This document shows, piece by piece, positions 1 to 64,000 of a stretch of DNA of 64,000 nt. Source of the stretch: Chitinophaga polysaccharea (GTDB lineage: Bacteria > Bacteroidota > Bacteroidia > Chitinophagales > Chitinophagaceae). The notes beneath the pieces were generated by a model that was not told the origin of the DNA, did no database searches, and saw only the letters and a program-made list of their open reading frames with translations. The stretch covers positions 496,001 through 560,000 of the forward strand of contig NZ_CABFVU010000004.1 in NCBI RefSeq assembly GCF_902150045.1. Direction: 5' to 3'. Positions within the stretch are counted from its first letter, which is position 1. The number at the start of each line of letters is the position of its first letter. Position numbers and translations under genes: made by a program.

Positions 1-1488
1 AACGGTGAAAAGATAACACTTACGGATATACGTACTACTGCTGTAGTGAGAGCGCTGAAACTAACCATACCGGCTGCAGATGCGGAGGCACTGGAAAGGA
101 TCCGCCTGCTGGTTACCTGGGACGATGCGTTGCAACCCTCCATAGATGCACCACTCTGCCTGTTCTTTGGCGCCGGTACGCTGCACAACCGCGATCACCG
201 CGAATACCTTGTAAAAGGCTTTCCTATCAATATCCGTTACGACAGCACAACACAGCAGCTAACGCTGGCCTGTTATTACCCTATGCCGTTCTTTAAAGCG
301 GCAAAGTTTGAGCTGGCAGGCATCACACCGGGTGAAATATCCGTTAAATACGAGATCCGCTACCAGCCACAGAAAATAAATCCTGCATTCAGCAGCTATT
401 TTCATGCAACGTACCGCGATTTTCCCACACCGGAACCTGGCAGGGATCTAACGTTGCTGGATACACGTGGAATAGAAGGCAAAACGGAATGGTCGGGTAA
501 CTTTGTGGGCACTTCCTTCATTTTTACACACAACGGCGAGCTGGGCACGCTGGAAGGGGATCCCCGCTTTTTCTTCGACGACAGCCAGTCGCCGCAGGCG
601 CAGGGCACTGGCACGGAAGAGTGGGGCGGAGGGGGCGACTACTGGGGCGGCAGGAATATGACCCTTCCTTTTGCAGGGCATCCCTGTGGCGTAGCCCGTA
701 AGGACCAGGCAAAAGACAGGAAAGACCTCATCCACTCGGCCTACCGTTTCCTCCTCGCCGACCTGATGCCCTTTGGCCGTAACGCCCGCATACAGCTGGA
801 GCACGGAGGGGAGAACCGCTCCACTGAACATTATGAAAGCGTTACCTACTGGTATGGTTTACCAGCCCCTTCACTGATAAAAACAGATGAACTGGATATA
901 GGCGATGTAAACAGTGAGCAGCAGCATGCATATCATTCTCCGCAGGCAACTGCGGTGGAAACCATTTTTAGCCGTTATGAACTGGGGCCTGATTCGCTGA
1001 ACGTTAAGGGGAGAGGAAAAATTGAAGTATATCCTGCGCATGCTGAAGATGGCCGTTATACCACGGGCGTATCGGAATTCAATATCCGGCTGGATCCTGC
1101 CAACCAGGGGGCGCTGTTGCGCCGCACGCTGGATTTCAGTCACCCTAACCAGAAAGCAGCCGTGTATATTGCAGACAGCTCCGGCAGCAAATGGAAATTT
1201 GCCGGCACCTGGTACCTCGCGGGCGCCAATACCTGTATATTCAGTCATCCGCCAAAAGAAACAGATAAAAGGATGTACAATGTACAAACCAGCAACCGCC
1301 GTTTCCGCGATGACGAATGGCTGGTACCGGCCGCACTTACCAAAGGCCGTAGCAGTATCCGGGTAAGGATCGTGTTTGAGCCGGTGGACCAGGAACTGTA
1401 CCCTGGATATAAATTTCCGGGGAAGAATGCCTGGAGCGAACTGCGATATACCGCGTATAGCTATGTGGTGCCGGTTATAAAAGACTAA
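1..1488 (+). CDS. GH172 / DUF2961 family protein, 5'-truncated by the window edge
   Basis: The reading frame is open from base 1, so the true start lies outside the window and the GTG at 46 is only an internal codon. The visible 495 codons match the DUF2961 (glycoside hydrolase family 172) fold: an N-terminal jelly roll with a conserved GTGTEEW-GGGGDYWGG block encoded around 601-655, which is the family's active-site signature, followed by a second beta-sandwich. Known GH172 enzymes release alpha-D-arabinofuranose or alpha-D-fructofuranose and act as homo-oligomers. Substrate cannot be told from sequence. The stop overlaps the stop of the convergent ATPase gene by 4 bp. Family call is firm; enzyme specificity is not. 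Confidence 0.85.
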   Translation, partial: NGEKITLTDIRTTAVVRALKLTIPAADAEALERIRLLVTWDDALQPSIDAPLCLFFGAGTLHNRDHREYLVKGFPINIRYDSTTQQLTLACYYPMPFFKAAKFELAGITPGEISVKYEIRYQPQKINPAFSSYFHATYRDFPTPEPGRDLTLLDTRGIEGKTEWSGNFVGTSFIFTHNGELGTLEGDPRFFFDDSQSPQAQGTGTEEWGGGGDYWGGRNMTLPFAGHPCGVARKDQAKDRKDLIHSAYRFLLADLMPFGRNARIQLEHGGENRSTEHYESVTYWYGLPAPSLIKTDELDIGDVNSEQQHAYHSPQATAVETIFSRYELGPDSLNVKGRGKIEVYPAHAEDGRYTTGVSEFNIRLDPANQGALLRRTLDFSHPNQKAAVYIADSSGSKWKFAGTWYLAGANTCIFSHPPKETDKRMYNVQTSNRRFRDDEWLVPAALTKGRSSIRVRIVFEPVDQELYPGYKFPGKNAWSELRYTAYSYVVPVIKD

Positions 1489-2234
1489 ACATCTTCCAGC
1501 AGGATCTTCAGCATGTTCTTGTAGTTGTTGATAAAATGGTACGAGATCTTATAATTTTCTGTTTCCGTGTAACTGGTTTTTTTGATCCCGTTTTCTGTGA
1601 GCTGGTAAATGGTGGCATCGGGATAAGCCATTACAATAGGAGAGTGGGTGGCAATAATAAACTGCGATTGCTGCCCTATCAGCTGGTGCATCCTGGTGAG
1701 CATGGCCATCTGCCGCGTTGGGGAAAGCGCGGCTTCCGGCTCGTCCAGGATGTACAGGCCGTTACCGCCAAAACGATGTGAAAGCAATGCCCAGAACGAT
1801 TCCCCGTGCGATTGCTCATGCAGGGAAACACCGCCGTAGTTATCAATTACTTTCGGCCCCATACTCTCTTTATCCAGTTCTTCAATATTGGTACCCACAT
1901 TAAAAAAGCTTTCGCTTCTCAGGAAAAAGCCATCCTTTGCCCGCACCGCTGCCCTGGCCACGCGGATGTACTGATGCAGTACGGAATGAGATGCACGGGT
2001 AGTAAAATTGAAATTCAATGATCCACCTTCGGGGTTGAAGCCACAGGCCACGGCAATCGCCTCTATGAGGGTGGATTTTCCCATCCCGTTTTCACCGGAG
2101 AAGTAGGTTACCTTCGGATGCAGCGGTAAAGTGGAGAAATTTTTTAGTGCCGGGATATTGAAGGGATATTCCCCCGGAGAAGTGATCTTGTCCCTGTTGA
2201 ATGTAACTGCGGTTAATCCCTTTTGCGAAAGCAT
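1485..2234 (-). CDS. AAA family ATPase (SMC/ABC-like, single-chain)
   Basis: This 249-residue protein has a Walker A motif GENGMGKST at residues 47-55, an ABC-signature-like SHGES at about 142-146, a Walker B LYILDEPEAALS around 160-171 and an H-loop histidine in ATHSP near 197. There is no membrane segment and no nuclease domain. It belongs to the small COG3910-type predicted ATPases related to the RecF/OLD head domain, whose biological role is unknown. It is convergent with the GH172 gene and is followed upstream by a 171-bp gap, so it is probably monocistronic. Confidence 0.85.
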   Translation of the reverse strand: MLSQKGLTAVTFNRDKITSPGEYPFNIPALKNFSTLPLHPKVTYFSGENGMGKSTLIEAIAVACGFNPEGGSLNFNFTTRASHSVLHQYIRVARAAVRAKDGFFLRSESFFNVGTNIEELDKESMGPKVIDNYGGVSLHEQSHGESFWALLSHRFGGNGLYILDEPEAALSPTRQMAMLTRMHQLIGQQSQFIIATHSPIVMAYPDATIYQLTENGIKKTSYTETENYKISYHFINNYKNMLKILLEDV

Positions 2235-2340
2235 AGTGATGGCTGTTTGACATGAAAGTAAAGGATTTTCCGATCAGTATGAAAAACTGTGTGACTGGTA
2301 AGCTATGCGTTTGAACAAGAATACCTGCCGGTCAGCAGCG

Positions 2341-2391
2341 CTTTAAGTAAAACAGGGCAGGCGTCTAGTGCCGGCCCTGTTTTACTTAAAG
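2341..2391 (-). terminator. Long perfect hairpin, probable terminator of the phytase-like gene
   Basis: Eighteen-base arms at 2341-2358 and 2374-2391 are exact reverse complements, separated by a 15-base loop. The hairpin starts 14 bp past the stop codon of the minus-strand phytase-like gene. There is no long U tract, which is common for terminators in this phylum. Confidence 0.65.
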
Positions 2392-2405
2392 GTAACAGTT
2401 GTAGT

Positions 2406-3704
2406 TTAGAACAGCGGTGTTGCCAGTTTAATAAAATACACCGTATTAAAATCGGCTTTACCCGTAAGCGGTAATATTTTCTGGATATAAGTATTGTTCA
2501 CCGGATCAGGAGGAATAATTCCAAAGTCATCATCATTGCTCACAGCCAGCGTGGTACTGTTCACCAGTACAATGCCTTCCGGTTTATCATGCGGATAAGC
2601 CGCCACGTCTTTCAGCAGATCCACTACCAGCGATTTGCTGACAGTTTTAATGCCGGCGGCCTGCAGCTCTTCATCCGTGAGCACTTCCACTGTTTTGCCA
2701 TTTACCAGTTTACCGCCGGCGCCATCGGTAGCGTCGGAAATATCAGTGGCGGAAGACAGATCAATTTTATAGATCTTTTTGATCAGCGAAGGTTTGGTGG
2801 CATCACCGGGAAACTCGCCGTCGCGTTCCAGTACCAGGAAGGTATTGTTGCTGATCACGGTAATTTCGCTGTTGGCGGTATTTTTATTATCCAGTTTGTA
2901 AATGTATTGTTTGCTTTGACCGGAAGCGATATCATAGGTAAGGATGCGGGTATACAGGGAGTTCTTTACCGCATCTTTGCTGGGATTGTATAAGGGCGAC
3001 TGCATAATGCCCACCAGTGTTTTGCCATCGGGAGTGATGGTGAGCCCTTCCATGCCACGGTTGGCGCGGCGGTTGGCAAATACTTTTGGTATTTTCCGGC
3101 CGCCGGTGCCGGTACCGAAAGGGTTGATCCTTTCCAGTGTTTTACCGCTTCTGTCGAGGTGCACCAGGTGAGGCCCATATTCATCACTGATCCAGAAAGA
3201 GCCATCGGGCGCAACGGCCAAGCCTTCACTGTCAATACCATCCGGATCTTCAGGAAGTGTTTTACCATCTTTGTCCAATGCAGTTTCGCCGGTGCCGCCT
3301 GATCCTGCGGGGTTGGGAAGCCCTGTTACCGGTGTATTAGCGGCAGATTTAATATGAACGGTTTCAACCAGTACCAGTGAATCGCCGTTCAGTTTGAACT
3401 TCCCGATCTGTGGATTAAAGCCTGGTACGGCAAAAACTTTGGAATCCTTGATAATGCCATCTGCATTGGGGCCGCGGTCTGTCATCAGGTAGAAGTAACC
3501 TGGTTGGCCTGGTACATTGGCAATAGATGATCCGTAACCGCCATTGTATACTTTTACGCCGGCAGCGTTGGTGGTCATTACTACAGCGCCGGCCAGGGTA
3601 GCTTTAGCGGGGTAAGAAATGTTGTTGTCAGTAGGGTTGTCGTTTTTCTTGCAGGCAAAAAGGAACACAAAGCCTAATGGAGCGAAGTAGCGTACTACGG
3701 TCAT
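2406..3704 (-). CDS. Phytase-like esterase domain lipoprotein (PF13449 type)
   Basis: A 432-residue protein with a lipoprotein signal peptide ending in a lipobox, FLFACKK, with C18 as the acylated residue, followed by a polar linker. The rest is a beta-propeller of the 'esterase-like activity of phytase' family: DRGPNADG near residue 75, IDSEGLAVAPDGSFWISDEYGP near 155-180 and RGMEGLTITPDGKTL near 215 are characteristic blade motifs. The family is named for phytase/phosphoesterase-like folds, but most members are biochemically uncharacterised. It is likely anchored to the outer membrane or exposed in the periplasm. Gene stands alone with a strong hairpin after it. Confidence 0.8.
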   Translation of the reverse strand: MTVVRYFAPLGFVFLFACKKNDNPTDNNISYPAKATLAGAVVMTTNAAGVKVYNGGYGSSIANVPGQPGYFYLMTDRGPNADGIIKDSKVFAVPGFNPQIGKFKLNGDSLVLVETVHIKSAANTPVTGLPNPAGSGGTGETALDKDGKTLPEDPDGIDSEGLAVAPDGSFWISDEYGPHLVHLDRSGKTLERINPFGTGTGGRKIPKVFANRRANRGMEGLTITPDGKTLVGIMQSPLYNPSKDAVKNSLYTRILTYDIASGQSKQYIYKLDNKNTANSEITVISNNTFLVLERDGEFPGDATKPSLIKKIYKIDLSSATDISDATDGAGGKLVNGKTVEVLTDEELQAAGIKTVSKSLVVDLLKDVAAYPHDKPEGIVLVNSTTLAVSNDDDFGIIPPDPVNNTYIQKILPLTGKADFNTVYFIKLATPLF

Positions 3705-3795
3705 AGTGGTTGATACGTTTAGGGCGCAAATGTGACCTTTCCGTATAAAGACTATGTTACCGGAATATTATCAAATCGTGAAATTGTTGGGGCGG

Positions 3796-4044
3796 TTATT
3801 CTTTTTTAGGCTCCCTTTCCACGGTAATGCTGCATTCGCCGATCAATGCCGCCAATGCGCCAACGGCGGCGAAAACAGGCGCCAGCAGAGCGCCTACCAC
3901 GCCTATGGTAAGCGGGAAGGTCATTAGTTCTTTGCCTTCTTTATCTGTGATGGTGATTTTCCGTACGTTTCCTTCAGCGATCAGTTCCTTGATCTTCTTT
4001 AACAGGTTTTCGCCATGGAGGCTAAAGGTTTCTTTTGTGGTCAT
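3796..4044 (-). CDS. DUF4342 domain protein
   Basis: A short 82-residue protein. The first half is charged and helical (GENLLKKIKELIAEGNVRKI, then ITDKEGKEL), and the second half has a hydrophobic stretch, IGVVGALLAPVFAAVGALAA, fitting one or two membrane-associated helices. This layout is the DUF4342 family, small proteins found widely in Firmicutes and Bacteroidota with no known function. It lies downstream of exonuclease III on the same strand with an 86-bp gap, so cotranscription is possible but not shown. Confidence 0.75.
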   Translation of the reverse strand: MTTKETFSLHGENLLKKIKELIAEGNVRKITITDKEGKELMTFPLTIGVVGALLAPVFAAVGALAALIGECSITVEREPKKE

Positions 4045-4130
4045 AGTAAACGGGTTTATCTTTTTAAGATACTAAGAAATTGTGAGACAGGAATAAGCCT
4101 GTTAACCGGGCCGTATAGCCATTACCGTTG

Positions 4131-4907
4131 TCATGCATCCGTGAGCTCTATCCATACCGGCGCATGATCGCTGCTTTTCTCCCAGCCACGTACGTTCCTG
4201 TCTACACCGCCGGCCACAAGCCGGCTTTCCAGCTGCGGGCTGAGCAAAAAGTGATCGATGCGCAGGCCGGCGTCGCGACCGTAGGCATTACGGAAATAAT
4301 CCCAGAAAGTATAGATCTTTTCATCAGGATATAGTTTCCGGATGGCGTCTGTCCAGCCCTGGTCCCTTAAATTACGGAATGCCTCCCGGGTTTCCGGGCG
4401 AAAAAGGGCATCGTCTACCCAGCGTTCAGGTTTGTATACATCCAGTTCGGTGGGCATTACGTTATAATCGCCTGTGAGCACTACCGGCGTTTTGGAGGCC
4501 AGCAGTTCTTTGGCGTGCGCAGTGAGGCGTTTGAACCAACTGAGCTTATAATCGAACTTGGGGCCGGGAGCGGGATTGCCGTTTGGTAAATAAAGACAGC
4601 CGATAGTGATATTGTTGATTTCGGCTTCTATATAGCGGCTATGGATATCTTCCGGATCACCGGGAAGCACCCGTCTTATTTCCCTGGGCTCTCCAATGCG
4701 GGAGAGGATGGCTACGCCGTTCCAGCTTTTTTGTCCGTGCCAGATAGGCTGATAGCCGGCATCCCGGATGGCCTGCTCGGGGAATTTCTCAGGCGGGGCC
4801 TTCAGTTCCTGTAAACAGGCTACATCAGGCGCCGTTTCCTGCAGCCAGCGGAGTAATACCGGGAGGCGTCCGTTAACGCCATTAACATTGTAGGTAGCTA
4901 TTTTCAT
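4131..4907 (-). CDS. xth: Exodeoxyribonuclease III (AP endonuclease family)
   Basis: A 258-residue exonuclease III of the EEP superfamily, which cleaves DNA at abasic sites and trims 3' ends in base excision repair. The catalytic motifs are all present: KIATYNVNG at the N-terminus, CLQELKAP (metal-binding Glu), LYLPNG, GDYNVMPTELDVY (Asp-x-Asn), GLRIDHFLLS and the C-terminal SSDHAPVW. I chose the ATG at 4907 because it starts directly with the MKIATYNVNG core; an upstream ATG at 4946 would add a 13-residue non-conserved tail. Confidence 0.93.
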   Translation of the reverse strand: MKIATYNVNGVNGRLPVLLRWLQETAPDVACLQELKAPPEKFPEQAIRDAGYQPIWHGQKSWNGVAILSRIGEPREIRRVLPGDPEDIHSRYIEAEINNITIGCLYLPNGNPAPGPKFDYKLSWFKRLTAHAKELLASKTPVVLTGDYNVMPTELDVYKPERWVDDALFRPETREAFRNLRDQGWTDAIRKLYPDEKIYTFWDYFRNAYGRDAGLRIDHFLLSPQLESRLVAGGVDRNVRGWEKSSDHAPVWIELTDA

Positions 4908-5040
4908 GGATGCTGTAGATTCATTTGGGTTTCTGATTAAGCGCACAATTATCTCAACGGCAAGATCGGTATTTTCTCCTTCACAAGCATCAGGCAGTTC
5001 CGTAATGTTATGGGCCGGGGAAAAATATTAAGCGCCACTT

Positions 5041-5106
5041 CCGTTTGCCCCGGCAAACGGAAAAACCTACTTTTGTAAAGCCTGTCGCCATAGGATAACA
5101 GGCTTT
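5041..5106 (+). promoter_or_regulatory. Bacteroidota-type promoter with overlapping palindrome, plus leader hairpin
   Basis: TACTTTTG at 5068-5075 fits the TAnnTTTG -7 element and TTTG at 5044-5047 fits the -33 element, with a 20-bp spacer. The -33 element lies inside a perfect 9-bp inverted repeat, CCGTTTGCC at 5041-5049 and GGCAAACGG at 5052-5060. A second inverted repeat, AAAGCCTGT at 5077-5085 and ACAGGCTTT at 5098-5106, falls at the expected transcript start. It would drive the DUF2461 gene. Confidence 0.6.
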
Positions 5107-5123
5107 ATAAATTACGGTATACC

Positions 5124-5825
5124 ATGGCAAAGAAGAATGCATTACAACCTCGCATACACCAGTCCGGCTTTAATTTTTTAAGCAAATTAAAAGAGAACAA
5201 TAACAGGGATTGGTTTAATACCCATAAACCAACTTACCAGCAGGAACTTGCGTTGGTGGAAGAATTCGCGGAAGCTCTTCTGGCAGAACTTTCCACCCAC
5301 GACGTGATAGAAACGCCCTCGGGTAAAAAGAGCCTCTTCCGCATTTACCGGGATACCCGTTTTTCCAACGATAAAACCCCTTATAAAACGCATTGGAGCG
5401 GCAGTTTTAAACGTGCCACCAAATTCCGCAGGGGCGGGTATTATTTTCATATAGAACAGGGCAACAGCTTTGTGGCCGGCGGCTTCTGGGGGCCCGTTCC
5501 GGAAGACCTGAAGCGTATCCGGGATGAGATCGCGTTTGATCCCGCACCCCTGAGAAAGATCCTGAATAGTAAATCTTTCAAAACTTATTTTAAAACGCTC
5601 GAAGGGGAGCAGCTGAAAAAAATGCCCAAAGGTTACCCTGCAGATCATGAAGCCATCGACCTGTTGCGCTATAAGCAATTTGTGCTGGTAAGAAGGTTTG
5701 CTGATAAGGAAGTATTAAGTGATAATTTTCTGAAAGAAGCCAATCTTACTTTCAAGGCCATGCGTCCTTTCCTGGATTATATGAGCGAAGCGCTTACCTT
5801 GGACCCGAATGGCCTTACGGAGTAA
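5124..5825 (+). CDS. DUF2461 domain protein (TIGR02453 family)
   Basis: A 233-residue soluble protein of the DUF2461/TIGR02453 family. Typical landmarks are FLSKLKENNNRDWFNTHKP near residues 18-36, LFRIYRDTRFSNDKTPYKTH near 70-90 and GGYYFHIEQG near 104. The family is widespread and has no assigned biochemical function. It has no signal peptide or membrane segment. A good promoter lies about 50 bp upstream, and its 3' end overlaps the longest possible reading of the next methyltransferase gene. Confidence 0.88.
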   Translation: MAKKNALQPRIHQSGFNFLSKLKENNNRDWFNTHKPTYQQELALVEEFAEALLAELSTHDVIETPSGKKSLFRIYRDTRFSNDKTPYKTHWSGSFKRATKFRRGGYYFHIEQGNSFVAGGFWGPVPEDLKRIRDEIAFDPAPLRKILNSKSFKTYFKTLEGEQLKKMPKGYPADHEAIDLLRYKQFVLVRRFADKEVLSDNFLKEANLTFKAMRPFLDYMSEALTLDPNGLTE

Positions 5826-5859
5826 CAATTCCTTATATTTGTTACCTGATCCTTTCACT

Positions 5860-6489
5860 ATGGATAAAATGCAGCAGGTAATCAGCATTTTTGATAAACG
5901 CGCCGCCCTGTACCAGGAGAGGCATATGGATGTGTCGCGTTATCATGCGTCATTCGATCTGTTTTGTAACAACATCACGAAACAGGGTGCAGCTGTGCTG
6001 GAGATAGCCTGTGGCCCCGGCAATATTACCAGGTACCTGCTGCAGCAACGGCCGGACTTTCACCTGCTTGGCACAGACCTGGCTCCCAACATGCTGGAAC
6101 TGGCCCGCACCAATAATCCGCAGGCGGAATTCCAGCTGATGGACGCCAGGGATATTTCCCGGCTTGGTAAAACGTTTGACGGCATCATGTGCGGTTTTTG
6201 CCTGCCTTATCTCAGCAGGGAAGAAGCAGTGAAAATGATAGCAGATGCCGCCCGTTTGCTTATACCCGGCGGAGTGCTTTATATCAGCACTATGGAAGAT
6301 GATTATACAAGATCCGGTTTCTTCCACACCGATGGAAACGATGAATTCTACATGTACTACCACGAAGCCGGTTACCTGGTAGATGCGTTAAAGGAAAACG
6401 GGTTTAAACTGATGGATCTTCAGCGGGAGCAATACCCGGCCGCTGATGGAAGTACTACTACGGATCTTATTCTTATTGCGCGGAAGTGA
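5860..6489 (+). CDS. Class I SAM-dependent methyltransferase
   Basis: About 209 residues with motif I VLEIACGPGN (SAM-binding glycine-rich loop), an acidic LLGTDLAPNMLE strand-2 motif and a MDARDI motif, that is, a Rossmann-type methyltransferase. Substrate is unknown. The frame is open back to an ATG at 5809 that overlaps the DUF2461 gene by 17 bp, but a TATATTTG element at 5834-5841 would give a transcript starting after that codon, so I prefer the ATG at 5860. It may be translated from either start. Confidence 0.82.
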   Translation: MDKMQQVISIFDKRAALYQERHMDVSRYHASFDLFCNNITKQGAAVLEIACGPGNITRYLLQQRPDFHLLGTDLAPNMLELARTNNPQAEFQLMDARDISRLGKTFDGIMCGFCLPYLSREEAVKMIADAARLLIPGGVLYISTMEDDYTRSGFFHTDGNDEFYMYYHEAGYLVDALKENGFKLMDLQREQYPAADGSTTTDLILIARK

Positions 6490-6495
6490 GCTGTC

Positions 6496-6975
6496 TCACG
6501 GCACATACGGCCCCCCGGGCTCTCCCCATCCCCATTTTGGCATAGGCTCATCCGGCTTCATGGGCACTTCTCCTTCCTGGGAGTTGATCACCGCGATGCG
6601 TGTGCCCCATTCAATATAGGCTACAAAGGCCGACCTGAACTCAGGATCATCCGGCAACTGCAGGGTGTCTGCAGTTTCAAGCAGCAGTGCTACCCACCTT
6701 TTCCGGTGCTGCTCTGTAAGATGCCTGCCCAGGTGCTTTTGGATCATCGTAAAATGTGAGCCGTGGTCTTCTCCACTGTACATTTTCGGTCCGCCAAAAA
6801 CTTCAGCAATAAAATGTGCTACGTGCAGCTGGTGCGCGGGCGACATATGCCGGAATACAGGCGCCAGTAATTCATCCTGTAATACCTTATCGTAAAAAGC
6901 ATTCATCAGCTTTTCAAATACAGGCATGCCACCGGCCCATTCATATAATGTGGGAATCTTTTTTTCAGAAGTCAT
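6496..6975 (-). CDS. Group II truncated haemoglobin (trHbO-like)
   Basis: A 159-residue globin of the truncated 2-on-2 type: TLYEWAGG and FEKLMNAFYDKV at the N-terminus, FGGPKMYSG, then the histidine-containing HFTMIQKHLGRH segment that carries the proximal haem ligand, and RKRW with the Trp typical of group II. The C-terminal tail is proline rich and longer than the minimal fold. Group II members bind oxygen tightly and are linked to oxygen or peroxide chemistry rather than transport. It converges on the methyltransferase gene with a 6-bp gap. Confidence 0.85.
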   Translation of the reverse strand: MTSEKKIPTLYEWAGGMPVFEKLMNAFYDKVLQDELLAPVFRHMSPAHQLHVAHFIAEVFGGPKMYSGEDHGSHFTMIQKHLGRHLTEQHRKRWVALLLETADTLQLPDDPEFRSAFVAYIEWGTRIAVINSQEGEVPMKPDEPMPKWGWGEPGGPYVP

Positions 6976-7074
6976 TATAAGGATGCTTGATTATTTTAAA
7001 GATAATAATTAAGCAGCCAAGTTAACGGGAGGAAAAATGTAAAACAAGCGCCTACCAAAAGGTAGGTGGGGTTA

Positions 7075-7110
7075 TTCACCCGGCGCCGGGATGAAACAGC
7101 ACCGGGTGAA
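7075..7110 (-). terminator. Hairpin after the response regulator gene
   Basis: TTCACCCGG at 7075-7083 pairs with CCGGGTGAA at 7102-7110, just past the response regulator stop on the minus strand. No U tract follows. A small CCTACC/GGTAGG hairpin at 7051-7066 lies next to it and could belong to the globin leader. Confidence 0.45.
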
Positions 7111-7116
7111 CCAGGT

Positions 7117-7500
7117 TTAATCAAGCAATTGTTGAATTGCATTATATAATGTTGTTCTGTTAAAAGGTTTTTCCAGGAACAGGTCGGCCCCGTTGGCCAG
7201 CGCTATATCCCTTGCGGCCGCATCCATCCCGGAAATCATGATTATTTTGGTAGCAGGATATTTATCCCGGATATAACTGATGAAATCCAATCCAAACCCA
7301 TCGGGCAGCCGGTTGTCGAGCAATACAATGGCTGGTGGCTGCTGTTGAAAATATTCCACAGCATCGGAAATGGTTTGTACATGCTCTATCTCCATCTCTT
7401 TACCATCCAGCAGTAAATTGATCAGCAGGCACATTTCTCCTTCATCTTCAATAATGAGAAGCTTCTGTTTGGACGCGGTGTTTGTAAGATGTTGTATCAT
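7117..7500 (-). CDS. Single-domain response regulator (receiver only)
   Basis: A 127-residue stand-alone receiver domain. Acidic pocket residues E18/D19, the phospho-acceptor D62 in VLLDNRLPDG, S90 at the switch position and K111 in FLEKPF are all in place, so it should be phosphorylatable. There is no DNA-binding or enzymatic output domain, as in CheY- or Spo0F-like relays. No histidine kinase lies in the window, so the partner is elsewhere. Confidence 0.9.
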   Translation of the reverse strand: MIQHLTNTASKQKLLIIEDEGEMCLLINLLLDGKEMEIEHVQTISDAVEYFQQQPPAIVLLDNRLPDGFGLDFISYIRDKYPATKIIMISGMDAAARDIALANGADLFLEKPFNRTTLYNAIQQLLD

Positions 7501-7631
7501 AAAACGGTTTTAAAGTAATAGTTGATGAACAGTAGCTGATAAAAAAACCGTACCAAATGAAATGGCTGTTCCGGGCACAACATTTAATACCCGGGAAAAT
7601 CTATCTTTACAAATACTTAATAATTATTTCA

Positions 7632-9086
7632 ATGGAAATAAAAGATCTTTCACCAAAACAATTATGGCAGCACTTTGCTGAGCTGAACGCAGTTCCCCGC
7701 GCTTCCAAAAAGGAAGAAAGGGTAATTGCTTTCATGATGGACTTCGGGAAACGCCTGGGCCTTGATACAGCAAAAGATGCCATTGGCAACGTGGTTATCA
7801 AAAAGCCGGCAACACCTGGTATGGAAAACCGGCAAACAGTGATCCTCCAGTCGCACCTCGATATGGTGCACCAGAAGAACAGCGATACCGTATTTGACTT
7901 CGACACCCAGGGTATTGATATGTACGTGGACAACGACTGGGTAAAAGCCAGGGGCACCACGCTGGGGGCGGACAACGGTATTGGCGTAGCCGCTATCATG
8001 TCGGTACTGGCCGCAAAGGATATTGCGCATCCCGCCATAGAAGCCATGTTCACCATTGATGAGGAAACCGGTATGACCGGCGCCAAACAACTGGACCCGG
8101 TTAATTTTACCGGTAAGATTCTTCTGAACCTTGATACGGAAGAGGAAGATGAATTAACCATCGGCTGTGCCGGTGGTATAGATACCAACACCAAAGGCAC
8201 TTACAGGGAAGTGACTGCCGATAAAAACGCCGTTGCCTTTCTCATTAGCATCAAAGGCTTACTGGGCGGCCACTCCGGTATGGATATCCATAAAGGCAGG
8301 GCCAATGCCAATAAACTGATGAACCGGCTGCTATATAAGGCGGCGCAACAGGTAAATATACAACTGGGTAGTCTTGACGGGGGCAGCCTGCGTAACGCCA
8401 TTCCCCGCGAATCACAGGCGGTTGTTACCGTTCCTGCCGGCGATAAGGAAACGTTTACCCGTTTCATCGGGGAATTTACAACTACCATAAAAGAAGAATA
8501 CCATACTATAGAACCGGGACTGGTGCTGGAATGTAAAGAAACCACCCTGCCTGCCCAGGTAATGGAGCCGGCTTACCTGAAGCAACTGTTGCGCGCCGTT
8601 TACGCCGCGCCAAACGGTGTATTCCGCATGAGCCCTGATATTGCCGGGCTGGTGGAGACATCTTCCAACCTGGCCAGGGTACAGGCCAGGGACGGTGTTT
8701 TTATTACACAATCCCTGCAACGCAGCAGCGTGGAAAGTACCAAGAACGATGTAGCTAACGCAGTAAGCGCCGCCTTTGAAATCATTGGTTGCGAAGTGAG
8801 CCAGGACGGTGATTATCCCGGCTGGAAGCCCAATGCCGATTCTGCCGTGCTCCGTTTATTACTGGCGCTGTATAAAGATCACTTCACCCATACGCCCAAA
8901 GTAGGGGCTTGTCATGCGGGGTTGGAATGTGGTATCCTCGGGGCACACCTGGGTAATCCCGATATGATCTCTTTCGGCCCCACTATCCGCGGCGCACACT
9001 CTCCGGATGAAAGAGTGCAGATCTCTTCTGTAGCTAAGTTTTACGACTACCTGCTGCATATTCTACGGGAAATACCGGCTAAATAG
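7632..9086 (+). CDS. pepD: Aminoacyl-histidine dipeptidase / cytosol non-specific dipeptidase
   Basis: A 484-residue M20-family zinc dipeptidase that hydrolyses Xaa-His and other dipeptides in the cytoplasm. Metal ligands are visible in SHLDMVH (H75, D77), GADNGIG (bridging Asp), the catalytic IDEETGMTG and near the C-terminus FGPTIRGAHSPDERV. The dimerisation lid insert lies in the middle (LLGGHSGMDIHKGRANA). The frame extends 25 codons upstream to 7557, but that extension is not family-like; the ATG at 7632 starts at the conserved MEIKDLSPKQ. Confidence 0.93.
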   Translation: MEIKDLSPKQLWQHFAELNAVPRASKKEERVIAFMMDFGKRLGLDTAKDAIGNVVIKKPATPGMENRQTVILQSHLDMVHQKNSDTVFDFDTQGIDMYVDNDWVKARGTTLGADNGIGVAAIMSVLAAKDIAHPAIEAMFTIDEETGMTGAKQLDPVNFTGKILLNLDTEEEDELTIGCAGGIDTNTKGTYREVTADKNAVAFLISIKGLLGGHSGMDIHKGRANANKLMNRLLYKAAQQVNIQLGSLDGGSLRNAIPRESQAVVTVPAGDKETFTRFIGEFTTTIKEEYHTIEPGLVLECKETTLPAQVMEPAYLKQLLRAVYAAPNGVFRMSPDIAGLVETSSNLARVQARDGVFITQSLQRSSVESTKNDVANAVSAAFEIIGCEVSQDGDYPGWKPNADSAVLRLLLALYKDHFTHTPKVGACHAGLECGILGAHLGNPDMISFGPTIRGAHSPDERVQISSVAKFYDYLLHILREIPAK

Positions 9087-9092
9087 TAATGC

Positions 9093-9123
9093 GATGCTTC
9101 CGTTCAAAGTGAGCGGAAGCATC
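9093..9123. terminator. Bidirectional hairpin between convergent genes
   Basis: GATGCTTCCG at 9093-9102 and CGGAAGCATC at 9114-9123 are exact reverse complements, and the stem can extend inward through wobble pairs. It lies between the stops of pepD and the minus-strand permease and can serve both. Confidence 0.6.
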
Positions 9124-9128
9124 AAAGG

Positions 9129-11495
9129 TTAGCTGGCATGCAAGTGTTTGGCCGGGTTGCTAACGGATACTTTGATCGTTAAACTGCTCACCGTGATCAG
9201 CACGATCAGGAAGGAGATGCCTCCGGCCAATGCAAAAATCCACCACGATAAAGAGATATGATATGCATAGTTATCCAGCCATTGGTGCATCCCCCACCAG
9301 GCGGCAGGTACGGCAATGAGAAATGCCAGCACTACCAATAACATGAACTCGCCGGATAACAGCCCGAATATCTGCCGGGCATTGGCGCCCAGCACCTTCC
9401 GGATACTGATTTCCCGGATCCTTTGCTGCGTGGTGAACTGGGCCAGTCCCAGTAACCCCAGGCAGGAAATGACGATGGCCATTACCGTAAAATAACCAGT
9501 GAGTTTTTTCACCATCTGCTCGCCCCTGTATAGTTGGCGGTATTCTTCATCGGCCAACTGATACTGGAAAGGATATTCCGGGTTAACGGTTTTACAGAGT
9601 TTTTCAAGAGATGTAATTACAGCTGCCGTTTTACCGGGTGCTGTTTTAACCAGTAAGGTGCCCCATGTTGTTGGTCCGGGCTGCATAATAAGAGGATCTA
9701 TCTGATCGTGCAATGAACCGGCATGAAAATCTTTCACAACGCCAATGATCTGTCGCCGTAAACCGGGTTCAATCACCAGGTATTTTCCTAGAGGATCTTT
9801 AAAGCCAATTTTCCTTGCAGCGGTTTCGTTGATCAGGACTGTTCCTGAATCTGTAGGATATTGCCGGGAGAAGTCACGCCCCCTGATTACCTGTAACCCC
9901 ATGGTGTTCACATAATCGTATCCAACGGTGCCAACAGTAATAGTAGGCCGGTAGGTAGGATCTTTACCTTCCCAGAGGATCCCGTCCTGGTTGCTGTTAA
10001 AGCCTATAGGAGAGCCGTTCATAGCTGATACCAGCTTTACGCCCGGCAGTTGCTGAGCCGCCTCTTTAAAATAATCATAGTGCGAAATCAATGCGCCCTC
10101 CAAGGGAATATTGATGATGTTTTCCCGGTCGTAACCCAGGTTTTTCGTTTGTATATATTCCACCTGTTTGGATATAGTGATGGCGCCAATAAAGAGTAAG
10201 GTGGATAAAACAAACTGGAACACCACCAGTCCTTTCCGGAACATGCTTTCATTTTTCCCCAAACGCAGCGTGCCTTTCAATATTTTTACCGCTTCAAAAG
10301 ACGACAGGTATAAGGCGGGGTAGCTGCCTGCAAATAGGCCGGTAATTATACCAATGGTCAGTAATTGCAGCCAGAACAAGGGCTCAGTTACAGGCAGTGC
10401 CATCTGTTTCCCGGTAATAGTGTTAAACGCCGGTAACAACAGCGCTACTATTATAATAGCCAGCGCCAATGCCAGTAAAGCAGTGAGTACGGCTTCGCTG
10501 ATAAACTGGATGATCAGCGATTGTTTCATGGCGCCCGCTGCTTTACGTACTCCAATTTCTTTTGCACGCATTAGCGAACGTGCGGTAGACAGGTTCATGA
10601 AATTAATACAGGCAATCAACAGCACAAATGCAGCTACCACGCTGAATAATATTACATAGGTGATGCGGCCCCCACTTATAAAGCCATTTTGAAAACTGCC
10701 ATGCAGGTATTTTTCGTCGAACCGCTGCAGGTCCAGTTCCTCGCGTAAGCCCGGACCCTGTTCCTTGTAATAATCGTCCAGGAAATTACTGATGCGGGTA
10801 CGTACTTTCGCAGGATCAGCATGCTTATCCAGCATTACGTAGGTATTAACGCCGGTGCTGCTCCAGGTGTTAGCCCAGGGATACTTTTTCAGCATGACCG
10901 CCCAGTTGATCAGATAATCAAATTTCAGGGAAGAATGGTCTGGCACATTTTCAAATACAGCGGTAACGGTAAAATGCTGGTCGCCATTATACGTAATGGG
11001 TTTACCAATGGCGGCGCCGGCACTGCCAAAAAAAGCGATGGCTGATTTTTCAGATAAAGCAATACTGTTAGGCGTATACAGGGCCATGTCTTTGCGGCCT
11101 GCCAGCAGAGGGAAACTGAACATCCGGAGAAAGTCGTTCCCGGCATAGGCGCCTGTTTCCCGCAGGATTTTGTTGCCTGCCCGTAAAATATTGTTATCTC
11201 CCGAAAACCCCGATGCCAGCGTAATATCAGGAATCACTTTTTTTAATTCATCTGCCAGCGGTCCCGGGGTAGCGTAACCTGCGCCTGCTCCTCCGTCTGA
11301 ATACTCGCGCTGGTAAACAGCATATAGCTGGTTGTTGTTGCTATGAAAGGAATTTACGCGGCGCTCATCCTGTATCCATAATAAAATGAATAAGCTGCAA
11401 GCGGTTCCCAGTGAAAGGCCGGTTATATTGATGGCGGAAAAGGTTTTGTTTCTCCACAGGGTCCGCCAGGCAATTTTAAAGTAGTTCCTGATCAT
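9129..11495 (-). CDS. FtsX/MacB-type ABC transporter permease (orphan)
   Basis: A 788-residue duplicated permease: N-terminal transmembrane helix (about 20-40), MacB-like periplasmic domain, FtsX core of three helices (about 285-400), then the same arrangement repeated, ending in the second FtsX core (about 670-780) with the family motif REISIRKVLGA. No ATPase gene is adjacent, which is usual for this expanded Bacteroidota family; function is generally unknown but related systems move lipids, peptides or drugs or act as mechanotransmitters. Start is the ATG at 11495 (MIRNYFKIAWRTLWRNK), as in the paralogue at 24281. The frame runs on to 11741 only because the upstream repeat is open. Confidence 0.9.
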   Translation of the reverse strand: MIRNYFKIAWRTLWRNKTFSAINITGLSLGTACSLFILLWIQDERRVNSFHSNNNQLYAVYQREYSDGGAGAGYATPGPLADELKKVIPDITLASGFSGDNNILRAGNKILRETGAYAGNDFLRMFSFPLLAGRKDMALYTPNSIALSEKSAIAFFGSAGAAIGKPITYNGDQHFTVTAVFENVPDHSSLKFDYLINWAVMLKKYPWANTWSSTGVNTYVMLDKHADPAKVRTRISNFLDDYYKEQGPGLREELDLQRFDEKYLHGSFQNGFISGGRITYVILFSVVAAFVLLIACINFMNLSTARSLMRAKEIGVRKAAGAMKQSLIIQFISEAVLTALLALALAIIIVALLLPAFNTITGKQMALPVTEPLFWLQLLTIGIITGLFAGSYPALYLSSFEAVKILKGTLRLGKNESMFRKGLVVFQFVLSTLLFIGAITISKQVEYIQTKNLGYDRENIINIPLEGALISHYDYFKEAAQQLPGVKLVSAMNGSPIGFNSNQDGILWEGKDPTYRPTITVGTVGYDYVNTMGLQVIRGRDFSRQYPTDSGTVLINETAARKIGFKDPLGKYLVIEPGLRRQIIGVVKDFHAGSLHDQIDPLIMQPGPTTWGTLLVKTAPGKTAAVITSLEKLCKTVNPEYPFQYQLADEEYRQLYRGEQMVKKLTGYFTVMAIVISCLGLLGLAQFTTQQRIREISIRKVLGANARQIFGLLSGEFMLLVVLAFLIAVPAAWWGMHQWLDNYAYHISLSWWIFALAGGISFLIVLITVSSLTIKVSVSNPAKHLHAS

Positions 11496-11585
11496 GGTTT
11501 GAATGGCGACAAGGATAATGCCTTTTTTACATCTGCTGAAAATCAATTCATTGATAAACGCTCGTTGTCCGCTATCCGCCGGGGG

Positions 11586-11601
11586 TGTCCGTTTCCGGAC
11601 A
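11586..11601 (-). promoter_or_regulatory. Dyad TGTCCG-N4-CGGACA upstream of the permease
   Basis: A perfect 6-bp dyad with a 4-bp spacer lies 90 nt before the permease ATG. A second TGTCCG half-site at 11566-11571 repeats it at a 20-bp period, two helical turns. Similar sites at about the same distance precede the permeases at 24281 and 62143. A GGCAT-containing block at 11509-11523 could be a sigma-54-like element but is close to the start codon. Confidence 0.5.
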
Positions 11602-11616
11602 GCAGCGGAGATAAGA

Positions 11617-11815
11617 GCGGATTTTGTCTGACTCAGGATTAAACTGATTACGCTGATTACACTGATTTTATTTTTGGGATTTTTTATGATTAAAAGGATT
11701 AAGGGAGATATAAGCGAAAATATCCGTTTACTTCTCCCCAAATCATTTTAAATCCAAAGTAATCAATCAGTGTAATCAGCGTAATCAGTTTAATCCTGAG
11801 TCAGACAAAATCCGC
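11617..11815. repeat. 199-bp inverted-repeat element with perfect 51-bp arms
   Basis: The arms at 11617-11667 and 11765-11815 are exact 51-base reverse complements. Inward of them a second, imperfect complementary stretch continues (GGATTTTTTATGATT side against AATCATTTTAAATCC side), so the whole element can fold into one long hairpin with a loop near 11705-11730. Each arm ends in three tandem CTGATTACx-like 9-mers. The element has no ORF of its own. It supplies the last codons and stop of the MFS gene. Confidence 0.85.
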
Positions 11816-13018
11816 CACCTGTAATTGCTGCTGCCGGAAAAGCAGGCCACCGATAATAATAGTAACCACGCCCTGCAGCAACACGGTATTGGGTGTTCCT
11901 ATCCATTGGGAAATGGCGCCTATCAATAATCCGCCCAGTGGCTGCATACCAAAAAATGCCATGGCATAAAAGCTGATCACCCTGCCCCGCATAGACGGAT
12001 CTACGGTTGTCTGGATCAGGGTGTTACTGATAGTGATCTGCGACATCATGCCGAAGCCCGCCATCGTGGCAAATACCAGCGCAATAGGATAAATGGTGGA
12101 ATGGGAAAATAACACGAGCCCTGTGCCGAATATGAGGGTATTAAGAACCAGTATCCTGCGAAGGTTTTTTCCTGGTTTCAGCGACGCAAGGAAGATAGCT
12201 CCGCAAAATGCACCCATCCCGATGGCGCTGTCTATAACCCCGAAGGTAGAAGCGTTGCCTTTGAAAATATCTTTTGCATACACAGGCATCAGCGTGGTGT
12301 AAGGCAATACCAGCAGGCTCACGGATGCCAGGGTGATCAGTATCAGTGAAATAGCCGGTGTGGCACGGATATATGCAAAACCTTCTTTCAGTTCACCCAG
12401 CATATTTTTAGTACGTGCTTTCGGAGTGTAGGTGGGGAGCTTCATTCGTAATAAGGATCCTATCACGGCAATGAAGCTGAGCGCATTTAAACCAAAACAG
12501 ATGTCTTCCCCGAATTTCTCCAGTGCCAGGCCGGCAATGCCGGGTCCAATGAGCCTCGATAAATTCACCATCGAGGAGTTCAGCGCCAGCGCATTGGGAA
12601 GGTCTGCCTTATCGTCTACCATTTCATATACCAGCGATTGCCGGGCCGGCACATCAAACGCGTTGATCAAACCCAGGAAGGCGCTCAATCCGATGATCTG
12701 CCATACCTGGTAATGCCGGAAATAGATGAGCACTGTTAATAATATTGCCTGAAGCATGGAAGCCAGCTGGGTAGCGAGCAACAGCTTGTACCTGTTATAC
12801 CGGTCGGATGCCACACCGCCCACGAATGAGAAAACAAAGGAAGGGAACATGCTTGCAAAAAGAGTAAGCCCCAGCATAAACTTGGAATGCGTTTGTGAAT
12901 AAATAACCCAGCTCACGGCAGTTTTCTGCATCCATGTGCCTATCAGCGATATCGACTGTCCACTGAAATATAACCGGTAATTACGGTTTTTAAATGCATT
13001 AAAAGTGCTGATGTTCAT
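11801..13018 (-). CDS. MFS transporter (drug/siderophore exporter type, MFS_3)
   Basis: A 405-residue major facilitator with twelve predicted transmembrane helices. The N-terminus FKNRNYRLYFSGQSISLIGTWMQ and GGVASDRYNRYKLL (the loop 2-3 motif A) are typical of the EntS-like exporter family. It lies 15 bp after a MarR regulator gene on the same strand, the usual layout for a regulated efflux pump. The last four residues (ADFV) and the stop codon come from the right arm of the inverted-repeat element, so the native C-terminus may have been replaced when the element arrived. Confidence 0.9.
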   Translation of the reverse strand: MNISTFNAFKNRNYRLYFSGQSISLIGTWMQKTAVSWVIYSQTHSKFMLGLTLFASMFPSFVFSFVGGVASDRYNRYKLLLATQLASMLQAILLTVLIYFRHYQVWQIIGLSAFLGLINAFDVPARQSLVYEMVDDKADLPNALALNSSMVNLSRLIGPGIAGLALEKFGEDICFGLNALSFIAVIGSLLRMKLPTYTPKARTKNMLGELKEGFAYIRATPAISLILITLASVSLLVLPYTTLMPVYAKDIFKGNASTFGVIDSAIGMGAFCGAIFLASLKPGKNLRRILVLNTLIFGTGLVLFSHSTIYPIALVFATMAGFGMMSQITISNTLIQTTVDPSMRGRVISFYAMAFFGMQPLGGLLIGAISQWIGTPNTVLLQGVVTIIIGGLLFRQQQLQVADFV

Positions 13019-13033
13019 ATTGCTTCCCCTCTT

Positions 13034-13471
13034 TTATTCATACTCCACCAGCTTTGTTAAAGGCCCGATGGCTGCCTGCAGGATGGCCTGCTCTTCTTTC
13101 GTACAAACTTTATCAATGGCCTTACTTAACCATTCGTCCCGCTCTTTCCGCACTTTCAGGATCCGTTCTTTGCCGGCTACCGAAAGAGAAATGTTGATCT
13201 TCCGTTTATCATCGGGAGAAGCCGTTTTGCTGATCAGGCCCAGCTGGAAAAGGTGTTGCAGTAATTGCCCCATCGATTGGGGCGTCATTTTTTCCATCAC
13301 CGCCAGCTCTGCTGATAGCAGGGAATCATGCTGGTCCAGTAATACCAGTACGGAACGCTCGCTTTGCGAGAGCTGTTCATCTGCCGGCGATAGTTTCCGC
13401 AGCTTTCTTACCAGCCTGGTAAGCAGTGGACGGAGCTGTGCAGCAAGTTGATGCGGATTCCGGGAAGCCAT
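13034..13471 (-). CDS. MarR family transcriptional regulator
   Basis: A 145-residue winged-helix regulator. The recognition region covers about residues 50-80 (LSAELAVMEKMTPQSMGQLLQHL) and the wing is TASPDDKRKINISLSVAGKERI. Long N- and C-terminal helices form the dimer interface. It is the first gene of an operon with the MFS exporter and has a perfect palindrome between promoter and start codon, so autorepression relieved by a pump substrate is the likely mode. Confidence 0.92.
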   Translation of the reverse strand: MASRNPHQLAAQLRPLLTRLVRKLRKLSPADEQLSQSERSVLVLLDQHDSLLSAELAVMEKMTPQSMGQLLQHLFQLGLISKTASPDDKRKINISLSVAGKERILKVRKERDEWLSKAIDKVCTKEEQAILQAAIGPLTKLVEYE

Positions 13472-13474
13472 ATA

Positions 13475-13509
13475 GTAAGGTAAAATTATAAGTTTACCTT
13501 ACAAATATA
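13475..13509 (-). promoter_or_regulatory. MarR operon promoter and operator
   Basis: On the minus strand, TATATTTG (13509-13502) fits the -7 element. Immediately downstream is a perfect 10-bp inverted repeat, GTAAGGTAAA at 13475-13484 and TTTACCTTAC at 13493-13502, with an 8-bp spacer. It overlaps the expected transcript start and ends 3 bp before the MarR start codon, as expected for a self-repressing MarR operator. Confidence 0.7.
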
Positions 13510-13540
13510 ATTATTTCCCGGGGAGAAATAAAAGAAATGG

Positions 13541-14116
13541 TTACTTCCCGGAAAAACGGCTCAGCGTTTCCCGCGATACGCCAAGATAGGCGGCTATCAG
13601 TGTTTTGGGCACCCGTTGGAAAAGAGTGGGGTACTGGGACACTAATTGCCGGTAGCGGGATTGTGCATCATCACTGAGCAGCGATAAGATCCGTTGCTGT
13701 AACGCAACATAGCCGGAAGTGGTTTTTACCCGGAAAAAGTGCTCCATTTTATGAGAGGTTTCGCAGAGCTTTCTTTTGTTTTCGGAAGATAAACAAAGCA
13801 GGGTGGAAGCTTCAATACAATCAATGCTCAGTTGCGCCGGCGTTTGATTTACGTAGGCCTGGTAATCGGTGATCCACCAGTCTTCCATAGCAAACCGGAT
13901 AATATGTTCCTTCCCCGCCTCATTGATATATGAAGCTTTTAACAGGCCGCTCACTACAAAATATTCATGATCCACCGGGTTTCCTTCCTGCACAAGGAAC
14001 TGCCGCCTGCGCAGTTTCTTTTCAGTAAAATAGGATCGTATATGATCGTATTCCTTATCCGTAAGCGGGGTAATTAATTCAATATGTTGTCGCAACGCAT
14101 CATTCATATGGTACAA
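13541..14116 (-). CDS. Crp/Fnr family transcriptional regulator
   Basis: A 191-residue regulator with an N-terminal cyclic-nucleotide-binding-like beta-roll (about 20-115; EGNPVDHEYFVVSGLLKASY) and a C-terminal helix-turn-helix whose recognition helix carries SRETLSR at 181-187. The RE--xx--SR pattern is the one that reads TGTGA half-sites in Crp. There are no Fnr-type iron-sulphur cysteines at the N-terminus. The protein ends right after the recognition helix, short of the usual wing tail. An ATG at 14107 is an alternative start. It is divergent from the DJ-1/PfpI gene. Confidence 0.9.
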   Translation of the reverse strand: MYHMNDALRQHIELITPLTDKEYDHIRSYFTEKKLRRRQFLVQEGNPVDHEYFVVSGLLKASYINEAGKEHIIRFAMEDWWITDYQAYVNQTPAQLSIDCIEASTLLCLSSENKRKLCETSHKMEHFFRVKTTSGYVALQQRILSLLSDDAQSRYRQLVSQYPTLFQRVPKTLIAAYLGVSRETLSRFSGK

Positions 14117-14130
14117 ATTAACATAAAACC

Positions 14131-14146
14131 TGTGACCTATATCACA
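14131..14146. promoter_or_regulatory. Consensus Crp-type site TGTGA-N6-TCACA
   Basis: TGTGACCTATATCACA matches the classical Crp consensus at every fixed position. It lies in the divergent spacer, 14 bp before the Crp/Fnr start and 68 bp before the DJ-1/PfpI gene, so it can serve autoregulation, control of the divergent gene, or both. Confidence 0.7.
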
Positions 14147-14214
14147 ATTAAATGGTGATCTGCCTCCTTTCTCTGCCCATCGATAAGTAGCAATTTTGCA
14201 TAAAAATCAGGTAA

Positions 14215-14988
14215 ATGAAAACTATAAGAACGATGCTGTTGCTGTTATTACTGGGGCACCAGGCATACAGCCAGCAAGCCAAAATAATTAACCATCAGTC
14301 TATGAAAAAAATACTCATCGTTGTTACTTCCTTCAGCGAAGTAAAAAGTACCGGTCATAAAACAGGTACCTGGCTGGAAGGATTTGCTACTCCTTACTAC
14401 CTGTTTACGGATAAAGGGATCCAGGTAACCATTGCATCTCCTGCAGGAGGGAAGGCGCCTGTTGATCCCAAAAGCACTGCTCCGGAATATTCCACGGAGG
14501 CCGTGAAAAGGTTTCTGAAGGATCCCGCAGCACAGGAACGGCTGGAGCATACCGTGCCACTGAAAACGGTGCATGCGGCAGATTATGACGCGGTTTTTTA
14601 TCCCGGCGGTCATGGGCCTATGTGGGATCTTGCAGAGAATGCTACATCCGTGCAGCTGATAGAAACGTTTTATGCGGCCGGGAAGCCGGTGGCGCTGGTA
14701 TGTCATGCGCCGGCAGCGTTAAAAAATGTAAAGGATAAGAACGGGGCGCCGCTGGTAAAAGGAAAGAAGGTGGCAGGATTTACAAATAGCGAGGAAGTGG
14801 CGGGACAAACCACTGCTGAAGTACCGTTTTCGCTGGAAGATATGTTAAAAGAACATGGCGCCAGTTATGTGAAGGGAGCCGACTGGCAGCCTTTTGCTGT
14901 AGCTGATGGCCACCTCATCACCGGTCAGAATCCTGCTTCCGCACAGTTAACAGGCGAAAAAGTACTTGCAGCCCTGGACGTGAAATAA
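14215..14988 (+). CDS. DJ-1/PfpI family protein (Hsp31-like type 1 glutamine amidotransferase fold)
   Basis: 257 residues with a putative N-terminal signal peptide (MLLLLLLGHQAYSQQ) and a DJ-1/PfpI domain. The nucleophile elbow is ALVCHAPAAL with C163 followed by H164; E55 in GTWLEGFATPYY and the YPGGHGPMWDL loop complete the Hsp31-like active site. Characterised relatives are glyoxalase III, deglycase-like or chaperone proteins. A second in-frame ATG at codon 30 (MKKILIVVTSF) would give a cytoplasmic form of normal family length, so cellular location is open. Confidence 0.85.
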   Translation: MKTIRTMLLLLLLGHQAYSQQAKIINHQSMKKILIVVTSFSEVKSTGHKTGTWLEGFATPYYLFTDKGIQVTIASPAGGKAPVDPKSTAPEYSTEAVKRFLKDPAAQERLEHTVPLKTVHAADYDAVFYPGGHGPMWDLAENATSVQLIETFYAAGKPVALVCHAPAALKNVKDKNGAPLVKGKKVAGFTNSEEVAGQTTAEVPFSLEDMLKEHGASYVKGADWQPFAVADGHLITGQNPASAQLTGEKVLAALDVK

Positions 14989-15005
14989 GATAACAATAGC
15001 TGTAT

Positions 15006-15046
15006 AAAGTCTTCAGGCCCGCCCGGTCTGAAGGCTTTCTTTTTTT
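15006..15046 (+). terminator. Intrinsic terminator after the DJ-1/PfpI gene
   Basis: An 11-bp stem with one G-T pair (AAAGTCTTCAG at 15006-15016, CTGAAGGCTTT at 15028-15038) is followed by a run of Ts to 15046. It starts 17 bp after the stop codon. The T run touches the stop of the convergent DoxX gene. Confidence 0.75.
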
Positions 15047-15422
15047 AAGCCGCCTCCACCCGGGGATGCAGTTTATGATAGTACACATAAGAAACCACCA
15101 GGCTTACAAAAAATGAAGTATGGCCTATTTCCAGTAACACGCTGTCGCCGCTTGAGAGGTGCGCAATGGCCGCTGAAATGAGCGTGATGCCAAACCCGAA
15201 GTATGCAAACTCCCTGAGCTTTGGCGGCGTAAACGGCAGCAGCAGCGCCAGTGATCCCAGCAGCTTTGCAACGGTGAGCTCTATCCGGAACCAGTTGGGC
15301 AATCCCAGGTGGGCAAAGGCTCCTCTCATTCCGGGGTTAAAAGCGAAATTAAAAGCGCTCCACAACATCACCCCGGTAAGAATAAGGGTGGCCGTCCAGT
15401 AAATGATCTTATCTTTTTTCAT
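15045..15422 (-). CDS. DoxX-like family membrane protein
   Basis: A 125-residue protein with four predicted transmembrane helices and the DoxX-like pattern (AHLGLPNWFRIELTVAKLLGSLALLLP, then YFGFGITLISAAIAHLSSGD). DoxX relatives are small membrane proteins tied to redox or thiosulphate chemistry in a few cases, mostly unknown. It follows a second membrane-protein gene by 14 bp in an operon divergent from a winged-helix regulator, which is the common setting for this family. Confidence 0.82.
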   Translation of the reverse strand: MKKDKIIYWTATLILTGVMLWSAFNFAFNPGMRGAFAHLGLPNWFRIELTVAKLLGSLALLLPFTPPKLREFAYFGFGITLISAAIAHLSSGDSVLLEIGHTSFFVSLVVSYVYYHKLHPRVEAA

Positions 15423-15436
15423 GATGTTTTAATTGA

Positions 15437-15901
15437 TCAGTTGAATTTGTAAACACTCAACAGGATGATGATAAAAACGATGAGCAGTTGAAGCAGGTGA
15501 AACAAACGGATGTTACCCCTGATCTTCTGAACAGTGCTGTCGGAGGTTTCAAGGAATTTAACAAGCTGCCTTTTCTGACGTACCCCGAATAAAAACGTGT
15601 TGAGAATAACAAGCAGCACCAGGGCAAATTTTACCCGGAACCAGAGCTGCTCTCCAAAAACGCCATGGGTCATATACATGATGCCTATGCCGGAAAGAAT
15701 GATCAGCCCGATCCCTATCCTCATTAACACCGGGAATATGGAAATGGCCTGCATTATGGTGGCTGCCTTGGTTTTGTCGAGGTCGTACTGCTTCCAGAAT
15801 TGCCGGAAACCCACGAAATCCGCTACAGAAGTGCCGGCGAAAAGAAGAAACCCTATGAGATGAAGCACTATAAAGCCCTGGAAAAGAATCTGTGTTGACA
15901 T
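15437..15901 (-). CDS. Four-helix membrane protein of unknown function
   Basis: About 154 residues from the ATG at 15901 (MSTQILFQGFIVLHLIGFLLFAG). It has four hydrophobic segments at roughly 8-28, 50-72, 82-102 and 125-148, separated by short charged loops. I do not recognise a named family with certainty; it resembles small integral membrane proteins with a DUF2269-like layout. The frame is open to 15973, but the extra 24 codons overlap the divergent promoter region. First gene of an operon with the DoxX-like gene. Confidence 0.7.
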   Translation of the reverse strand: MSTQILFQGFIVLHLIGFLLFAGTSVADFVGFRQFWKQYDLDKTKAATIMQAISIFPVLMRIGIGLIILSGIGIMYMTHGVFGEQLWFRVKFALVLLVILNTFLFGVRQKRQLVKFLETSDSTVQKIRGNIRLFHLLQLLIVFIIILLSVYKFN

Positions 15902-16023
15902 CGGATGATGATTTTTGTATGACGGAATCGTAATAATAATAGTAAATGTATAACGGAAATGTAGTAAAAACAAAAAATCCGAAGTATTTTTTCTATTATT
16001 GCTACGAAAATAAAATATATGGT

Positions 16024-16659
16024 ATGAATAAAGCGGTAGAACTGATCACGGAATGGGGGGCATATGATGAGCAGCACCCGGGAAGCAGTATTGAAGAATT
16101 TTGCAGGCATTACCTGGCTGGTAAACAAACACGCAAGCCTGTTTCCCCGGAAGGAAAATTTCTCCCGGTGAACAGCGATGGCATCCTGATGAGGGTCATT
16201 GGCCGCATTTTTAAACTGCATACCATTTATACGGTAGCGGCGCTGGAAGGTACCGGGATCAACACTATTGACGAATATTCATTACTTAATACGGTGGCGC
16301 AGCTGAAGGAGCCCCGCAAAACGGAGGCCATCTATGCAGCCCTGCAGGAGCTGTCTACCGGCACAGATAAACTGAACCGCCTGAAAAAGCTCGGTTACCT
16401 CACTGAATACGATGATAAGGAAGACAAGCGCTCCAAACGCCTGAAGGTAACCCCCAAAGGAGAGAAAGTACTGATCCAGTGCAGGAAGCGTGTCAGCCAG
16501 TTAGCGGAGTTAATGTTCCACGACATGACAGACGACGACCGTAAATTGTGCATACAGCTGTTGAAAGGCGTGGAAACCAAATTCACCGGCATCTGGCAGT
16601 CGCACAAAGGGAAAGATTTTGAAGAGATCTATGCAGAGATCATAACAGGCAAAGATTAA
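16024..16659 (+). CDS. Winged-helix (MarR-like) transcriptional regulator
   Basis: About 211 residues from the ATG at 16024. The N-terminal 70 residues are a helical extension (NKAVELITEWGAYDEQHPG). A winged helix follows: INTIDEYSLLNTVAQLKEPRKTEAI, then TGTDKLNRLKKLGYLTEYDDKEDKRSKRLKVTPKGEKVL, which is the MarR recognition helix and wing. It is divergent from the DoxX/membrane-protein operon and probably controls it. An upstream ATG at 15946 would overlap the promoter region. Its stop overlaps the stop of the convergent gene by 4 bp. Confidence 0.82.
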   Translation: MNKAVELITEWGAYDEQHPGSSIEEFCRHYLAGKQTRKPVSPEGKFLPVNSDGILMRVIGRIFKLHTIYTVAALEGTGINTIDEYSLLNTVAQLKEPRKTEAIYAALQELSTGTDKLNRLKKLGYLTEYDDKEDKRSKRLKVTPKGEKVLIQCRKRVSQLAELMFHDMTDDDRKLCIQLLKGVETKFTGIWQSHKGKDFEEIYAEIITGKD

Positions 16660-17218
16660 TATTTCATATCAAACCGCCCTTCAGTCATACGAACAGTATC
16701 ACAACCAGCTGTTATGAGCGTACAGATAAAAGTACCGGCAACGATCTTTTGTCCGGTATCCAGTTTGGTGATCACCAGTTGCCCTTCCTGTTTCACATGC
16801 TCCGCATCCATACCAATATATTCACAAACGGTGCCGGAGCTGATGCGTCTCCTCATATAAATGAAAGCCACATCCTTCATTGGGGTGGTAATGGGATAAG
16901 CGCCCGTTTTATCCAGGTTAGTAACTATCACCTGGAAACTGCGTTGTATAAATCCCCGGGGTCAAAACGGGTCATAGTAAGATTAAAACTTCCACCATGG
17001 GCATTGGGATCATAGTAAGCGCTGGGATTAGCCGGGCCTACGCTTCCCCGTGGAATAAATACTTTCCCGTTTACCAGGCTGCCAACTGTATTTTTACCTT
17101 CTGCCGTAATCGCAGGCAGCGTATCCACAAGGGGAGAAGGAGGATAGGTTGTTCCCTTACCACAATACATGCATAACAGGGAAACAGATAGCATAGCAAT
17201 ACAGCACAATTGTTTCAT
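16656..17218 (-). pseudogene. DUF6252-like lipoprotein gene split by a frameshift
   Basis: Two minus-strand frames make one protein of about 187 residues. The first (17218 to 16928) has a lipoprotein signal (LLCMYCGKG) and the GKNTVGSLVNGKVFIPRGS start of DUF6252-like proteins. The second continues with VIVTNLDKTGAYPI, TVCEYIG, LVITKLDTGQKIVAGTF and ends GCDTVRMTEGRFDMKY, the family's typical end. The frames change at CCCCGGGG (16954-16961): restoring one G reads through as FDPGGFIQRSFQVIV. The span of 563 bp is not a multiple of three. Real mutation, phase variation or sequencing error are all possible. Confidence 0.75.
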
Positions 17219-17312
17219 GGGTCTTATTAAGAGGATATTAAATTACTACATACTCAGGATAAAACGCGAAAGTGCCGGCAAAATTGCCAGCCCTTTCCCT
17301 CATTTTTTACAT

Positions 17313-18026
17313 TTACTTATCTACATCCATACAGTAGGTAACGCAATGCCATACTTTTTGAAAGTCTTTTCCTTCATGCTGTCCGCTGGCTTCTTCGGTA
17401 AAAGTGCCTTCCAGCATATAACGGCCTGGCCATGCAGGTGAAAAGGTAACGTCACCGGCCTTTCCGGCTTTGAACTTCTTAGTCCATCCTTCCGGCGATT
17501 GTACGGTTACCTCTCCTTCGGCAGGAGCAGCCTTCATATAGCTCAGCTGCACGGAAGCAGGCTGCTGCAGCTTGTTAGCCTTTTTGAGATTGGTCAGCAT
17601 GGAAAAGTCCGTATATTCCTTGGCGTTATCTGCACCCGTCAGGGAGTTATTTACTTTCACCAGTCCCATGGCATAGTAATGGATCTTACTGCCGCCATAC
17701 ACTTCCTGCACGGTATGATCAATTGACAACAGGTGCGTGCCGGCAACAGCCGGCGTAAAAGTGGCGGTGAAATAATTACCGTTAGGTGTAACGGTCAGCT
17801 TTTCTTTCTGCCCGTCTGGCTTCACCAGGTACAGGGTAAAATCTTTCATATTGCTGAACCAGTGCTGGATGGAATCCCGCTCATTGCCGGCATATTCTCC
17901 CAGGAAAACCTTTACTTCCTGTGGCTGCCCGATCTTCCCGGTGGTAATGGTTTCAATCCAGATGGCATGTGCAAAAAGCGGCTGAAGGCTACAGCATAAA
18001 ATAACAGAAAACAGGAATTTTTTCAT
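17313..18026 (-). CDS. DUF4198 domain periplasmic protein
   Basis: 237 residues with a clear signal peptide (MKKFLFSVILCCSLQPLFAHA). The mature protein starts HAIWIET, followed by beta-rich sequence with YLVKPDGQKEKLTVTPNGNYFTATFTPAVAGTHLLSID, typical of DUF4198, a family seen with nickel/cobalt or other metal uptake loci but not characterised. Cysteines in the C-terminal WHCVTYCMD could bind metal. No transporter lies beside it here, so a link to metals is inference. Confidence 0.72.
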   Translation of the reverse strand: MKKFLFSVILCCSLQPLFAHAIWIETITTGKIGQPQEVKVFLGEYAGNERDSIQHWFSNMKDFTLYLVKPDGQKEKLTVTPNGNYFTATFTPAVAGTHLLSIDHTVQEVYGGSKIHYYAMGLVKVNNSLTGADNAKEYTDFSMLTNLKKANKLQQPASVQLSYMKAAPAEGEVTVQSPEGWTKKFKAGKAGDVTFSPAWPGRYMLEGTFTEEASGQHEGKDFQKVWHCVTYCMDVDK

Positions 18027-18123
18027 TTTAGCTCGGTTTATAAACAGGGCAAAGCTACACCGGGAAGGAGGGGGCGGATAGGCGAAAGTGGAATATTATT
18101 TACGCAATCGGGAAAAACAGCGT

Positions 18124-19068
18124 CTATTCTATGCTCACCAGGTAATGCAGCAGCCGTTGCAGGTCCTGGTTTACGGACCGGATAGTGGATTGCAGTTCAT
18201 TTACCATGGCGGCCCGGGTATGCAGGTCATCTGCCTTATACACGCCGCCGTCGCCAAAGAACAACGATATTTTTGATTTGCTCGCGTTGCCCTCCAGGTC
18301 GAACCGCTCCCATCTCTTTTTTACATGCGCCGCCAGTGAAATCTGCCCGTTGTTGCTGAAATGCCTTTCATTGAGCACATACCAGGTGAAAGGAGGATAA
18401 ATAGCGGAGGTGTCAGGCATATACCAGATATCGGACAATACATTCCGCAGATGCGCCAGCCGCACTTTTTTCCGGGCGGCATTGATCGTTAGCGCACCCA
18501 GACCTGCAGAAAGGAGCCCGCCGCCAATGGCAACGGCATTCTGTGGGCCATCTTCTTTAATCGCTACCGTGGCAATGGTGGTAATGGCGCCGGTGATAAT
18601 GGAAGCCACGGTGAGCCGGGTATTGCGCTTGCTGTTGAAATTATCCAGGTACCTGGCCAGCTGGTCTGCTTTTTCCCCTTCACAATCCAGTTCAGCGGCA
18701 ATACCGGCAATTTCCAGGGTGGCCAGCAGCAAACGGTGCTGGATCCTTGAACGGATCTCCGCTCTTTTCATCATCACGGCCAGTGTAGTATCTCCGGCAA
18801 CGGCCTTCATTTGCCGGATCAGGAACAGGGTGCCGGTAGCATTGGCCATCAGTACTTCGTGTTCCGGCAGGTCGGGGTTAGCTTTTAACAGCGAATCGGT
18901 GTTCTTTAAGGGAACAGTGTCCTGGCTGCTGCTGAAAGCGTCTGCCGGTGCACAATAGCTGCCGGTAATGGTAAGGTCGTTGCTGTTGATCACCCGAGGG
19001 GTTTTGCAGGCATATAACAGGACCAGTATCAGGCTGGCAAAAAGTAAAAGAATGCGGCGTGTTTTCAT
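18124..19068 (-). CDS. Predicted lipoprotein of unknown function
   Basis: 314 residues with a lipobox (LVLLYACKTP; C21). The N-terminal half is predicted helical with many alternating charged residues (about 85-165). A hydrophobic glycine/alanine-rich segment follows at about 172-215 (ASIITGAITTIATVAI and AVAIGGGLLSAGLGALTI), resembling a helical hairpin, and the C-terminus has a beta-rich FTWYVLNERHFS region. I do not recognise the family. It stands alone, 97 bp upstream of the DUF4198 gene on the same strand. Confidence 0.75.
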   Translation of the reverse strand: MKTRRILLLFASLILVLLYACKTPRVINSNDLTITGSYCAPADAFSSSQDTVPLKNTDSLLKANPDLPEHEVLMANATGTLFLIRQMKAVAGDTTLAVMMKRAEIRSRIQHRLLLATLEIAGIAAELDCEGEKADQLARYLDNFNSKRNTRLTVASIITGAITTIATVAIKEDGPQNAVAIGGGLLSAGLGALTINAARKKVRLAHLRNVLSDIWYMPDTSAIYPPFTWYVLNERHFSNNGQISLAAHVKKRWERFDLEGNASKSKISLFFGDGGVYKADDLHTRAAMVNELQSTIRSVNQDLQRLLHYLVSIE

Positions 19069-19335
19069 GCTGGCATTTTATCATCATACACTACAAAAAA
19101 AACGCTAAATGGTTTGCCCCTTTGCTTTATTCTTCAGCGGGTAATATCCACCGGAGTCCTTAATAAAGGCTGGCAGCTGCGTATCTATATGTCCCGGGTT
19201 GGAATAGAGCTCCCCTGGTAAGTAACAGCACCGGATTATTTTTGAGAGACAGATGCTGTTCTAAAGTATGGCTATTTTCTGTTTACAAAATGTTATATTT
19301 AATCTCATCTTTTCCAGATCCATCAATAAGCACCC

Positions 19336-20139
19336 ATGAGTAATACCGCGAATGAAAGAGCCGCCATGCCGAAAGACAGCAGCGTTTTAGACAGCAGGAG
19401 TTTGCAAAACAGCTATGCCACACTGATACCACTTCTCCATGAAGGAATGCGGGTGCTGGATGTAGGTTGCGGCACCGGTGCCATTTCTGCAGGCATAGCC
19501 GCCGCAGTGGGCGCCACAGGAACCGTGGTGGGCATCGACAACAGCGCGCACCTGGTAGCAAAAGGCAATACCGATCATGCAGATGTGCCTAACCTTACAC
19601 TCGTGGAAACCGATCTCTTTGCTTACCAACCCGCAGAAAAATTTGACCTGATCGTTTCTGCCAGGGTATTGCAATGGTTAAGCAATCCCCGCGAAGCATT
19701 ACTTAAATTCAAATCCCTGCTCAAACCCGGCGGTTATATTTCTATCCTGGATTATAATCATACCCAACTGGAATGGACGCCGGCGCCACCGGAAAGCATG
19801 CAGCGCTTTTACAACGCTTTCCTCGCATGGCGCACTGACGCAGGCATGGATAATGAAATCGCCGATCATCTCCCTTCACATTTTGAAGCGCTTGGCTTTC
19901 ACAAAGTTGAAGTACTGAACGCGGATGAGATTTACAACCGTGGTGAAAGTAATTTTGCTGAAAAAGCTGGGATCTGGTCCAAGGTAGCGGAGCTGAGAGG
20001 ACCACAGGTAGTGGAAAGCGGTTTTATTACAGAGGAAGAACGGATACAGGCTGTTACAGACTACCAGGAATGGTTGGCCACAGCCGCGCAGAAAATGGTA
20101 ATGAAACTGAAAGATGTAAGGGCCAGGATAGAGGAGTAA
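19336..20139 (+). CDS. Class I SAM-dependent methyltransferase
   Basis: 267 residues with a canonical motif I VLDVGCGTGAIS (about 36-47), VVGIDNS (strand-2 acidic position) and VETDLFAY. The C-terminal third (FYNAFLAWRTDAGMDNEIADHLPSHFEALGF) matches the Methyltransf_11/UbiE-like subgroup that acts on small molecules. Substrate is not evident. It ends 6 bp before the stop of the convergent GH43 gene. Confidence 0.88.
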   Translation: MSNTANERAAMPKDSSVLDSRSLQNSYATLIPLLHEGMRVLDVGCGTGAISAGIAAAVGATGTVVGIDNSAHLVAKGNTDHADVPNLTLVETDLFAYQPAEKFDLIVSARVLQWLSNPREALLKFKSLLKPGGYISILDYNHTQLEWTPAPPESMQRFYNAFLAWRTDAGMDNEIADHLPSHFEALGFHKVEVLNADEIYNRGESNFAEKAGIWSKVAELRGPQVVESGFITEEERIQAVTDYQEWLATAAQKMVMKLKDVRARIEE

Positions 20140-20145
20140 TTTCAG

Positions 20146-21768
20146 CTACTCCTCTAGGTATGTTTCGAATTTCAGTACCCGGTCTTTTTCAATACGGAAC
20201 GATTGCCCGCAGTCGGTGCTGTAAGCTGCAATGCTGCCGGGAGTTTCACCTTTACCGGTAATACCATAGCAACCGCTGCTGGTAGACGACCGGACCACTA
20301 TTACATAACTACGTTTGCCCGTTACAGTTAGCATAGGCTTTATCGCTACCGGTTGGGGCGACCAGCTGATACTGTTGCGCCCTACAGCCGTTTCATATAA
20401 TGCTTTTCCCGGTAGGGGCAACCCTTTTTCATCTGCCGGGTAAATACTGATATGAAGATCATCGTCGGGATAACCACTTTTAAAAACGGTAACACTTATA
20501 CTTGCCAGCCTGCCGGAACGGGTAGGGGTAAAGATCTGGGCGTGTTGTATACAGCCATGGATATCACATTGGGCACTGAAGCCATCCTGGCCGCTGCTGT
20601 TATCAGGTTTTATTTTCACCTTGGCAGGCCGCGCTGCGTGTATAGGTAATGGTATACTGTTTTTACACACAATCGGCTCCACCGCTCCGCTGGCATCAAA
20701 GGAAAGCGGCGCCCAGTAGTAATTAGCCAGCGCTTCATTTTTCGCGGCATTGTTCCACAGGTCGCTGCCGTAAATAAATACGCTGTCGCCGTTCAACTTA
20801 ACAAGTGATACAAAGGAAGGTTGCCCTCCGCAGGATTTGTCGCTGATCTTTATACCGTCAGACCATGGGCCTAATGGTGAGGAGGCGCGCCGGTAAGAGG
20901 TGCCTGTCCCGGAACAATAGCCACAGTTTGGATCGGAATAAAACAGGTAGTAGCTGCCGTTGCGGCGGAACAGGGCAGGGGCTTCCGTGTTTCCTTCCGT
21001 AACAGCCTTCACATGCTCGCCGCTGCCGGTAAGGTAATCAGCGCTGAGCTTTTCTATTACAATAGTGCCTTTTGTTTGCCAGTCGGTATACGCAATATAA
21101 GCGGTGCCGTCTTCGTCCACAAAAGTATCATGATCGCCATTGTTCAGTCCTGCTACAGCGCCGTTGCTGTTCACTGCCAGCCGCGGCCCGGCTACTTCGG
21201 TGAACGGGCCTGTGGGCCGGGAACTGGTAAATACGCGGAAGCCTGTACGATTATCATATACGTTGATCCATAACACATACTGCTTTGTTTTTTTATTGTA
21301 GATCACATGCGGCCGGAAACAGCCATAGGTACTGCCATTACAGCGTGCCTGCCATACCGGTGTGCGTGCGTCGAACAAAAATCCTTTGTCGGTCCAATGT
21401 TGCAGATCGGTGGAGGTGTATACTTTGAACCCGCAGAAGGGCGCATCTTTCCTTCCCCATTCAAAGCCGCAGCCGTAGCTGGTGCCATACAGGTAGTAGG
21501 TGCCATTGAAACAGGCGATCTCGCCATCATGCGCATCAATGGCGGCGCCTGCAGTGCTGAAACGGATCGTTTGCTGCTGATGCCTGTTGAAGTTGATGAT
21601 AGATGAATTCGTTTGTGCATCTACGTTATATACAAATGCCAACAGGCAGCATATACTGCTAATGGCCGCCCTGCGCCATCTTCCGGTATGCTGTGGGCGT
21701 AAGACCGGTCTTCTCTTTAAAGATCCTGGAAAAATAGAACGAAGAATCAAACCTGAGCGCATAAGCAA
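20146..21768 (-). CDS. Glycoside hydrolase family 43 protein, secreted
   Basis: A 540-residue enzyme. Residues about 33-51 form the hydrophobic signal (ISSICCLLAFVYNVDAQ). The five-bladed GH43 propeller follows: DAHDGEIACFNGTYYLYG (catalytic-base Asp region, about 79-95), NGDHDTFVDEDGTAYIAYTDW (pKa-modulating Asp) and TEAPALFRRNGSYYLFYSD (general-acid Glu). The last 150 residues form a separate beta-sandwich, probably carbohydrate binding. It resembles the exo-beta-1,3-galactanase branch, but arabinan or xylan activity is possible. The only ATG starts (21768, 21762) lie inside the AraC gene and give an unusually long, basic leader before the signal peptide. Confidence 0.8.
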   Translation of the reverse strand: MLMRSGLILRSIFPGSLKRRPVLRPQHTGRWRRAAISSICCLLAFVYNVDAQTNSSIINFNRHQQQTIRFSTAGAAIDAHDGEIACFNGTYYLYGTSYGCGFEWGRKDAPFCGFKVYTSTDLQHWTDKGFLFDARTPVWQARCNGSTYGCFRPHVIYNKKTKQYVLWINVYDNRTGFRVFTSSRPTGPFTEVAGPRLAVNSNGAVAGLNNGDHDTFVDEDGTAYIAYTDWQTKGTIVIEKLSADYLTGSGEHVKAVTEGNTEAPALFRRNGSYYLFYSDPNCGYCSGTGTSYRRASSPLGPWSDGIKISDKSCGGQPSFVSLVKLNGDSVFIYGSDLWNNAAKNEALANYYWAPLSFDASGAVEPIVCKNSIPLPIHAARPAKVKIKPDNSSGQDGFSAQCDIHGCIQHAQIFTPTRSGRLASISVTVFKSGYPDDDLHISIYPADEKGLPLPGKALYETAVGRNSISWSPQPVAIKPMLTVTGKRSYVIVVRSSTSSGCYGITGKGETPGSIAAYSTDCGQSFRIEKDRVLKFETYLEE

Positions 21769-22543
21769 TCTCTTTTACAGATACAGCAGGGTCATTTAGC
21801 AATTCCCTGGCTTTCTCTATTTTAAGTTGTATATAATACTGGAAGGGCGATAACCCTGTATATTTCTTGAATTCTTTCCTGAACCAGGAGTACCCTACCT
21901 GTAGTTCTTCTGCTGCCTGCCCGGGAGAATAATGCCCGGAAATGTGCGAGCGGAACAGCAGCCGGGCCTTGTTCATAAGTTCCTCTTTGTCTTTATTTCC
22001 CGCTGCCTGCTGCTTTACCAGGTAGTGGATGTTACCCATCATATGAAGCACTGCGCCGGCAATCAGTGGCTGGTAACCGGGGTGCTCCTGTTTTGTTTTT
22101 TCTATAATGAGATGGAATAACTGCAATATTCCCTCCTGGAAACCGATATATAAACAGGGCTTTTCCCTGGTAATAAAACTTTCCTTCAGCAGGTTGTCCA
22201 GCACAGGGCCTTTCATGCCAACCCAGTATTCGTCCCACCCTGTTTCCGGCGAAGGCCGGTAGCGGTGTCTTTCCCCGGGGAACAACAGGATGATGGTGCC
22301 TGCCTTTACTTCATGCTGCCGGCAGCTGTCTGATTCAAAAATCCCCTTGCCGCCGGTGATGTAGATCACCTGGTATTCGCTTAGCACACGTCCTGCTTTC
22401 CAGTTGAAATGATGATGCGCAGGATGATCTTTCCCGGGGTAAATTCCCGTTGCCGTTACGCGTGTACAGCCTGTATTCACTACCCATAAACCCCAGCTTT
22501 CATCTTCACGGCTTACCGGCAGGTATTTGTAATAATTGATCAT
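21659..22543 (-). CDS. AraC family transcriptional regulator
   Basis: 294 residues: an N-terminal cupin-type sugar-sensing domain (HHHFNWKAGRVLSEYQVIYITGG, then GTIILLFPGERHRY) and a C-terminal double helix-turn-helix with KEFKKYTGLSPFQYY and SRIFKEKTGLTPTAYRKM. This is the arrangement of sugar-responsive activators. It is divergent from the arabinose/fucose-type isomerase gene and its 3' end overlaps the GH43 gene by 110 bp on the same strand, so it most likely controls both. Confidence 0.9.
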   Translation of the reverse strand: MINYYKYLPVSREDESWGLWVVNTGCTRVTATGIYPGKDHPAHHHFNWKAGRVLSEYQVIYITGGKGIFESDSCRQHEVKAGTIILLFPGERHRYRPSPETGWDEYWVGMKGPVLDNLLKESFITREKPCLYIGFQEGILQLFHLIIEKTKQEHPGYQPLIAGAVLHMMGNIHYLVKQQAAGNKDKEELMNKARLLFRSHISGHYSPGQAAEELQVGYSWFRKEFKKYTGLSPFQYYIQLKIEKARELLNDPAVSVKEIAYALRFDSSFYFSRIFKEKTGLTPTAYRKMAQGGH

Positions 22544-22710
22544 AACGCTCCTTCCGTTTACATAAAAATATAAAAAGCAGGAAAGGATAGGGAAAGTAAA
22601 AATAAATTTTACTTCCTGCCGTGTTTATATCATAATGTACAATTGAAATATCAAATAATTCATCACAACAGTAATAGTTTTATTCCTGTTTATCATTCAA
22701 AAATTATCTT

Positions 22711-24135
22711 ATGAATACATTAAAAGCAGGCCTGTTTGGAATTGGTCTTGCTGCTTACTGGGAACAGTTCGAAGGTTTGCAGCAGCGGCTGTCGGGCTAC
22801 ATCGGTGTTGTGCATCAGCTGCTGCAGGGCTATGGCGCAGAGATCGTCAATCTGGGGTTAATAGACACACCGGAGAAGGCGTTTGAAGCAGGCAGCCGTT
22901 TCCGGCAGGAAGAAGTGGATCTCATCTTTTTATATGTTACCACTTATGCGTTATCTTCTACGGTGCTGCCGGTAGTGAAAAGGGCAAAGGTGCCGGTGAT
23001 TGTATTAAACCTTTCCCCCGAGGCGGCTATTGATTACGGTACATTTAATAACCTCGGCAACCGTACAGCTATGACCGGCGAATGGCTGGCCTTTTGCGCT
23101 GCCTGCCCGGTACCGGAAATAGCCAGCGTATTCAAACGCTCAGGCATTCCTTTTTACCAGGTCACAGGCATGCTGCACAATGATCCCGGTGTATGGAAAG
23201 AAGTAGAGGAATGGATAGCCGCGGCGAAAGTAGCGCATGCCATGTATCACAACCGGCTTGGTTTAATGGGCAATTATTACGGTGGTATGCTGGATATATA
23301 TTCCGATCTTACCTTGCATGCAGCGGTGCTGGGCGGGCATATGGAAATTATTGAAGCAGATGAATTATCGGGTATCCGTGCTACCGTTAGTGAAACGGAA
23401 ATTGCCGCCAAACTGCGGGAAGCCCAACGGGTATTTGAGATACAGCCCGACTGCTCCCCGGAAGAATTGCACCGCGCTGCGAAAACAGCGGTGGCGTTGG
23501 ATAAGCTGGTAGCCAAACACCAGCTGGGTTCCCTGGCATATTACCATAAAGGAAGCGGTAACGCAGTGAATGAAGATACTATGAGCTCCGTTATTATGGG
23601 AACTTCGCTCTTAACAGCACAGGGTATTCCTGTAGCAGGTGAGTACGAGGTAAAGAATGCACAGGCCATGAAGATCATGGATTGCTTTGGCGCCGGTGGG
23701 TCTTTTACGGAATACTATGCCATGGACTACCAGGATGATATTGTACTGATGGGGCACGATGGGCCTTGTCATCCTGCAATTGCAGCGGGTAAAATAAAGC
23801 TGAAGCCTTTACAGGTATATCATGGAAAAGTAGGAAAAGGCTTATCTGTGGAGATGTCGGTAGCGCATGGCCCTGTTACCCTGCTGTCGGTAGTGGAAAC
23901 GGGCAACGGAACCCTGCAGTTCCTGCTGGCAGAGGGCATGTCTGAAGCCGGTCCTATCCTGGAAATCGGCAATACCAACAGCCGTTACCGCTTTCCTATA
24001 GGCGCCAGGAATTTTGTGGAAGCCTGGAATGCACAGGGGCCGGCACACCATTGTGCAGTAGGCAAAGGACATATTGCCCCCCGTATAAAAAAGCTGGCGG
24101 AGTTACTCGGTATTCAGGCTGTCCAGGTTTGCTGA
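22711..24135 (+). CDS. L-arabinose/L-fucose isomerase family protein
   Basis: 474 residues, close to the length of L-arabinose isomerase. The N-terminal Rossmann-like domain (KAGLFGIGLAAYWEQFEGL) and the later GSFTEYYAMDYQDDIVLMGHDGPCHPAI segment, containing acidic and histidine residues for the catalytic metal, fit the aldose-ketose isomerase superfamily shared by AraA and FucI. These enzymes convert L-arabinose to L-ribulose or L-fucose to L-fuculose in the cytoplasm. The divergent AraC regulator and nearby GH43 favour an arabinose or similar pentose, but the specific sugar is unproven. Confidence 0.82.
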   Translation: MNTLKAGLFGIGLAAYWEQFEGLQQRLSGYIGVVHQLLQGYGAEIVNLGLIDTPEKAFEAGSRFRQEEVDLIFLYVTTYALSSTVLPVVKRAKVPVIVLNLSPEAAIDYGTFNNLGNRTAMTGEWLAFCAACPVPEIASVFKRSGIPFYQVTGMLHNDPGVWKEVEEWIAAAKVAHAMYHNRLGLMGNYYGGMLDIYSDLTLHAAVLGGHMEIIEADELSGIRATVSETEIAAKLREAQRVFEIQPDCSPEELHRAAKTAVALDKLVAKHQLGSLAYYHKGSGNAVNEDTMSSVIMGTSLLTAQGIPVAGEYEVKNAQAMKIMDCFGAGGSFTEYYAMDYQDDIVLMGHDGPCHPAIAAGKIKLKPLQVYHGKVGKGLSVEMSVAHGPVTLLSVVETGNGTLQFLLAEGMSEAGPILEIGNTNSRYRFPIGARNFVEAWNAQGPAHHCAVGKGHIAPRIKKLAELLGIQAVQVC

Positions 24136-24173
24136 GGCCGGGCTGAACAGCGGATATTATAAGCGGTCAGTTG

Positions 24174-24196
24174 CTGTATCAAAAGCGGACATATTA
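24174..24196 (+). promoter_or_regulatory. Shared 23-bp site upstream of the permease
   Basis: The core TGTATCAAAAGCGGACA and its flanks match the site at 62231-62253 (minus strand) at 22 of 23 positions. It ends 84 nt before the permease start. Related AGCGG-A/T-C/T-A copies at 24149-24156 and 24162-24169 precede it. A TGGCATG block at 24244-24250 lies about 36 nt before the ATG, where a -24 sigma-54 element could sit, but the matching -12 GC is missing. Confidence 0.55.
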
Positions 24197-24280
24197 TTGA
24201 AAAGAAGATTCTCTAAATTGCTGACATATATATTACTATTGTGTGGCATGTTTTTTTAGTTGACCGTATAACTGATACTG

Positions 24281-26650
24281 ATGATCATGATAAGAAATTA
24301 CTTCCGGATTGCGTGGCGCAACCTGGTGCGCAATAAGGCTTTTTCTTTTATCAATATCCTGGGATTGGCTCTCGGACTGGCCAGTAGCCTGCTTATGATC
24401 CTCTGGGTGCAGGATGAAAAAAGTGTGGATGCCTTTCATGCCAATAGTGATAAATTATACCAGGTATATGTGCGCCAGTTGTCTGCCGGGAAAGTGGATG
24501 CCGGCTATCTTACACAGGGGCCGCTGGCTGCTGAGCTGAAAAAAGAAGTACCTGAAGTTGCTTACGCCAGCGGGTTCCAGGCTTTTCCACCGGTGGCATT
24601 GAGGGCAGATGATAAAATAATGAAGAGCACAGGGGCCTATGCCGGCGCCGATTTTCTCAGGATGTTCAGTTATCCCATATTACAGGGCAATAGAACCACT
24701 GCATTGGATAAACCGGGTACCATTGCCATTTCCAAACACCTGGCTGAATTATTTTTTGGCAGCCCGGAAAACGCGCTGGGGAAAACACTGCGGTATGAAG
24801 ATACTACAAGCCTCGCTGTTACCGCCGTATACGATATGCCGGTCAGCTCCTCCCTGCAGTTCGACTTCCTCCGCAACTGGGAAGATTTTACCGCTAATAA
24901 TGCATGGACAAAAACCTGGGGCAGTTTCAGCCCGCTTACGTATATCCTTCTCCGTGACCATGCCGATGCCGGTAAGGTAGCCGCTAAAATAAAAGACTTC
25001 GTTTACAATTACCAGACCCGCAGCAACGATTCCTATATGGAGCTGGGATTACAGCCCTATAGCGAAAAATACCTGCACGCCGTATTCAATAATGGTGTTC
25101 CTGATGGCGGTCGCATAGAATACGTACGCCTGTTTACGTTACTGGCTATATTCATTATGCTTATCGCCTGTATTAATTTTATGAACCTGGCCACCGCACG
25201 TTCAGTAAAAAGGGCAAAAGAAGTAGGTGTACGAAAAGTAGTAGGGGCCAGGCGTTCTGCACTGATCCTTCAGTTTATCGGCGAAGCCCTGTTGCTGGCT
25301 TTCCTCTCGTTGGCGATCGCATTACTGGTGGTAATGCTGCTGTTGCCTGCATTTAACCAGCTTAGCGGAAAGCAGTTGGCATTGCCCGTTTCACAGCCTG
25401 CCTTCTGGGCTATCCTGCTGGGGCTAATGGTCCTCACCGGCTTTGTGGCTGGCAGTTATCCGGCGTTGTTCCTTTCCGCCCTGAACCCTGTGAAGGTGCT
25501 GAAAGGCAGCCTGAAATTCGGAGCCGGGGCCACTAATTTCCGTAAAGGGCTGGTGGTATTCCAGTTCACCTTATCCATCCTGCTGATGATAGGCATGTTC
25601 GTGATCTACCGGCAAATGGATTACGTACAGACAAAGAACCTGGGCTACGACCGGCAGAACCTACTCTATATTCCCATTGAAGGCGAACTGATCACCAAAT
25701 ACGACGTATTCAAAGCCGCAGCTGCTAACCTGCCAGGCGTGCTGGCCATCTCAAAAATGAAAGAAACGCCTACAGTGATAGAACATCATAAAGGAGACCT
25801 GAACTGGGCGGGGAAAGACCCTAATGATCCTGCCTCTTTTGCCGATGCTGCAGTAGGGTATGATTTTGTAAAGACCTTACATCTCACCCTGCTGGAAGGC
25901 CGTGATTTTTCGAAGGAATTTGGCAACGATTCCGGCAGCTATATCCTGAATGAAAGCGCGGTGAAAAGAATTGGTTATACACACCCCGTAGGGCAACCGT
26001 TCACACTCGGCAATGTTTCCGGTACCATCATTGGCGTGCTCAAAGATTTTCATTTCAATTCCATGCATGATGCCATTGAACCGCTGGTGATCCGTTTGGA
26101 TGAGAAGCCAAAGTGGGGCAGTATCCTGGTAAGAACCGCCGGCGGCAAAACAAAGCAGGTACTGGCAGGCCTGGCAGGCATCTGCAAAAATATTAATCCC
26201 AATTTTCCTTTTACTTACCAGTTCTCCGATGAAGAATATACGAAGCTATATAAAAGTGAACAGATGGTAGGTAAATTGTGCAATTACTTTGCCTGCCTGG
26301 CAGTATTTATTTCCTGCCTGGGCTTATTTGGCCTGGCCATGTTCACCGCCGCGCAACGCACAAAAGAAATAGGAGTGCGAAAAGTCCTGGGCGCCTCCGA
26401 ATCCAATATATTCATTTTGTTGTCGACAGGCTTCCTTAAACCCGTATTTACAGGAATGCTCATTGCCTTTCCACTGGCATGGTTCACTATGAGCCGTTGG
26501 CTAACCCACTTTGCTTACAAAACAGATCTCGAATGGTGGATCTTTGGTGGAGCAGGGCTTATTACCATCATCATTGCTTTACTTACCGTAAGCTTCCAGA
26601 GCATCCGTGCAGCTGCCATGAATCCCGTGACAAGCCTGAAAACGGAATAA
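24281..26650 (+). CDS. FtsX/MacB-type ABC transporter permease (orphan)
   Basis: 789 residues with the duplicated MacB_PCD-FtsX layout: N-terminal helix (about 22-42), extracytoplasmic domain, FtsX helices (about 285-400, including IACINFMNLATARSVKRAKEVGVRK split across the core), second half ending with TKEIGVRKVLGAS and a final FtsX core. It is a close paralogue of the gene at 9129-11495: both begin IRNYF-x-IAWR-x-L-x-RNK and share the PLA-x-ELKK block. There is no adjacent ATPase. ATGs at 24281 and 24287 are equally possible starts. Confidence 0.9.
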   Translation: MIMIRNYFRIAWRNLVRNKAFSFINILGLALGLASSLLMILWVQDEKSVDAFHANSDKLYQVYVRQLSAGKVDAGYLTQGPLAAELKKEVPEVAYASGFQAFPPVALRADDKIMKSTGAYAGADFLRMFSYPILQGNRTTALDKPGTIAISKHLAELFFGSPENALGKTLRYEDTTSLAVTAVYDMPVSSSLQFDFLRNWEDFTANNAWTKTWGSFSPLTYILLRDHADAGKVAAKIKDFVYNYQTRSNDSYMELGLQPYSEKYLHAVFNNGVPDGGRIEYVRLFTLLAIFIMLIACINFMNLATARSVKRAKEVGVRKVVGARRSALILQFIGEALLLAFLSLAIALLVVMLLLPAFNQLSGKQLALPVSQPAFWAILLGLMVLTGFVAGSYPALFLSALNPVKVLKGSLKFGAGATNFRKGLVVFQFTLSILLMIGMFVIYRQMDYVQTKNLGYDRQNLLYIPIEGELITKYDVFKAAAANLPGVLAISKMKETPTVIEHHKGDLNWAGKDPNDPASFADAAVGYDFVKTLHLTLLEGRDFSKEFGNDSGSYILNESAVKRIGYTHPVGQPFTLGNVSGTIIGVLKDFHFNSMHDAIEPLVIRLDEKPKWGSILVRTAGGKTKQVLAGLAGICKNINPNFPFTYQFSDEEYTKLYKSEQMVGKLCNYFACLAVFISCLGLFGLAMFTAAQRTKEIGVRKVLGASESNIFILLSTGFLKPVFTGMLIAFPLAWFTMSRWLTHFAYKTDLEWWIFGGAGLITIIIALLTVSFQSIRAAAMNPVTSLKTE

Positions 26651-26746
26651 TCCTACTGATTGGGGCGCTAATTCCCCATTATAACACTAAAAACAGGGCC
26701 ATAGCAATGGCATGTGTATTGCCGGTACTTACATAAACGCAACATT

Positions 26747-26959
26747 ATGAAAGTACTTGGCATCATCCTCATTATTGCTGGTATTGCAATGATCCTTATC
26801 AGGGGCTTCTCTTTTCAAACAGAAAAGAAAGTGGTAGACATCGGCCCTGTTGAAATCAATAAGAAAGAAAACCGCTGGATAGGCTGGCCTACATACGCAG
26901 GTGGCATTGTAGCCATTGTGGGTGTGGTACTGGTAGTATCCGGCAAACGGAAAGACTGA
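26747..26959 (+). CDS. Small two-helix membrane protein
   Basis: 70 residues from the ATG at 26747. Two hydrophobic helices (about 4-22 and 48-65) flank a short conserved-looking segment, TEKKVVDIGPVEINKKENR. Small inner-membrane proteins with this same layout occur widely in Bacteroidota and other bacteria; no function is known. The frame can be extended 11 codons upstream, but the ATG used here starts MKVLGIILIIAGIAM, the typical N-terminus. It lies 96 bp downstream of the permease and may be read through from it. Confidence 0.72.
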   Translation: MKVLGIILIIAGIAMILIRGFSFQTEKKVVDIGPVEINKKENRWIGWPTYAGGIVAIVGVVLVVSGKRKD

Positions 26960-27076
26960 CCTAACGCTTATCCATAAACGGTAATACATCCTGTTGGTAA
27001 AGTATTATCTTTAGGCTCATGCCGGTTGCCGTAGTGCACCCGCACCATCGGCTTTAATCAGCGGCAAGAGAATAAG

Positions 27077-28312
27077 ATGATAAGCAAAAAATTCCATGTT
27101 ATTGTATCAGGCATCCTGCTGGTATGCATGTTCGCGCGCGCACAGCGCTATCCTACTTACAAAGGACTGGTAATGGCTGGTTACCAGGGCTGGTTCAATA
27201 CCCCCGGTGACAGTGCCGGCAGGGGATGGCATCACTACGAAAAGAGAGGTGTATTCCAGCCCGGTTCCTGCGAAATAGATTTCTGGCCGGATGTAAGCGA
27301 GTATAAGAAAACCTATACCACCGCTTTCAGTTTTGCAGATGGTAAACCGGCCTCAGTTTTCAGTCCGCATGATGCTTCTACGGTATATCTTCATTTTAAA
27401 TGGATGAAAGACTATGGCATCGACGGCGTTTTTATGCAGCGATTTGTGGCCGAGATCAGGAACCCCAGTGGCAAAAAGCATTTCAACACTGTACTTGACA
27501 ACGCTGTGAAAGCAGCCACTAAATATGACCGCGCTATTGCCGTCATGTACGACCTCAGCGGTATGCGCCCCGGGGAAGAAGAGCTGGTACTGAAAGACCT
27601 GGATGAACTCACCGGAAAATACGACCTGCTGCATGGCAGTAAAAGTCCCACATACCTGCATCATAACGGTAAGCCCTTTATCGTGATCTGGGGCGTCGGC
27701 TTTAATGATCACCGCGCTTATGGTTTAAAAGAAGCGGAAACACTGCTGGATGGCATGAAGGCCAGGGGTTTCAGCGTAATGCTGGGCGTTCCTTCCTATT
27801 GGAGGGAGCTGCGCCAGGATGCCATCAGCGATGAAGGGCTGCACCGCCTTATTAAAAAGTCGGATGTAATTATGCCCTGGTTTGTGGGCCGCTACAATGG
27901 TAAAAGCTATGATGGCTTTAAACACCTGGTAGCCGATGACATTGCCTGGTGCAAAAGCAACGGCGTGGATTATGTACCGCTGGCTTTCCCTGGCTTTTCC
28001 TGGAAGAACATGAATGGCCCCAGGGCCAATACTATTCCACGGGAAGGAGGCAGCTTCTATTGGCGACAGATCGCCGGTGCAAAAAATGCCGGTGCAGAAA
28101 TGCTGTACGTGGCTATGTTTGATGAGATGAACGAAGGCACGTCCATATTTAAATGTGCAACAGAAGACAAGTTGCCGCTCAATGCCGGCGGCTCATTTAC
28201 CGGTATCGAAACCGGGTTGGGAAGCGATTACTACCTGTGGCTCACCGGCCAGGCTGCCCGCTGGTTTCATGGCAAAGGAAAATACTCCGATCAATTACCC
28301 GTGAGAAAATAA
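27077..28312 (+). CDS. Glycoside hydrolase family 71/99-like secreted protein
   Basis: 411 residues with a signal peptide (VIVSGILLVCMFARAQ). The mature chain begins YPTYKGLVMAGYQGWFNTP and continues with DWHHYEK-like and SPHDASTVYLHFKWMKDYGIDGVFMQRF motifs, then MLYVAMFDEMNEGT near the C-terminus. This is the (beta/alpha)8 fold of the GH71/99-like group, often annotated as xylosidase/arabinosidase; GH99 members are endo-alpha-mannosidases and GH71 members alpha-1,3-glucanases. The acidic residues near FDEMNEG are plausible catalytic ones. Probably monocistronic with a hairpin after it. Confidence 0.82.
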   Translation: MISKKFHVIVSGILLVCMFARAQRYPTYKGLVMAGYQGWFNTPGDSAGRGWHHYEKRGVFQPGSCEIDFWPDVSEYKKTYTTAFSFADGKPASVFSPHDASTVYLHFKWMKDYGIDGVFMQRFVAEIRNPSGKKHFNTVLDNAVKAATKYDRAIAVMYDLSGMRPGEEELVLKDLDELTGKYDLLHGSKSPTYLHHNGKPFIVIWGVGFNDHRAYGLKEAETLLDGMKARGFSVMLGVPSYWRELRQDAISDEGLHRLIKKSDVIMPWFVGRYNGKSYDGFKHLVADDIAWCKSNGVDYVPLAFPGFSWKNMNGPRANTIPREGGSFYWRQIAGAKNAGAEMLYVAMFDEMNEGTSIFKCATEDKLPLNAGGSFTGIETGLGSDYYLWLTGQAARWFHGKGKYSDQLPVRK

Positions 28313-28317
28313 TTTAT

Positions 28318-28358
28318 AACAGGGATGCTTATACGAATTATGTACAGGCATCCCTGTT
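28318..28358 (+). terminator. Hairpin after the GH71/99-like gene
   Basis: AACAGGGATGC at 28318-28328 and GCATCCCTGTT at 28348-28358 form a perfect 11-bp stem beginning 5 bp past the stop codon. It is followed by A/T-rich sequence but no T run. Confidence 0.6.
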
Positions 28359-29301
28359 GTGTATAAAATACACTTTCTTCTTTTTAAAATAAATTTAAAA
28401 AGAAGCATTCCGGGTAGCGTTATTTTATCTGTGGCAGATGCTATTTTAACCTTTACCCGGCAGCAGATCCAGACGATAATTTTAGCTGAAATTATTTGCG
28501 ATATTTTTTTTCAAACCTTTGGTTATTCAAATATCGCATCGTATTTTAGTAACGTTAAAACGTTTTAGCATTCCATTATGATTATCAAAAGAATAATTCC
28601 AAAATTTTATGATGTAGTATTACTTTAGACAAAAAGAAAGTTCCACGATTCCACGTTACAGGCATTTGTTTCTCTCATTTACTCAGGTTCAATTGTACAA
28701 TCAGTTTTCCTCCCGTTTCACCAGTCTTATACAGTTTTAGCCGTTTGCTGAAATAAGCCGGAATGTATTCCAGGCGCATGCAGACCCCGCAAAACCAGTA
28801 TAGGAAGGCCTGGAAAGATCCTACAATCGGACGCTCATAAAAATGTAGTTGGACAAATCAGCTGAAGTATTTTATTAACTGAAATTTGCCGGGTACGTCT
28901 TGGTAAGGATATTCTTTGCCTCGGCCAGTCCCGCGTTACTGGCGTTTATTTGCCGGATACTACGGTATCCGGGAACCTTATTAGTGTGGCATTGCTAAAC
29001 TATCAACTGAAATTTAATCCAGGTAAAATGGAATGACATCCCTGTTCCATTCACCCTATGTATTCACTGAGCAAATAACTGATGTCATGAAAACTTTTAG
29101 CAGTTAGCTTATAGCCGTTAGCGCCTGTTGGTGCGCCGCCTGGCCGTGCGGTCACTTGTGCCGGTATCCATAGGGATACGCCGGAACGGGATCCTCTTTT
29201 CATTACTTTTTTGTACCTGCATACAGGTACCGGGTAAGTCATGCCCTTTGCTCAGGAAATATAATTAGTAAGGATTGCTAATTAAAATTCATTTATTGAA
29301 T
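28359..29301 (+). other. Long AT-rich leader region before the surface-glycan operon
   Basis: About 940 bp with no convincing gene. Visible signals are an AACGTT then AAAACGTTTT palindrome pair at 28551-28566, a TATTCTTTG at 28910-28918 with a TTG about 21 bp upstream that could be a weak promoter, and a GTACCTG/CAGGTAC hairpin at 29213-29230 about 70 bp before the first start codon. A region near 29098-29190 looks like a dispersed repeat. The promoter of the downstream operon must lie here, but I cannot place it firmly. Confidence 0.5.
29098..29182. repeat. Possible extragenic repeat with degenerate short tandem units
   Basis: TAGCAGTTAGCTTATAGCCG and what follows are built from loosely repeated TAGC/GTTAGC units, then a GC-rich stretch (GCGCC-TGTTGGT-GCGCC inverted repeat) and a GGTATCC-A-TAGGGATACG-like stem. 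The base composition differs sharply from the AT-rich flanks. This kind of composition is seen in dispersed extragenic repeats of Bacteroidota, but copy number cannot be tested from one window. Confidence 0.3.
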
Positions 29302-31173
29302 ATGAAACAATTTAACAACGCTCTGTTTATTCTCTGCTGTGTAATAGCCCTGCTGGTAAAAGCCACAGCAACAGCTGCGGCTGCACCGCCTATAGATACT
29401 ACACGGGGTGTGGTAGGCTATTATTTCCAGGACCCGCAGTCGGGCGGAAGCACTTTTACTACGCTGGTGTTCGACCGGGTGGATCCTAACTTCTGGTTTA
29501 ACTGGGGCGATGGCTCACCTGACCCGCGCATCACCAACGATCACTTCTCCGTTCGCTGGAAAGGATTGTTTCGTGTGCCCGTTACCGGTAGCTATACCTT
29601 TAACGCCAATGCAGACGATGGATTTAAGTTCACCATAAAAGATTACGCAAAAAGGGAAGCCGATCCGGGAACAGTGGTCATGAACAATAACGGGAACTGC
29701 TGCGCCGACTTTTCCGGTACTATCAACCTGGAAGCGGGTAAGCTGTATCCCGTGGAAATGGAGTTCACAGAGAACGGAGGCGGCGCCAATATCATGTACT
29801 TCAAATGGACGGGCCCCGGTATTCCCCAGCAGCAGGTGCCGGCGGAATACTTTTATGCACTGCTGCCACAGGCCGCTGCCCGTCCTAAAATAACACCTGA
29901 CCGGGGCCTGTTCGAAGACCATGTGGATGTTGTGCTGAGCACTACCACCGTGGGTGGTACTATCCGTTATACGCTGGATGGCACCGTGCCTACCATCAAT
30001 TCACCTGTATTCAATCCGTTAACAGATACGCTGAAGCTCACCAGCACCACTACCGTAAAGGCCAGTACCTGGATGAACAACATGTATGTATCGGAAGTAT
30101 CTACCGCATTGCTGAGCATTATGCCACCGGCTTTGCCCAACCCGGTATTCGTGCCTTCTGCCGGTATCTACAGCGATCCTATCAAGATGGCGATCAAAGT
30201 AGCAGCGCCCGGAGCCACCATTTACTACACAACAGACGGCAGCACGCCTACTACTGCATCACTGGTATACACCGATAGTATCCATATCGATTCCACCATG
30301 CGTATTAAAACCTTTGCGGTGAAAGAAGGCCGTTCCCCTTCACAGGTAATGGCTGCCACCTATACTATATTACCGGAGGGAGCAAAACAACCGGTATTCA
30401 GCGTGCCCGCCGGTAATTATAATGGCCCGCAGGAAGTGACCATCACCAGCGCCACACCCGGCGCCGTGATCCGCTACGCACTTAACGATAATGCGCTGAA
30501 CTCCAATTCACCGGTATATTCCAACCCGGTGAAGATCAATGCCACTGCTACCTTAAAAGCTTACGCCTCTGCCGGCGGGCTTACGGATTCAAAAGTAACC
30601 ATCGCTGCCTATGTGATCGGCAATAACGATGTGGCAGTAAGCACGCCCCAGTTCAGTTTCCCCGGCGGTACTTACAACGGCGCCAGGCAGGTAGGACTGT
30701 TCACCGATACAAAAGATGCAGTGATCTATTATACCACCGATGGCAGCACGCCGGACGAGAACGCTACTGCTTACTTTAACCTCATCCAGGTGAGCGACAG
30801 CCTTACCATTAAGGCCATCGCCATCAAACCCGGTATGAAAAATTCAGCGGTGGCGGAAGCTACTTATATCATCACAGGGGGAGGGAAAGACACCAGTCTT
30901 ATTAACACCAACCTGCCGCAGGGACGGTTATCCATTACGCCAAATCCCGCTACGGACCAGGCCAGGATCAGCTGGACGGGGATGATCAATACCCGGGAAG
31001 GTTATCGTGTGGTCATTACCGATAGCAGGGGAGCAGTGGTGAATACCACGCTCATCACCAGTGGTTATACCTATTATATCGTTAACACACAATCGCTGGC
31101 CGATGGCGTGTACTTCGTAAAAGTGCAATCCGGCAGCTCCGTGGTAAAAGGCAAACTGCTCATCTCCCATTAA
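29302..31173 (+). CDS. T9SS cargo: PA14 domain plus four chitobiase/beta-hexosaminidase C-terminal repeats
   Basis: 623 residues from the ATG at 29302 (signal peptide MKQFNNALFILCCVIALLVKA). Domains: PA14 (about 35-190; RVPVTGSYTFNANADDG and YPVEMEFTENGGGANIMYFKW), four CHB_HEX_C_1 repeats (about 198-275, 283-358, 364-441 and 450-527; IYYTTDGSTPT-type cores), and a T9SS type A sorting domain (about 540-623; ITPNPATDQARISW to KGKLLISH). There is no catalytic domain, so a surface glycan-binding or scaffolding role is likely. It is the first gene of a 12-gene run and the next gene is PorV, the shuttle that handles such C-terminal signals. Confidence 0.88.
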   Translation: MKQFNNALFILCCVIALLVKATATAAAAPPIDTTRGVVGYYFQDPQSGGSTFTTLVFDRVDPNFWFNWGDGSPDPRITNDHFSVRWKGLFRVPVTGSYTFNANADDGFKFTIKDYAKREADPGTVVMNNNGNCCADFSGTINLEAGKLYPVEMEFTENGGGANIMYFKWTGPGIPQQQVPAEYFYALLPQAAARPKITPDRGLFEDHVDVVLSTTTVGGTIRYTLDGTVPTINSPVFNPLTDTLKLTSTTTVKASTWMNNMYVSEVSTALLSIMPPALPNPVFVPSAGIYSDPIKMAIKVAAPGATIYYTTDGSTPTTASLVYTDSIHIDSTMRIKTFAVKEGRSPSQVMAATYTILPEGAKQPVFSVPAGNYNGPQEVTITSATPGAVIRYALNDNALNSNSPVYSNPVKINATATLKAYASAGGLTDSKVTIAAYVIGNNDVAVSTPQFSFPGGTYNGARQVGLFTDTKDAVIYYTTDGSTPDENATAYFNLIQVSDSLTIKAIAIKPGMKNSAVAEATYIITGGGKDTSLINTNLPQGRLSITPNPATDQARISWTGMINTREGYRVVITDSRGAVVNTTLITSGYTYYIVNTQSLADGVYFVKVQSGSSVVKGKLLISH

Positions 31174-31246
31174 AAAGAAAACAACGGCATCAACATTATA
31201 TAAATCATTTGAAATGACGTATCCAGGTTTTAATCAGGAAAAAAGT

Positions 31247-32431
31247 ATGTCTCAACCGGTATCACGCCTGTACCGGTGGATGGCCACGGGCCTGATAGGC
31301 ATCTCCCTGTTGCTGGCAGGGGAAAAGACCTCCGCGCAAATGGCCTACAGCAGCACCGATGGCCGTACCAATGCGGTCAGCAATGCGGTGCCGTTCCTGC
31401 GGATCACTCCCGACGCACGCCGCGCAGCCCTTGGCGATGCAGGCATCGCTTTGTCGCCCGATGCCAGCTCGGTGTTCTCCAATCTCTCCCAGATATCATT
31501 TGCTGAGGCAGAAAGGGCTGTTTCTGCGGGTTTTACTCCCTGGTTAAGGTCAATGGCCAACGATGTGTACCTGGCCGATATAGCGGCTTACAGGAAGCTG
31601 GATGAACAACAGGCGATAGGGGTAGGTTTCCGCTATTTCAGCATGGGCAGTATCCAGCTAACGGATTTCCAGGGAAACGACCAGGGAACGACACGGCCCG
31701 GCGAATTCTCCCTCGATGCGGGCTATACCCGCAGATTATCGGATCACTGGGCGCTGGGGGTAGCCTTCCGTTATATTCATTCCAAACTGGCATCCGGTCC
31801 CAAAGCCGGCGGTAACGGCGCTTACAAGGCAGGCAATGCCTTTGCCGGCGACCTGAGCGCCTCCTATACTTCGGTAACAGAATACGATGGCGGGCAGCAG
31901 GGCACCTGGCGCTTCGGCGCCGTGATGTCAAACATCGGCACAAAGATCTCTTACGCAACTGACAGCCGGGATAAGTATTTCCTCCCTGCCAATCTTGGTA
32001 TCGGTGGCGGCTATACGTACCAGCTGGATGATAAGAACACACTCACCCTCACACTGGATATCAATAAACTGATGGCGCCCACACCGGATAGCACAGATGC
32101 GGATAAGGACGGTACGCCCGACTTCAGGCAGAAAGGCATTCTCAGCGGCGTATCCGGCTCCTTTGGCGACGCTCCGGGCGGCCTTAAGGAAGAACTGCAT
32201 GAGCTGATGTATTCCACCGGCCTGGAATATACTTATGGCGGCCTGCTGGCGCTGCGCGCAGGATATTACAATGAGCACCGTACAAAAGGCAACCGGAAAT
32301 ACCTGGGCGCAGGATTCGGTTTGAAATATAAAATAGCGGGCTTCGATTTCTCTTACCTGGTTCCCGCCGGGGGAGATCCGCTGCACCCGCTGGCCAATAC
32401 ACTACGCATCTCCATTTCAGCAACATGGTAA
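31247..32431 (+). CDS. porV: Type IX secretion outer membrane protein PorV (LptO)
   Basis: About 394 residues: signal peptide (WMATGLIGISLLLAGEKTSAQ) followed by an outer membrane beta-barrel. VPFLRITPDARRAALGDAGIALSPDASSVF, SAGFTPWLRSMANDVYLA and VGFRYFSMGSIQLTDFQG are hallmark PorV segments, and the C-terminus ends in an aromatic strand (ISISATW). PorV receives T9SS cargo from the SprA translocon and delivers it to the PorU sortase complex. Finding it inside a SusCD operon directly after a T9SS cargo gene suggests a dedicated shuttle. An upstream ATG at 31214 is an alternative start; I chose 31247 for its purine-rich AGGAAAAAAG leader. Confidence 0.9.
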   Translation: MSQPVSRLYRWMATGLIGISLLLAGEKTSAQMAYSSTDGRTNAVSNAVPFLRITPDARRAALGDAGIALSPDASSVFSNLSQISFAEAERAVSAGFTPWLRSMANDVYLADIAAYRKLDEQQAIGVGFRYFSMGSIQLTDFQGNDQGTTRPGEFSLDAGYTRRLSDHWALGVAFRYIHSKLASGPKAGGNGAYKAGNAFAGDLSASYTSVTEYDGGQQGTWRFGAVMSNIGTKISYATDSRDKYFLPANLGIGGGYTYQLDDKNTLTLTLDINKLMAPTPDSTDADKDGTPDFRQKGILSGVSGSFGDAPGGLKEELHELMYSTGLEYTYGGLLALRAGYYNEHRTKGNRKYLGAGFGLKYKIAGFDFSYLVPAGGDPLHPLANTLRISISATW

Positions 32432-32477
32432 GGCGCAGGGTATTTAATATCATTTCTCATTTACAAAATATTAGTTT

Positions 32478-35400
32478 ATGCATTTCATAATGCGACGCTG
32501 TGTTATAGGTTTACTGGCAGGTGGTTTTGCGGCAGGAACAGCAGCGGCTGAAAACAGGATACTGCCGGCGCTGCCCGGCTACGCCACTCCGCAGGATACG
32601 GTGAAAAAGAAATTAAGTGAGAAGGAGAAAAGAGACAGTATCCGTAAAACAATGATCCCGGTAGATACCAATCACCTGAAGCCTGCATCTTTCAGAAGCA
32701 ATGGCATCGATATGGGCAAGGCGGCCATTTATCCCTATTCCTCCCTTCAGCAAATGCTGAAGGGCGAAGTGGCCGGCGTGTATATCCAGGAACCCAGCGG
32801 CGAGCCAGGTACTGAAATGGGCATGATGATCCGCGGCACCGCCATCCCGCTCACTTCCCATAACGATGTATACGATGCACAGCCCCTGGTGGTGCTGGAT
32901 GGTATTCCACTCATTATGGATCATCCCTTTGCCTTTGATATACAACAGTACGACTATAACCGCATAGGCCCCGCTACCAACCTGCTGGCGGCTATAGATC
33001 CCAATAACATCGCTTCCATTGAAGTGCTGAAAGATTATGCAGCCGCAGCTGTTTACGGTCCCCGTGCTGCCAACGGCGGGGTGATTTCCATCCGCACGAA
33101 AGCGCCGGTGATCGGCGGAAGAAAAATTGCTTTCAATACCTGGTTTGGTATCGCGCAAAAGCCTCATATCAATACTACCAATGCCAGGTTCGAAAATGAA
33201 TTCAGGCAACCGTACTATAACCGGTATGCCAGCCTGGATAACATACTTACCTACCCGGCATACCTCCGCGATTCTACCAATGATGCATACTATGGCGCCT
33301 CCGACTGGACGGATCTTTATTATGCCAATAAATTCGTCCGCGGTGTAAACGCCAGCATCTCCAGCGGATCAGAACGGGCCAACTTCCGCTTCGCCGCCGG
33401 CAACGAGCAGATGAATAACCCCGGCGATAACACCCGCATGGACCGCTACAACGCCATGTTTGAAATTAACATGGTGCCGGTGTCATGGCTTACCATGTCG
33501 GCCATGATCAACGCCACCCGCCTGGAGCGCCGCCGTAACCGCAACCTGCGCGACCGCTTCGCGGATGTACAATACCTCCCGGATCTCGGCTCCCCGCTGC
33601 CGCCCAATAAAGCGGCATACGGCGCCTATCTCACCGAGTATGATAAGTCCATCGATGAAAATAAGACCAACAGCATCAATGGGTTCTTTCGCCTGAAAGT
33701 GGCGTTCTCAAAAGACTGGAACTTTGTATCAGGCCTCGCGGCAGATTATAACGAAGGCCTGAGGGATGTGTTTTATCCCGGCACACTCATGGAAACGATC
33801 AACTATGTTTCCAATTATTTTGGCTATAACCAGCGCGTGAGCTTTAATAATACGCTCACCTTCCATCATAACTGGAATAATATACATGATGTGACAGCGG
33901 AGGCAGGCCAGGTATTTGAAGCGGATTTTAACCGCTATAATTACAGCTATGCCTACAACGGGCCTAACGATCTTATTAAGCTCAACCTGTTAAATTCTGA
34001 TCCGGGCAACGCCAATTACCTGCTGCCCAAAGCATTTAAGAGCGCGCTGGTATACATGGCGCTCGATAAGCAACGGCATCGTTTGTTGTCGTTTTACGGC
34101 CGTGGTATTTACCGCTATAAAGATGCGCTCGACTTTTCAGTGCTGGTACGCTCCGACGGTTCTTCCAGTATGCAATCCGATAACTGGTGGACAGTATCGC
34201 CCGCCTTCTCTGCGGGATGGAACCTGAAAAGTACCCTGCTGCCAGACCAGGAAGGCATTAATGCCATGCGGCTTCACGCCAGCTGGGGGCGCATCGCCCG
34301 CCTGCTTACAGACGACCGTTTCGGGGAAGGAACACAATATCTCTCCGATCTTTCTTTCAGCAACAACCCGCTGAAGTTTTCCTATAACGCGCTGGGCGCA
34401 TTGTCCAGGCCCTATTCCACCGGCTATGTGGGCAACAATATCAAATGGCCTTATTCAGACCAGCTGGACTTAGGACTGGATATAAGTTTCCTGCAGCAAC
34501 GCATCAATGTATCACTGGATGTATATGATAAAACAGATAAGAATATGCTGTTTAATATACCGGGTGGTAACGAATACGGCTATACGTCTGTTTATGAGAA
34601 CGGGTTGAAAGTACGAAACCGTGGCGCCGACCTGGGCATCCAGGCAAACGTATTGCCAAAAACAAGCAAGCTGCAATGGATCCCATCTGCCAATATTAAT
34701 TATAACCGGAATACACTGCTGGCATTACCCGGCGGAATTGATGAAATGCAGATCGGCACCGGTGCTGCTGCACGTAAGCTTAAAGTAGGCAGCGCTATCG
34801 ATCAGTTCTGGGTGCTGGAAAACCAGGGCATCTATAATCGGGAAAGAGATATCCCGGTAAATCCTAAGACAGGACAAACCCGCACCTATAAAGGAACACC
34901 GCTTTCTGCCGGAGATCCCATCTGGACAGATCAGAACAACGACAACACCATTGATGATAAGGACAAAGTAATGAAAGGGCACTACCTGCCAAAGGTATCC
35001 GGTGGCTTCAGCAGTGAATTTACTTACCGCAATATCACTTTCAGCTTCACACTGTACTATGCACTGGGTAAAAAGATCCTGAACCAGGATGTGGCCAGTC
35101 ACCTCGATTTTGTAAACCACGAAGGACAGATCTCCATGGATGCAGTGAAGGAAATTACCTTCTGGCAGAAGGTGGGCGACTATAACCGCTATCCCCTGTA
35201 TAATCCATGGAGCAAGGTAGGCGCTTACCGTGCAGACCAGGACCTGTTCCTGGAAGATGGCTCCTTCCTGAAGCTGCGGAATATTTCCCTGCAATATGAT
35301 TTTACAAAAACACGCTGGTGGAATAAGCGGTCGGTCTTACATGGCCTCACCGTATATGGCACGGCCAGCAATCTGTTCACCATATCGCCTTACACCGGCG

Positions 35401-35495
35401 GCGATCCGGAGCTCATTTATTTTAACGGCGTTGATAACGGGTATGGTCTTCCTATTCCGAAAACGTATACCCTCGGCGTAAAGATGGACCTGTAG
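32478..35495 (+). CDS. SusC/RagA-like TonB-dependent outer membrane protein lacking the N-terminal extension
   Basis: 1005 residues. After a signal peptide (CVIGLLAGGFAAGTAAA) comes a short charged linker (KKKLSEKEKRDSIRKTMIP) and then the plug domain (about 88-200; LQQMLKGEVAGVYIQEPSGEPGTEMGMMIRG, IEVLKDYAAAAVYGPRAANGGVI), followed by a 22-stranded barrel ending LGVKMDL. The carboxypeptidase-regulatory-like domain that precedes the plug in typical SusC proteins is absent and no VVVGYG-like TonB box is visible. Its SusD partner follows 30 bp later. Confidence 0.88.
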   Translation: MHFIMRRCVIGLLAGGFAAGTAAAENRILPALPGYATPQDTVKKKLSEKEKRDSIRKTMIPVDTNHLKPASFRSNGIDMGKAAIYPYSSLQQMLKGEVAGVYIQEPSGEPGTEMGMMIRGTAIPLTSHNDVYDAQPLVVLDGIPLIMDHPFAFDIQQYDYNRIGPATNLLAAIDPNNIASIEVLKDYAAAAVYGPRAANGGVISIRTKAPVIGGRKIAFNTWFGIAQKPHINTTNARFENEFRQPYYNRYASLDNILTYPAYLRDSTNDAYYGASDWTDLYYANKFVRGVNASISSGSERANFRFAAGNEQMNNPGDNTRMDRYNAMFEINMVPVSWLTMSAMINATRLERRRNRNLRDRFADVQYLPDLGSPLPPNKAAYGAYLTEYDKSIDENKTNSINGFFRLKVAFSKDWNFVSGLAADYNEGLRDVFYPGTLMETINYVSNYFGYNQRVSFNNTLTFHHNWNNIHDVTAEAGQVFEADFNRYNYSYAYNGPNDLIKLNLLNSDPGNANYLLPKAFKSALVYMALDKQRHRLLSFYGRGIYRYKDALDFSVLVRSDGSSSMQSDNWWTVSPAFSAGWNLKSTLLPDQEGINAMRLHASWGRIARLLTDDRFGEGTQYLSDLSFSNNPLKFSYNALGALSRPYSTGYVGNNIKWPYSDQLDLGLDISFLQQRINVSLDVYDKTDKNMLFNIPGGNEYGYTSVYENGLKVRNRGADLGIQANVLPKTSKLQWIPSANINYNRNTLLALPGGIDEMQIGTGAAARKLKVGSAIDQFWVLENQGIYNRERDIPVNPKTGQTRTYKGTPLSAGDPIWTDQNNDNTIDDKDKVMKGHYLPKVSGGFSSEFTYRNITFSFTLYYALGKKILNQDVASHLDFVNHEGQISMDAVKEITFWQKVGDYNRYPLYNPWSKVGAYRADQDLFLEDGSFLKLRNISLQYDFTKTRWWNKRSVLHGLTVYGTASNLFTISPYTGGDPELIYFNGVDNGYGLPIPKTYTLGVKMDL

Positions 35496-35525
35496 TATTA
35501 AATGAACTGCATAAAATGATTTTTG

Positions 35526-37103
35526 ATGAAGTATTTATCTTCCAATAATAAAAAATTCAACAGGACATATACGGCAAAATGGCTGTTGCTGTTATGTTTT
35601 TGCGGAGCGGCATTACAAAGCTGTAAGAAACTGCTGGATGTGGATTCCTCGCATGCCGTGGCAGAGAAGAATATGTGGAATTCGCATGAAGATACCCGCA
35701 GCGCACTGATAGGCGTATATGGCTTAACCCGCGCCGCACTGGCAGATAATAATGCCTTCTGGATGTACGGGGAATTGCGGAAAGGTGATTTTGCTGCTGT
35801 ACAGCGCCAGGATATAGATGCAGTGGTCAGCAACAACCTGCACGCACCACTGGATATGCTCAATGAGCTTTCTAACTGGCGCCGCTTTTTTGCGGTAGTG
35901 AATGCCGCCAATCTTTTCCTGGAACATGTAGGAGAGGTAAAAGCAAGAGATCCCCGCTACAGTGAGCAGAACATGGCGGTAGACATTGCTCAGATCCGTT
36001 TCCTAAGGGCATTTGCTTACTTTAATATGGTGAGGGTTTGGGGAGATGTGCCGCTGATCACTACCTCCCATGATGGTGAATTTACTGATCAGCCAAGAGC
36101 GCCACAGGGAAAAGTACTGGCATTCATTGAACAGGAATTACAGGCGGCAGCGGATAATTTGCCTTATGCCTACAGCGCCAACGATCCGCAGCAGCAGGGC
36201 GACTACTACGCCGAAGGCGGTGATAAATGGAACGGCGTACTGGCACGCAAGCTCAGTGCATATGCACTCATGGCGCATGTAGCAGCCTGGCAGGCAAAGT
36301 ACTCTCTCGTAGCCGCCTATACGAAATTTGTGCTCGACAATGCACAGAAAAGCTCGCTCGTGTTTGTGAAAACAGATCAGCTCACCAGTTCCAATGGTTT
36401 CTTTTCAGGAAGAGGCTCCAATAACTTTATCAATAACCACATGATTGCGTTCGACTTTGAGTTCACCAACGGCGAAGCATCCTATACCGGCCACCTGGAA
36501 GAGCTTACGCTGGCTGCGCCGGTGGTATCTAAAAGCCAGCCGGAGATCTATGTGCCGAAAGATACCATCCTTTCCCTCTTCGATCAGAACCGCGATGAAC
36601 GTTTCAGCCTGGATAGTATCAGGGGTGAGCCCACCAGCACCCGGTACTTTACCAGCTTCGACAGTCATGTACCTATCTTCTCCAAAATAAAAGTAATACT
36701 CGATGGAGGCACCTCTGATCCTGATTTCCGCATGTACGGCAGCGCTATCATTTTCACCCGCCTGGAAGATATTGCCCTGCTGAGAGCCGAAGCGCTGGCT
36801 GTACTGGGAGAACAAACCGGTGCTATTGACCTGCTGAACCAGATCCGCGATCTCCGTGTAATGGAACGCTACGATGCCGGTAAGGAAGGCGACCTGTTAA
36901 ACGCCATCTTCCGGGAACGTCGCAAGGAACTGATGGGAGAAGGACAACGCTGGTTTGACCAGGTGCGCTATCATAAACTGAAACGCAGCGATGCCGCATT
37001 CAACCGCCTCATTGATGAAGGTGGGATCTACTGGCCCGTGGCGGAAAATGTATTGATGCAGAACAAACAGCTTACCCAGAATATTTACTGGATCAACAGG
37101 TAA
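35526..37103 (+). CDS. RagB/SusD family surface lipoprotein (first pair)
   Basis: 525 residues with lipobox ALQSCKK (C33). The SusD fold is clear: N-terminal TPR helices (IRFLRAFAYFNMVRVWGDVPLITTS) and the C-terminal DIALLRAEALAVLGEQTGAIDLLNQIRDLR and RRKELMGEGQRWFDQVRYHKL motifs. SusD proteins bind glycans outside the cell and form a lid on the SusC channel. I start at the ATG at 35526; a TTG directly before it is in frame. Confidence 0.93.
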   Translation: MKYLSSNNKKFNRTYTAKWLLLLCFCGAALQSCKKLLDVDSSHAVAEKNMWNSHEDTRSALIGVYGLTRAALADNNAFWMYGELRKGDFAAVQRQDIDAVVSNNLHAPLDMLNELSNWRRFFAVVNAANLFLEHVGEVKARDPRYSEQNMAVDIAQIRFLRAFAYFNMVRVWGDVPLITTSHDGEFTDQPRAPQGKVLAFIEQELQAAADNLPYAYSANDPQQQGDYYAEGGDKWNGVLARKLSAYALMAHVAAWQAKYSLVAAYTKFVLDNAQKSSLVFVKTDQLTSSNGFFSGRGSNNFINNHMIAFDFEFTNGEASYTGHLEELTLAAPVVSKSQPEIYVPKDTILSLFDQNRDERFSLDSIRGEPTSTRYFTSFDSHVPIFSKIKVILDGGTSDPDFRMYGSAIIFTRLEDIALLRAEALAVLGEQTGAIDLLNQIRDLRVMERYDAGKEGDLLNAIFRERRKELMGEGQRWFDQVRYHKLKRSDAAFNRLIDEGGIYWPVAENVLMQNKQLTQNIYWINR

Positions 37104-37142
37104 GGAAAACGCTTTCTATTCTTAACAAACAAATTATTTCTC

Positions 37143-38762
37143 ATGCGAAAGAACATATTTCGTGTTGGTGCAGTAACAGGACTGGTGATATTGTTCTTGT
37201 ATGCCGGGTGTAAAAAAGACAGTGGCTACTACAACCATGAAAACACCATTCATGAGTTTGCAGGCAATACCTACGATTTTTTGAAGAGCCAGACCGGCGT
37301 ATATGATTCCTTCCTGTTTGTAATAGATAAAACAGGATTGACAGACAGCCTGAAGAATGGTCACTATACCGTGTTTGCGCCTACCAACGCCAGTTTTGCA
37401 GAGGCTGTTTCCAATATGAATAATCTCCGCAAGGCACAGGGCCGCCCCTTACTATACCTGGCTACGGTGGCGGAAAATGAACTGGACTCCATGGTATCGC
37501 GCTACATTATTCCAGGCGTGATACCATCCGATAGTATGAGCAACCAGGATGGTATTTATCTCAACGGCGTACGGTATGGTTACCGCATGCATGGAAGGTA
37601 TGTATCCACCCGCGCGGAAGGATACACCGCCGGCGGCCCCGGCGTAATTGAATTCGCCAACACGAAAGGAGTTATTTATACACGCCAGTGGATCACCAGT
37701 AATACCGTGACCGTTGACATCAGGACCAGCAACGGCCTCGTAAACGTAATGGACCGCAATCACATTTTCGGCTTCGACGAATTCATCGGCCGCGTGAATC
37801 CTACGCTGCCCGTGCCTTTCAACGGAACGCCATTGCCTATACCCGGCACTATCTCCTTCGACCAGTTCGATAAAGGCGGCGAATCCGTAGCCTATCATGA
37901 TAACGATGTGGCCAACAACGGAGGCAGGTACCGCCCAGGAGAAGGAGTGGACATACAGGACGCCGGCGGCGGCGATAATGGCTACAACATCGGCTGGACC
38001 AACTCCGGCGAATGGCTCGCCTTCACCGTGTTTGTAAATGAGCCCGGCCAGTACCGCCTGTTTGTAAGGGCCGCTTCAGGAAAGAGCAGCGATGAAGTAG
38101 CAGGTACGCTTCACCTGGAAATTGACGGCGACTATATGACCAACGGTATCAAGATCAAAGGCACCAGCGGTGATCAGAACTGGTACGATAACGAAGTACT
38201 GACCCGTGATCTTCCGGCAGGAAGACATCTGCTGAAAGTAAAATATGATCTCTCCAATTATAACCTGCGCTACATGCGCTTTGTACCGCTCGACAAACCC
38301 TACCCCGCGCCAGGCACCATCCCGGCGGAAGCATTTGATCCCGGCGGGGAAGGCGTTGGCTACCACGATGCAGATGCCGGTAACAACGGCGGCAAGTTCA
38401 GAACCAGCGAAGGCGTGGATATAGGCATGGCGAAAGAAGGCGGCGGATATGAAATAGGATGGACCAGCGACGGTGAATGGCTTAACTACACCATTGACGT
38501 GAAGAAAACCGGCGATTACTTCTTCACCGCCAGAGTTGCCAGTCCGAATGCTCCAAACGGCAATAACCGCTTCCATTTTGAAATAGACGGACAGGATGTA
38601 ACAGGGCCCATGACAGCGCCCAATACCGGCGACTGGAACAACTACACCGACGTCACTGCACCGTTGCCCGTACACCTGGAAAAAGGAACACATACCATGA
38701 GGTTCTTCCTCGAGAATGGCAACTATAATATCAGATCTTATAAAATCAGTGAAGTTAACTAA
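37143..38762 (+). CDS. Fasciclin-domain lipoprotein with two CBM6-like domains
   Basis: 539 residues. Lipobox LYAGCKKD (C23); fasciclin (FAS1) domain about 40-220 (HYTVFAPTNASFAEAV; NGLVNVMDRNHIFGFDEF); then two CBM6-like beta-sandwiches at about 238-385 and 393-538, each with the pattern GGE-x-VAYHD/VGYHD, NNGG-x-Y/F-R, EGVDI and GEWL-x-T/YT. FAS1 domains mediate adhesion or protein-protein contact, CBM6 binds beta-glycans, so this looks like a cell-surface capture protein. It lies 39 bp after SusD. Confidence 0.85.
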   Translation: MRKNIFRVGAVTGLVILFLYAGCKKDSGYYNHENTIHEFAGNTYDFLKSQTGVYDSFLFVIDKTGLTDSLKNGHYTVFAPTNASFAEAVSNMNNLRKAQGRPLLYLATVAENELDSMVSRYIIPGVIPSDSMSNQDGIYLNGVRYGYRMHGRYVSTRAEGYTAGGPGVIEFANTKGVIYTRQWITSNTVTVDIRTSNGLVNVMDRNHIFGFDEFIGRVNPTLPVPFNGTPLPIPGTISFDQFDKGGESVAYHDNDVANNGGRYRPGEGVDIQDAGGGDNGYNIGWTNSGEWLAFTVFVNEPGQYRLFVRAASGKSSDEVAGTLHLEIDGDYMTNGIKIKGTSGDQNWYDNEVLTRDLPAGRHLLKVKYDLSNYNLRYMRFVPLDKPYPAPGTIPAEAFDPGGEGVGYHDADAGNNGGKFRTSEGVDIGMAKEGGGYEIGWTSDGEWLNYTIDVKKTGDYFFTARVASPNAPNGNNRFHFEIDGQDVTGPMTAPNTGDWNNYTDVTAPLPVHLEKGTHTMRFFLENGNYNIRSYKISEVN

Positions 38763-38781
38763 GGTTAACAGATCAAGTAAA

Positions 38782-39855
38782 ATGTTGAATGCTATGTCTA
38801 AAATATGCAGATACGGTCTCACAGGGGTTTTGGCGGTCCTCATCACAGGACTGGCCGCATGTAGGAAATGGTTGCCGGAAGACCTGGACTATCTCAGCCC
38901 CAAAGCCGTGTACACCCAGAAACTGTTTACGCCTACATTAGGCCGCACTACTTTGTTCTCAGGCGTGTACAACACCGACAATTCCACCACGCCCATCACT
39001 TTTAAAATCACGAACGTACGCGATGCCCTCACCCTGCAGCCTACCAACGACCTGGAAAAAATGGTGCCGGTATGGGTATGGAAACAGGGATACACCGGTA
39101 AGGAAAAATCACTGGCGGAAATTGAAGGAAAACGGCAACAGGAAAATCACCCGGTATGGGAAGTGCGTGAACATTCGGGCGACTTTATCCTCTGGGCAGG
39201 AGCGGACAGCACCATGCTGCACCAGCTGCCACATAAAGGATACCTGTTTGATGTAGTGGCTTCCAACACCGGTGGCACCAACACATACAGGGATATGCAG
39301 CTAACGCCCGTGAGGGAACTGCCTTACAGCCCCGCGAACGATATAGATCCCCTTACAGGTTTGCCCGCTATCAAATACTCTTCGGATTCTTCTTCCTACA
39401 GCCTGGTATATAATCATCCTTCTATCAGCAATGTAATGGGCGACAGCACCGAACTGGAAATGAAAAGCGACAGCGTGCGGGTATTCTTCCGGAAAACAGG
39501 TAACGGCAGTTCTATCTCTTTTAAATTCCTGGCAAAGGACTCCACGCTCATCAACCCATCCGTATTCAACGCCACCGGTCCGCTGGATAGCCTGTTGCAC
39601 GGGTTTAATGTGAAAGCCACATCCGAATACATAAAGTTCGATGTAGCCTATCCTATCCCCGTGATCAGGTACGCTACGCGGTGGACCACCGGCGATGGCT
39701 CACAGGCGAAAGTGAGGTTTGCATGGGACCGTAAAGCCTATGGAGGAGGTATTGTACGCGCCACGCTGGATCTTTCCTTTGCTATTTATCAGAAAGGCGA
39801 CTGGGACGTGATCTTCTATTTCTACAGCGATAACCCAAGATTCAGAAATGAATAA
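38782..39855 (+). CDS. DUF5007-like lipoprotein
   Basis: 357 residues from the ATG at 38782; lipobox ITGLAACRK (C27). The mature sequence is beta-rich with a KAVYTQKLFTPTLGRTTLFSGVYNTDNSTTPI segment near the N-terminus and a YQKGDWDVIFYFYSDNPRF C-terminus. I place it in DUF5007, a Bacteroidota family that sits next to fasciclin proteins and SusCD pairs and has no known function. The frame is open to 38716, but that overlaps the previous gene and lacks a signal. Confidence 0.68.
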   Translation: MLNAMSKICRYGLTGVLAVLITGLAACRKWLPEDLDYLSPKAVYTQKLFTPTLGRTTLFSGVYNTDNSTTPITFKITNVRDALTLQPTNDLEKMVPVWVWKQGYTGKEKSLAEIEGKRQQENHPVWEVREHSGDFILWAGADSTMLHQLPHKGYLFDVVASNTGGTNTYRDMQLTPVRELPYSPANDIDPLTGLPAIKYSSDSSSYSLVYNHPSISNVMGDSTELEMKSDSVRVFFRKTGNGSSISFKFLAKDSTLINPSVFNATGPLDSLLHGFNVKATSEYIKFDVAYPIPVIRYATRWTTGDGSQAKVRFAWDRKAYGGGIVRATLDLSFAIYQKGDWDVIFYFYSDNPRFRNE

Positions 39856-39901
39856 CGGTAAACCCTAGTGAATCACATTTTGAAATAAATGAGCTGCTGA
39901 T

Positions 39902-42900
39902 ATGAAACCAAATATATTTAAAACAGGAACACTGCTGCTGCTTGTACTGCTGGCAGGCGCCGGCACCCTGCTGGCACAGCAACCCGCGCCGGCAAAGATA
40001 ACCGTTACCGGTACGGTGAGCGACAAAGTATCCACGGAAGCCATGATAGGCGTGGGCATCATGGAGGTGACCGGTAAGGAGAAGAAAGTGATCGGCGTAA
40101 CGGACAACAGGGGGAACTTCAGCGTAAAGGTATCGCCGGAAGCCAGCCTGGCTTTCCGCTATGTGGGTTACCGCGAATTCATTGTGAAAGTAAAGGAAGG
40201 GAAACCACTGGACATCCGCCTAAGCATCAACGAAAATAAACTCAATGAAACTGTTATTGTGGGCTACCAGAATAAAACCAGGGAACTGGCCACCGGAAGC
40301 TCCGTGATTGTGAGTGGTAAAGACCTGCAGGACGTACCTGTATCCAACGTGGAGCAATTGCTCCAGGGAAGAGTACCGGGCCTCAATATCCAGAACAACA
40401 CCGGCGCACCCGGCGGAAGAGGAGTAGTGGCCATCCGCGGGCTTTCCAATATCACCGTTACCGGCAATGGCGCCAGCTCCTTCCTGTCGCCCACCTCGCC
40501 GCTTTACGTAATAGACGGCGTGCCCATTGATGCAGATGCCAACTTCTCCTATGGCTTTCAAACACCTGGTCCGGGTGTGAGCCCCCTGTCGCTCATTCCC
40601 CCCGAAGATATTCAATCCATGGAGATACTGAAAGATGCGCAGGCTACGGCGCTGTACGGCTCCCGGGCGGCCTATGGCGTAATTGTGGTTACCACCCGCC
40701 GTGGCAGCTCCAAAATTCCCGTAGTACGCTACACCGGCAACTTTTTCATGAACACACCGCCGGAACTGCGCGCCACCGTAGGAGGAAACCTGGAACGACA
40801 GATCCGCGTAAAGGAAATCATGCAATACGGCACCTATGCCGACCTGCTGAATATTTCCAACACTCCCTTCCTGGCAGATAGCTTAAATCCTTACTGGAAC
40901 AGCTCTACCAACTGGCAGGGCATCTTCTATCAAACTACCTATAACCAAACGCATAACATCAACATCAGCGGTGGCGATCCTACCTTCAACTATAAAACGG
41001 ACCTTTCTTACTACCACGAAAATGGTGTGATCAGGAACACGGGCTTCGACCGTTATTCCATTAACACCAACATGCTGTACCAGCCTACGCCGCGCCTCAA
41101 AATATTCGGACTGCTGAATACACAGATCGGTAAAAGAAAGCTCGGTAGCGGTAACGGCCTGTTACAAACCGGCGTGGCAGACAACGGGCAGAAATCATCC
41201 CTGCTGCCTGCGCCTTCTTTCTATCAAAGTACCGCCGGATACCTCGGCGCACTGGAAGTACAGAACGATAACAAAACGCTGAACCTCACCGCCAGCCTGG
41301 ATGCCAGCTACCAGATCATTGAAGGGCTGAGCCTGGGATCGGCCATCAGCTATAACTACGCCTCCAACACACAGGACGAGTTTACACCCGCTGCCGCGAA
41401 CAACGATTATTCAAGGATCAAGGCATACGACGACCGGAACTTCCAGTTATATAACCGTAACAGTATTACTTATTTTAAAAGCATCAACAAAAAACACAAC
41501 TTTACACTCAATGTGTTCAACGAGATCTTCAACCGTGGTATGCAGGCGAAGATCATCCAGCAGCAGCGGATGCCCAACGATCAGTATGAAGGCCCGCTGG
41601 GATATGGCAACGACGCATCAAGAGGCGGGGGCCTGCTGGATAATTTTTCACAAAATCACACCGCCTCCTTTGCCGGTTTATTCTCTTACAACTTCAAACA
41701 GAAATATGTACTGGACGCCAGCTACCGCATAGATGGAAGCTCCGCCTCCGGCTTTGAAGATCCCTACTCCAGGAACCCTTCACTGGGTTTGAGATGGAAC
41801 TTCAACAAGGAGAAAATTTTCACTGACAGCAAATGGCTTACCTATGGCTCACTTCGGGGCAGCTGGGGACAAAACATTGTGCCCTCCGGCGATATCTTTT
41901 CCATTTATGGTACCTATCGCCCCAACGGTACATACAACGGTAATCCCAGGATAGGCAGCGATTTTGACCAGATGCCCAATCCCTTCCTGAAGCCTACCAC
42001 TACCACACAGTACGACATTGGTATGGAAGCAGGCTTCTTCCAGAGTAAAATAGAACTGGTGTTCGACGTGTATTATAAAACCGTGGAAAACCTGCTCCGC
42101 TCAAAAGACCTGGCAGACATCACCGGTTTTAACCGCGTAAATACCAACGAAACCTCACTGGCAGATTATGGTTATGAGCTGATGCTCACCTTCCGCCCGC
42201 TCAGAGCTTCCAGCCCCGTACAATGGAGTATTTCCGTGAATGGCGCGCTCAATAAAGACATCCTCACCCGCTTGCCTGCAGGCGCGCGGCAACTGATACA
42301 AAATGATAACGGGCAGAATGTATTGTACCGGGTAGGGCGCAATGCGCTCAGCAATTACCTGCTTACCACCCAGGGCGTATATAAAACGCTGGAGGATGTG
42401 CCTATTGATCCCGCCACCGGCCTGAGATACCGTACGGCAAACGGGCAGTACTTCCAGGCAGGGGATCCTTACTGGCAGGACCGCGATGGCAACTATATCC
42501 TCGATATCAACGACTATACCATTGCAGGTAATTCACAGCCACTGCTTACAGGTGGTTTGCAGTCCTACCTAACGTATAAAAACTTTACTTTCAATATCAG
42601 CGCCTCCTATGTAGCCATCCGCGATATCCTCAACGATGCGCTGGCACAGCGGATGCAATACCTGGGCCAGCCATTCGATCAGCGTTCTATTGTTGATTTT
42701 AACCAGATCGATTACTGGAAGAAGAGCGGCAGCAACGCTACCTACAGTAACCCCTTCGACTATACGCGGGCAGGCGCCGTTAACCCCTACAGGGTTGACC
42801 AGACACTATTCCAGGAAGATGGTTCCTACTTTAAGATCAACACCATTACCGTTGGTTATCTCCTGAACAAGAACCTTACACACCGCTATGGCATTAACAC

Positions 42901-43051
42901 CGTGAGGGTTTATATGACCTGTAATAATGTGAAAACCTTCTCCAGGTACAGCGGGCCTAACCCGGAAAACGTATCGGCGCTGGGCAGGGACCAGTCGAAT
43001 GGTTATCCCATTCCACGCAGCTGGAACGCAGGTTTGAACGTAGAGTTTTAA
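39902..43051 (+). CDS. SusC/RagA family TonB-linked outer membrane protein (complete)
   Basis: 1049 residues. Signal peptide (LLLLVLLAGAGTLLAQ), carboxypeptidase-regulatory-like domain (about 33-110; VTGTVSDKVSTEAMIGVGI, SLAFRYVGYREF), TonB-box-like NETVIVGY at 115-122, plug (about 130-250; LLQGRVPGLNIQNNTGAPGGRG, MEILKDAQATALYGSRAAYGVI) and barrel ending AGLNVEF. It is the energised importer of the locus in the standard SusC sense. SusD follows 29 bp later. Confidence 0.95.
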   Translation: MKPNIFKTGTLLLLVLLAGAGTLLAQQPAPAKITVTGTVSDKVSTEAMIGVGIMEVTGKEKKVIGVTDNRGNFSVKVSPEASLAFRYVGYREFIVKVKEGKPLDIRLSINENKLNETVIVGYQNKTRELATGSSVIVSGKDLQDVPVSNVEQLLQGRVPGLNIQNNTGAPGGRGVVAIRGLSNITVTGNGASSFLSPTSPLYVIDGVPIDADANFSYGFQTPGPGVSPLSLIPPEDIQSMEILKDAQATALYGSRAAYGVIVVTTRRGSSKIPVVRYTGNFFMNTPPELRATVGGNLERQIRVKEIMQYGTYADLLNISNTPFLADSLNPYWNSSTNWQGIFYQTTYNQTHNINISGGDPTFNYKTDLSYYHENGVIRNTGFDRYSINTNMLYQPTPRLKIFGLLNTQIGKRKLGSGNGLLQTGVADNGQKSSLLPAPSFYQSTAGYLGALEVQNDNKTLNLTASLDASYQIIEGLSLGSAISYNYASNTQDEFTPAAANNDYSRIKAYDDRNFQLYNRNSITYFKSINKKHNFTLNVFNEIFNRGMQAKIIQQQRMPNDQYEGPLGYGNDASRGGGLLDNFSQNHTASFAGLFSYNFKQKYVLDASYRIDGSSASGFEDPYSRNPSLGLRWNFNKEKIFTDSKWLTYGSLRGSWGQNIVPSGDIFSIYGTYRPNGTYNGNPRIGSDFDQMPNPFLKPTTTTQYDIGMEAGFFQSKIELVFDVYYKTVENLLRSKDLADITGFNRVNTNETSLADYGYELMLTFRPLRASSPVQWSISVNGALNKDILTRLPAGARQLIQNDNGQNVLYRVGRNALSNYLLTTQGVYKTLEDVPIDPATGLRYRTANGQYFQAGDPYWQDRDGNYILDINDYTIAGNSQPLLTGGLQSYLTYKNFTFNISASYVAIRDILNDALAQRMQYLGQPFDQRSIVDFNQIDYWKKSGSNATYSNPFDYTRAGAVNPYRVDQTLFQEDGSYFKINTITVGYLLNKNLTHRYGINTVRVYMTCNNVKTFSRYSGPNPENVSALGRDQSNGYPIPRSWNAGLNVEF

Positions 43052-43080
43052 GATAAATGTTTATTTAAAAGTTATTGATC

Positions 43081-44589
43081 ATGAACCGCAAGATTATCTG
43101 TTTACTCGCATTATTGCTTGCACTGGGTCAGCAAGGCTGTAAGAAGTTCCTGAATGTAAAGCCGCTGGACCGGCTTTCTGGAAATGCCTTTTTGCAGAAC
43201 AGGGAAGATATTGAAAATAATCTCTGGGATACTTACGGATTGCTGCGCGATAAATTAGGCTCCTGCCCCTTCCTGCCGAATGCCGGCGACATCCGTTCCG
43301 GTATGATGGCGGAATCGCCGGAAGAAGCAGGCCGTAACTATGTACACTTCGTTTCACAGAACGACCTTGCCACTTTTATTGCACTGCGTGGCAACGATGG
43401 GCTATACCACTGGGTGGAGCTTACCCGCTGGCAGGGATTTTATAAAGTGATCCAGGCTGCCAACAATTTGTATTATGAAGTGGGAAGAAGGGAATTCCCG
43501 GATGTTTCCGCCACACAAAGAAAACAATACCAGGCGGAAGCCGTTTTTCTCCGTTGCATCAGCTACTGGCTGATGGTAAGGGTTTGGGGAGATGTGCCAT
43601 ATTATGCGGATCCTTATCACAGCGATCCTTTGCCCAGGGAGAAAATGGTAACAGTAGTGAAAAACTGCCTGGACGACCTGGCAAAAGTAAAAGACGATCT
43701 GCCCTGGCAATACAGCGATCCTGCCTACGTAGGTGTGCGCGCTACCAAAGGCGCATTGCTCACGCTGATGATGGAACTGGATGTATGGAATGCCGGTTTC
43801 GATAAAGCCAACGCAAAAAGCTATTTCCAGCAGGCGGCAGATATGGGCACAGAACTGGTGAACAGCGGGCAATATGAGCTGCTGCCACTGAGCGATTACC
43901 GCAAACTGTTCCAGGGCCGCACCAAAGAAAGCCTGTTTGAAATTGCACAAAACGCCAACTACAACGAGATCATCATGTACAATACCTTCTCCGACCTGGT
44001 ATTGCACTACCCGTATAAAAGACCGGTAGCCACGCACCAGCACAGCTACTCTTATTTCCGGGCCGATTTCCTGCGGATGCTGTTCCCTTCCGGTCAGCCG
44101 GACGCACGCGTGCAATACTGGTTCGATGAAAATATGTTTGCAGATAACGGCGACTTCCAGTACCTCAAGTTTGTAAACGTATATGCGATCAACGACCAGG
44201 AAGATTATAACCCCGATGGTAACGTGATCCTCTTCCGGTATGCAGATGGTGTGCTGCTGCTGGCAGAAGCCCTGGCAGAACTGGACCGCAATGCAGAGGC
44301 CATTACCCAGCTGAATATGGTGCGTAGAAGAGCGCTCTCCAATCCGTATACAGGCCCCAATGGCGATGCTCTTAAAGATGAAATTTTTGCAGAAAGGGCG
44401 CGTGAACTGATGGGTGAAGGGCACTATTACTTCGACCTGGTAAGAACAGGCCGCATCTTCAATTCCAAATGGTGCTATTACCCGCTTACAAAATTGCAGT
44501 TCGATATGGGCGCATGGACCTGGCCCCTGGATCCCGCTATTCAGAACCAGAATCCATTGGTGCAATTAAATACTTACTGGACTAATTAA
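43081..44589 (+). CDS. RagB/SusD family surface lipoprotein (second pair)
   Basis: 502 residues with lipobox GQQGCKKF (C20). SusD landmarks: YQAEAVFLRCISYWLMVRVWGDVPYYADP, a C-terminal GVLLLAEALAELDRNAEAITQLNMVRRRA and FAERARELMGEGHYYFDLVRTGR. It is the lid of the complete SusC upstream. The ATG at 43081 is used; an in-frame TTG lies two codons earlier. Confidence 0.94.
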   Translation: MNRKIICLLALLLALGQQGCKKFLNVKPLDRLSGNAFLQNREDIENNLWDTYGLLRDKLGSCPFLPNAGDIRSGMMAESPEEAGRNYVHFVSQNDLATFIALRGNDGLYHWVELTRWQGFYKVIQAANNLYYEVGRREFPDVSATQRKQYQAEAVFLRCISYWLMVRVWGDVPYYADPYHSDPLPREKMVTVVKNCLDDLAKVKDDLPWQYSDPAYVGVRATKGALLTLMMELDVWNAGFDKANAKSYFQQAADMGTELVNSGQYELLPLSDYRKLFQGRTKESLFEIAQNANYNEIIMYNTFSDLVLHYPYKRPVATHQHSYSYFRADFLRMLFPSGQPDARVQYWFDENMFADNGDFQYLKFVNVYAINDQEDYNPDGNVILFRYADGVLLLAEALAELDRNAEAITQLNMVRRRALSNPYTGPNGDALKDEIFAERARELMGEGHYYFDLVRTGRIFNSKWCYYPLTKLQFDMGAWTWPLDPAIQNQNPLVQLNTYWTN

Positions 44590-44600
44590 ATCTCCCGGTT

Positions 44601-45326
44601 ATGAACTCACTGAAAAAATATAGTCTGCATGGAGCAGTATGGCTGATGATCGCACTCACTGCATTGTCTTCCTGTAAAAAAAACAATTACTATCTCGACT
44701 CCGGGCTGGCAAACCCTTACTTCGATGGCAATGTAGTGGATTACCTCAACGCAAAGCCATTCTATTTCGATTCAGTAGCAGCTATTGTAAAGCTGGCGGG
44801 CATGGAAGAGATCTTCACTTCCGATACCGTCACCTTTTTTGCGCCTACTGATTACAGTATCCAGAACCTTATCAAATCCACCAACAACGCATTATACAGC
44901 GGTGGCTTTGATACCATCCGCACCCTGCAGGACGTGCCGGCGGAGATATGGCGTAAGTATTTGTCGGTATACATTTTCCATGGCGCCAACCAGCTGAAGG
45001 ATTACCCGCAGATCGATTACAGCCTGCTGATCAATTTCCCCGGGCAGATGTACTATTCCTGGGATAACCAGCCAATGAACATCGGCGTGATCTATAATTC
45101 GGATAATGGAGTAAAGTATGTGGGATACCGCCAGCTCAGTATTTCCTACATCCCTGATGCAGCGGCGCCAACAGCTAACTGGACCACTTCCCTGGTAGCT
45201 TCCTGCAACATACTCACTAAGAACGGGGTAGTACATGTACTGAGCGCCAACCACGCCACCTTCGGATTTGCCCCCGGCAAATTTGCCCAGGACGTACAGG
45301 CCGTATTCGCAAATTCCGGTAAGTAA
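44601..45326 (+). CDS. Fasciclin-domain lipoprotein
   Basis: 241 residues with lipobox ALSSCKKN (C25) and a single fasciclin domain (about 40-225): TVTFFAPTDYSIQNLI, YLSVYIFHGANQL and the closing NILTKNGVVHVLSANHATFGF. No carbohydrate-binding module is attached, unlike the fasciclin protein at 37143. It follows the second SusD by 11 bp, so each SusD in the locus is followed by a fasciclin lipoprotein. Confidence 0.85.
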   Translation: MNSLKKYSLHGAVWLMIALTALSSCKKNNYYLDSGLANPYFDGNVVDYLNAKPFYFDSVAAIVKLAGMEEIFTSDTVTFFAPTDYSIQNLIKSTNNALYSGGFDTIRTLQDVPAEIWRKYLSVYIFHGANQLKDYPQIDYSLLINFPGQMYYSWDNQPMNIGVIYNSDNGVKYVGYRQLSISYIPDAAAPTANWTTSLVASCNILTKNGVVHVLSANHATFGFAPGKFAQDVQAVFANSGK

Positions 45327-45339
45327 AATTTTATATCCA

Positions 45340-46941
45340 ATGAGATGCATGCAAAAATATTATAACGCACTTCTTTTGTCCGGCCTTTGCATGATGCTGC
45401 TGGGAAGTTGTAAGAACAACAGGGAGAAAGTGTATGACGACCCTTATGCCGGCGGTAAGCCCGCCCTGGGTATCAGGATGAGCACCGATTTCCCGGCGCC
45501 ACGACTGGGAGATCCCGGCAGCACCGTTACCTTTAAAGCAACAGGACTGATGCCTTACAGATCGGACCTGCAATTTTTTATCAACAGCGAACGTGCAGAG
45601 GTGGTATCTGTAGACAGCTCCGGCATCAAGGTAAAAGTACCTGAAAATGCCAGCACCGGTATCGGTTATGTAACTATTGGCGATCGTATCGTGTTTGGGC
45701 CCGTGTTTCGCGTAAATGGAAAACTTACTTCCGATAACACCTTCAAGGCGCTGGTGGGTTCCAACGGCTATATCAGCAAAGTGCTGCCTCTGGCCGATGG
45801 GCGGATGATCCTGGTGGGAAGCTTTTCCAACTATGAAAACAAAGGGTCGGTAAAACCGCTGAACCGTATTATTCTTATTTCCAAAGATGGGGAACTGGAC
45901 CGCTCCCTCCAGATCGGAGATGGGGTAGGAGGTTACCTGAATACCATAACCACGCTGCCCAACGGCAAAATGGTGATTGGCGGGGGCTTCTCCACTTATG
46001 ATATCCACCTTGGCGAAGTGAACAACATCACGGTGCTGAACAGCAACGGTACTATTGACAGTATGGTGGTAAGAACCTTCCTCGACCGGGATACCGTGCC
46101 AGCCTTCAACGGCGGCGTGGATGGCAATATCCAGCGCGCATTTGTACATGGTAATACCATCACCGCTACCGGCAACTTTAACTTCTACCTGCAACGGGTA
46201 TACGGAAAATCAGATTACCGCGCTAAACGCGATTCTCTTATAGTGGATTCAGTAAGAATTAAAAACCTGGTACGCTTCTTTGCAGACGGATCACTGGACT
46301 CCTCTTTCAACTATAACTTCCTGCTGCACCGCAGCAACGATGGTCCCAACGGCCCGGTGAACGACGCCTTTATGCAGGAAGACGGGAAGCTGATCATTGC
46401 CGGGCGCTTCACCAGGTATAACAACGAATCCGTGAACTACATCGTTCGCCTGAATACAGATGGCACCATTGACCGTACTTTCAAAGTTGGCACAGGCGCC
46501 GATAACTATATTTCATCCATCACTTATAATGAAGCTACCCGCCGGTTTATGCTGTCGGGTAACTTTACCAGTTTCGATGGAAAGGTACAGAACGGGCTGG
46601 TAATGCTGAATGAAGATGGCTCCGTGGACCCTTCCTTCAAAGGCGCTGCAAAAAATTCTGACGACAACTATGCTTATGCCAAACAACTATCCAATGGTAT
46701 GGTGCTGGTGAGCGGCTATTTCAAAAACTACGGCGGTGTTCACCGAGGGCATTTTATGCTGCTGGATCATACCGGCGCATTGGCCAGGGGCTACAATACC
46801 ACCGGCGACCTGGATGGTATTGTGAACGGCGTGCTGGAAACAAGAAATTTCGCTGGACAGCTGCAACTGCTTATCACCGGAGGGTTTGGCAAGTTTGATG
46901 AACAACCCGCCGGCAACATCACCAGGCTTTTACTAAAATGA
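45340..46941 (+). CDS. DUF5008 lipoprotein with delta-60 repeats
   Basis: 533 residues from the ATG at 45340; lipobox MLLGSCKN (C24). An IPT/TIG-like N-terminal domain (about 45-125; PGSTVTFKATGLMPYRSDLQFFI, GIKVKVPENASTGIGYVTI) is followed by a beta-propeller of delta-60 repeats (SKVLPLADGRMILVGSFSNY, NGKMVIGGGFSTY, NDAFMQEDGKLIIAGRFTRYN, LNTDGTIDRTFKVGTG). The combination is the DUF5008 family found in SusCD loci; the function is unknown, but propellers with TIG domains usually bind ligands at the surface. It starts 13 bp after the fasciclin gene. Confidence 0.82.
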   Translation: MRCMQKYYNALLLSGLCMMLLGSCKNNREKVYDDPYAGGKPALGIRMSTDFPAPRLGDPGSTVTFKATGLMPYRSDLQFFINSERAEVVSVDSSGIKVKVPENASTGIGYVTIGDRIVFGPVFRVNGKLTSDNTFKALVGSNGYISKVLPLADGRMILVGSFSNYENKGSVKPLNRIILISKDGELDRSLQIGDGVGGYLNTITTLPNGKMVIGGGFSTYDIHLGEVNNITVLNSNGTIDSMVVRTFLDRDTVPAFNGGVDGNIQRAFVHGNTITATGNFNFYLQRVYGKSDYRAKRDSLIVDSVRIKNLVRFFADGSLDSSFNYNFLLHRSNDGPNGPVNDAFMQEDGKLIIAGRFTRYNNESVNYIVRLNTDGTIDRTFKVGTGADNYISSITYNEATRRFMLSGNFTSFDGKVQNGLVMLNEDGSVDPSFKGAAKNSDDNYAYAKQLSNGMVLVSGYFKNYGGVHRGHFMLLDHTGALARGYNTTGDLDGIVNGVLETRNFAGQLQLLITGGFGKFDEQPAGNITRLLLK

Positions 46942-46965
46942 TTGTTACTTCTAATCCACAGACAC

Positions 46966-48726
46966 ATGCAGAAAAATAAATCAATATGGCTCAACGGGAT
47001 GATGGTATTACTGCTGGGTGGGCTTGTGAGCTGGACCGCCTGCAATAAAGAGCCCGACCGGGTGCTGGAGCGGGGCGATTATACCGATACCACCAGCGCC
47101 ATCGTAAAAAATCCAAAGGTACTGTTCGTGATCATGGATGGGGCCAGGGGGCAGTCGGTACGCGATGCCAATGCCCCCAACATCAGCGCGCTTACTGATC
47201 ATGCCATCTTCAGCTGGAACTCCGTTACAGACACAGATATAGGCGATCTCACCACCTGGGCCGACCTGCTTACCGGCGTGCACAAAGCCAAGCATAGCAT
47301 TGAAGGCAATACCATGGATAATAACAACCTGAACAACTTCCCCGTTTTCTTTAAACGTATTAAAGAAAGGGCGTCGGGCATTCATATCGCCGCCTATAGT
47401 TCCTCTGATGCATTAGGTAGTAATCTTATTACCGGTGCAGATATAAACAAAGTGTTTGCAGATAATGATGAAGCCACTACTACTGCTGCAGTGGCCGGCC
47501 TGGCGGCAGACAGCGCCGGACTGGTAATGGTGCAGTACAATAACGTGGATGCCAGCGGCAAACAGTATGGTTATGATCTCAGCGTACCGCAATACCGCAA
47601 TGCCATCCTGCAAACGGATGATTATATCGGCAAACTGCTCAATGCCGTAAAAGCACGTAAAACCTATGCCGGCGAGAACTGGATGGTAGTAGTAGTGAGT
47701 AATCACGGTGGCGCCTATACGATACCGCCTACGGAAGATGATCATACTATTCTCAGCGATCCGAAAACGAACGGGTTTATCATTTACTCCACACCGGTGT
47801 ATCTCCCTTCTTTTATAGATAAACCATATACGGGTAACCGTTATATAGGCAAAGGCGTGCACCTGTATGGAACAGATGCAAATGCTGTGTATGCCACTAT
47901 TGATGATGTGAACCGTAACTATGACCTGAAAGATACCCGCGGTATGGCCCTGGAAATGAAGATCAAGGTGATGCCCGGCGCCAACGGCGATTATACCTAC
48001 TCCAATACTTCCGTGCTATCCAAAAGGGCCTCCCTTGATCCTGGTGTGCAGGGGTGGGCCGTAGTGCTGAACCAGAAAGGATGGCAGCTGAACATAGGAC
48101 AAAATGCTCCCGGAAGAACAGACAATATGATCGTGAATGGCGCAGATATCAGTGATGGCAACTGGCACGATATCGCCGCACAGTTCGTATACGATACTTC
48201 TGCGCAAACCATGCATGTAAGAACCTTTACCGATGGGAAGTTCAACAACGATATCAATATCACCGGCTACAGCAACCTGAATAATGCTGCACCGCTGCGA
48301 CTGGGCTACCTGCCCTATGCAGGTAGCTATCCGGCCCCGGATGTATACATAACGGAGCTGAAGGTATGGGACAGCACCGCTACAGACCAGGTGATCAGCG
48401 ATTACGCCTGTGAAACCAGTATGTCGGCCACCCATCCTTTAAGGAAGCAGCTCACGGGCTACTGGCCGGCCACCGACGGACAGGGTCCCGTACTGAAAGA
48501 CAAAAGCGATAACCTGTCCGATTTTAAACTGAACGGCCCTTACGGATGGTTCAACTTCAACGACCTGATCTGCCCCGCTTCACCGGCTAATATTGCCCAG
48601 CTGATGCCGCAGCCCATAGATGTAAGCAGGCAGATCCTCGACTGGCTACAGGTTTCCGCAGATCTGCGCTGGAACCTCGACGGGAAAGTATGGACCACCA
48701 GGTATGTAAGCATGAATAACAATTAA
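46966..48726 (+). CDS. Phosphodiesterase/alkaline-phosphatase-fold lipoprotein with LamG-like and DUF4983 domains
   Basis: 586 residues; lipobox VSWTACNK (C26). Residues about 50-320 have the nucleotide pyrophosphatase/alkaline phosphatase fold: LFVIMDGARG (metal-ligand D58), a TTWADLLTG nucleophile-loop equivalent at 96-104, NVDASGKQYG at 193-202 and VVVSNHGG at 243-249. Where active enzymes have D-x2-GH and SDHG, this protein has GK and SNHG, so two metal ligands appear changed. A LamG-like jelly roll (about 330-480) and a DUF4983 tail follow. It may bind rather than cleave. Confidence 0.78.
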   Translation: MQKNKSIWLNGMMVLLLGGLVSWTACNKEPDRVLERGDYTDTTSAIVKNPKVLFVIMDGARGQSVRDANAPNISALTDHAIFSWNSVTDTDIGDLTTWADLLTGVHKAKHSIEGNTMDNNNLNNFPVFFKRIKERASGIHIAAYSSSDALGSNLITGADINKVFADNDEATTTAAVAGLAADSAGLVMVQYNNVDASGKQYGYDLSVPQYRNAILQTDDYIGKLLNAVKARKTYAGENWMVVVVSNHGGAYTIPPTEDDHTILSDPKTNGFIIYSTPVYLPSFIDKPYTGNRYIGKGVHLYGTDANAVYATIDDVNRNYDLKDTRGMALEMKIKVMPGANGDYTYSNTSVLSKRASLDPGVQGWAVVLNQKGWQLNIGQNAPGRTDNMIVNGADISDGNWHDIAAQFVYDTSAQTMHVRTFTDGKFNNDINITGYSNLNNAAPLRLGYLPYAGSYPAPDVYITELKVWDSTATDQVISDYACETSMSATHPLRKQLTGYWPATDGQGPVLKDKSDNLSDFKLNGPYGWFNFNDLICPASPANIAQLMPQPIDVSRQILDWLQVSADLRWNLDGKVWTTRYVSMNNN

Positions 48727-48737
48727 TTATTTACAGG

Positions 48738-50192
48738 ATGATAAATACAATAAAGTTCCCGCCCGCAATACTGCTGGTAAGCTGCCTGGCGGCACTGGCG
48801 CTGTCTTGTAAAAAGCCCGACATCAAAGGAGAAGAGATCACCGTACAACAGGTTGATGTTGCCTTTAAAAGCGACAACGGGCTGATAAAGATCCCTACGG
48901 GCGACAGCAGCTATACAAAGAATGATGCCACTGTAGATATACCGCTGAAGATCCAGCTGTCGGATGCAGCGCCCTCAAGATTTGATATAGGCGTTACCGT
49001 TAATACGGATACGGTGGCCGGCATGATTGCCCGTAACCAGATCCCCGGCGGCGCGCTGCTGGAACAGGACGCCTACAGCCTGCCTAACCTGGTAAACGTG
49101 CCCTTTGGTCGTGAAGAAGCCACCTTTACCCTGAAAGTAAGCCTGGCTTCTTTCGAAAAATACTATGGCAAAACACTGGCCCTGGCAGTAGCGCTTACCG
49201 GTCCTACCAAAAACAATAAGCTGGATGCCGCAAAGAAGATCGTAGTAGTGCAGATCAATACCACCAGCATTGTACCGGTAGGCCAGATCCACTATGTGTA
49301 TTACCCCGATAATGGTAAATCCATACAGGTGCCTGCAGTACGCGGAAAGAACTATACTGTAGGACCGGGCACCCTGCAGGTACCGGTGAATGTAAGCTAT
49401 ACCAGCAGCGCTGGTCCTTCGTTTTACCTGAGGGTAAAACCCAATACAGATACCATTGCCAAACTGCTGACAGCGAATGGTTTGCCCGGTACGGAAGCGC
49501 TCACTGCAGCGGATTTTGCCCTGCCGGATTCTATCTCATTCAAAGATTTTAATAATTCATTGTCGTTTCCCGTTACTGTGAAATTGTCGGCCCTCCTGGC
49601 GCACCCTGGAAAAAAAGTGGCGCTGGCGGTGGATATCACCGATCCATCTATCTACAAAATAGATACTACAAAGAAAACAATGGTGATAGTAATAGATGCC
49701 TCGGGTCTTAAATACAACCCGTATTCCGGTACGGCGTTGCAGCTGCCCGCAGGCGTGGGCGCTTCGGTGACCATTAAGGCGGCAGATTTTGACCTCGGCG
49801 GAGAAGGATGGGGCTATCACGAAACCACAGACAACAATATTCCCGGGACCTACCGTCCCAATGAAGGCGTGGATATTGAAGGCAACGGCGCCAACATCGG
49901 TTTCACTGCCGATGGCGAATGGCTGAAATACAGCGTGGAAGCGCCCGCGGAAGGAGACTACGACATTGCCATTGCTATTACCACTCCCAATGGCGGCGAC
50001 CGCGGACTGCATATAGAAGTAGACGATGTAAACCAAACCGGCAGGATCCCTTTCACCAACACAGGGGGCTGGGGCAACTGGGTGTATCTGCACGGCAACC
50101 TGCATCTCACACCAGGCAAGCACCTGGTGAAGTTTGTATGGGAAACCGGCGATACCAACCTGCGGGATTTTATATTCACCCGTAAAAATTAA
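48738..50192 (+). CDS. DUF1735 (x2) lipoprotein with C-terminal CBM6-like domain
   Basis: 484 residues with lipobox ALALSCKKP (C24). Two consecutive DUF1735-like domains (about 35-165 and 180-325) repeat the same elements, including TVNTDTVAGMIARNQIPGGALL and VKPNTDTIAKLLTANGLPGTEAL. The C-terminal domain (about 345-484) carries GGEGWGYHE, YRPNEGVDIEG, GEWLKYS and GKHLVKFVWETG, matching the CBM6-like modules in the fasciclin protein at 37143. Likely a surface glycan-binding protein. Last gene before a strong terminator. Confidence 0.85.
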   Translation: MINTIKFPPAILLVSCLAALALSCKKPDIKGEEITVQQVDVAFKSDNGLIKIPTGDSSYTKNDATVDIPLKIQLSDAAPSRFDIGVTVNTDTVAGMIARNQIPGGALLEQDAYSLPNLVNVPFGREEATFTLKVSLASFEKYYGKTLALAVALTGPTKNNKLDAAKKIVVVQINTTSIVPVGQIHYVYYPDNGKSIQVPAVRGKNYTVGPGTLQVPVNVSYTSSAGPSFYLRVKPNTDTIAKLLTANGLPGTEALTAADFALPDSISFKDFNNSLSFPVTVKLSALLAHPGKKVALAVDITDPSIYKIDTTKKTMVIVIDASGLKYNPYSGTALQLPAGVGASVTIKAADFDLGGEGWGYHETTDNNIPGTYRPNEGVDIEGNGANIGFTADGEWLKYSVEAPAEGDYDIAIAITTPNGGDRGLHIEVDDVNQTGRIPFTNTGGWGNWVYLHGNLHLTPGKHLVKFVWETGDTNLRDFIFTRKN

Positions 50193-50198
50193 TTAACG

Positions 50199-50237
50199 CA
50201 TGGGATTGTTCAACCGGAACAATCCCATGTTTTTTTT
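50199..50237 (+). terminator. Strong intrinsic terminator
   Basis: A perfect 13-bp stem (CATGGGATTGTTC at 50199-50211, GAACAATCCCATG at 50217-50229), a 5-base loop and eight Ts at 50230-50237. It starts 6 bp past the DUF1735-CBM6 stop and ends 23 bp before the next ATG, leaving little room for a new promoter. Confidence 0.9.
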
Positions 50238-50260
50238 CTCCATGAAAACTTAATCCGCGT

Positions 50261-53200
50261 ATGAAAACTATCTTACACAACCCTCCCAGAATCTGTATGC
50301 TGCTTTTTGTTTTTGTCCTGTTGCCTTTTATACAGGTAACCGCGCAAACATGGCAACTGATTAATCCATTGTACCCTACAAAAGATGCTTTTGTGGCAGC
50401 TTACAATGTAGCCAATTACGGCGCCACCGGCGACGGTGTTACCGATGTAACAGCCATTTTCCAGAACAGGCTCGACACCCTGCGTATCCTCGGGGGCGGT
50501 ACGCTGTTTGTGCCCCAGGGCAAATACAAAATCAGCGGCAACCTGGTGATCCCCAAAGGCGTTACCATCCGCGGGGAATGGCAGAAGCCCGTAAAAGGAC
50601 AGCCGGTCACCGGCACCATCCTCATGGCCTATGCTGGCCGGGGTGACGAAAATGCAGCAGCCTTTATTACCATGGAGCCCTCTTCCGCAGTAATGGATAT
50701 GGCTATCTGGTACCCTGAACAGTTGCCTGGCAGTATCACACCTTATCCGCCGGCTATCCTGTTTGGTAAGCCCAATTATTTTGGCAACGACTACTGTAAC
50801 ACCAAGAACGTAACTTTTGTGAACGCCTACAGCGGGGTCGTGTTTTCCCGTGTCAACGGCGGTAGCTGCCCCATTATCAACGGTCTTTATGGCACACCGC
50901 TTTCCCGTGGTATTGAAATAGATAACATTGCGGATGTAGGGCATATGGAAAGCATCGATTTTTCTCCTGCATATTGGTCGGGCTCTGGTCTTGCCAACGC
51001 ACCCGCTGCCGGCAGCTCCTTTGAAGGCTGGATTTACCAGAACGGTACCGGTATTGTAATGAGAAGAAACGACTGGTCGTACACCTGTTTCGTAAATATT
51101 GAAGGATACAACAAGGGATTTCATGCAGCCCCTTCGCTTGCTACCGTTGGCTCTATTCCCAATGGACATAATTACGGCATGACCTTCACCAATTGTAAAA
51201 CCGGTATTTACCTGGAAGTGGTAAGCTCAGACGGTATCATGTTTGCCCGTTGTAATACAGTTTCCTGCGAAACCGGGGTAGCCATTGCTTCCGGTACTTC
51301 CGGCACCGCGCAGTTCCACACCTGCACATTGGGCGGAACACTGAACGGCCTTACTGTAGATCCTTCCTCCACTACACGAACCATGATGGAGCAATGCACC
51401 ATCACCAAAGGAAAAGTAGATATCGGCGGCGGCACGCTCCTGGCATCCGACAATGATTTCAACAACAACCAGCCGCAGATTATGCTGGGCAATAATTCCA
51501 GGGGCATCATCACCGGTAACCGTTTCTCCAAGGGGGTGAATATCCAGAACAATTCGCTCTACACCAGCACCATTGATCATACGCCGCTTACGCTGAAACC
51601 ATTACCTGTATTCCCGGATGTAAGCAGTGAAACGAAGAAGCCGTCGAGGGCCGTATTGTATGTTGCCACCAAAGCGCCTTTCAATGCTGTGGCCGATGGT
51701 ACTACAGATAATACCACGGCCCTGCAGTCGGCGCTCAACAAGGCATCTCAGGATGGAGGCGGTATCGTGTTCCTGTCCCCAGGGAAATACAAGGTAACCG
51801 GGCATCTTACAGTGCCTTCCGGCGTGGAGTTGAAAGGAGCGTCCGATCTTAGCTCGGTGCCTATGGGGCCTGGTAGTATTATAGAAGTGTATGCAGATAA
51901 GAACAACGCAGCGGGCGCACCTTTCCTCAAACTATCTGCCAATAGTGGTGTCAGGGGAATGACCTTCAATTACCCGGAGCAGGTGTATTCCAATCTGCCA
52001 AATGCACCGGCCTATCCCTACCTGATACAGGTAACCGGCAGCGATGCCTATATTGTGAATGTAGGTATGCGCGCCACTTACAGCGGCATCGATCTGTTCA
52101 CCTATAAATGCGATAACCATTACCTCGACTTCGTTGCAGGGCACGTATTTAAAAACGGCATTCGCGTTGGAGGAAATTCTGCCGGAGGCAAAATTTATAA
52201 TCTCCAGTTCAATACCATTGTATATGCGGCAGGTGCAGAATCAAAGTTTGGCAGCTGGCCCAACTCGCCCACCGGCAACAATTCCGGCGCATATGATTAC
52301 AATTATGCCAACCTCGATTTCCTCACGCTGGGCAATTGCCAGGGCGAAATATTGTACAACGATTTTGTGTTCGGTTCCCACAGTGGTATTGTATTAAAGT
52401 CTGAAAACGGCAGCGGTCCATCTGGTTTAAGCCTGGGATTAGGTATTGATGGCTCCCGCAACAGCATGCGCTTTGAAGGTTCTTCCGGCAGTGGTATGGA
52501 CTTTATCAATACACAGGTAGTAGGGTATGGGGATACCACTACTACGTATATTTCCACGCAACCCACTTATACCGGCGCTTCCACCTTCTTTAACTCCGAC
52601 TACTGGGGCAACCCCGGCAAAGGGCTTATCATGAATGGTGGCACTATTAACATGCAGCAGGCAAACTTCCATCATCCGGGCCAGTTAAGATGGGCTAATA
52701 TCAGCAATGGCTCGCTGAATGTGCACAACTCTGCCATCTGGTCTGTAGGGTCGCTGCTGAATACAGGCGCAGGCCCGCATTTGTCGGCACGCTCCTCCAT
52801 CATCGACAGTACCCAGCTATCAACCAACACCGCCGCTTTATGGAAAAATAACCTCGGCAATATCTGGGGCGTTTCCATAGTGGGCGCTATGGACCGCCAG
52901 GGCTGGACGGCCACCGCATCCGTGAACAGCGGCAGCGCGCAGAATGCGCTGGACAGCAATGCCGTCACCCGCTGGGATACACAAGGCTCCCAGGTGAACG
53001 GGCAAACATTTACCGTAGATATGAAAACGGTAAATACTTTTCACGCTATTGTGCTGGATGTAACAGGCAGCCCGGACGATTCGCCTGCCGGCTACAGCAT
53101 ATACACATCCGGCGACGGCATAAATTGGGGCAGCCCCATTGCCACCGGCGTAGGCAACACCGGCATGACACTGGCCGCTTTCACGGATAAAACCGGCAGG

Positions 53201-53809
53201 TATATCAAAATAGTGCAAACCGGCGCCAAAGGCAATTACTGGTCCATACACGAGCTGTATGTTTTTGGTAAGGTAGATGTAGCCAGTGTGAGTGTAACGC
53301 CGGTATCGGCCCGTATAAAGGTGGATTCCTCCTTGCAGTTAACCGCCACTATCCTGCCGGCAAAGGCTACCAACAAAGCTAAGGTATGGAGCTCCAGCAA
53401 TACGGCCATAGCTACGGTCGACAGCACGGGCAAAGTAAAAGCAAAGAGCGCCGGCGTGGCCGTTATCACTGTTACTACGGTGGATGGCAATAAAACTGCC
53501 ACCTCTTCAGACACGGTATATTCCACCGCCTTCATAAAAGCCCCGCCCGCTGGTGATATTTTCGTATATCCGAACCCGGTAACCGCAGGCCGTGTGCTGC
53601 TGCAGTTCAGGGATGGCCCTGCCGGCAGGTACCAGCTGCGCCTGTTGAATTACATAAACCAGCCAGTGTATACTGCTACGGTAAATGTAACGGATAAGCG
53701 TACACCGGTAACGTTGCAATGGGGCAATAAAGTGTTGCCAGGATATTATTTACTGGAAGCAACGCATACCAGTGGACGGCGTTTGGTAAAAGCGGTGGTG
53801 ATACAATAA
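50261..53809 (+). CDS. Tandem beta-helix (GH55/pectate-lyase-3-like) T9SS enzyme with discoidin and Big2 domains
   Basis: 1182 residues. Signal peptide (LLFVFVLLPFIQVTAQ); first right-handed beta-helix from about 42 (NYGATGDGVTDVTAIFQNRL, GGGTLFVPQGKYKISGNL); second from about 470 (FNAVADGTTDNTTALQSAL, GGGIVFLSPGKYKVTGHL); an F5/8 type C domain (about 870-1005); a Big2 Ig-like domain (about 1008-1090); a T9SS sorting domain (about 1098-1182, YPNPVTAGRVLLQF to LVKAVVIQ). Two tandem helices each opening with a Pectate_lyase_3 motif are the hallmark of GH55 beta-1,3-glucanases, but specificity is unproven. It is the only likely polysaccharidase in the locus. Confidence 0.83.
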   Translation: MKTILHNPPRICMLLFVFVLLPFIQVTAQTWQLINPLYPTKDAFVAAYNVANYGATGDGVTDVTAIFQNRLDTLRILGGGTLFVPQGKYKISGNLVIPKGVTIRGEWQKPVKGQPVTGTILMAYAGRGDENAAAFITMEPSSAVMDMAIWYPEQLPGSITPYPPAILFGKPNYFGNDYCNTKNVTFVNAYSGVVFSRVNGGSCPIINGLYGTPLSRGIEIDNIADVGHMESIDFSPAYWSGSGLANAPAAGSSFEGWIYQNGTGIVMRRNDWSYTCFVNIEGYNKGFHAAPSLATVGSIPNGHNYGMTFTNCKTGIYLEVVSSDGIMFARCNTVSCETGVAIASGTSGTAQFHTCTLGGTLNGLTVDPSSTTRTMMEQCTITKGKVDIGGGTLLASDNDFNNNQPQIMLGNNSRGIITGNRFSKGVNIQNNSLYTSTIDHTPLTLKPLPVFPDVSSETKKPSRAVLYVATKAPFNAVADGTTDNTTALQSALNKASQDGGGIVFLSPGKYKVTGHLTVPSGVELKGASDLSSVPMGPGSIIEVYADKNNAAGAPFLKLSANSGVRGMTFNYPEQVYSNLPNAPAYPYLIQVTGSDAYIVNVGMRATYSGIDLFTYKCDNHYLDFVAGHVFKNGIRVGGNSAGGKIYNLQFNTIVYAAGAESKFGSWPNSPTGNNSGAYDYNYANLDFLTLGNCQGEILYNDFVFGSHSGIVLKSENGSGPSGLSLGLGIDGSRNSMRFEGSSGSGMDFINTQVVGYGDTTTTYISTQPTYTGASTFFNSDYWGNPGKGLIMNGGTINMQQANFHHPGQLRWANISNGSLNVHNSAIWSVGSLLNTGAGPHLSARSSIIDSTQLSTNTAALWKNNLGNIWGVSIVGAMDRQGWTATASVNSGSAQNALDSNAVTRWDTQGSQVNGQTFTVDMKTVNTFHAIVLDVTGSPDDSPAGYSIYTSGDGINWGSPIATGVGNTGMTLAAFTDKTGRYIKIVQTGAKGNYWSIHELYVFGKVDVASVSVTPVSARIKVDSSLQLTATILPAKATNKAKVWSSSNTAIATVDSTGKVKAKSAGVAVITVTTVDGNKTATSSDTVYSTAFIKAPPAGDIFVYPNPVTAGRVLLQFRDGPAGRYQLRLLNYINQPVYTATVNVTDKRTPVTLQWGNKVLPGYYLLEATHTSGRRLVKAVVIQ

Positions 53810-53845
53810 AGAAGTTAATTGTTTATTATTCGATCTGATATGACG

Positions 53846-53872
53846 GCCGGCCTTTTGAGGCCGGCTTATTTT
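53846..53872 (+). terminator. Intrinsic terminator of the beta-helix gene
   Basis: GCCGGCC (53846-53852), loop TTTTGA, GGCCGGC (53859-53865), then TTATTTT. Thirty-seven bp past the stop codon. Confidence 0.8.
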
Positions 53873-53909
53873 AGGCATTCATCAGTATTATATTCAGGGC
53901 AGATCTTAT

Positions 53910-54737
53910 CTAATCATTTTGAATACTGTTAACCTTAACGTTTTTCCTGGATGCTTTGTATACTTCATTAGGAGAATCCCCAAACTCTTTTTTAAAAACA
54001 AAAGAGAAATGAGACAGGTCTTCAAAACCGACTTCCAGATACACATCGCCTGGCCGCTGATTTTGTTTGCTTATTTTAAAATAAGCCTCCTCCAACCGTT
54101 TTTTCTTCAGCCAGATTCCAGGCGTAGTTCCAAATATTTTTCGAAAGTCTCTTTTAAACGATGATAAACTCCTTCCGGTGAGGTAAGCAAATTTCTCCAG
54201 ATTGACATTGAACCTGAAATTCCGGTTCATATATTCCTCCAGGTTGATTTTATCAATAATGCCGAAGTTGAAAAAAATATTGGCCAGGTCTGGTTGTGAT
54301 TTCAGTAAGATCAACAGCAGTTCTTCTCTCTTTATATCCGCAAAAGTTTCATCAAGCTCTAAGTCTCCCTTGTAATAAGGCACCAATGAACGTATAAAGC
54401 TTTTGATCAACCTATTTTCCGGTATGAAAAGGAATGAGTCGTTGGTATCCGCTGTCACCGATTCATAAGGATGACGTTCCAGGAACTGCTTTAAAAATGA
54501 TTCGTCGAGTGTAATGATTATTTTCTCAAATTCGTCATGGTCTTTGTATTTGGTATAACGAACCAAATGATTTTTCCGGGCGATAAAATAATCGCCCGGT
54601 TTCATATTATAGTGTTTGCCGCCATCATAAGCCTTCATAGACCCTCTGAGCAGATAAAGAAAATAATGTTCCGGTATAAACTTTTCAGGGGATATTTCCG
54701 GGCCAAGGTGACAGGACTGGATATTATTTACTTTCAT
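53910..54737 (-). CDS. AraC family transcriptional regulator
   Basis: 275 residues from the ATG at 54737. N-terminal cupin-like sensing domain (HYFLYLLRGSMKAYDGGKHYNMKPGDYFIARKNHLVRY); C-terminal AraC helix-turn-helix pair (NLEKFAYLTGRSLSSFKRDFRKIFGTTPGIWLKKKR and GFEDLSHFSFVFKKEFGDSPNEV). The coding sequence is noticeably more AT-rich than its neighbours. It lies 28 bp after the SDR gene on the same strand and is likely cotranscribed with it. Control of the adjacent glycan operon is possible but not indicated by any site I can see. Confidence 0.88.
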   Translation of the reverse strand: MKVNNIQSCHLGPEISPEKFIPEHYFLYLLRGSMKAYDGGKHYNMKPGDYFIARKNHLVRYTKYKDHDEFEKIIITLDESFLKQFLERHPYESVTADTNDSFLFIPENRLIKSFIRSLVPYYKGDLELDETFADIKREELLLILLKSQPDLANIFFNFGIIDKINLEEYMNRNFRFNVNLEKFAYLTGRSLSSFKRDFRKIFGTTPGIWLKKKRLEEAYFKISKQNQRPGDVYLEVGFEDLSHFSFVFKKEFGDSPNEVYKASRKNVKVNSIQND

Positions 54738-54765
54738 TTTATATTCTATAGTAATAGAATGTAAA

Positions 54766-55734
54766 TTAAGCATTAATCAGGTTATAACTATCCACGCTGG
54801 CCAGTATCGCAACCTCCTTATCATACGGATGCCAATTGAGCGTTTCCACCGCTTTTTTGTTGGACATCACAATATAGTCTTCTATAGGAGTCGGCTGCAT
54901 TGAAGCAATGTTACCAGCCAGCTGTGAGCGTTCTTTTTTAATTAACGCTGCTACATCATAAAAACTCATTGATCCTGCTGATGTTGCCAGAAAACGTTGC
55001 CCGGCGGCATCGGGGTGTAGCATAGCTTTGATATGAATATCCGCAGCATCGCGCACGTCCACCACTCCAAATGTAAATGGCGCATTTTCTCTGACTGTAC
55101 CGTCCAGGATCCCTTTGATAATAGTATCCAATGAAGCAGACGATATACCCCCGATAATTGGCCCGAAAATCCCAACCGGGTTAATAACGGTTAATTCCAA
55201 ATCACTATTCCCGGTTTTAATAAAATTCCAGGCAGCTTTTTCAGCAATGGTTTTAGATTTGATATAAGCGCGGACCGGCGCTTTCTCATCTGTCCAGTCT
55301 TCTTCCGTAAAAATATGACCTTTGGCAGCTGTGCTGTAACCGATAGCTGCAAATGATGAAGTAAGCACTACACGTTTTACACCTGCACGCCTGGCTGCTT
55401 TCAATGCGCGTAATGCTCCGTCCCGTGCCGGAATGATCAGATCATTTTCATCCCCGGGTTCTTCTGCAATAAACGGAGACGCAACATGCAAAACATAAGT
55501 GCAGCCCTGTGTGGCTTCATCCCATCCTTTATCAGATAACAGGTCTGCTTCAAAAAATGAAAGACGCTCAACGTCTGTAATACCGCCTTCTCTTAAAGCG
55601 TTTATGATTTCTTCTTTCCGATTCAAAGAGCGAAGCGTTGTATTAACCTTAAAGCCTTTTTGTAATAACTGTAAAATAATATTGACAGCTAAAAAGCCGG
55701 TCCCCCCGGTTACTAGTACTGTTTGATTGTTCAT
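54766..55734 (-). CDS. SDR family NAD(P)-dependent oxidoreductase (dihydroflavonol-4-reductase-like)
   Basis: 322 residues, extended short-chain dehydrogenase. The Rossmann motif is VTGGTGFLAVNIILQLL at the N-terminus, and the catalytic pair is in Y-x3-K form, AYIKSKTIAEKAAW. VVLTSSFAAIGY supplies the catalytic Ser region. Members reduce aldehydes or ketones, or act on nucleotide sugars; the substrate here is unknown. First gene of an SDR-AraC operon, a common pairing in which the regulator senses the substrate. Confidence 0.88.
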   Translation of the reverse strand: MNNQTVLVTGGTGFLAVNIILQLLQKGFKVNTTLRSLNRKEEIINALREGGITDVERLSFFEADLLSDKGWDEATQGCTYVLHVASPFIAEEPGDENDLIIPARDGALRALKAARRAGVKRVVLTSSFAAIGYSTAAKGHIFTEEDWTDEKAPVRAYIKSKTIAEKAAWNFIKTGNSDLELTVINPVGIFGPIIGGISSASLDTIIKGILDGTVRENAPFTFGVVDVRDAADIHIKAMLHPDAAGQRFLATSAGSMSFYDVAALIKKERSQLAGNIASMQPTPIEDYIVMSNKKAVETLNWHPYDKEVAILASVDSYNLINA

Positions 55735-56197
55735 TTTATTCCTGAATTTTAAAGTTTAATCCCTGTTAAAGTTTGCCTTTTCCGAAAAAAAGTTTTGAGA
55801 AAGGGTCGTTTCGTTGGCCTGTAACCTGGTACAAAGATCAGCGATCTGAGCATGACGGGTTTTGTTGTGGAGTCCAATTTTATTGTGTTGTGAGGGTCAT
55901 ATTTAAGCGTATCTGGCCTTTCTTGTTAAGCGCTTCATGCATGGGTTACCCAGCTGGGAAAGAATTTTGTGCACATTGTGTTCCCCTTTGAAAACTCCCA
56001 TCCTGATAATTTATGCTTCCAGAAAATAGCGCGGTACCGGGCAGGCTCCGGCAGTTTAATCATCACTTCCGTATGTATCTCCCGGAAGATATCAATGAAG
56101 AAGTACTGGGCTTTATGCGCCTGTCGCTGGCATAGGAGCGGATAAGAAGAAGGTTTTAAGTATATTTAGGGAGAAACCTGTATAAAATACCGCCCGT
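55735..56197. other. 463-bp intergenic region with possible small ORF
   Basis: Divergent spacer between the SDR operon and the AI-2E transporter gene. An ATG-started 40-codon frame at 56013-56135 (MLPENSAVPGRLRQF to EEVLGFMRLSLA) reads like the end of a real protein and may be a gene remnant or a small gene; I cannot assign it. No clear promoter, repeat or RNA was seen in the remainder. Confidence 0.35.
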
Positions 56198-57289
56198 ATG
56201 AACCATCTTCGTCCTGCCTCCAAAAATATGATTGAATCTATCCTGGTGCTGTTGTTGTTGCTGGCTTTATTGCTGGCCCTTTATGATGTGCTGCGACTGT
56301 TTTTCGGGGTCCTTACTTTTGCGCTGATCTTTTCTGTTTCCTTTCATCACCTGTTTGAGCGTATGGTGATATGGCTCAATGGCAGGCGTAAGCTGGCCGC
56401 TACCATATATGCGCTGGCGTTAGTAGCCATTATAGCGTTGCCTGTTACTTATTTCATTGCGGCCCTCAGCGGGCATATCAGGGAAGCTATCCACTGGATC
56501 GGCGATGTGAAGGAAAATGGCCTCCCGGAGCTGCCGGAGTGGCTGGTAAGCATGCCTTACATTGGCAGCGATATCACTGATTTCTGGGAACATTTGCAGG
56601 AAAGTCCGCGGGAAACATTATCCACTAATATCCATGAGCAACAGGTGAGAATGGTGTTGCATCACATTATCAGCAGTGGTGCGGGCATTCTTGGAGCTGC
56701 GGGGCAGCTGATCATCGGTATTATCATTTCAGCGTTTTTCCTGGTGGGAGGAGAGAAGGCGGTGAAACCCATCAGGGCTACCGCCCAGCACCTGTTGGGG
56801 CATAAAGACGGCGCGAGCCTTTTGAATGCTACCACCATGGCTATAAAGGGCGTATCGATAGGCGTAATGGGCACTGCCTTCATTACAGGAGTGGTGGCGT
56901 TTATAGGGCTTAAAATTGCCGGCATCCCCTTTGCCCTGGGGTTGGCAGCGCTCGTTTTTTTCCTGGTGGTGATACAGATAGGCCCGCTCGCGGTATGGAT
57001 CCCTCTGATTATCTGGATGGCCATGCAGGGGCATACTGGTATGACGCTCTTTCTTATCATTTACGGCGCCGCTATGCTGATAGGGGAAGCGATCCTGAAA
57101 CCTTTGCTCATTGCCCGCAGCGGTAAATTGCCCTTCCTGGTATTATTCCTCGGTGTAATTGGAGGTATGGCGGCATGGGGATTTACTGGTATGTTCAAAG
57201 GCGCTATTATTGTGGCAGTATTTTACACCGTATTCACTTCCTGGCTGGAGCGTAAAGATAGTGGCCGTGGCGTGCATGCTGCGGAATAG
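56198..57289 (+). CDS. AI-2E family transporter (PF01594)
   Basis: 363 residues with seven to eight transmembrane helices: an N-terminal helix pair (about 13-75), a soluble amphipathic middle section (about 85-155) and a C-terminal bundle with GIPFALGLAALVFFLVVIQIGPLAVWIP and GEAILKPLLIARSGKLPFLVLFLGVIGG, the family signature. Members include TqsA-like putative AI-2 exporters and Na+(Li+)/H+ antiporters, so the substrate should not be assumed from the name. Followed 32 bp later by a small unknown gene. Confidence 0.9.
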   Translation: MNHLRPASKNMIESILVLLLLLALLLALYDVLRLFFGVLTFALIFSVSFHHLFERMVIWLNGRRKLAATIYALALVAIIALPVTYFIAALSGHIREAIHWIGDVKENGLPELPEWLVSMPYIGSDITDFWEHLQESPRETLSTNIHEQQVRMVLHHIISSGAGILGAAGQLIIGIIISAFFLVGGEKAVKPIRATAQHLLGHKDGASLLNATTMAIKGVSIGVMGTAFITGVVAFIGLKIAGIPFALGLAALVFFLVVIQIGPLAVWIPLIIWMAMQGHTGMTLFLIIYGAAMLIGEAILKPLLIARSGKLPFLVLFLGVIGGMAAWGFTGMFKGAIIVAVFYTVFTSWLERKDSGRGVHAAE

Positions 57290-57321
57290 GTAGTATCTTC
57301 GCCATCAGCATTAAACGGATT

Positions 57322-57804
57322 ATGAAAGCAGCCAGTATCAGCGATATAAAAAAAGAATTAACAACTCTGCCTCCGGCAGAACTGCAGGCCTTATGCCTGC
57401 GCCTTGCCAAATTTAAGAACGATAACAAGGAACTGCTTACCTACCTGCTGTTTGAAGCGCACAACGAAGAGGGCTATATAGGCGCTGTAAAAGAAGAAAT
57501 TGATAATGGATTTATTGAGATGGCCGGCGATAAATTATATCACGCCAAAAAACGGCTGAGGAAAATCCTGCGTATAACGAACAAGCATATACGTTATACC
57601 GGCTCCAAACCTGCCGAGGTGGAACTGCTGATTTATTTCTGTACAAAGATGAAATTATCCGGTTTATTATCTTCCTATAGCATTCAGCTGAACAATCTTT
57701 ATGATCAGCAGGTGAAGAAGATCACCAAAACAGTGGCTACCCTGCATGAGGACCTGCAGTACGACTATCTTCGGCAACTGGAGCGGCTCAGAGGCAAGGA
57801 ATAG
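57322..57804 (+). CDS. Conserved hypothetical protein, helical
   Basis: 160 residues, predicted all-alpha and highly charged, without signal peptide or membrane segment. It starts ISDIKKELTTLPPAELQALCLRLAKFKNDNKELLTYLLFEAHNE and ends EDLQYDYLRQLERLRGKE, suggesting long helices. I do not recognise a characterised family; the KELTTLPPAEL opening loosely recalls small helical DUF proteins of this phylum. It is 32 bp after the AI-2E transporter gene and may be cotranscribed. Confidence 0.7.
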   Translation: MKAASISDIKKELTTLPPAELQALCLRLAKFKNDNKELLTYLLFEAHNEEGYIGAVKEEIDNGFIEMAGDKLYHAKKRLRKILRITNKHIRYTGSKPAEVELLIYFCTKMKLSGLLSSYSIQLNNLYDQQVKKITKTVATLHEDLQYDYLRQLERLRGKE

Positions 57805-57860
57805 GCCCTGCTCCGCAAATCCGGTTTGTTCCCTTCACGGGAAAATTTTATTTTGAAAGC

Positions 57861-58379
57861 ATGAAAGTTCTATTCGAAACGCCGCGGCTGCAGGTTCGCA
57901 CATTTGCGGCTGCGGACGATGCATTTGTGCTTGAATTGCTGAACACGCCTTCCTGGCTGCAGTATATCGGCGACCGCCATATCCGTACCCTGGAAGATGC
58001 ACAGCGCTATATCATGAACAACCTGTTACGCCTGTACACAGAACAGGGTTATGGCGCCTGGGTAGTAGTGTTAAAGGAAACAGGGGCGCCTATTGGTATC
58101 TGTGGACTGTTTAAAAGAAAATACCTGGAGCAGCCCGACCTGGGATTTGCTTTCCTGCCGGCCTTTGAAGGGCAGGGCTATGCTTATGAAGCGGCTACAG
58201 GTACCATTAACTATTCCCGTCAGGAACTGCCGTTCCCCCGCTTGTTTGCCATCACACAGCAGGATAATCACCGGTCGGTGCGTTTGCTGGAACGCTCAGG
58301 ATTTACCCTGCAGGGCACTATTCTTCCACCGGGAGAAGTGAATGAGCTGATGTTGTTTGACCTTGAATTAAGAGGCTGA
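57861..58379 (+). CDS. GNAT family N-acetyltransferase (RimJ/RimL type)
   Basis: 172 residues. The opening LFETPRLQVRTFAAADDAFVLELLNTPSWLQYIGDR, the acceptor-side GAPIGICGLFKRKYLEQPDLGFAFLPAFEGQGYAYEA with the acetyl-CoA loop, and DNHRSVRLLERSGFTLQG are standard for the RimL-like acetyltransferase 3 group. Likely modifies a protein N-terminus or small amine; substrate unknown. Its 3' end overlaps the convergent membrane-protein gene by 12 bp. Confidence 0.9.
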   Translation: MKVLFETPRLQVRTFAAADDAFVLELLNTPSWLQYIGDRHIRTLEDAQRYIMNNLLRLYTEQGYGAWVVVLKETGAPIGICGLFKRKYLEQPDLGFAFLPAFEGQGYAYEAATGTINYSRQELPFPRLFAITQQDNHRSVRLLERSGFTLQGTILPPGEVNELMLFDLELRG

Positions 58380-58691
58380 CTGCCGCCGTTTCCGGTAGGC
58401 CATCATCCGGTTTACCGCCAGGTAAAACAAGGAGCCCACACACAACACCACCAGTCCCGATCTCAGCCATGTGGCAGCGGTTACAGACAACCCGATTCCT
58501 GTACCCAGCGCTACATAGGCAGCGAGACAAACCGGGCACTTTGGCAGCAGTACAAGGGTGATGCCCGGTATCAGCCATCGTACTCCCTTTACAAAGCGTT
58601 GCCGGAAAGTAAGCGGACCGGTGGATTGCGTGGCGGTTGTTTTGCGATCGCTGCTGCCCGTAGCAGCGCCGCAGGAACAATGTGTTTTCAT
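58368..58691 (-). CDS. Small membrane protein with CPVC motif
   Basis: 107 residues. A cysteine-containing N-terminus (HCSCGAA) is followed by two or three hydrophobic helices, the first ending in LLPKCPVCLAAYVALGTGIGLS. A CPxC pair at the end of a membrane helix recalls MerC-like mercury transport or thiol-redox membrane proteins, but similarity is limited to this motif. It follows the DUF899 gene by 5 bp in an operon, which supports a thiol-related role. Confidence 0.75.
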   Translation of the reverse strand: MKTHCSCGAATGSSDRKTTATQSTGPLTFRQRFVKGVRWLIPGITLVLLPKCPVCLAAYVALGTGIGLSVTAATWLRSGLVVLCVGSLFYLAVNRMMAYRKRRQSAS

Positions 58692-58696
58692 GATGA

Positions 58697-59533
58697 TTAG
58701 TCTTCAGAACAACAGGAACCCGGCGTCTTTTCCTTATGATACCTGCCGGTATTGTCTACATGCCCTTTCTCATCGTATTTGTCGTGATGCCTTACCCAGG
58801 AAGTTAAATCCCCGTGGTCATTCGTTTCGTTACGCCCAAATGGCGCTATATCCAGGTAATTGTAGGTGGCTAGCTGTAATTCGCCACCACGGCCATAAGT
58901 AGAATATGTATGATAAATATCGCCGTTCTCATCTTTATAAAATACACTCAGCCCCGGGAGATCTTCCATATTCTTCGGCAAATTTTCTACCACGCTATAG
59001 TTATAAAATACTTTTCCTTTCTCCAGCTCCTCCGGGTGAAATGATACATGGTAATCGTAATTGAAATCGCTTTCACCGGAAGATACCCATTTGAAATGCC
59101 AGTCCATACGCTTACGGAACGCTTCCAGCGTAGCCAGCGGCGCGCGCGATACTACCGCTAATGATACATCATGATGCTCCAGGTGGGGCAACACACCGTT
59201 AATGGAGTCTGCAGCAAAAGAGCAGCCTACGCAACCCACTTCTTCATCAGGGCCAAACATAAAATGCTGGATGATCAGCTGGCTGCGGCCTTCAAAAAGA
59301 TCGGAAAGAGTTACCTTGCCTTCAGGGCCTTCAAATACATAATCCTTCTCCACTTTTTCCCAGGGTAATGCCATACGCTCACGGGTAAGCTCATCTCTTA
59401 AACGGGTATATTCTTTCTCTTTCTGAAGGAACTTTTTCCTGGCTTCCTGCCATTCTTCAGAAGATACAACTTTGTGTGAGGGACCGGGTTTAACAGCACT
59501 ATCTTTAAAACCAGTCGTTACAGGAGTACTCAT
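58697..59533 (-). CDS. DUF899 family (thioredoxin-like fold) protein
   Basis: 278 residues. The DUF899 pattern is clear: HKVVSSEEWQEARKKFLQKEKEYTRLRDEL, LPWEKVEKDYVFEGPEGKVTLSDLF, LIIQHFMFGPDEEVGCVGCSFAAD (with CVGC in the position of a thioredoxin active site), FKWVSSGESDFNYDYHVSF and GLSVFYKDENGDIYHTYSTYGRG. The family has a thioredoxin-like fold and is thought to act in redox or detoxification, without a defined reaction. The C-terminus ends SCCSED, with two more cysteines. Confidence 0.85.
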   Translation of the reverse strand: MSTPVTTGFKDSAVKPGPSHKVVSSEEWQEARKKFLQKEKEYTRLRDELTRERMALPWEKVEKDYVFEGPEGKVTLSDLFEGRSQLIIQHFMFGPDEEVGCVGCSFAADSINGVLPHLEHHDVSLAVVSRAPLATLEAFRKRMDWHFKWVSSGESDFNYDYHVSFHPEELEKGKVFYNYSVVENLPKNMEDLPGLSVFYKDENGDIYHTYSTYGRGGELQLATYNYLDIAPFGRNETNDHGDLTSWVRHHDKYDEKGHVDNTGRYHKEKTPGSCCSED

Positions 59534-59666
59534 GATTTTTACGATTTTAATGTACTACAAATCTCCGGTGTTAAAATGTAAAAGAGCGTGTGTGAATGCG
59601 ACTAATTTAGGGGGTGTTTGTGCCACGGGAATAGGTTAAATTTGCGTTGTGACAAACACAAAATGC

Positions 59667-59773
59667 TATGAAGACTGTCTCCCATTGACTTTGTGCGCCG
59701 TTTCAAACTGGCCACACACAATACCCCGCTGGAATACCGGAGAAAATACAGCCGGGGCGCAGCGCTGAATTAA
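59667..59773 (+). pseudogene. Remnant of an AraC-type regulator C-terminus
   Basis: A short out-of-context stretch reads YED in one frame and then IDFVRRFKLATHNTPLEY and RRKYSRG in another, ending at TAA (59771-59773). This matches the last segment of GlxA-type AraC helix-turn-helix domains (F-x-RRFK-x2-T-x2-TP-x-EYRRKY) after one base shift. Nothing upstream supplies the rest of the gene. Confidence 0.4.
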
Positions 59774-59776
59774 CCC

Positions 59777-62143
59777 TTACTCCGTCCGTAAACTCTTCAC
59801 CGGGTTCATCAGCGCGGCTTTAACCGACTGGTAACCCACCGTCAGCAGTGTAACAAGAACAGTACCCGCGCCAGTGGCAATAAACAGCCATACCGATACC
59901 GGGGTATGATAAGCATAATGATCCAGCCACATCTTCATAAAATACCAGGTAAGCGGCGTGGCTACCAATAAAGCGATCAGCACCAGCTTCACAAAATCCC
60001 TTGATAGCAGCAACAGTATGCCGGACACAGTGGCGCCCATCACTTTGCGGATGCCTATTTCTTTGGTACGCTGTTCTGCCAGGAAAGCCGCTAGCCCCAG
60101 GATACCCAGGCAGGAAATGAAAACAGCCAGCACGGCAAATACAGTGGTCAGTCGCGCAATGCGCTCCTCATCAGAAAACTTCTTCGCATACAACTCATCT
60201 GTAAAAGTAAAATCAAAAGGCCCCTCGGGGTTAAATTTTTTGAATACGCCGGCAATACCCGCAAGCGCCGTCCTTAATGGCATTGCCGGGTTCACCCTTA
60301 CCGTAAGGGCGTTATACACGCCATATTGCAGGCTGTATATAACCGGTTGAACAGGTGTATAGGGAGATGCCATTACCATATCTTTCACCACGCCAACAAT
60401 CATATGCGGCTCACCCCCGGCCTGTATAATTTTACCGATGGGATGCTGAAACCCGGTGAGCTTTACCGCCGCTTCATTTAAAATGAGCGCGCCTGTGTCG
60501 GTAGGGAAGCTCCGGGAAAAGTCGCGCCCCTCTTTAATTTGCCAGCCAATGGTATGACCATAATCATGCGAAACGGTTACAAAACCTATTGGCGCCGCCA
60601 CGCCGGGTACCTTGCCCTCCCAGTTCAGATCATCAATATTGCCGGGGTTTTCAGTAGTAGGGTGCGAGGCCTTGGCCATATCTGCTACCGCGCCGCTTTC
60701 CAGCAATGCTGCACGTAATTCGTTGTAAGGCGCACCAAACATTTCAGGGGTGTTCATGGTAAGGTTAATCAGTCCTTCCCGGCTGTAACCTACAGGACGG
60801 TTCTTCGCATACCGGATCTGCTGGTATACAATCACCGTTCCGATGATCAGTGCAATGGATACACTGAACTGCAATACCATCAGCGCATTGCGGGGAAGCA
60901 GCGAAAAACGGCCGGCGGTAAATCCGCCCTTTAATATTTTTACCGGCCGGAAAGATGATAAATAAAATGCAGGATAACTGCCGGCCAGCAAACCGGTAAG
61001 CAGGGTAAACCCGATGCAGGTGGCCCACAGTCCCGGCAAATGGAAAGGGATAACTATCTGCTTTTCAGTGATCCGGTTAAACAACGGCAACAGCCACCAC
61101 ACCAGGCCTGCTGCCAATGCAAACGATAAAAAGGAGAGGAGCAGGGATTCGCTTAGAAATTGCCGGATCAGTTGTACCCTGGTAGCGCCAATGGCTTTGC
61201 GGATCCCCGTTTCCTTAGCTCGCTTTGCGCTTCTGGCGGTTGAGAGGTTCATAAAATTGATACAGGCCAGCAACAATACCATTGCGCCTGTAATGCCAAA
61301 CAGCCATACCAGGCGTATACGCCCGCCGCTTACCCGGCCATTCTTAAACTCGTTGTATAAATGCCACCTGTTCATGGGATGCAGCAACAGCGTTTCTTTG
61401 CCGGTTTTCACATGCTGCTGTACTACGCCACTGATCTTTGCACTGGCTTTGTTTATATCAATATCCCCGTTCAGCTCCACGAACAATTTCCAGTAATGGG
61501 TGTCCCATTTGGATACTTCATCTTTCAGCCAGGGAATGGTGCTCACGGCACGGTCCCAGGGCAGGAACAGCTGTGTGCCGTAAAACGCTGTGCTTTGCGG
61601 CAAATCCTCATACACGCCACCCACCTGCAGGTCGGTACGGTTATCCATACGGATAGCCTTTCCCATAGGATCGGCGCTGCCGAATAATGACGTGGCCAGC
61701 GATTGGTTAATGATCACGGCAGTGGGGTCTTTCAGCGCATTCCTTTTACCATGTACCATCTTCAGGGTCAGCATTTCAGGGAAATCGGGACTGGCCCATA
61801 CGCCGGATTGCGACAGCTTCTTATCACCCGCGGCAATGGTATGTGTGAAGTTGGGGTACACAATAGCCACCCGTTTAAAATCGCCAGCATAATTATTGCG
61901 CAGTTCTTCTGCCAAGGGAATGGCAATGGCCTCGCCGGTAATGCTTTCCCCGTTGATTTCCTGCACATCCATTACCTGCGCCAGCCGGTCATGCCGTTCA
62001 TGCCAGTGGTTAAAGGTCACTTCATCCCATATCCACAGGCCAATCAGTAAGGTAACAGCCATGCCGGCAGCAAGACCAATAATATTAATAGCCGTATAAC
62101 CTTTATTTTTTAAGAGATGACGGAGAGTAATTTTAAACTGCAT
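59777..62143 (-). CDS. FtsX/MacB-type ABC transporter permease (orphan)
   Basis: 788 residues with the same duplicated MacB_PCD-FtsX layout as the two other permeases but a more diverged N-terminus (MQFKITLRHLLKNKGYTAINIIGLAAGMAVTLLIGLWIWDE). FtsX cores lie at about 285-400 (LACINFMNLSTARSAKRAKETGIRKAIGA spread over the core) and 670-780 (RTKEIGIRKVMGATVSGI). No ATPase gene is adjacent. A shared 23-bp site lies 87 nt upstream of the start. Confidence 0.9.
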   Translation of the reverse strand: MQFKITLRHLLKNKGYTAINIIGLAAGMAVTLLIGLWIWDEVTFNHWHERHDRLAQVMDVQEINGESITGEAIAIPLAEELRNNYAGDFKRVAIVYPNFTHTIAAGDKKLSQSGVWASPDFPEMLTLKMVHGKRNALKDPTAVIINQSLATSLFGSADPMGKAIRMDNRTDLQVGGVYEDLPQSTAFYGTQLFLPWDRAVSTIPWLKDEVSKWDTHYWKLFVELNGDIDINKASAKISGVVQQHVKTGKETLLLHPMNRWHLYNEFKNGRVSGGRIRLVWLFGITGAMVLLLACINFMNLSTARSAKRAKETGIRKAIGATRVQLIRQFLSESLLLSFLSFALAAGLVWWLLPLFNRITEKQIVIPFHLPGLWATCIGFTLLTGLLAGSYPAFYLSSFRPVKILKGGFTAGRFSLLPRNALMVLQFSVSIALIIGTVIVYQQIRYAKNRPVGYSREGLINLTMNTPEMFGAPYNELRAALLESGAVADMAKASHPTTENPGNIDDLNWEGKVPGVAAPIGFVTVSHDYGHTIGWQIKEGRDFSRSFPTDTGALILNEAAVKLTGFQHPIGKIIQAGGEPHMIVGVVKDMVMASPYTPVQPVIYSLQYGVYNALTVRVNPAMPLRTALAGIAGVFKKFNPEGPFDFTFTDELYAKKFSDEERIARLTTVFAVLAVFISCLGILGLAAFLAEQRTKEIGIRKVMGATVSGILLLLSRDFVKLVLIALLVATPLTWYFMKMWLDHYAYHTPVSVWLFIATGAGTVLVTLLTVGYQSVKAALMNPVKSLRTE

Positions 62144-62230
62144 GCAAACGCGATTTTTAACAGGTTCCCGGAAAATGATGCCGGAACCGGATGTTTTAAT
62201 AACAACAAATTTATACTTTTACCGATGTTT

Positions 62231-62253
62231 TAATATGTTCGCTTTTGATACAG
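62231..62253 (-). promoter_or_regulatory. Shared 23-bp site upstream of the third permease
   Basis: On the minus strand the core reads TGTATCAAAAGCGAACA, one mismatch from the site at 24174-24196 over 23 bp. It lies 87 nt before the permease start, against 84 nt there. A GGCAT at 62182-62178 lies about 38 nt before the ATG, also as in the other gene. Confidence 0.55.
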
Positions 62254-62349
62254 GCATCGACCGGTTTTAAAAACCTGCCGTTTACATAAATCCTGCAAGA
62301 TGTTTCCCCATACTTCCCTAATTTTAGCGTTCGTAACCAGCAATTGCTT

Positions 62350-64000
62350 ATGAACAAACTTATTTACAGCCTGCTGTTGTTATTGGGTGCAAACACCATA
62401 ACATCAGCACAGGAATTGTACATGCCCCGTAATATCAAACAGGCGTATGCAAACGGAACCCGCGACAAAAGCGGCGCACCAGGGAAGAATTACTGGCAGA
62501 ACAAGGGAACATACAATATCCACCTCTCGGTAAACCCGCCGGACCGTAAAGTGACGGGCAGTGAAACAATCAGCTATGTGAACAACAGCCCCAATGCTTT
62601 AAAAAGCTTTTTACTCCGTATGATCGTGAATTTGCATAAGCCGCAGTCGCCCCGCTCCGGCTATACCAGCAAAAACTTCCTGACAGATGGTATCACCATC
62701 GATACGCTGATCGCCAACGGAGTGGCGCTGCCGGTCAATAACGATGTGGGCACGGTAACGAATATAGTGCTGCCGGCTCCGTTGCAGCCGAAAGACAGCC
62801 TGCAGCTGCAGATCCGCTGGCACTACGACCTCTCCATACAAAGCGGCCGGGAAGGTATGCTGGACAGCACCTCCGTGTTTATGGCCTATGCTTATCCCCG
62901 CGTATCGGTGTACGACGACTACAACGGATGGGACGGACTGGATCATACCGACCGCGTGGAGTTCTACAGTGATTTCAACGACTACAATGTATCGGTAACC
63001 GTGCCTAAGAACTTCGTGGTATGGGGCACGGGCAACCTGCTCAATGCCTCAGAAGTATTGCAGCCCGAGTTTGCAAAACGCCTGGAGCAATCCTATACCG
63101 CCGATAACGTGATGCATATTGCTACCCTCGATGAAATGCAACGCAAAGTAGTGACCCGGCAACAGGATAGGAACACCTGGAAGTTCAGGGCCGTCCATAT
63201 TGCGGATGTTACCTTCGCTGCCAGTAATCATTATGTATGGGATGCCTCCAGCGTGGTGGTAGACAGTAGCACCATGCGCCGCGCCAGCGTACAGGCGGCA
63301 TATAATGATACGGCAACAGACTTCCGTCATTCGGTAGCGTTTTCACAGAATGCCCTGAGCTGGTTCTCCCGTCACTGGCCGGGCGTGCCATATCCCTTCC
63401 CGGTAATGACCGCCGTACAGGGCTTTGCTGATATGGAATTCCCTATGATGGTAAACGATGGCTCTGTGGGAGACGACCTCAGTTTCGCACAACTGGTGCA
63501 GGACCATGAAATAGCGCATACCTGGTTCCCTTTCTACATGGGCATCAACGAAAGCCGCTACGCCTTTATGGATGAAGGCTGGGCTACCACTTTTGAATAT
63601 CTTATCGGCATTGCGGAAAAAGGAAAGGAAACAGCGGATAACTTCTACAAAAAATTCAGGGTTACCAAGTATATCTTCGATCCTTCCACAGAAGAAGACC
63701 AGCCTATTATTTCCATGTCTAACCAGGTAAGTGGAATGGGCTACAGCAATAACTCCTATGGCAAAGCATCCCTGTCTTACCTGGCGGTGAAAGATCTGCT
63801 CGGAGATGCCCGCTTCAAAAAATGCCTGCATGCTTATATGGACAACTGGCATGGTAAACATCCCATCCCATGGGATTATTTTTATTCCTTCAACACGGCC
63901 GCCGGTGAAAACCTCGACTGGTTCTGGAACAACTGGTTCTTCAGCTATAATTACATCGATCTTACTTTATCAGATGTAATGCAAAACAAGAAACACCTGT
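62350..64000 (+). CDS. M1 family zinc metallopeptidase, 3'-truncated by the window edge
   Basis: 550 codons are visible and the frame runs off the window. Signal peptide (LLLLLGANTITSAQ), then an N-terminal aminopeptidase-N-like beta domain (NIHLSVNPPDRKVTGSETISY) and the catalytic domain with HEIAHTWFP (HExxH zinc motif, encoded near 63508) and DEGWATTFEY supplying the third zinc ligand 18 residues on. M1 enzymes remove N-terminal residues from peptides; secretion suggests peptide scavenging. The GAMEN exopeptidase loop is represented by FADMEFP. Missing C-terminus prevents a check for anchoring or sorting signals. Confidence 0.92.
   Translation, partial: MNKLIYSLLLLLGANTITSAQELYMPRNIKQAYANGTRDKSGAPGKNYWQNKGTYNIHLSVNPPDRKVTGSETISYVNNSPNALKSFLLRMIVNLHKPQSPRSGYTSKNFLTDGITIDTLIANGVALPVNNDVGTVTNIVLPAPLQPKDSLQLQIRWHYDLSIQSGREGMLDSTSVFMAYAYPRVSVYDDYNGWDGLDHTDRVEFYSDFNDYNVSVTVPKNFVVWGTGNLLNASEVLQPEFAKRLEQSYTADNVMHIATLDEMQRKVVTRQQDRNTWKFRAVHIADVTFAASNHYVWDASSVVVDSSTMRRASVQAAYNDTATDFRHSVAFSQNALSWFSRHWPGVPYPFPVMTAVQGFADMEFPMMVNDGSVGDDLSFAQLVQDHEIAHTWFPFYMGINESRYAFMDEGWATTFEYLIGIAEKGKETADNFYKKFRVTKYIFDPSTEEDQPIISMSNQVSGMGYSNNSYGKASLSYLAVKDLLGDARFKKCLHAYMDNWHGKHPIPWDYFYSFNTAAGENLDWFWNNWFFSYNYIDLTLSDVMQNKKHL

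Follow-up and report, generated by a model that had tools for sequence, protein, structure and literature searches.

A conserved dual-SusCD operon in Chitinophaga polysaccharea carries a T9SS cargo gene and a PorV paralogue at its 5' end

Why should one bacterial operon hold two SusC/SusD pairs, fasciclin lipoproteins, a protein with a T9SS sorting tail and a PorV? The window analyzed here is a 64,000-nucleotide stretch of contig NZ_CABFVU010000004.1 (positions 496,001 to 560,000) from the soil bacterium Chitinophaga polysaccharea. An earlier note on it had described thirteen plus-strand genes and proposed an assembly at the cell surface, built to bind and import rather than digest a beta-glucan-like or phosphorylated polymer and equipped with its own secretion shuttle. 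All thirteen genes and their domain types were recovered with Pfam and NCBIfam (Table 1), and the intergenic gaps, 0-46 bp within the operon depending on start codon choice and 68 bp over the terminator, are consistent with the 11-73 bp given before. Each of the two SusC genes is directly followed by a SusD gene, as in SusCD-type PULs. CBM6 domains occur on two of the lipoproteins, g5 and g12. Pfam detected no glycan-degrading domain in g1-g12, while the edges carry a weak GH71/99-like match (g0) and the GH55-like g13. The reading as an assembly that would bind and import but digest little is supported. As to the gene set itself, g13 did not prove to be a core member, and the upstream g0 had been omitted.

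Table 1. Features of the operon and its edges (positions in the window)
Feature	Position	Strand	Basis
g0: GH71/99-like secreted protein (weak match)	27077..28312	+	sub-threshold Pfam match to PF16317 (E 2.3e-5)
g1: PA14, four chitobiase/Fn3-associated repeats, T9SS type-A tail; predicted secreted cargo	29302..31173	+	Pfam PF07691, PF13290, PF13287, PF18962
g2: PorV paralogue	31214..32431	+	NF033710; own-genome search; PDB relative 6h3i_F; tree
g3: SusC type 1 (C1)	32478..35495	+	Pfam Plug
g4: SusD type 1 lipoprotein (D1)	35523..37103	+	PF07980, PF14322; LQSC lipobox
g5: fasciclin lipoprotein with two CBM6 (F1)	37143..38762	+	PF02469, PF03422 in two stretches; PDB CBM6 relatives
g6: DUF5007 lipoprotein, predicted beta-sandwich domains	38764..39855	+	alternative ATG start 38782
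g7: SusC type 2 (C2) with CarboxypepD_reg domain	39902..43051	+	PF07715, PF00593, PF13715
g8: SusD type 2 lipoprotein (D2)	43075..44589	+	PF07980, PF14322
g9: fasciclin lipoprotein (F2)	44601..45326	+	PF02469 26.3 bits, cut-off 22; LSSC lipobox
g10: DUF5008 + DUF5122 beta-propeller lipoprotein	45340..46941	+	PF16400, PF17164; in-frame ATG start, lipobox LGSC
g11: phosphodiesterase/alkaline-phosphatase fold, catalytic site lost, with LamG/DUF4983 domain	46942..48726	+	
g12: BT_3987-like_N (DUF1735) + CBM6 lipoprotein	48738..50192	+	PF08522, PF03422
Strong intrinsic terminator with a 14-bp stem, 5-nt loop and T run	50198..50230	+	
g13: GH55-like twin beta-helix with F5/8C, Big_2 and a probable T9SS tail; accessory	50261..53809	+	PF12708 in two stretches, PF00754, PF02368

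The gene-order mapping across Bacteroidota that had been proposed as a check showed that the eight central genes keep the order C1-D1-F1-DUF5007-C2-D2-F2-DUF5008 in 79 of 79 loci. These come from the best 80 among the 85 relatives confirmed for a DUF5007 query, a set that favours close relatives and contains DUF5007 by construction. The order was obtained by ORF calling in 77 of these; L115 and L141 failed the ORF-based test and were completed by tblastn. Because the same eight-gene order recurs in every one of these loci, the arrangement is beyond chance. In the relatives, the median gap within the core module is 11 bp (539 gaps), the ratio of own-type to other-type bit score for C1 is at least 2.0 in all 79, and distances computed pairwise for nine gene families are correlated (r 0.86-0.97), to which shared species history also contributes. 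An identical order was found in four of four loci read from a genus inferred to be Bacteroides from its Rfam Bacteroides-1 RNA (four of the five DUF5007-positive genomes were taken). The core is an old, nearly invariant surface gene set. Short partial matches to DUF5007 occur elsewhere in the genus. As the capture module of fasciclin, DUF5007, DUF5008 and the apparently inactive phosphodiesterase holds one order over distant Bacteroidota, structural work on the counterparts in B. thetaiotaomicron would be informative for the whole set.

What the module imports is best approached through B. thetaiotaomicron, for which excerpts of published work give arabinogalactan as the primary substrate of PUL BT0262-90 (PMC3243724, PMC5061871, PMC6874557, PMC10434189), with larch arabinogalactan as the substrate profiled. 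Since the layout of the core matches BT0267-BT0278, the operon appears to be a PUL of a conserved, already known dual-SusCD kind, an arabinogalactan-type glycan is the best guess at its substrate, and it probably captures and imports plant arabinogalactan-type glycan fragments. The loci of the inferred Bacteroides genus carry a fasciclin-type F2, a DUF5008-type propeller, a phosphodiesterase-like gene, an M60-like gene and a second phosphodiesterase-like gene; an HTCS regulator lies directly upstream of the one scanned (L202), three GH43 genes lie near the locus of G1085, one GH43 beside that of G1075 and a GH35 near that of G995. Outside the Bacteroides loci, no conserved arabinogalactan-degrading enzymes were found next to the module among 66 flanking proteins (59 representatives minus an antisense ORF in L141, plus eight likely enzymes picked by eye), and none of the GH families among the listed 25 of 127 families (GH35, GH127 and GH92) had more than two matches. 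The window lineage has neither an HTCS beside the core nor an M60-like gene within it.

The M60-like gene bears on another, less likely reading, in which the true ligand would be a protein with O-linked glycans, such as an arabinogalactan-protein, an extensin or a glycoprotein of bacteria or fungi; M60-like peptidases would cut it in the relatives, while the window lineage would only bind it. An M60-like gene follows the phosphodiesterase-like gene in 35 of 77 modules (by profile, with Pfam on representatives), so that in about half of the relatives it holds the slot occupied in the window by the BT_3987-like_N + CBM6 gene g12, and Pfam recognised M60 in two of the four inferred Bacteroides loci, the other two having been judged by place and size. 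A further locus (L210) has, behind its SusCD pair, a cargo with a T9SS tail that also resembles metzincins weakly (65 bits against a cut-off of 208). In addition, the M60-like BT4244 is described as an O-glycopeptidase within a mucin PUL for which import of glycopeptides by SusCD is proposed (PMC11992087, excerpt). However, the HExxH motif is missing from the M60-like proteins of the inferred Bacteroides genus (three of three) and of Niabella (six of six), the operon of the window has no such gene, and larch arabinogalactan, as far as the excerpts go, served as the substrate in the profiling of the B. thetaiotaomicron PUL.

The unusual part of the locus is its upstream T9SS cargo and PorV, not the core. 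The C-terminal tail of g1 was recognised both by PF18962 (38.1 bits, cut-off 27) and by TIGR04183 (30.2 bits, cut-off 23), and g2 belongs to the PorV equivalog NF033710 (422.8 bits, cut-off 250) and matches the PDB PorV 6h3i_F at E 3.6e-68, in keeping with the secretion shuttle proposed before. The genome encodes three members of the PorV family, g2 among them, and also retains a porU-porV pair (L055); g2 is 52% identical to the genome's own canonical PorV. Besides the window, 4 of the 79 loci (from the best 80 of 85 DUF5007 relatives) have g1 and g2 directly upstream of the core. Three belong to C. arvensicola, C. silvatica and C. terrae, and the fourth to a MAG from a different genus of Chitinophagaceae. 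All five cargos have the T9SS tail, four by a profile built on seven sequences, which missed one true tail (L054), and that of the MAG by TIGR04183. The g1 orthologues are 47-81% identical and the operon-type PorVs 57-84%, as against 64-87% for C1, so that cargo and PorV diverge about as fast as the core. The PorVs of these loci form one clade (support 99/96) in a tree with 28 PorVs presumed to be canonical, the PorU neighbour being confirmed for the window's own genome only. A chance insertion into one strain, named by the earlier note as the finding that would undo its reading, is therefore rejected: the genes are syntenic in four relatives, and with the window they span five species of two genera. 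Cargo and PorV may have been gained at the 5' end of the module in an ancestor shared by some Chitinophaga species and a neighbouring genus.

It could still be argued that this is a plain PUL in which g1-g2, a separate cargo-PorV unit, became fixed upstream with no functional tie, the canonical PorV being able to serve g1. Seventy-five of the 79 modules do without g1-g2 directly upstream (the stretch is visible in 74; L137 begins with C1), and PorV paralogues stand beside cargo in regions with no SusC/SusD profile match, for example L056, L061 and L214-L219. On the other hand, g1 and g2 share the strand of the operon, with gaps of 40 bp between them and 46 bp to g3, they are kept with core-like divergence in five species, and SusC-SusD-cargo-PorV layouts recur in L210 and in L063, L221, L222 and L223, although the cargo of L063 has no tail match. 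We therefore consider a mere bystander rather unlikely.

As a whole, we find somewhat probable the explanation that the operon is a dual-SusCD PUL capturing an arabinogalactan-type glycan, with a gained cargo and its dedicated PorV. The two importers, the two fasciclins, DUF5007, the DUF5008-propeller and the apparently inactive phosphodiesterase-fold protein, whose gene order is observed, would form a surface assembly for capture and import, the ligand of which, by homology with BT0262-90, may be an arabinogalactan-type glycan or glycopeptide. At the 5' end, where synteny and the tree point to the gain of a type-A cargo and a duplicated PorV in an ancestor, g2 would act as a dedicated acceptor taking the PA14/chitobiase-repeat protein g1 from the T9SS translocon, and would then either hand it to the sortase or tether it uncleaved near SusCD as an extra binding arm.

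Orthologues of g0, 73-87% identical, are located at the corresponding position in three of the four relatives (C. arvensicola, C. silvatica and C. terrae), none was found in the MAG contig, and the best PDB matches of g0 were at E 0.023 or worse. Of the T9SS domains described at both ends, that of g1 stands, whereas the tail of g13 has no Pfam or NCBIfam match and is graded as probable because only the home-made seven-sequence profile detects it (E 5.9e-4; E 3.6e-5 for the C. arvensicola orthologue). With an orthologue adjoining the operon in C. arvensicola but not in the other three syntenic relatives, g13 was rejected as a core member. A single GH43 gene lies 7.5 kb upstream (20146-21768); it and the isomerase genes at 20-24 kb were not accepted as members, being with the locus only in C. 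arvensicola among three Chitinophaga relatives checked. A beta-1,3-glucan substrate, indicated by CBM6 and the GH55-like protein and close to the beta-glucan-like polymer first suggested, is improbable, for although the PDB relatives of the g5 and g12 CBM6 domains include beta-glucanase modules and g13 is a GH55-like twin beta-helix, CBM6 binds many glycans, g13 is seldom next to the operon, Pfam finds no glucanase domain in g1-g12, and the same module, by layout and published names, sits in the B. thetaiotaomicron arabinogalactan PUL. The phosphorylated polymer was rejected. The fold of g11 is that of the alkaline-phosphatase superfamily, but across 84 distinct homologues, one of them a gapped row, neither the DHG Asp nor the GH His is retained, and 16 keep the DHG His; g11 has lost its metal ligands, which leaves such a substrate unsupported.

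The pairing of cargo and PorV extends beyond this locus. Among 31 other non-canonical PorV copies of Chitinophaga, 26 directly follow a same-strand gene with a T9SS type-A tail, for comparison with 29 tail matches in a search of the whole 7.6-Mb genome. The exceptions are L063, L064, L230, L231 and L232, the last with its cargo one gene further off. These copies are not independent, since they represent a few orthologue groups and were picked by us from a longer list (87 weaker matches listed, fragments included, plus the G053 copy). A bolder, less likely reading is that PorV is no single common shuttle: Bacteroidota would have evolved many cargo-dedicated PorV paralogues, each directly behind a type-A cargo, and some of the pairs would have entered SusCD operons on more than one occasion. 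In the resulting hybrid surface machines, glycans or peptides would be presented to the neighbouring SusCD importers by a T9SS protein left uncleaved on its own PorV, with dead hydrolases (g11 and some M60-like proteins) serving as lectins.

Among known systems, BT0262-90 is the closest. Its excerpted published names include the HTCS BT0267, the SusC BT0268 and the alkaline-phosphatase-family BT0278; for BT0269-75 they give DUF5124, not fasciclin or DUF5008, in a table that also reports the locus as lower under iron depletion. By these names both loci have two SusD genes flanking DUF5007 and, towards the 3' end, a member of the alkaline-phosphatase family, in line with the order C1-D1-F1-DUF5007-C2-D2-F2-DUF5008-phosphodiesterase. 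The operon of the window differs in that it lacks both an HTCS and an M60-like gene and adds CBM6, the DUF1735-CBM6 protein and the T9SS cargo with PorV; as an adjacent HTCS is absent and the only GH43 is the distant one, we regard the core module as shared rather than the whole locus as that PUL. The mucin PUL BT4240-50 (PMC11992087) resembles this kind of locus in combining SusCD with an M60-like peptidase and a surface binding protein of DUF1735 type, but it has one SusCD pair and acts on host mucin, and the excerpt does not mention fasciclin, DUF5007, DUF5008 or PorV. The canonical PorU-PorV unit of the same genome contains the same PorV equivalog family, whereas g2 is a diverged duplicate that adjoins g1 and has no adjacent sortase. 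The operon offers a concrete connection of T9SS secretion with SusCD import, both of them major surface systems in Bacteroidota. Finally, the genes for type-B cargo mostly lie in a cluster with their own PorP/SprF (PMC10202324, excerpt), and g1-g2 resembles SprB/SprF as a cargo gene clustered with its own PorV-like outer-membrane barrel, but the tail of g1 is of type A and g2, a PorV equivalog, lies within a SusCD operon. The pair suggests cargo-specific PorV paralogues, extending to type-A cargo what is known of type-B cargo and PorP/SprF.

Thirteen plus-strand genes, g1 to g13, were verified in the window by gene calling and Pfam/NCBIfam scans, and the list of operon parts in an earlier note is thereby confirmed. 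The window's genome is 7.62 Mb. Among three Chitinophaga relatives checked, the upstream pair of GH43 and isomerase-like genes recurs only in C. arvensicola.

Operon genes and neighbouring features (window coordinates)
Feature	Content	Coordinates	Location
GH43 gene		20146-21768	5' of operon
L-arabinose/L-fucose isomerase-like gene		22711-24135	5' of operon
g0	GH71/99-like	27077-28312	just 5' of g1
g1	PA14, chitobiase/Fn3 repeats, T9SS type-A tail
g2	PorV
g3	SusC (SusC1)
g4	SusD (SusD1)
g5	fasciclin, two CBM6 (Fas1)
g6	DUF5007
g7	SusC (SusC2)
g8	SusD (SusD2)
g9	fasciclin (Fas2)
g10	DUF5008, propeller
g11	phosphodiesterase fold, DUF4983
g12	BT_3987-like_N, CBM6
Strong terminator		50198-50230	between g12 and g13
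g13	GH55-like twin beta-helix		3' of terminator

Loci gathered with a DUF5007 profile (79 loci, from the best 80 of 85 relatives) span Chitinophaga, Pedobacter, Mucilaginibacter, Niabella, Sphingobacterium and others. By ORF calling, SusC1-SusD1-Fas1-DUF5007-SusC2-SusD2-Fas2-DUF5008 is contiguous and on one strand in 77 of these, and tblastn recovered a gene overlooked by the ORF picker in the other two (L115 and L141), so that the eight-gene order holds in 79/79, the presence of DUF5007 being by construction and that of the other seven genes not. The ninth gene is phosphodiesterase-like in 66 loci; tblastn found no such gene in the MAG L082. Gaps within the core have a median of 11 bp (n = 539), and pairwise distances of the nine gene families are correlated (r 0.86-0.97), which partly reflects common species history. 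SusC1 and SusC2 belong to different types, since the ratio of own-type to other-type bit scores is at least 2.0 and at least 3.0, respectively, in all 79 loci from these best 80 of 85 relatives. A DUF5007 match occurs in 49/60 whole genomes of the genus and, at E 1e-20 or better, in 3/395 genomes sampled phylum-wide. The window's own genome carries a second, shorter dual-SusCD/DUF5007 module (L057, G000:C1:515000-534000) with no counterparts of g1, g2 and g11.

Downstream of the phosphodiesterase-like gene, 34 of 77 modules have a BT_3987-like_N (DUF1735) binding protein and 35 an M60-like gene, calls backed by Pfam on representatives; neither was found within the 10-kb flank in the remaining eight. 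The fasciclin protein is short (under 300 aa) in 29/35 M60-type modules and longer in 34/34 DUF1735-type modules, that of the window carrying CBM6. The HExxH zinc motif is kept in 4 of 13 M60-like proteins examined (L208, L162, L170 and L172) and was not found in those of the genus inferred to be Bacteroides (3/3) or of Niabella (6/6). The motif-less proteins (L115, L124, L131, L134, L138, L143 and L199, L205, L207) suggest a switch from peptidase to binding protein. Two more degenerate phosphodiesterase-like genes lie 3' of the M60-like gene in L162 (14517-18998), L167, L170 and L172, giving three per module.

The earlier note had also claimed that the operon possesses its own PorV, and g2 indeed matches the NCBIfam equivalog model at 422.8 bits. 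It is one of three PorV-family genes above cut-off in its genome; another adjoins PorU (L055) and the third a short T9SS-tail gene (L056). Genes like g2 at 72% identity or more occur in 4/79 genomes of the genus, own included, and a family sample of 394 genomes added one, in another genus, at 59%. In 4/4 relatives g1-g2 stand immediately 5' of the core and are inherited with it. The g1/g2/g3 identities to the window (81/84/87, 61/71/71, 60/72/72 and 47/57/64%) indicate that g2 diverges at about the core rate and g1 somewhat faster. A T9SS tail is present on each of the five cargos. Window-type PorVs form one clade (99/96) in the tree, nearest to a PorV copy of genome G053 and then to 28 presumed canonical Chitinophaga-genus PorVs, with a long-branch warning for more distant paralogues. 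Three Chitinophaga relatives have 3' neighbours in common (an AI-2E-type transporter and others), which places the locus at one chromosomal site.

Among the matches listed we hand-picked 31 further non-canonical PorV copies in 28 regions; 26 have a T9SS-tail gene immediately 5' on the same strand, as judged by a home-made seven-sequence profile, which found none at L063, L064, L230, L231 and L232. All three cargos scanned with NCBIfam passed TIGR04183 (L210, L221, L056), and 4/4 PorV copies scanned passed the equivalog cut-off (L210, L221, L059, L056). The copies sort into a handful of orthologue groups (giant repeat proteins, 168-aa proteins, ~1800-aa proteins and others) and therefore do not represent 31 events. 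As the order SusC-SusD-large protein-PorV is found in L210 and in L063/L221/L222/L223, cargo-PorV units seem to have joined SusCD on more than one occasion. In L210 (9526-19001, G053), SusC, SusD, a 2065-aa T9SS cargo with a weak metzincin match and PorV form one run, possibly a peptide importer equipped with a secreted protein of its own. Other Chitinophaga (L059, L060, L061, L213-L219) encode giant type-A-tail T9SS proteins, whose length is ~2400-3000 aa wherever it is visible in the region, L217 being truncated at the contig start. A PorV paralogue sits directly 3' of each, which makes these proteins candidates for large surface adhesins served by a dedicated shuttle. According to an excerpt of PMC10202324, type-B cargo is known to cluster with PorP/SprF, and a role in guarding tails against cleavage has been suggested for cognate PorV-like barrels.

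We propose that g1 would be exported through the T9SS and then handled, perhaps specifically, by g2, that the fasciclin, DUF5007, propeller, dead phosphodiesterase and DUF1735-CBM6 lipoproteins would capture a ligand, possibly as a complex, and that the SusCD pairs would import it. The active site of g11 is lost, and the earlier reading of import instead of digestion stands. The suggested beta-glucan-like or phosphorylated substrate does not, given that loss and a core common to an arabinogalactan PUL. For Chitinophaga, the survey of flanking genes showed no arabinogalactan enzyme conserved next to the module, so here the substrate can only be inferred.

PF16398 matched 5/119 genomes of the inferred Bacteroides genus, and in the four loci read the core order is identical, followed by a ~700-aa gene, which Pfam identifies as M60-like in the two scanned, and then by another phosphodiesterase-like gene. 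Two of these loci have GH43 genes nearby and a third has a GH35; L202, the one scanned for it, has an HTCS regulator immediately 5'. By layout and published names, B. thetaiotaomicron BT0267-BT0278 matches these loci: BT0267 is an HTCS and BT0268 a SusC (excerpts of PMC6874557, PMC5061871), and Table 6 of PMC10434189 gives BT0269 as SusD, DUF5007 and a second SusD inside BT0269-75, DUF5124, BT0277 as carbohydrate-binding and BT0278 as alkaline-phosphatase family, with lower expression under iron depletion. Arabinogalactan is tabulated as the primary substrate of BT0262-90 (Martens et al., PMC3243724, Table 2), and arabinogalactans for BT0267 (PMC3878776, Table 1). On layout and published names, the conserved core is shared with the B. 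thetaiotaomicron arabinogalactan PUL, and the T9SS cargo-PorV pair is the addition.
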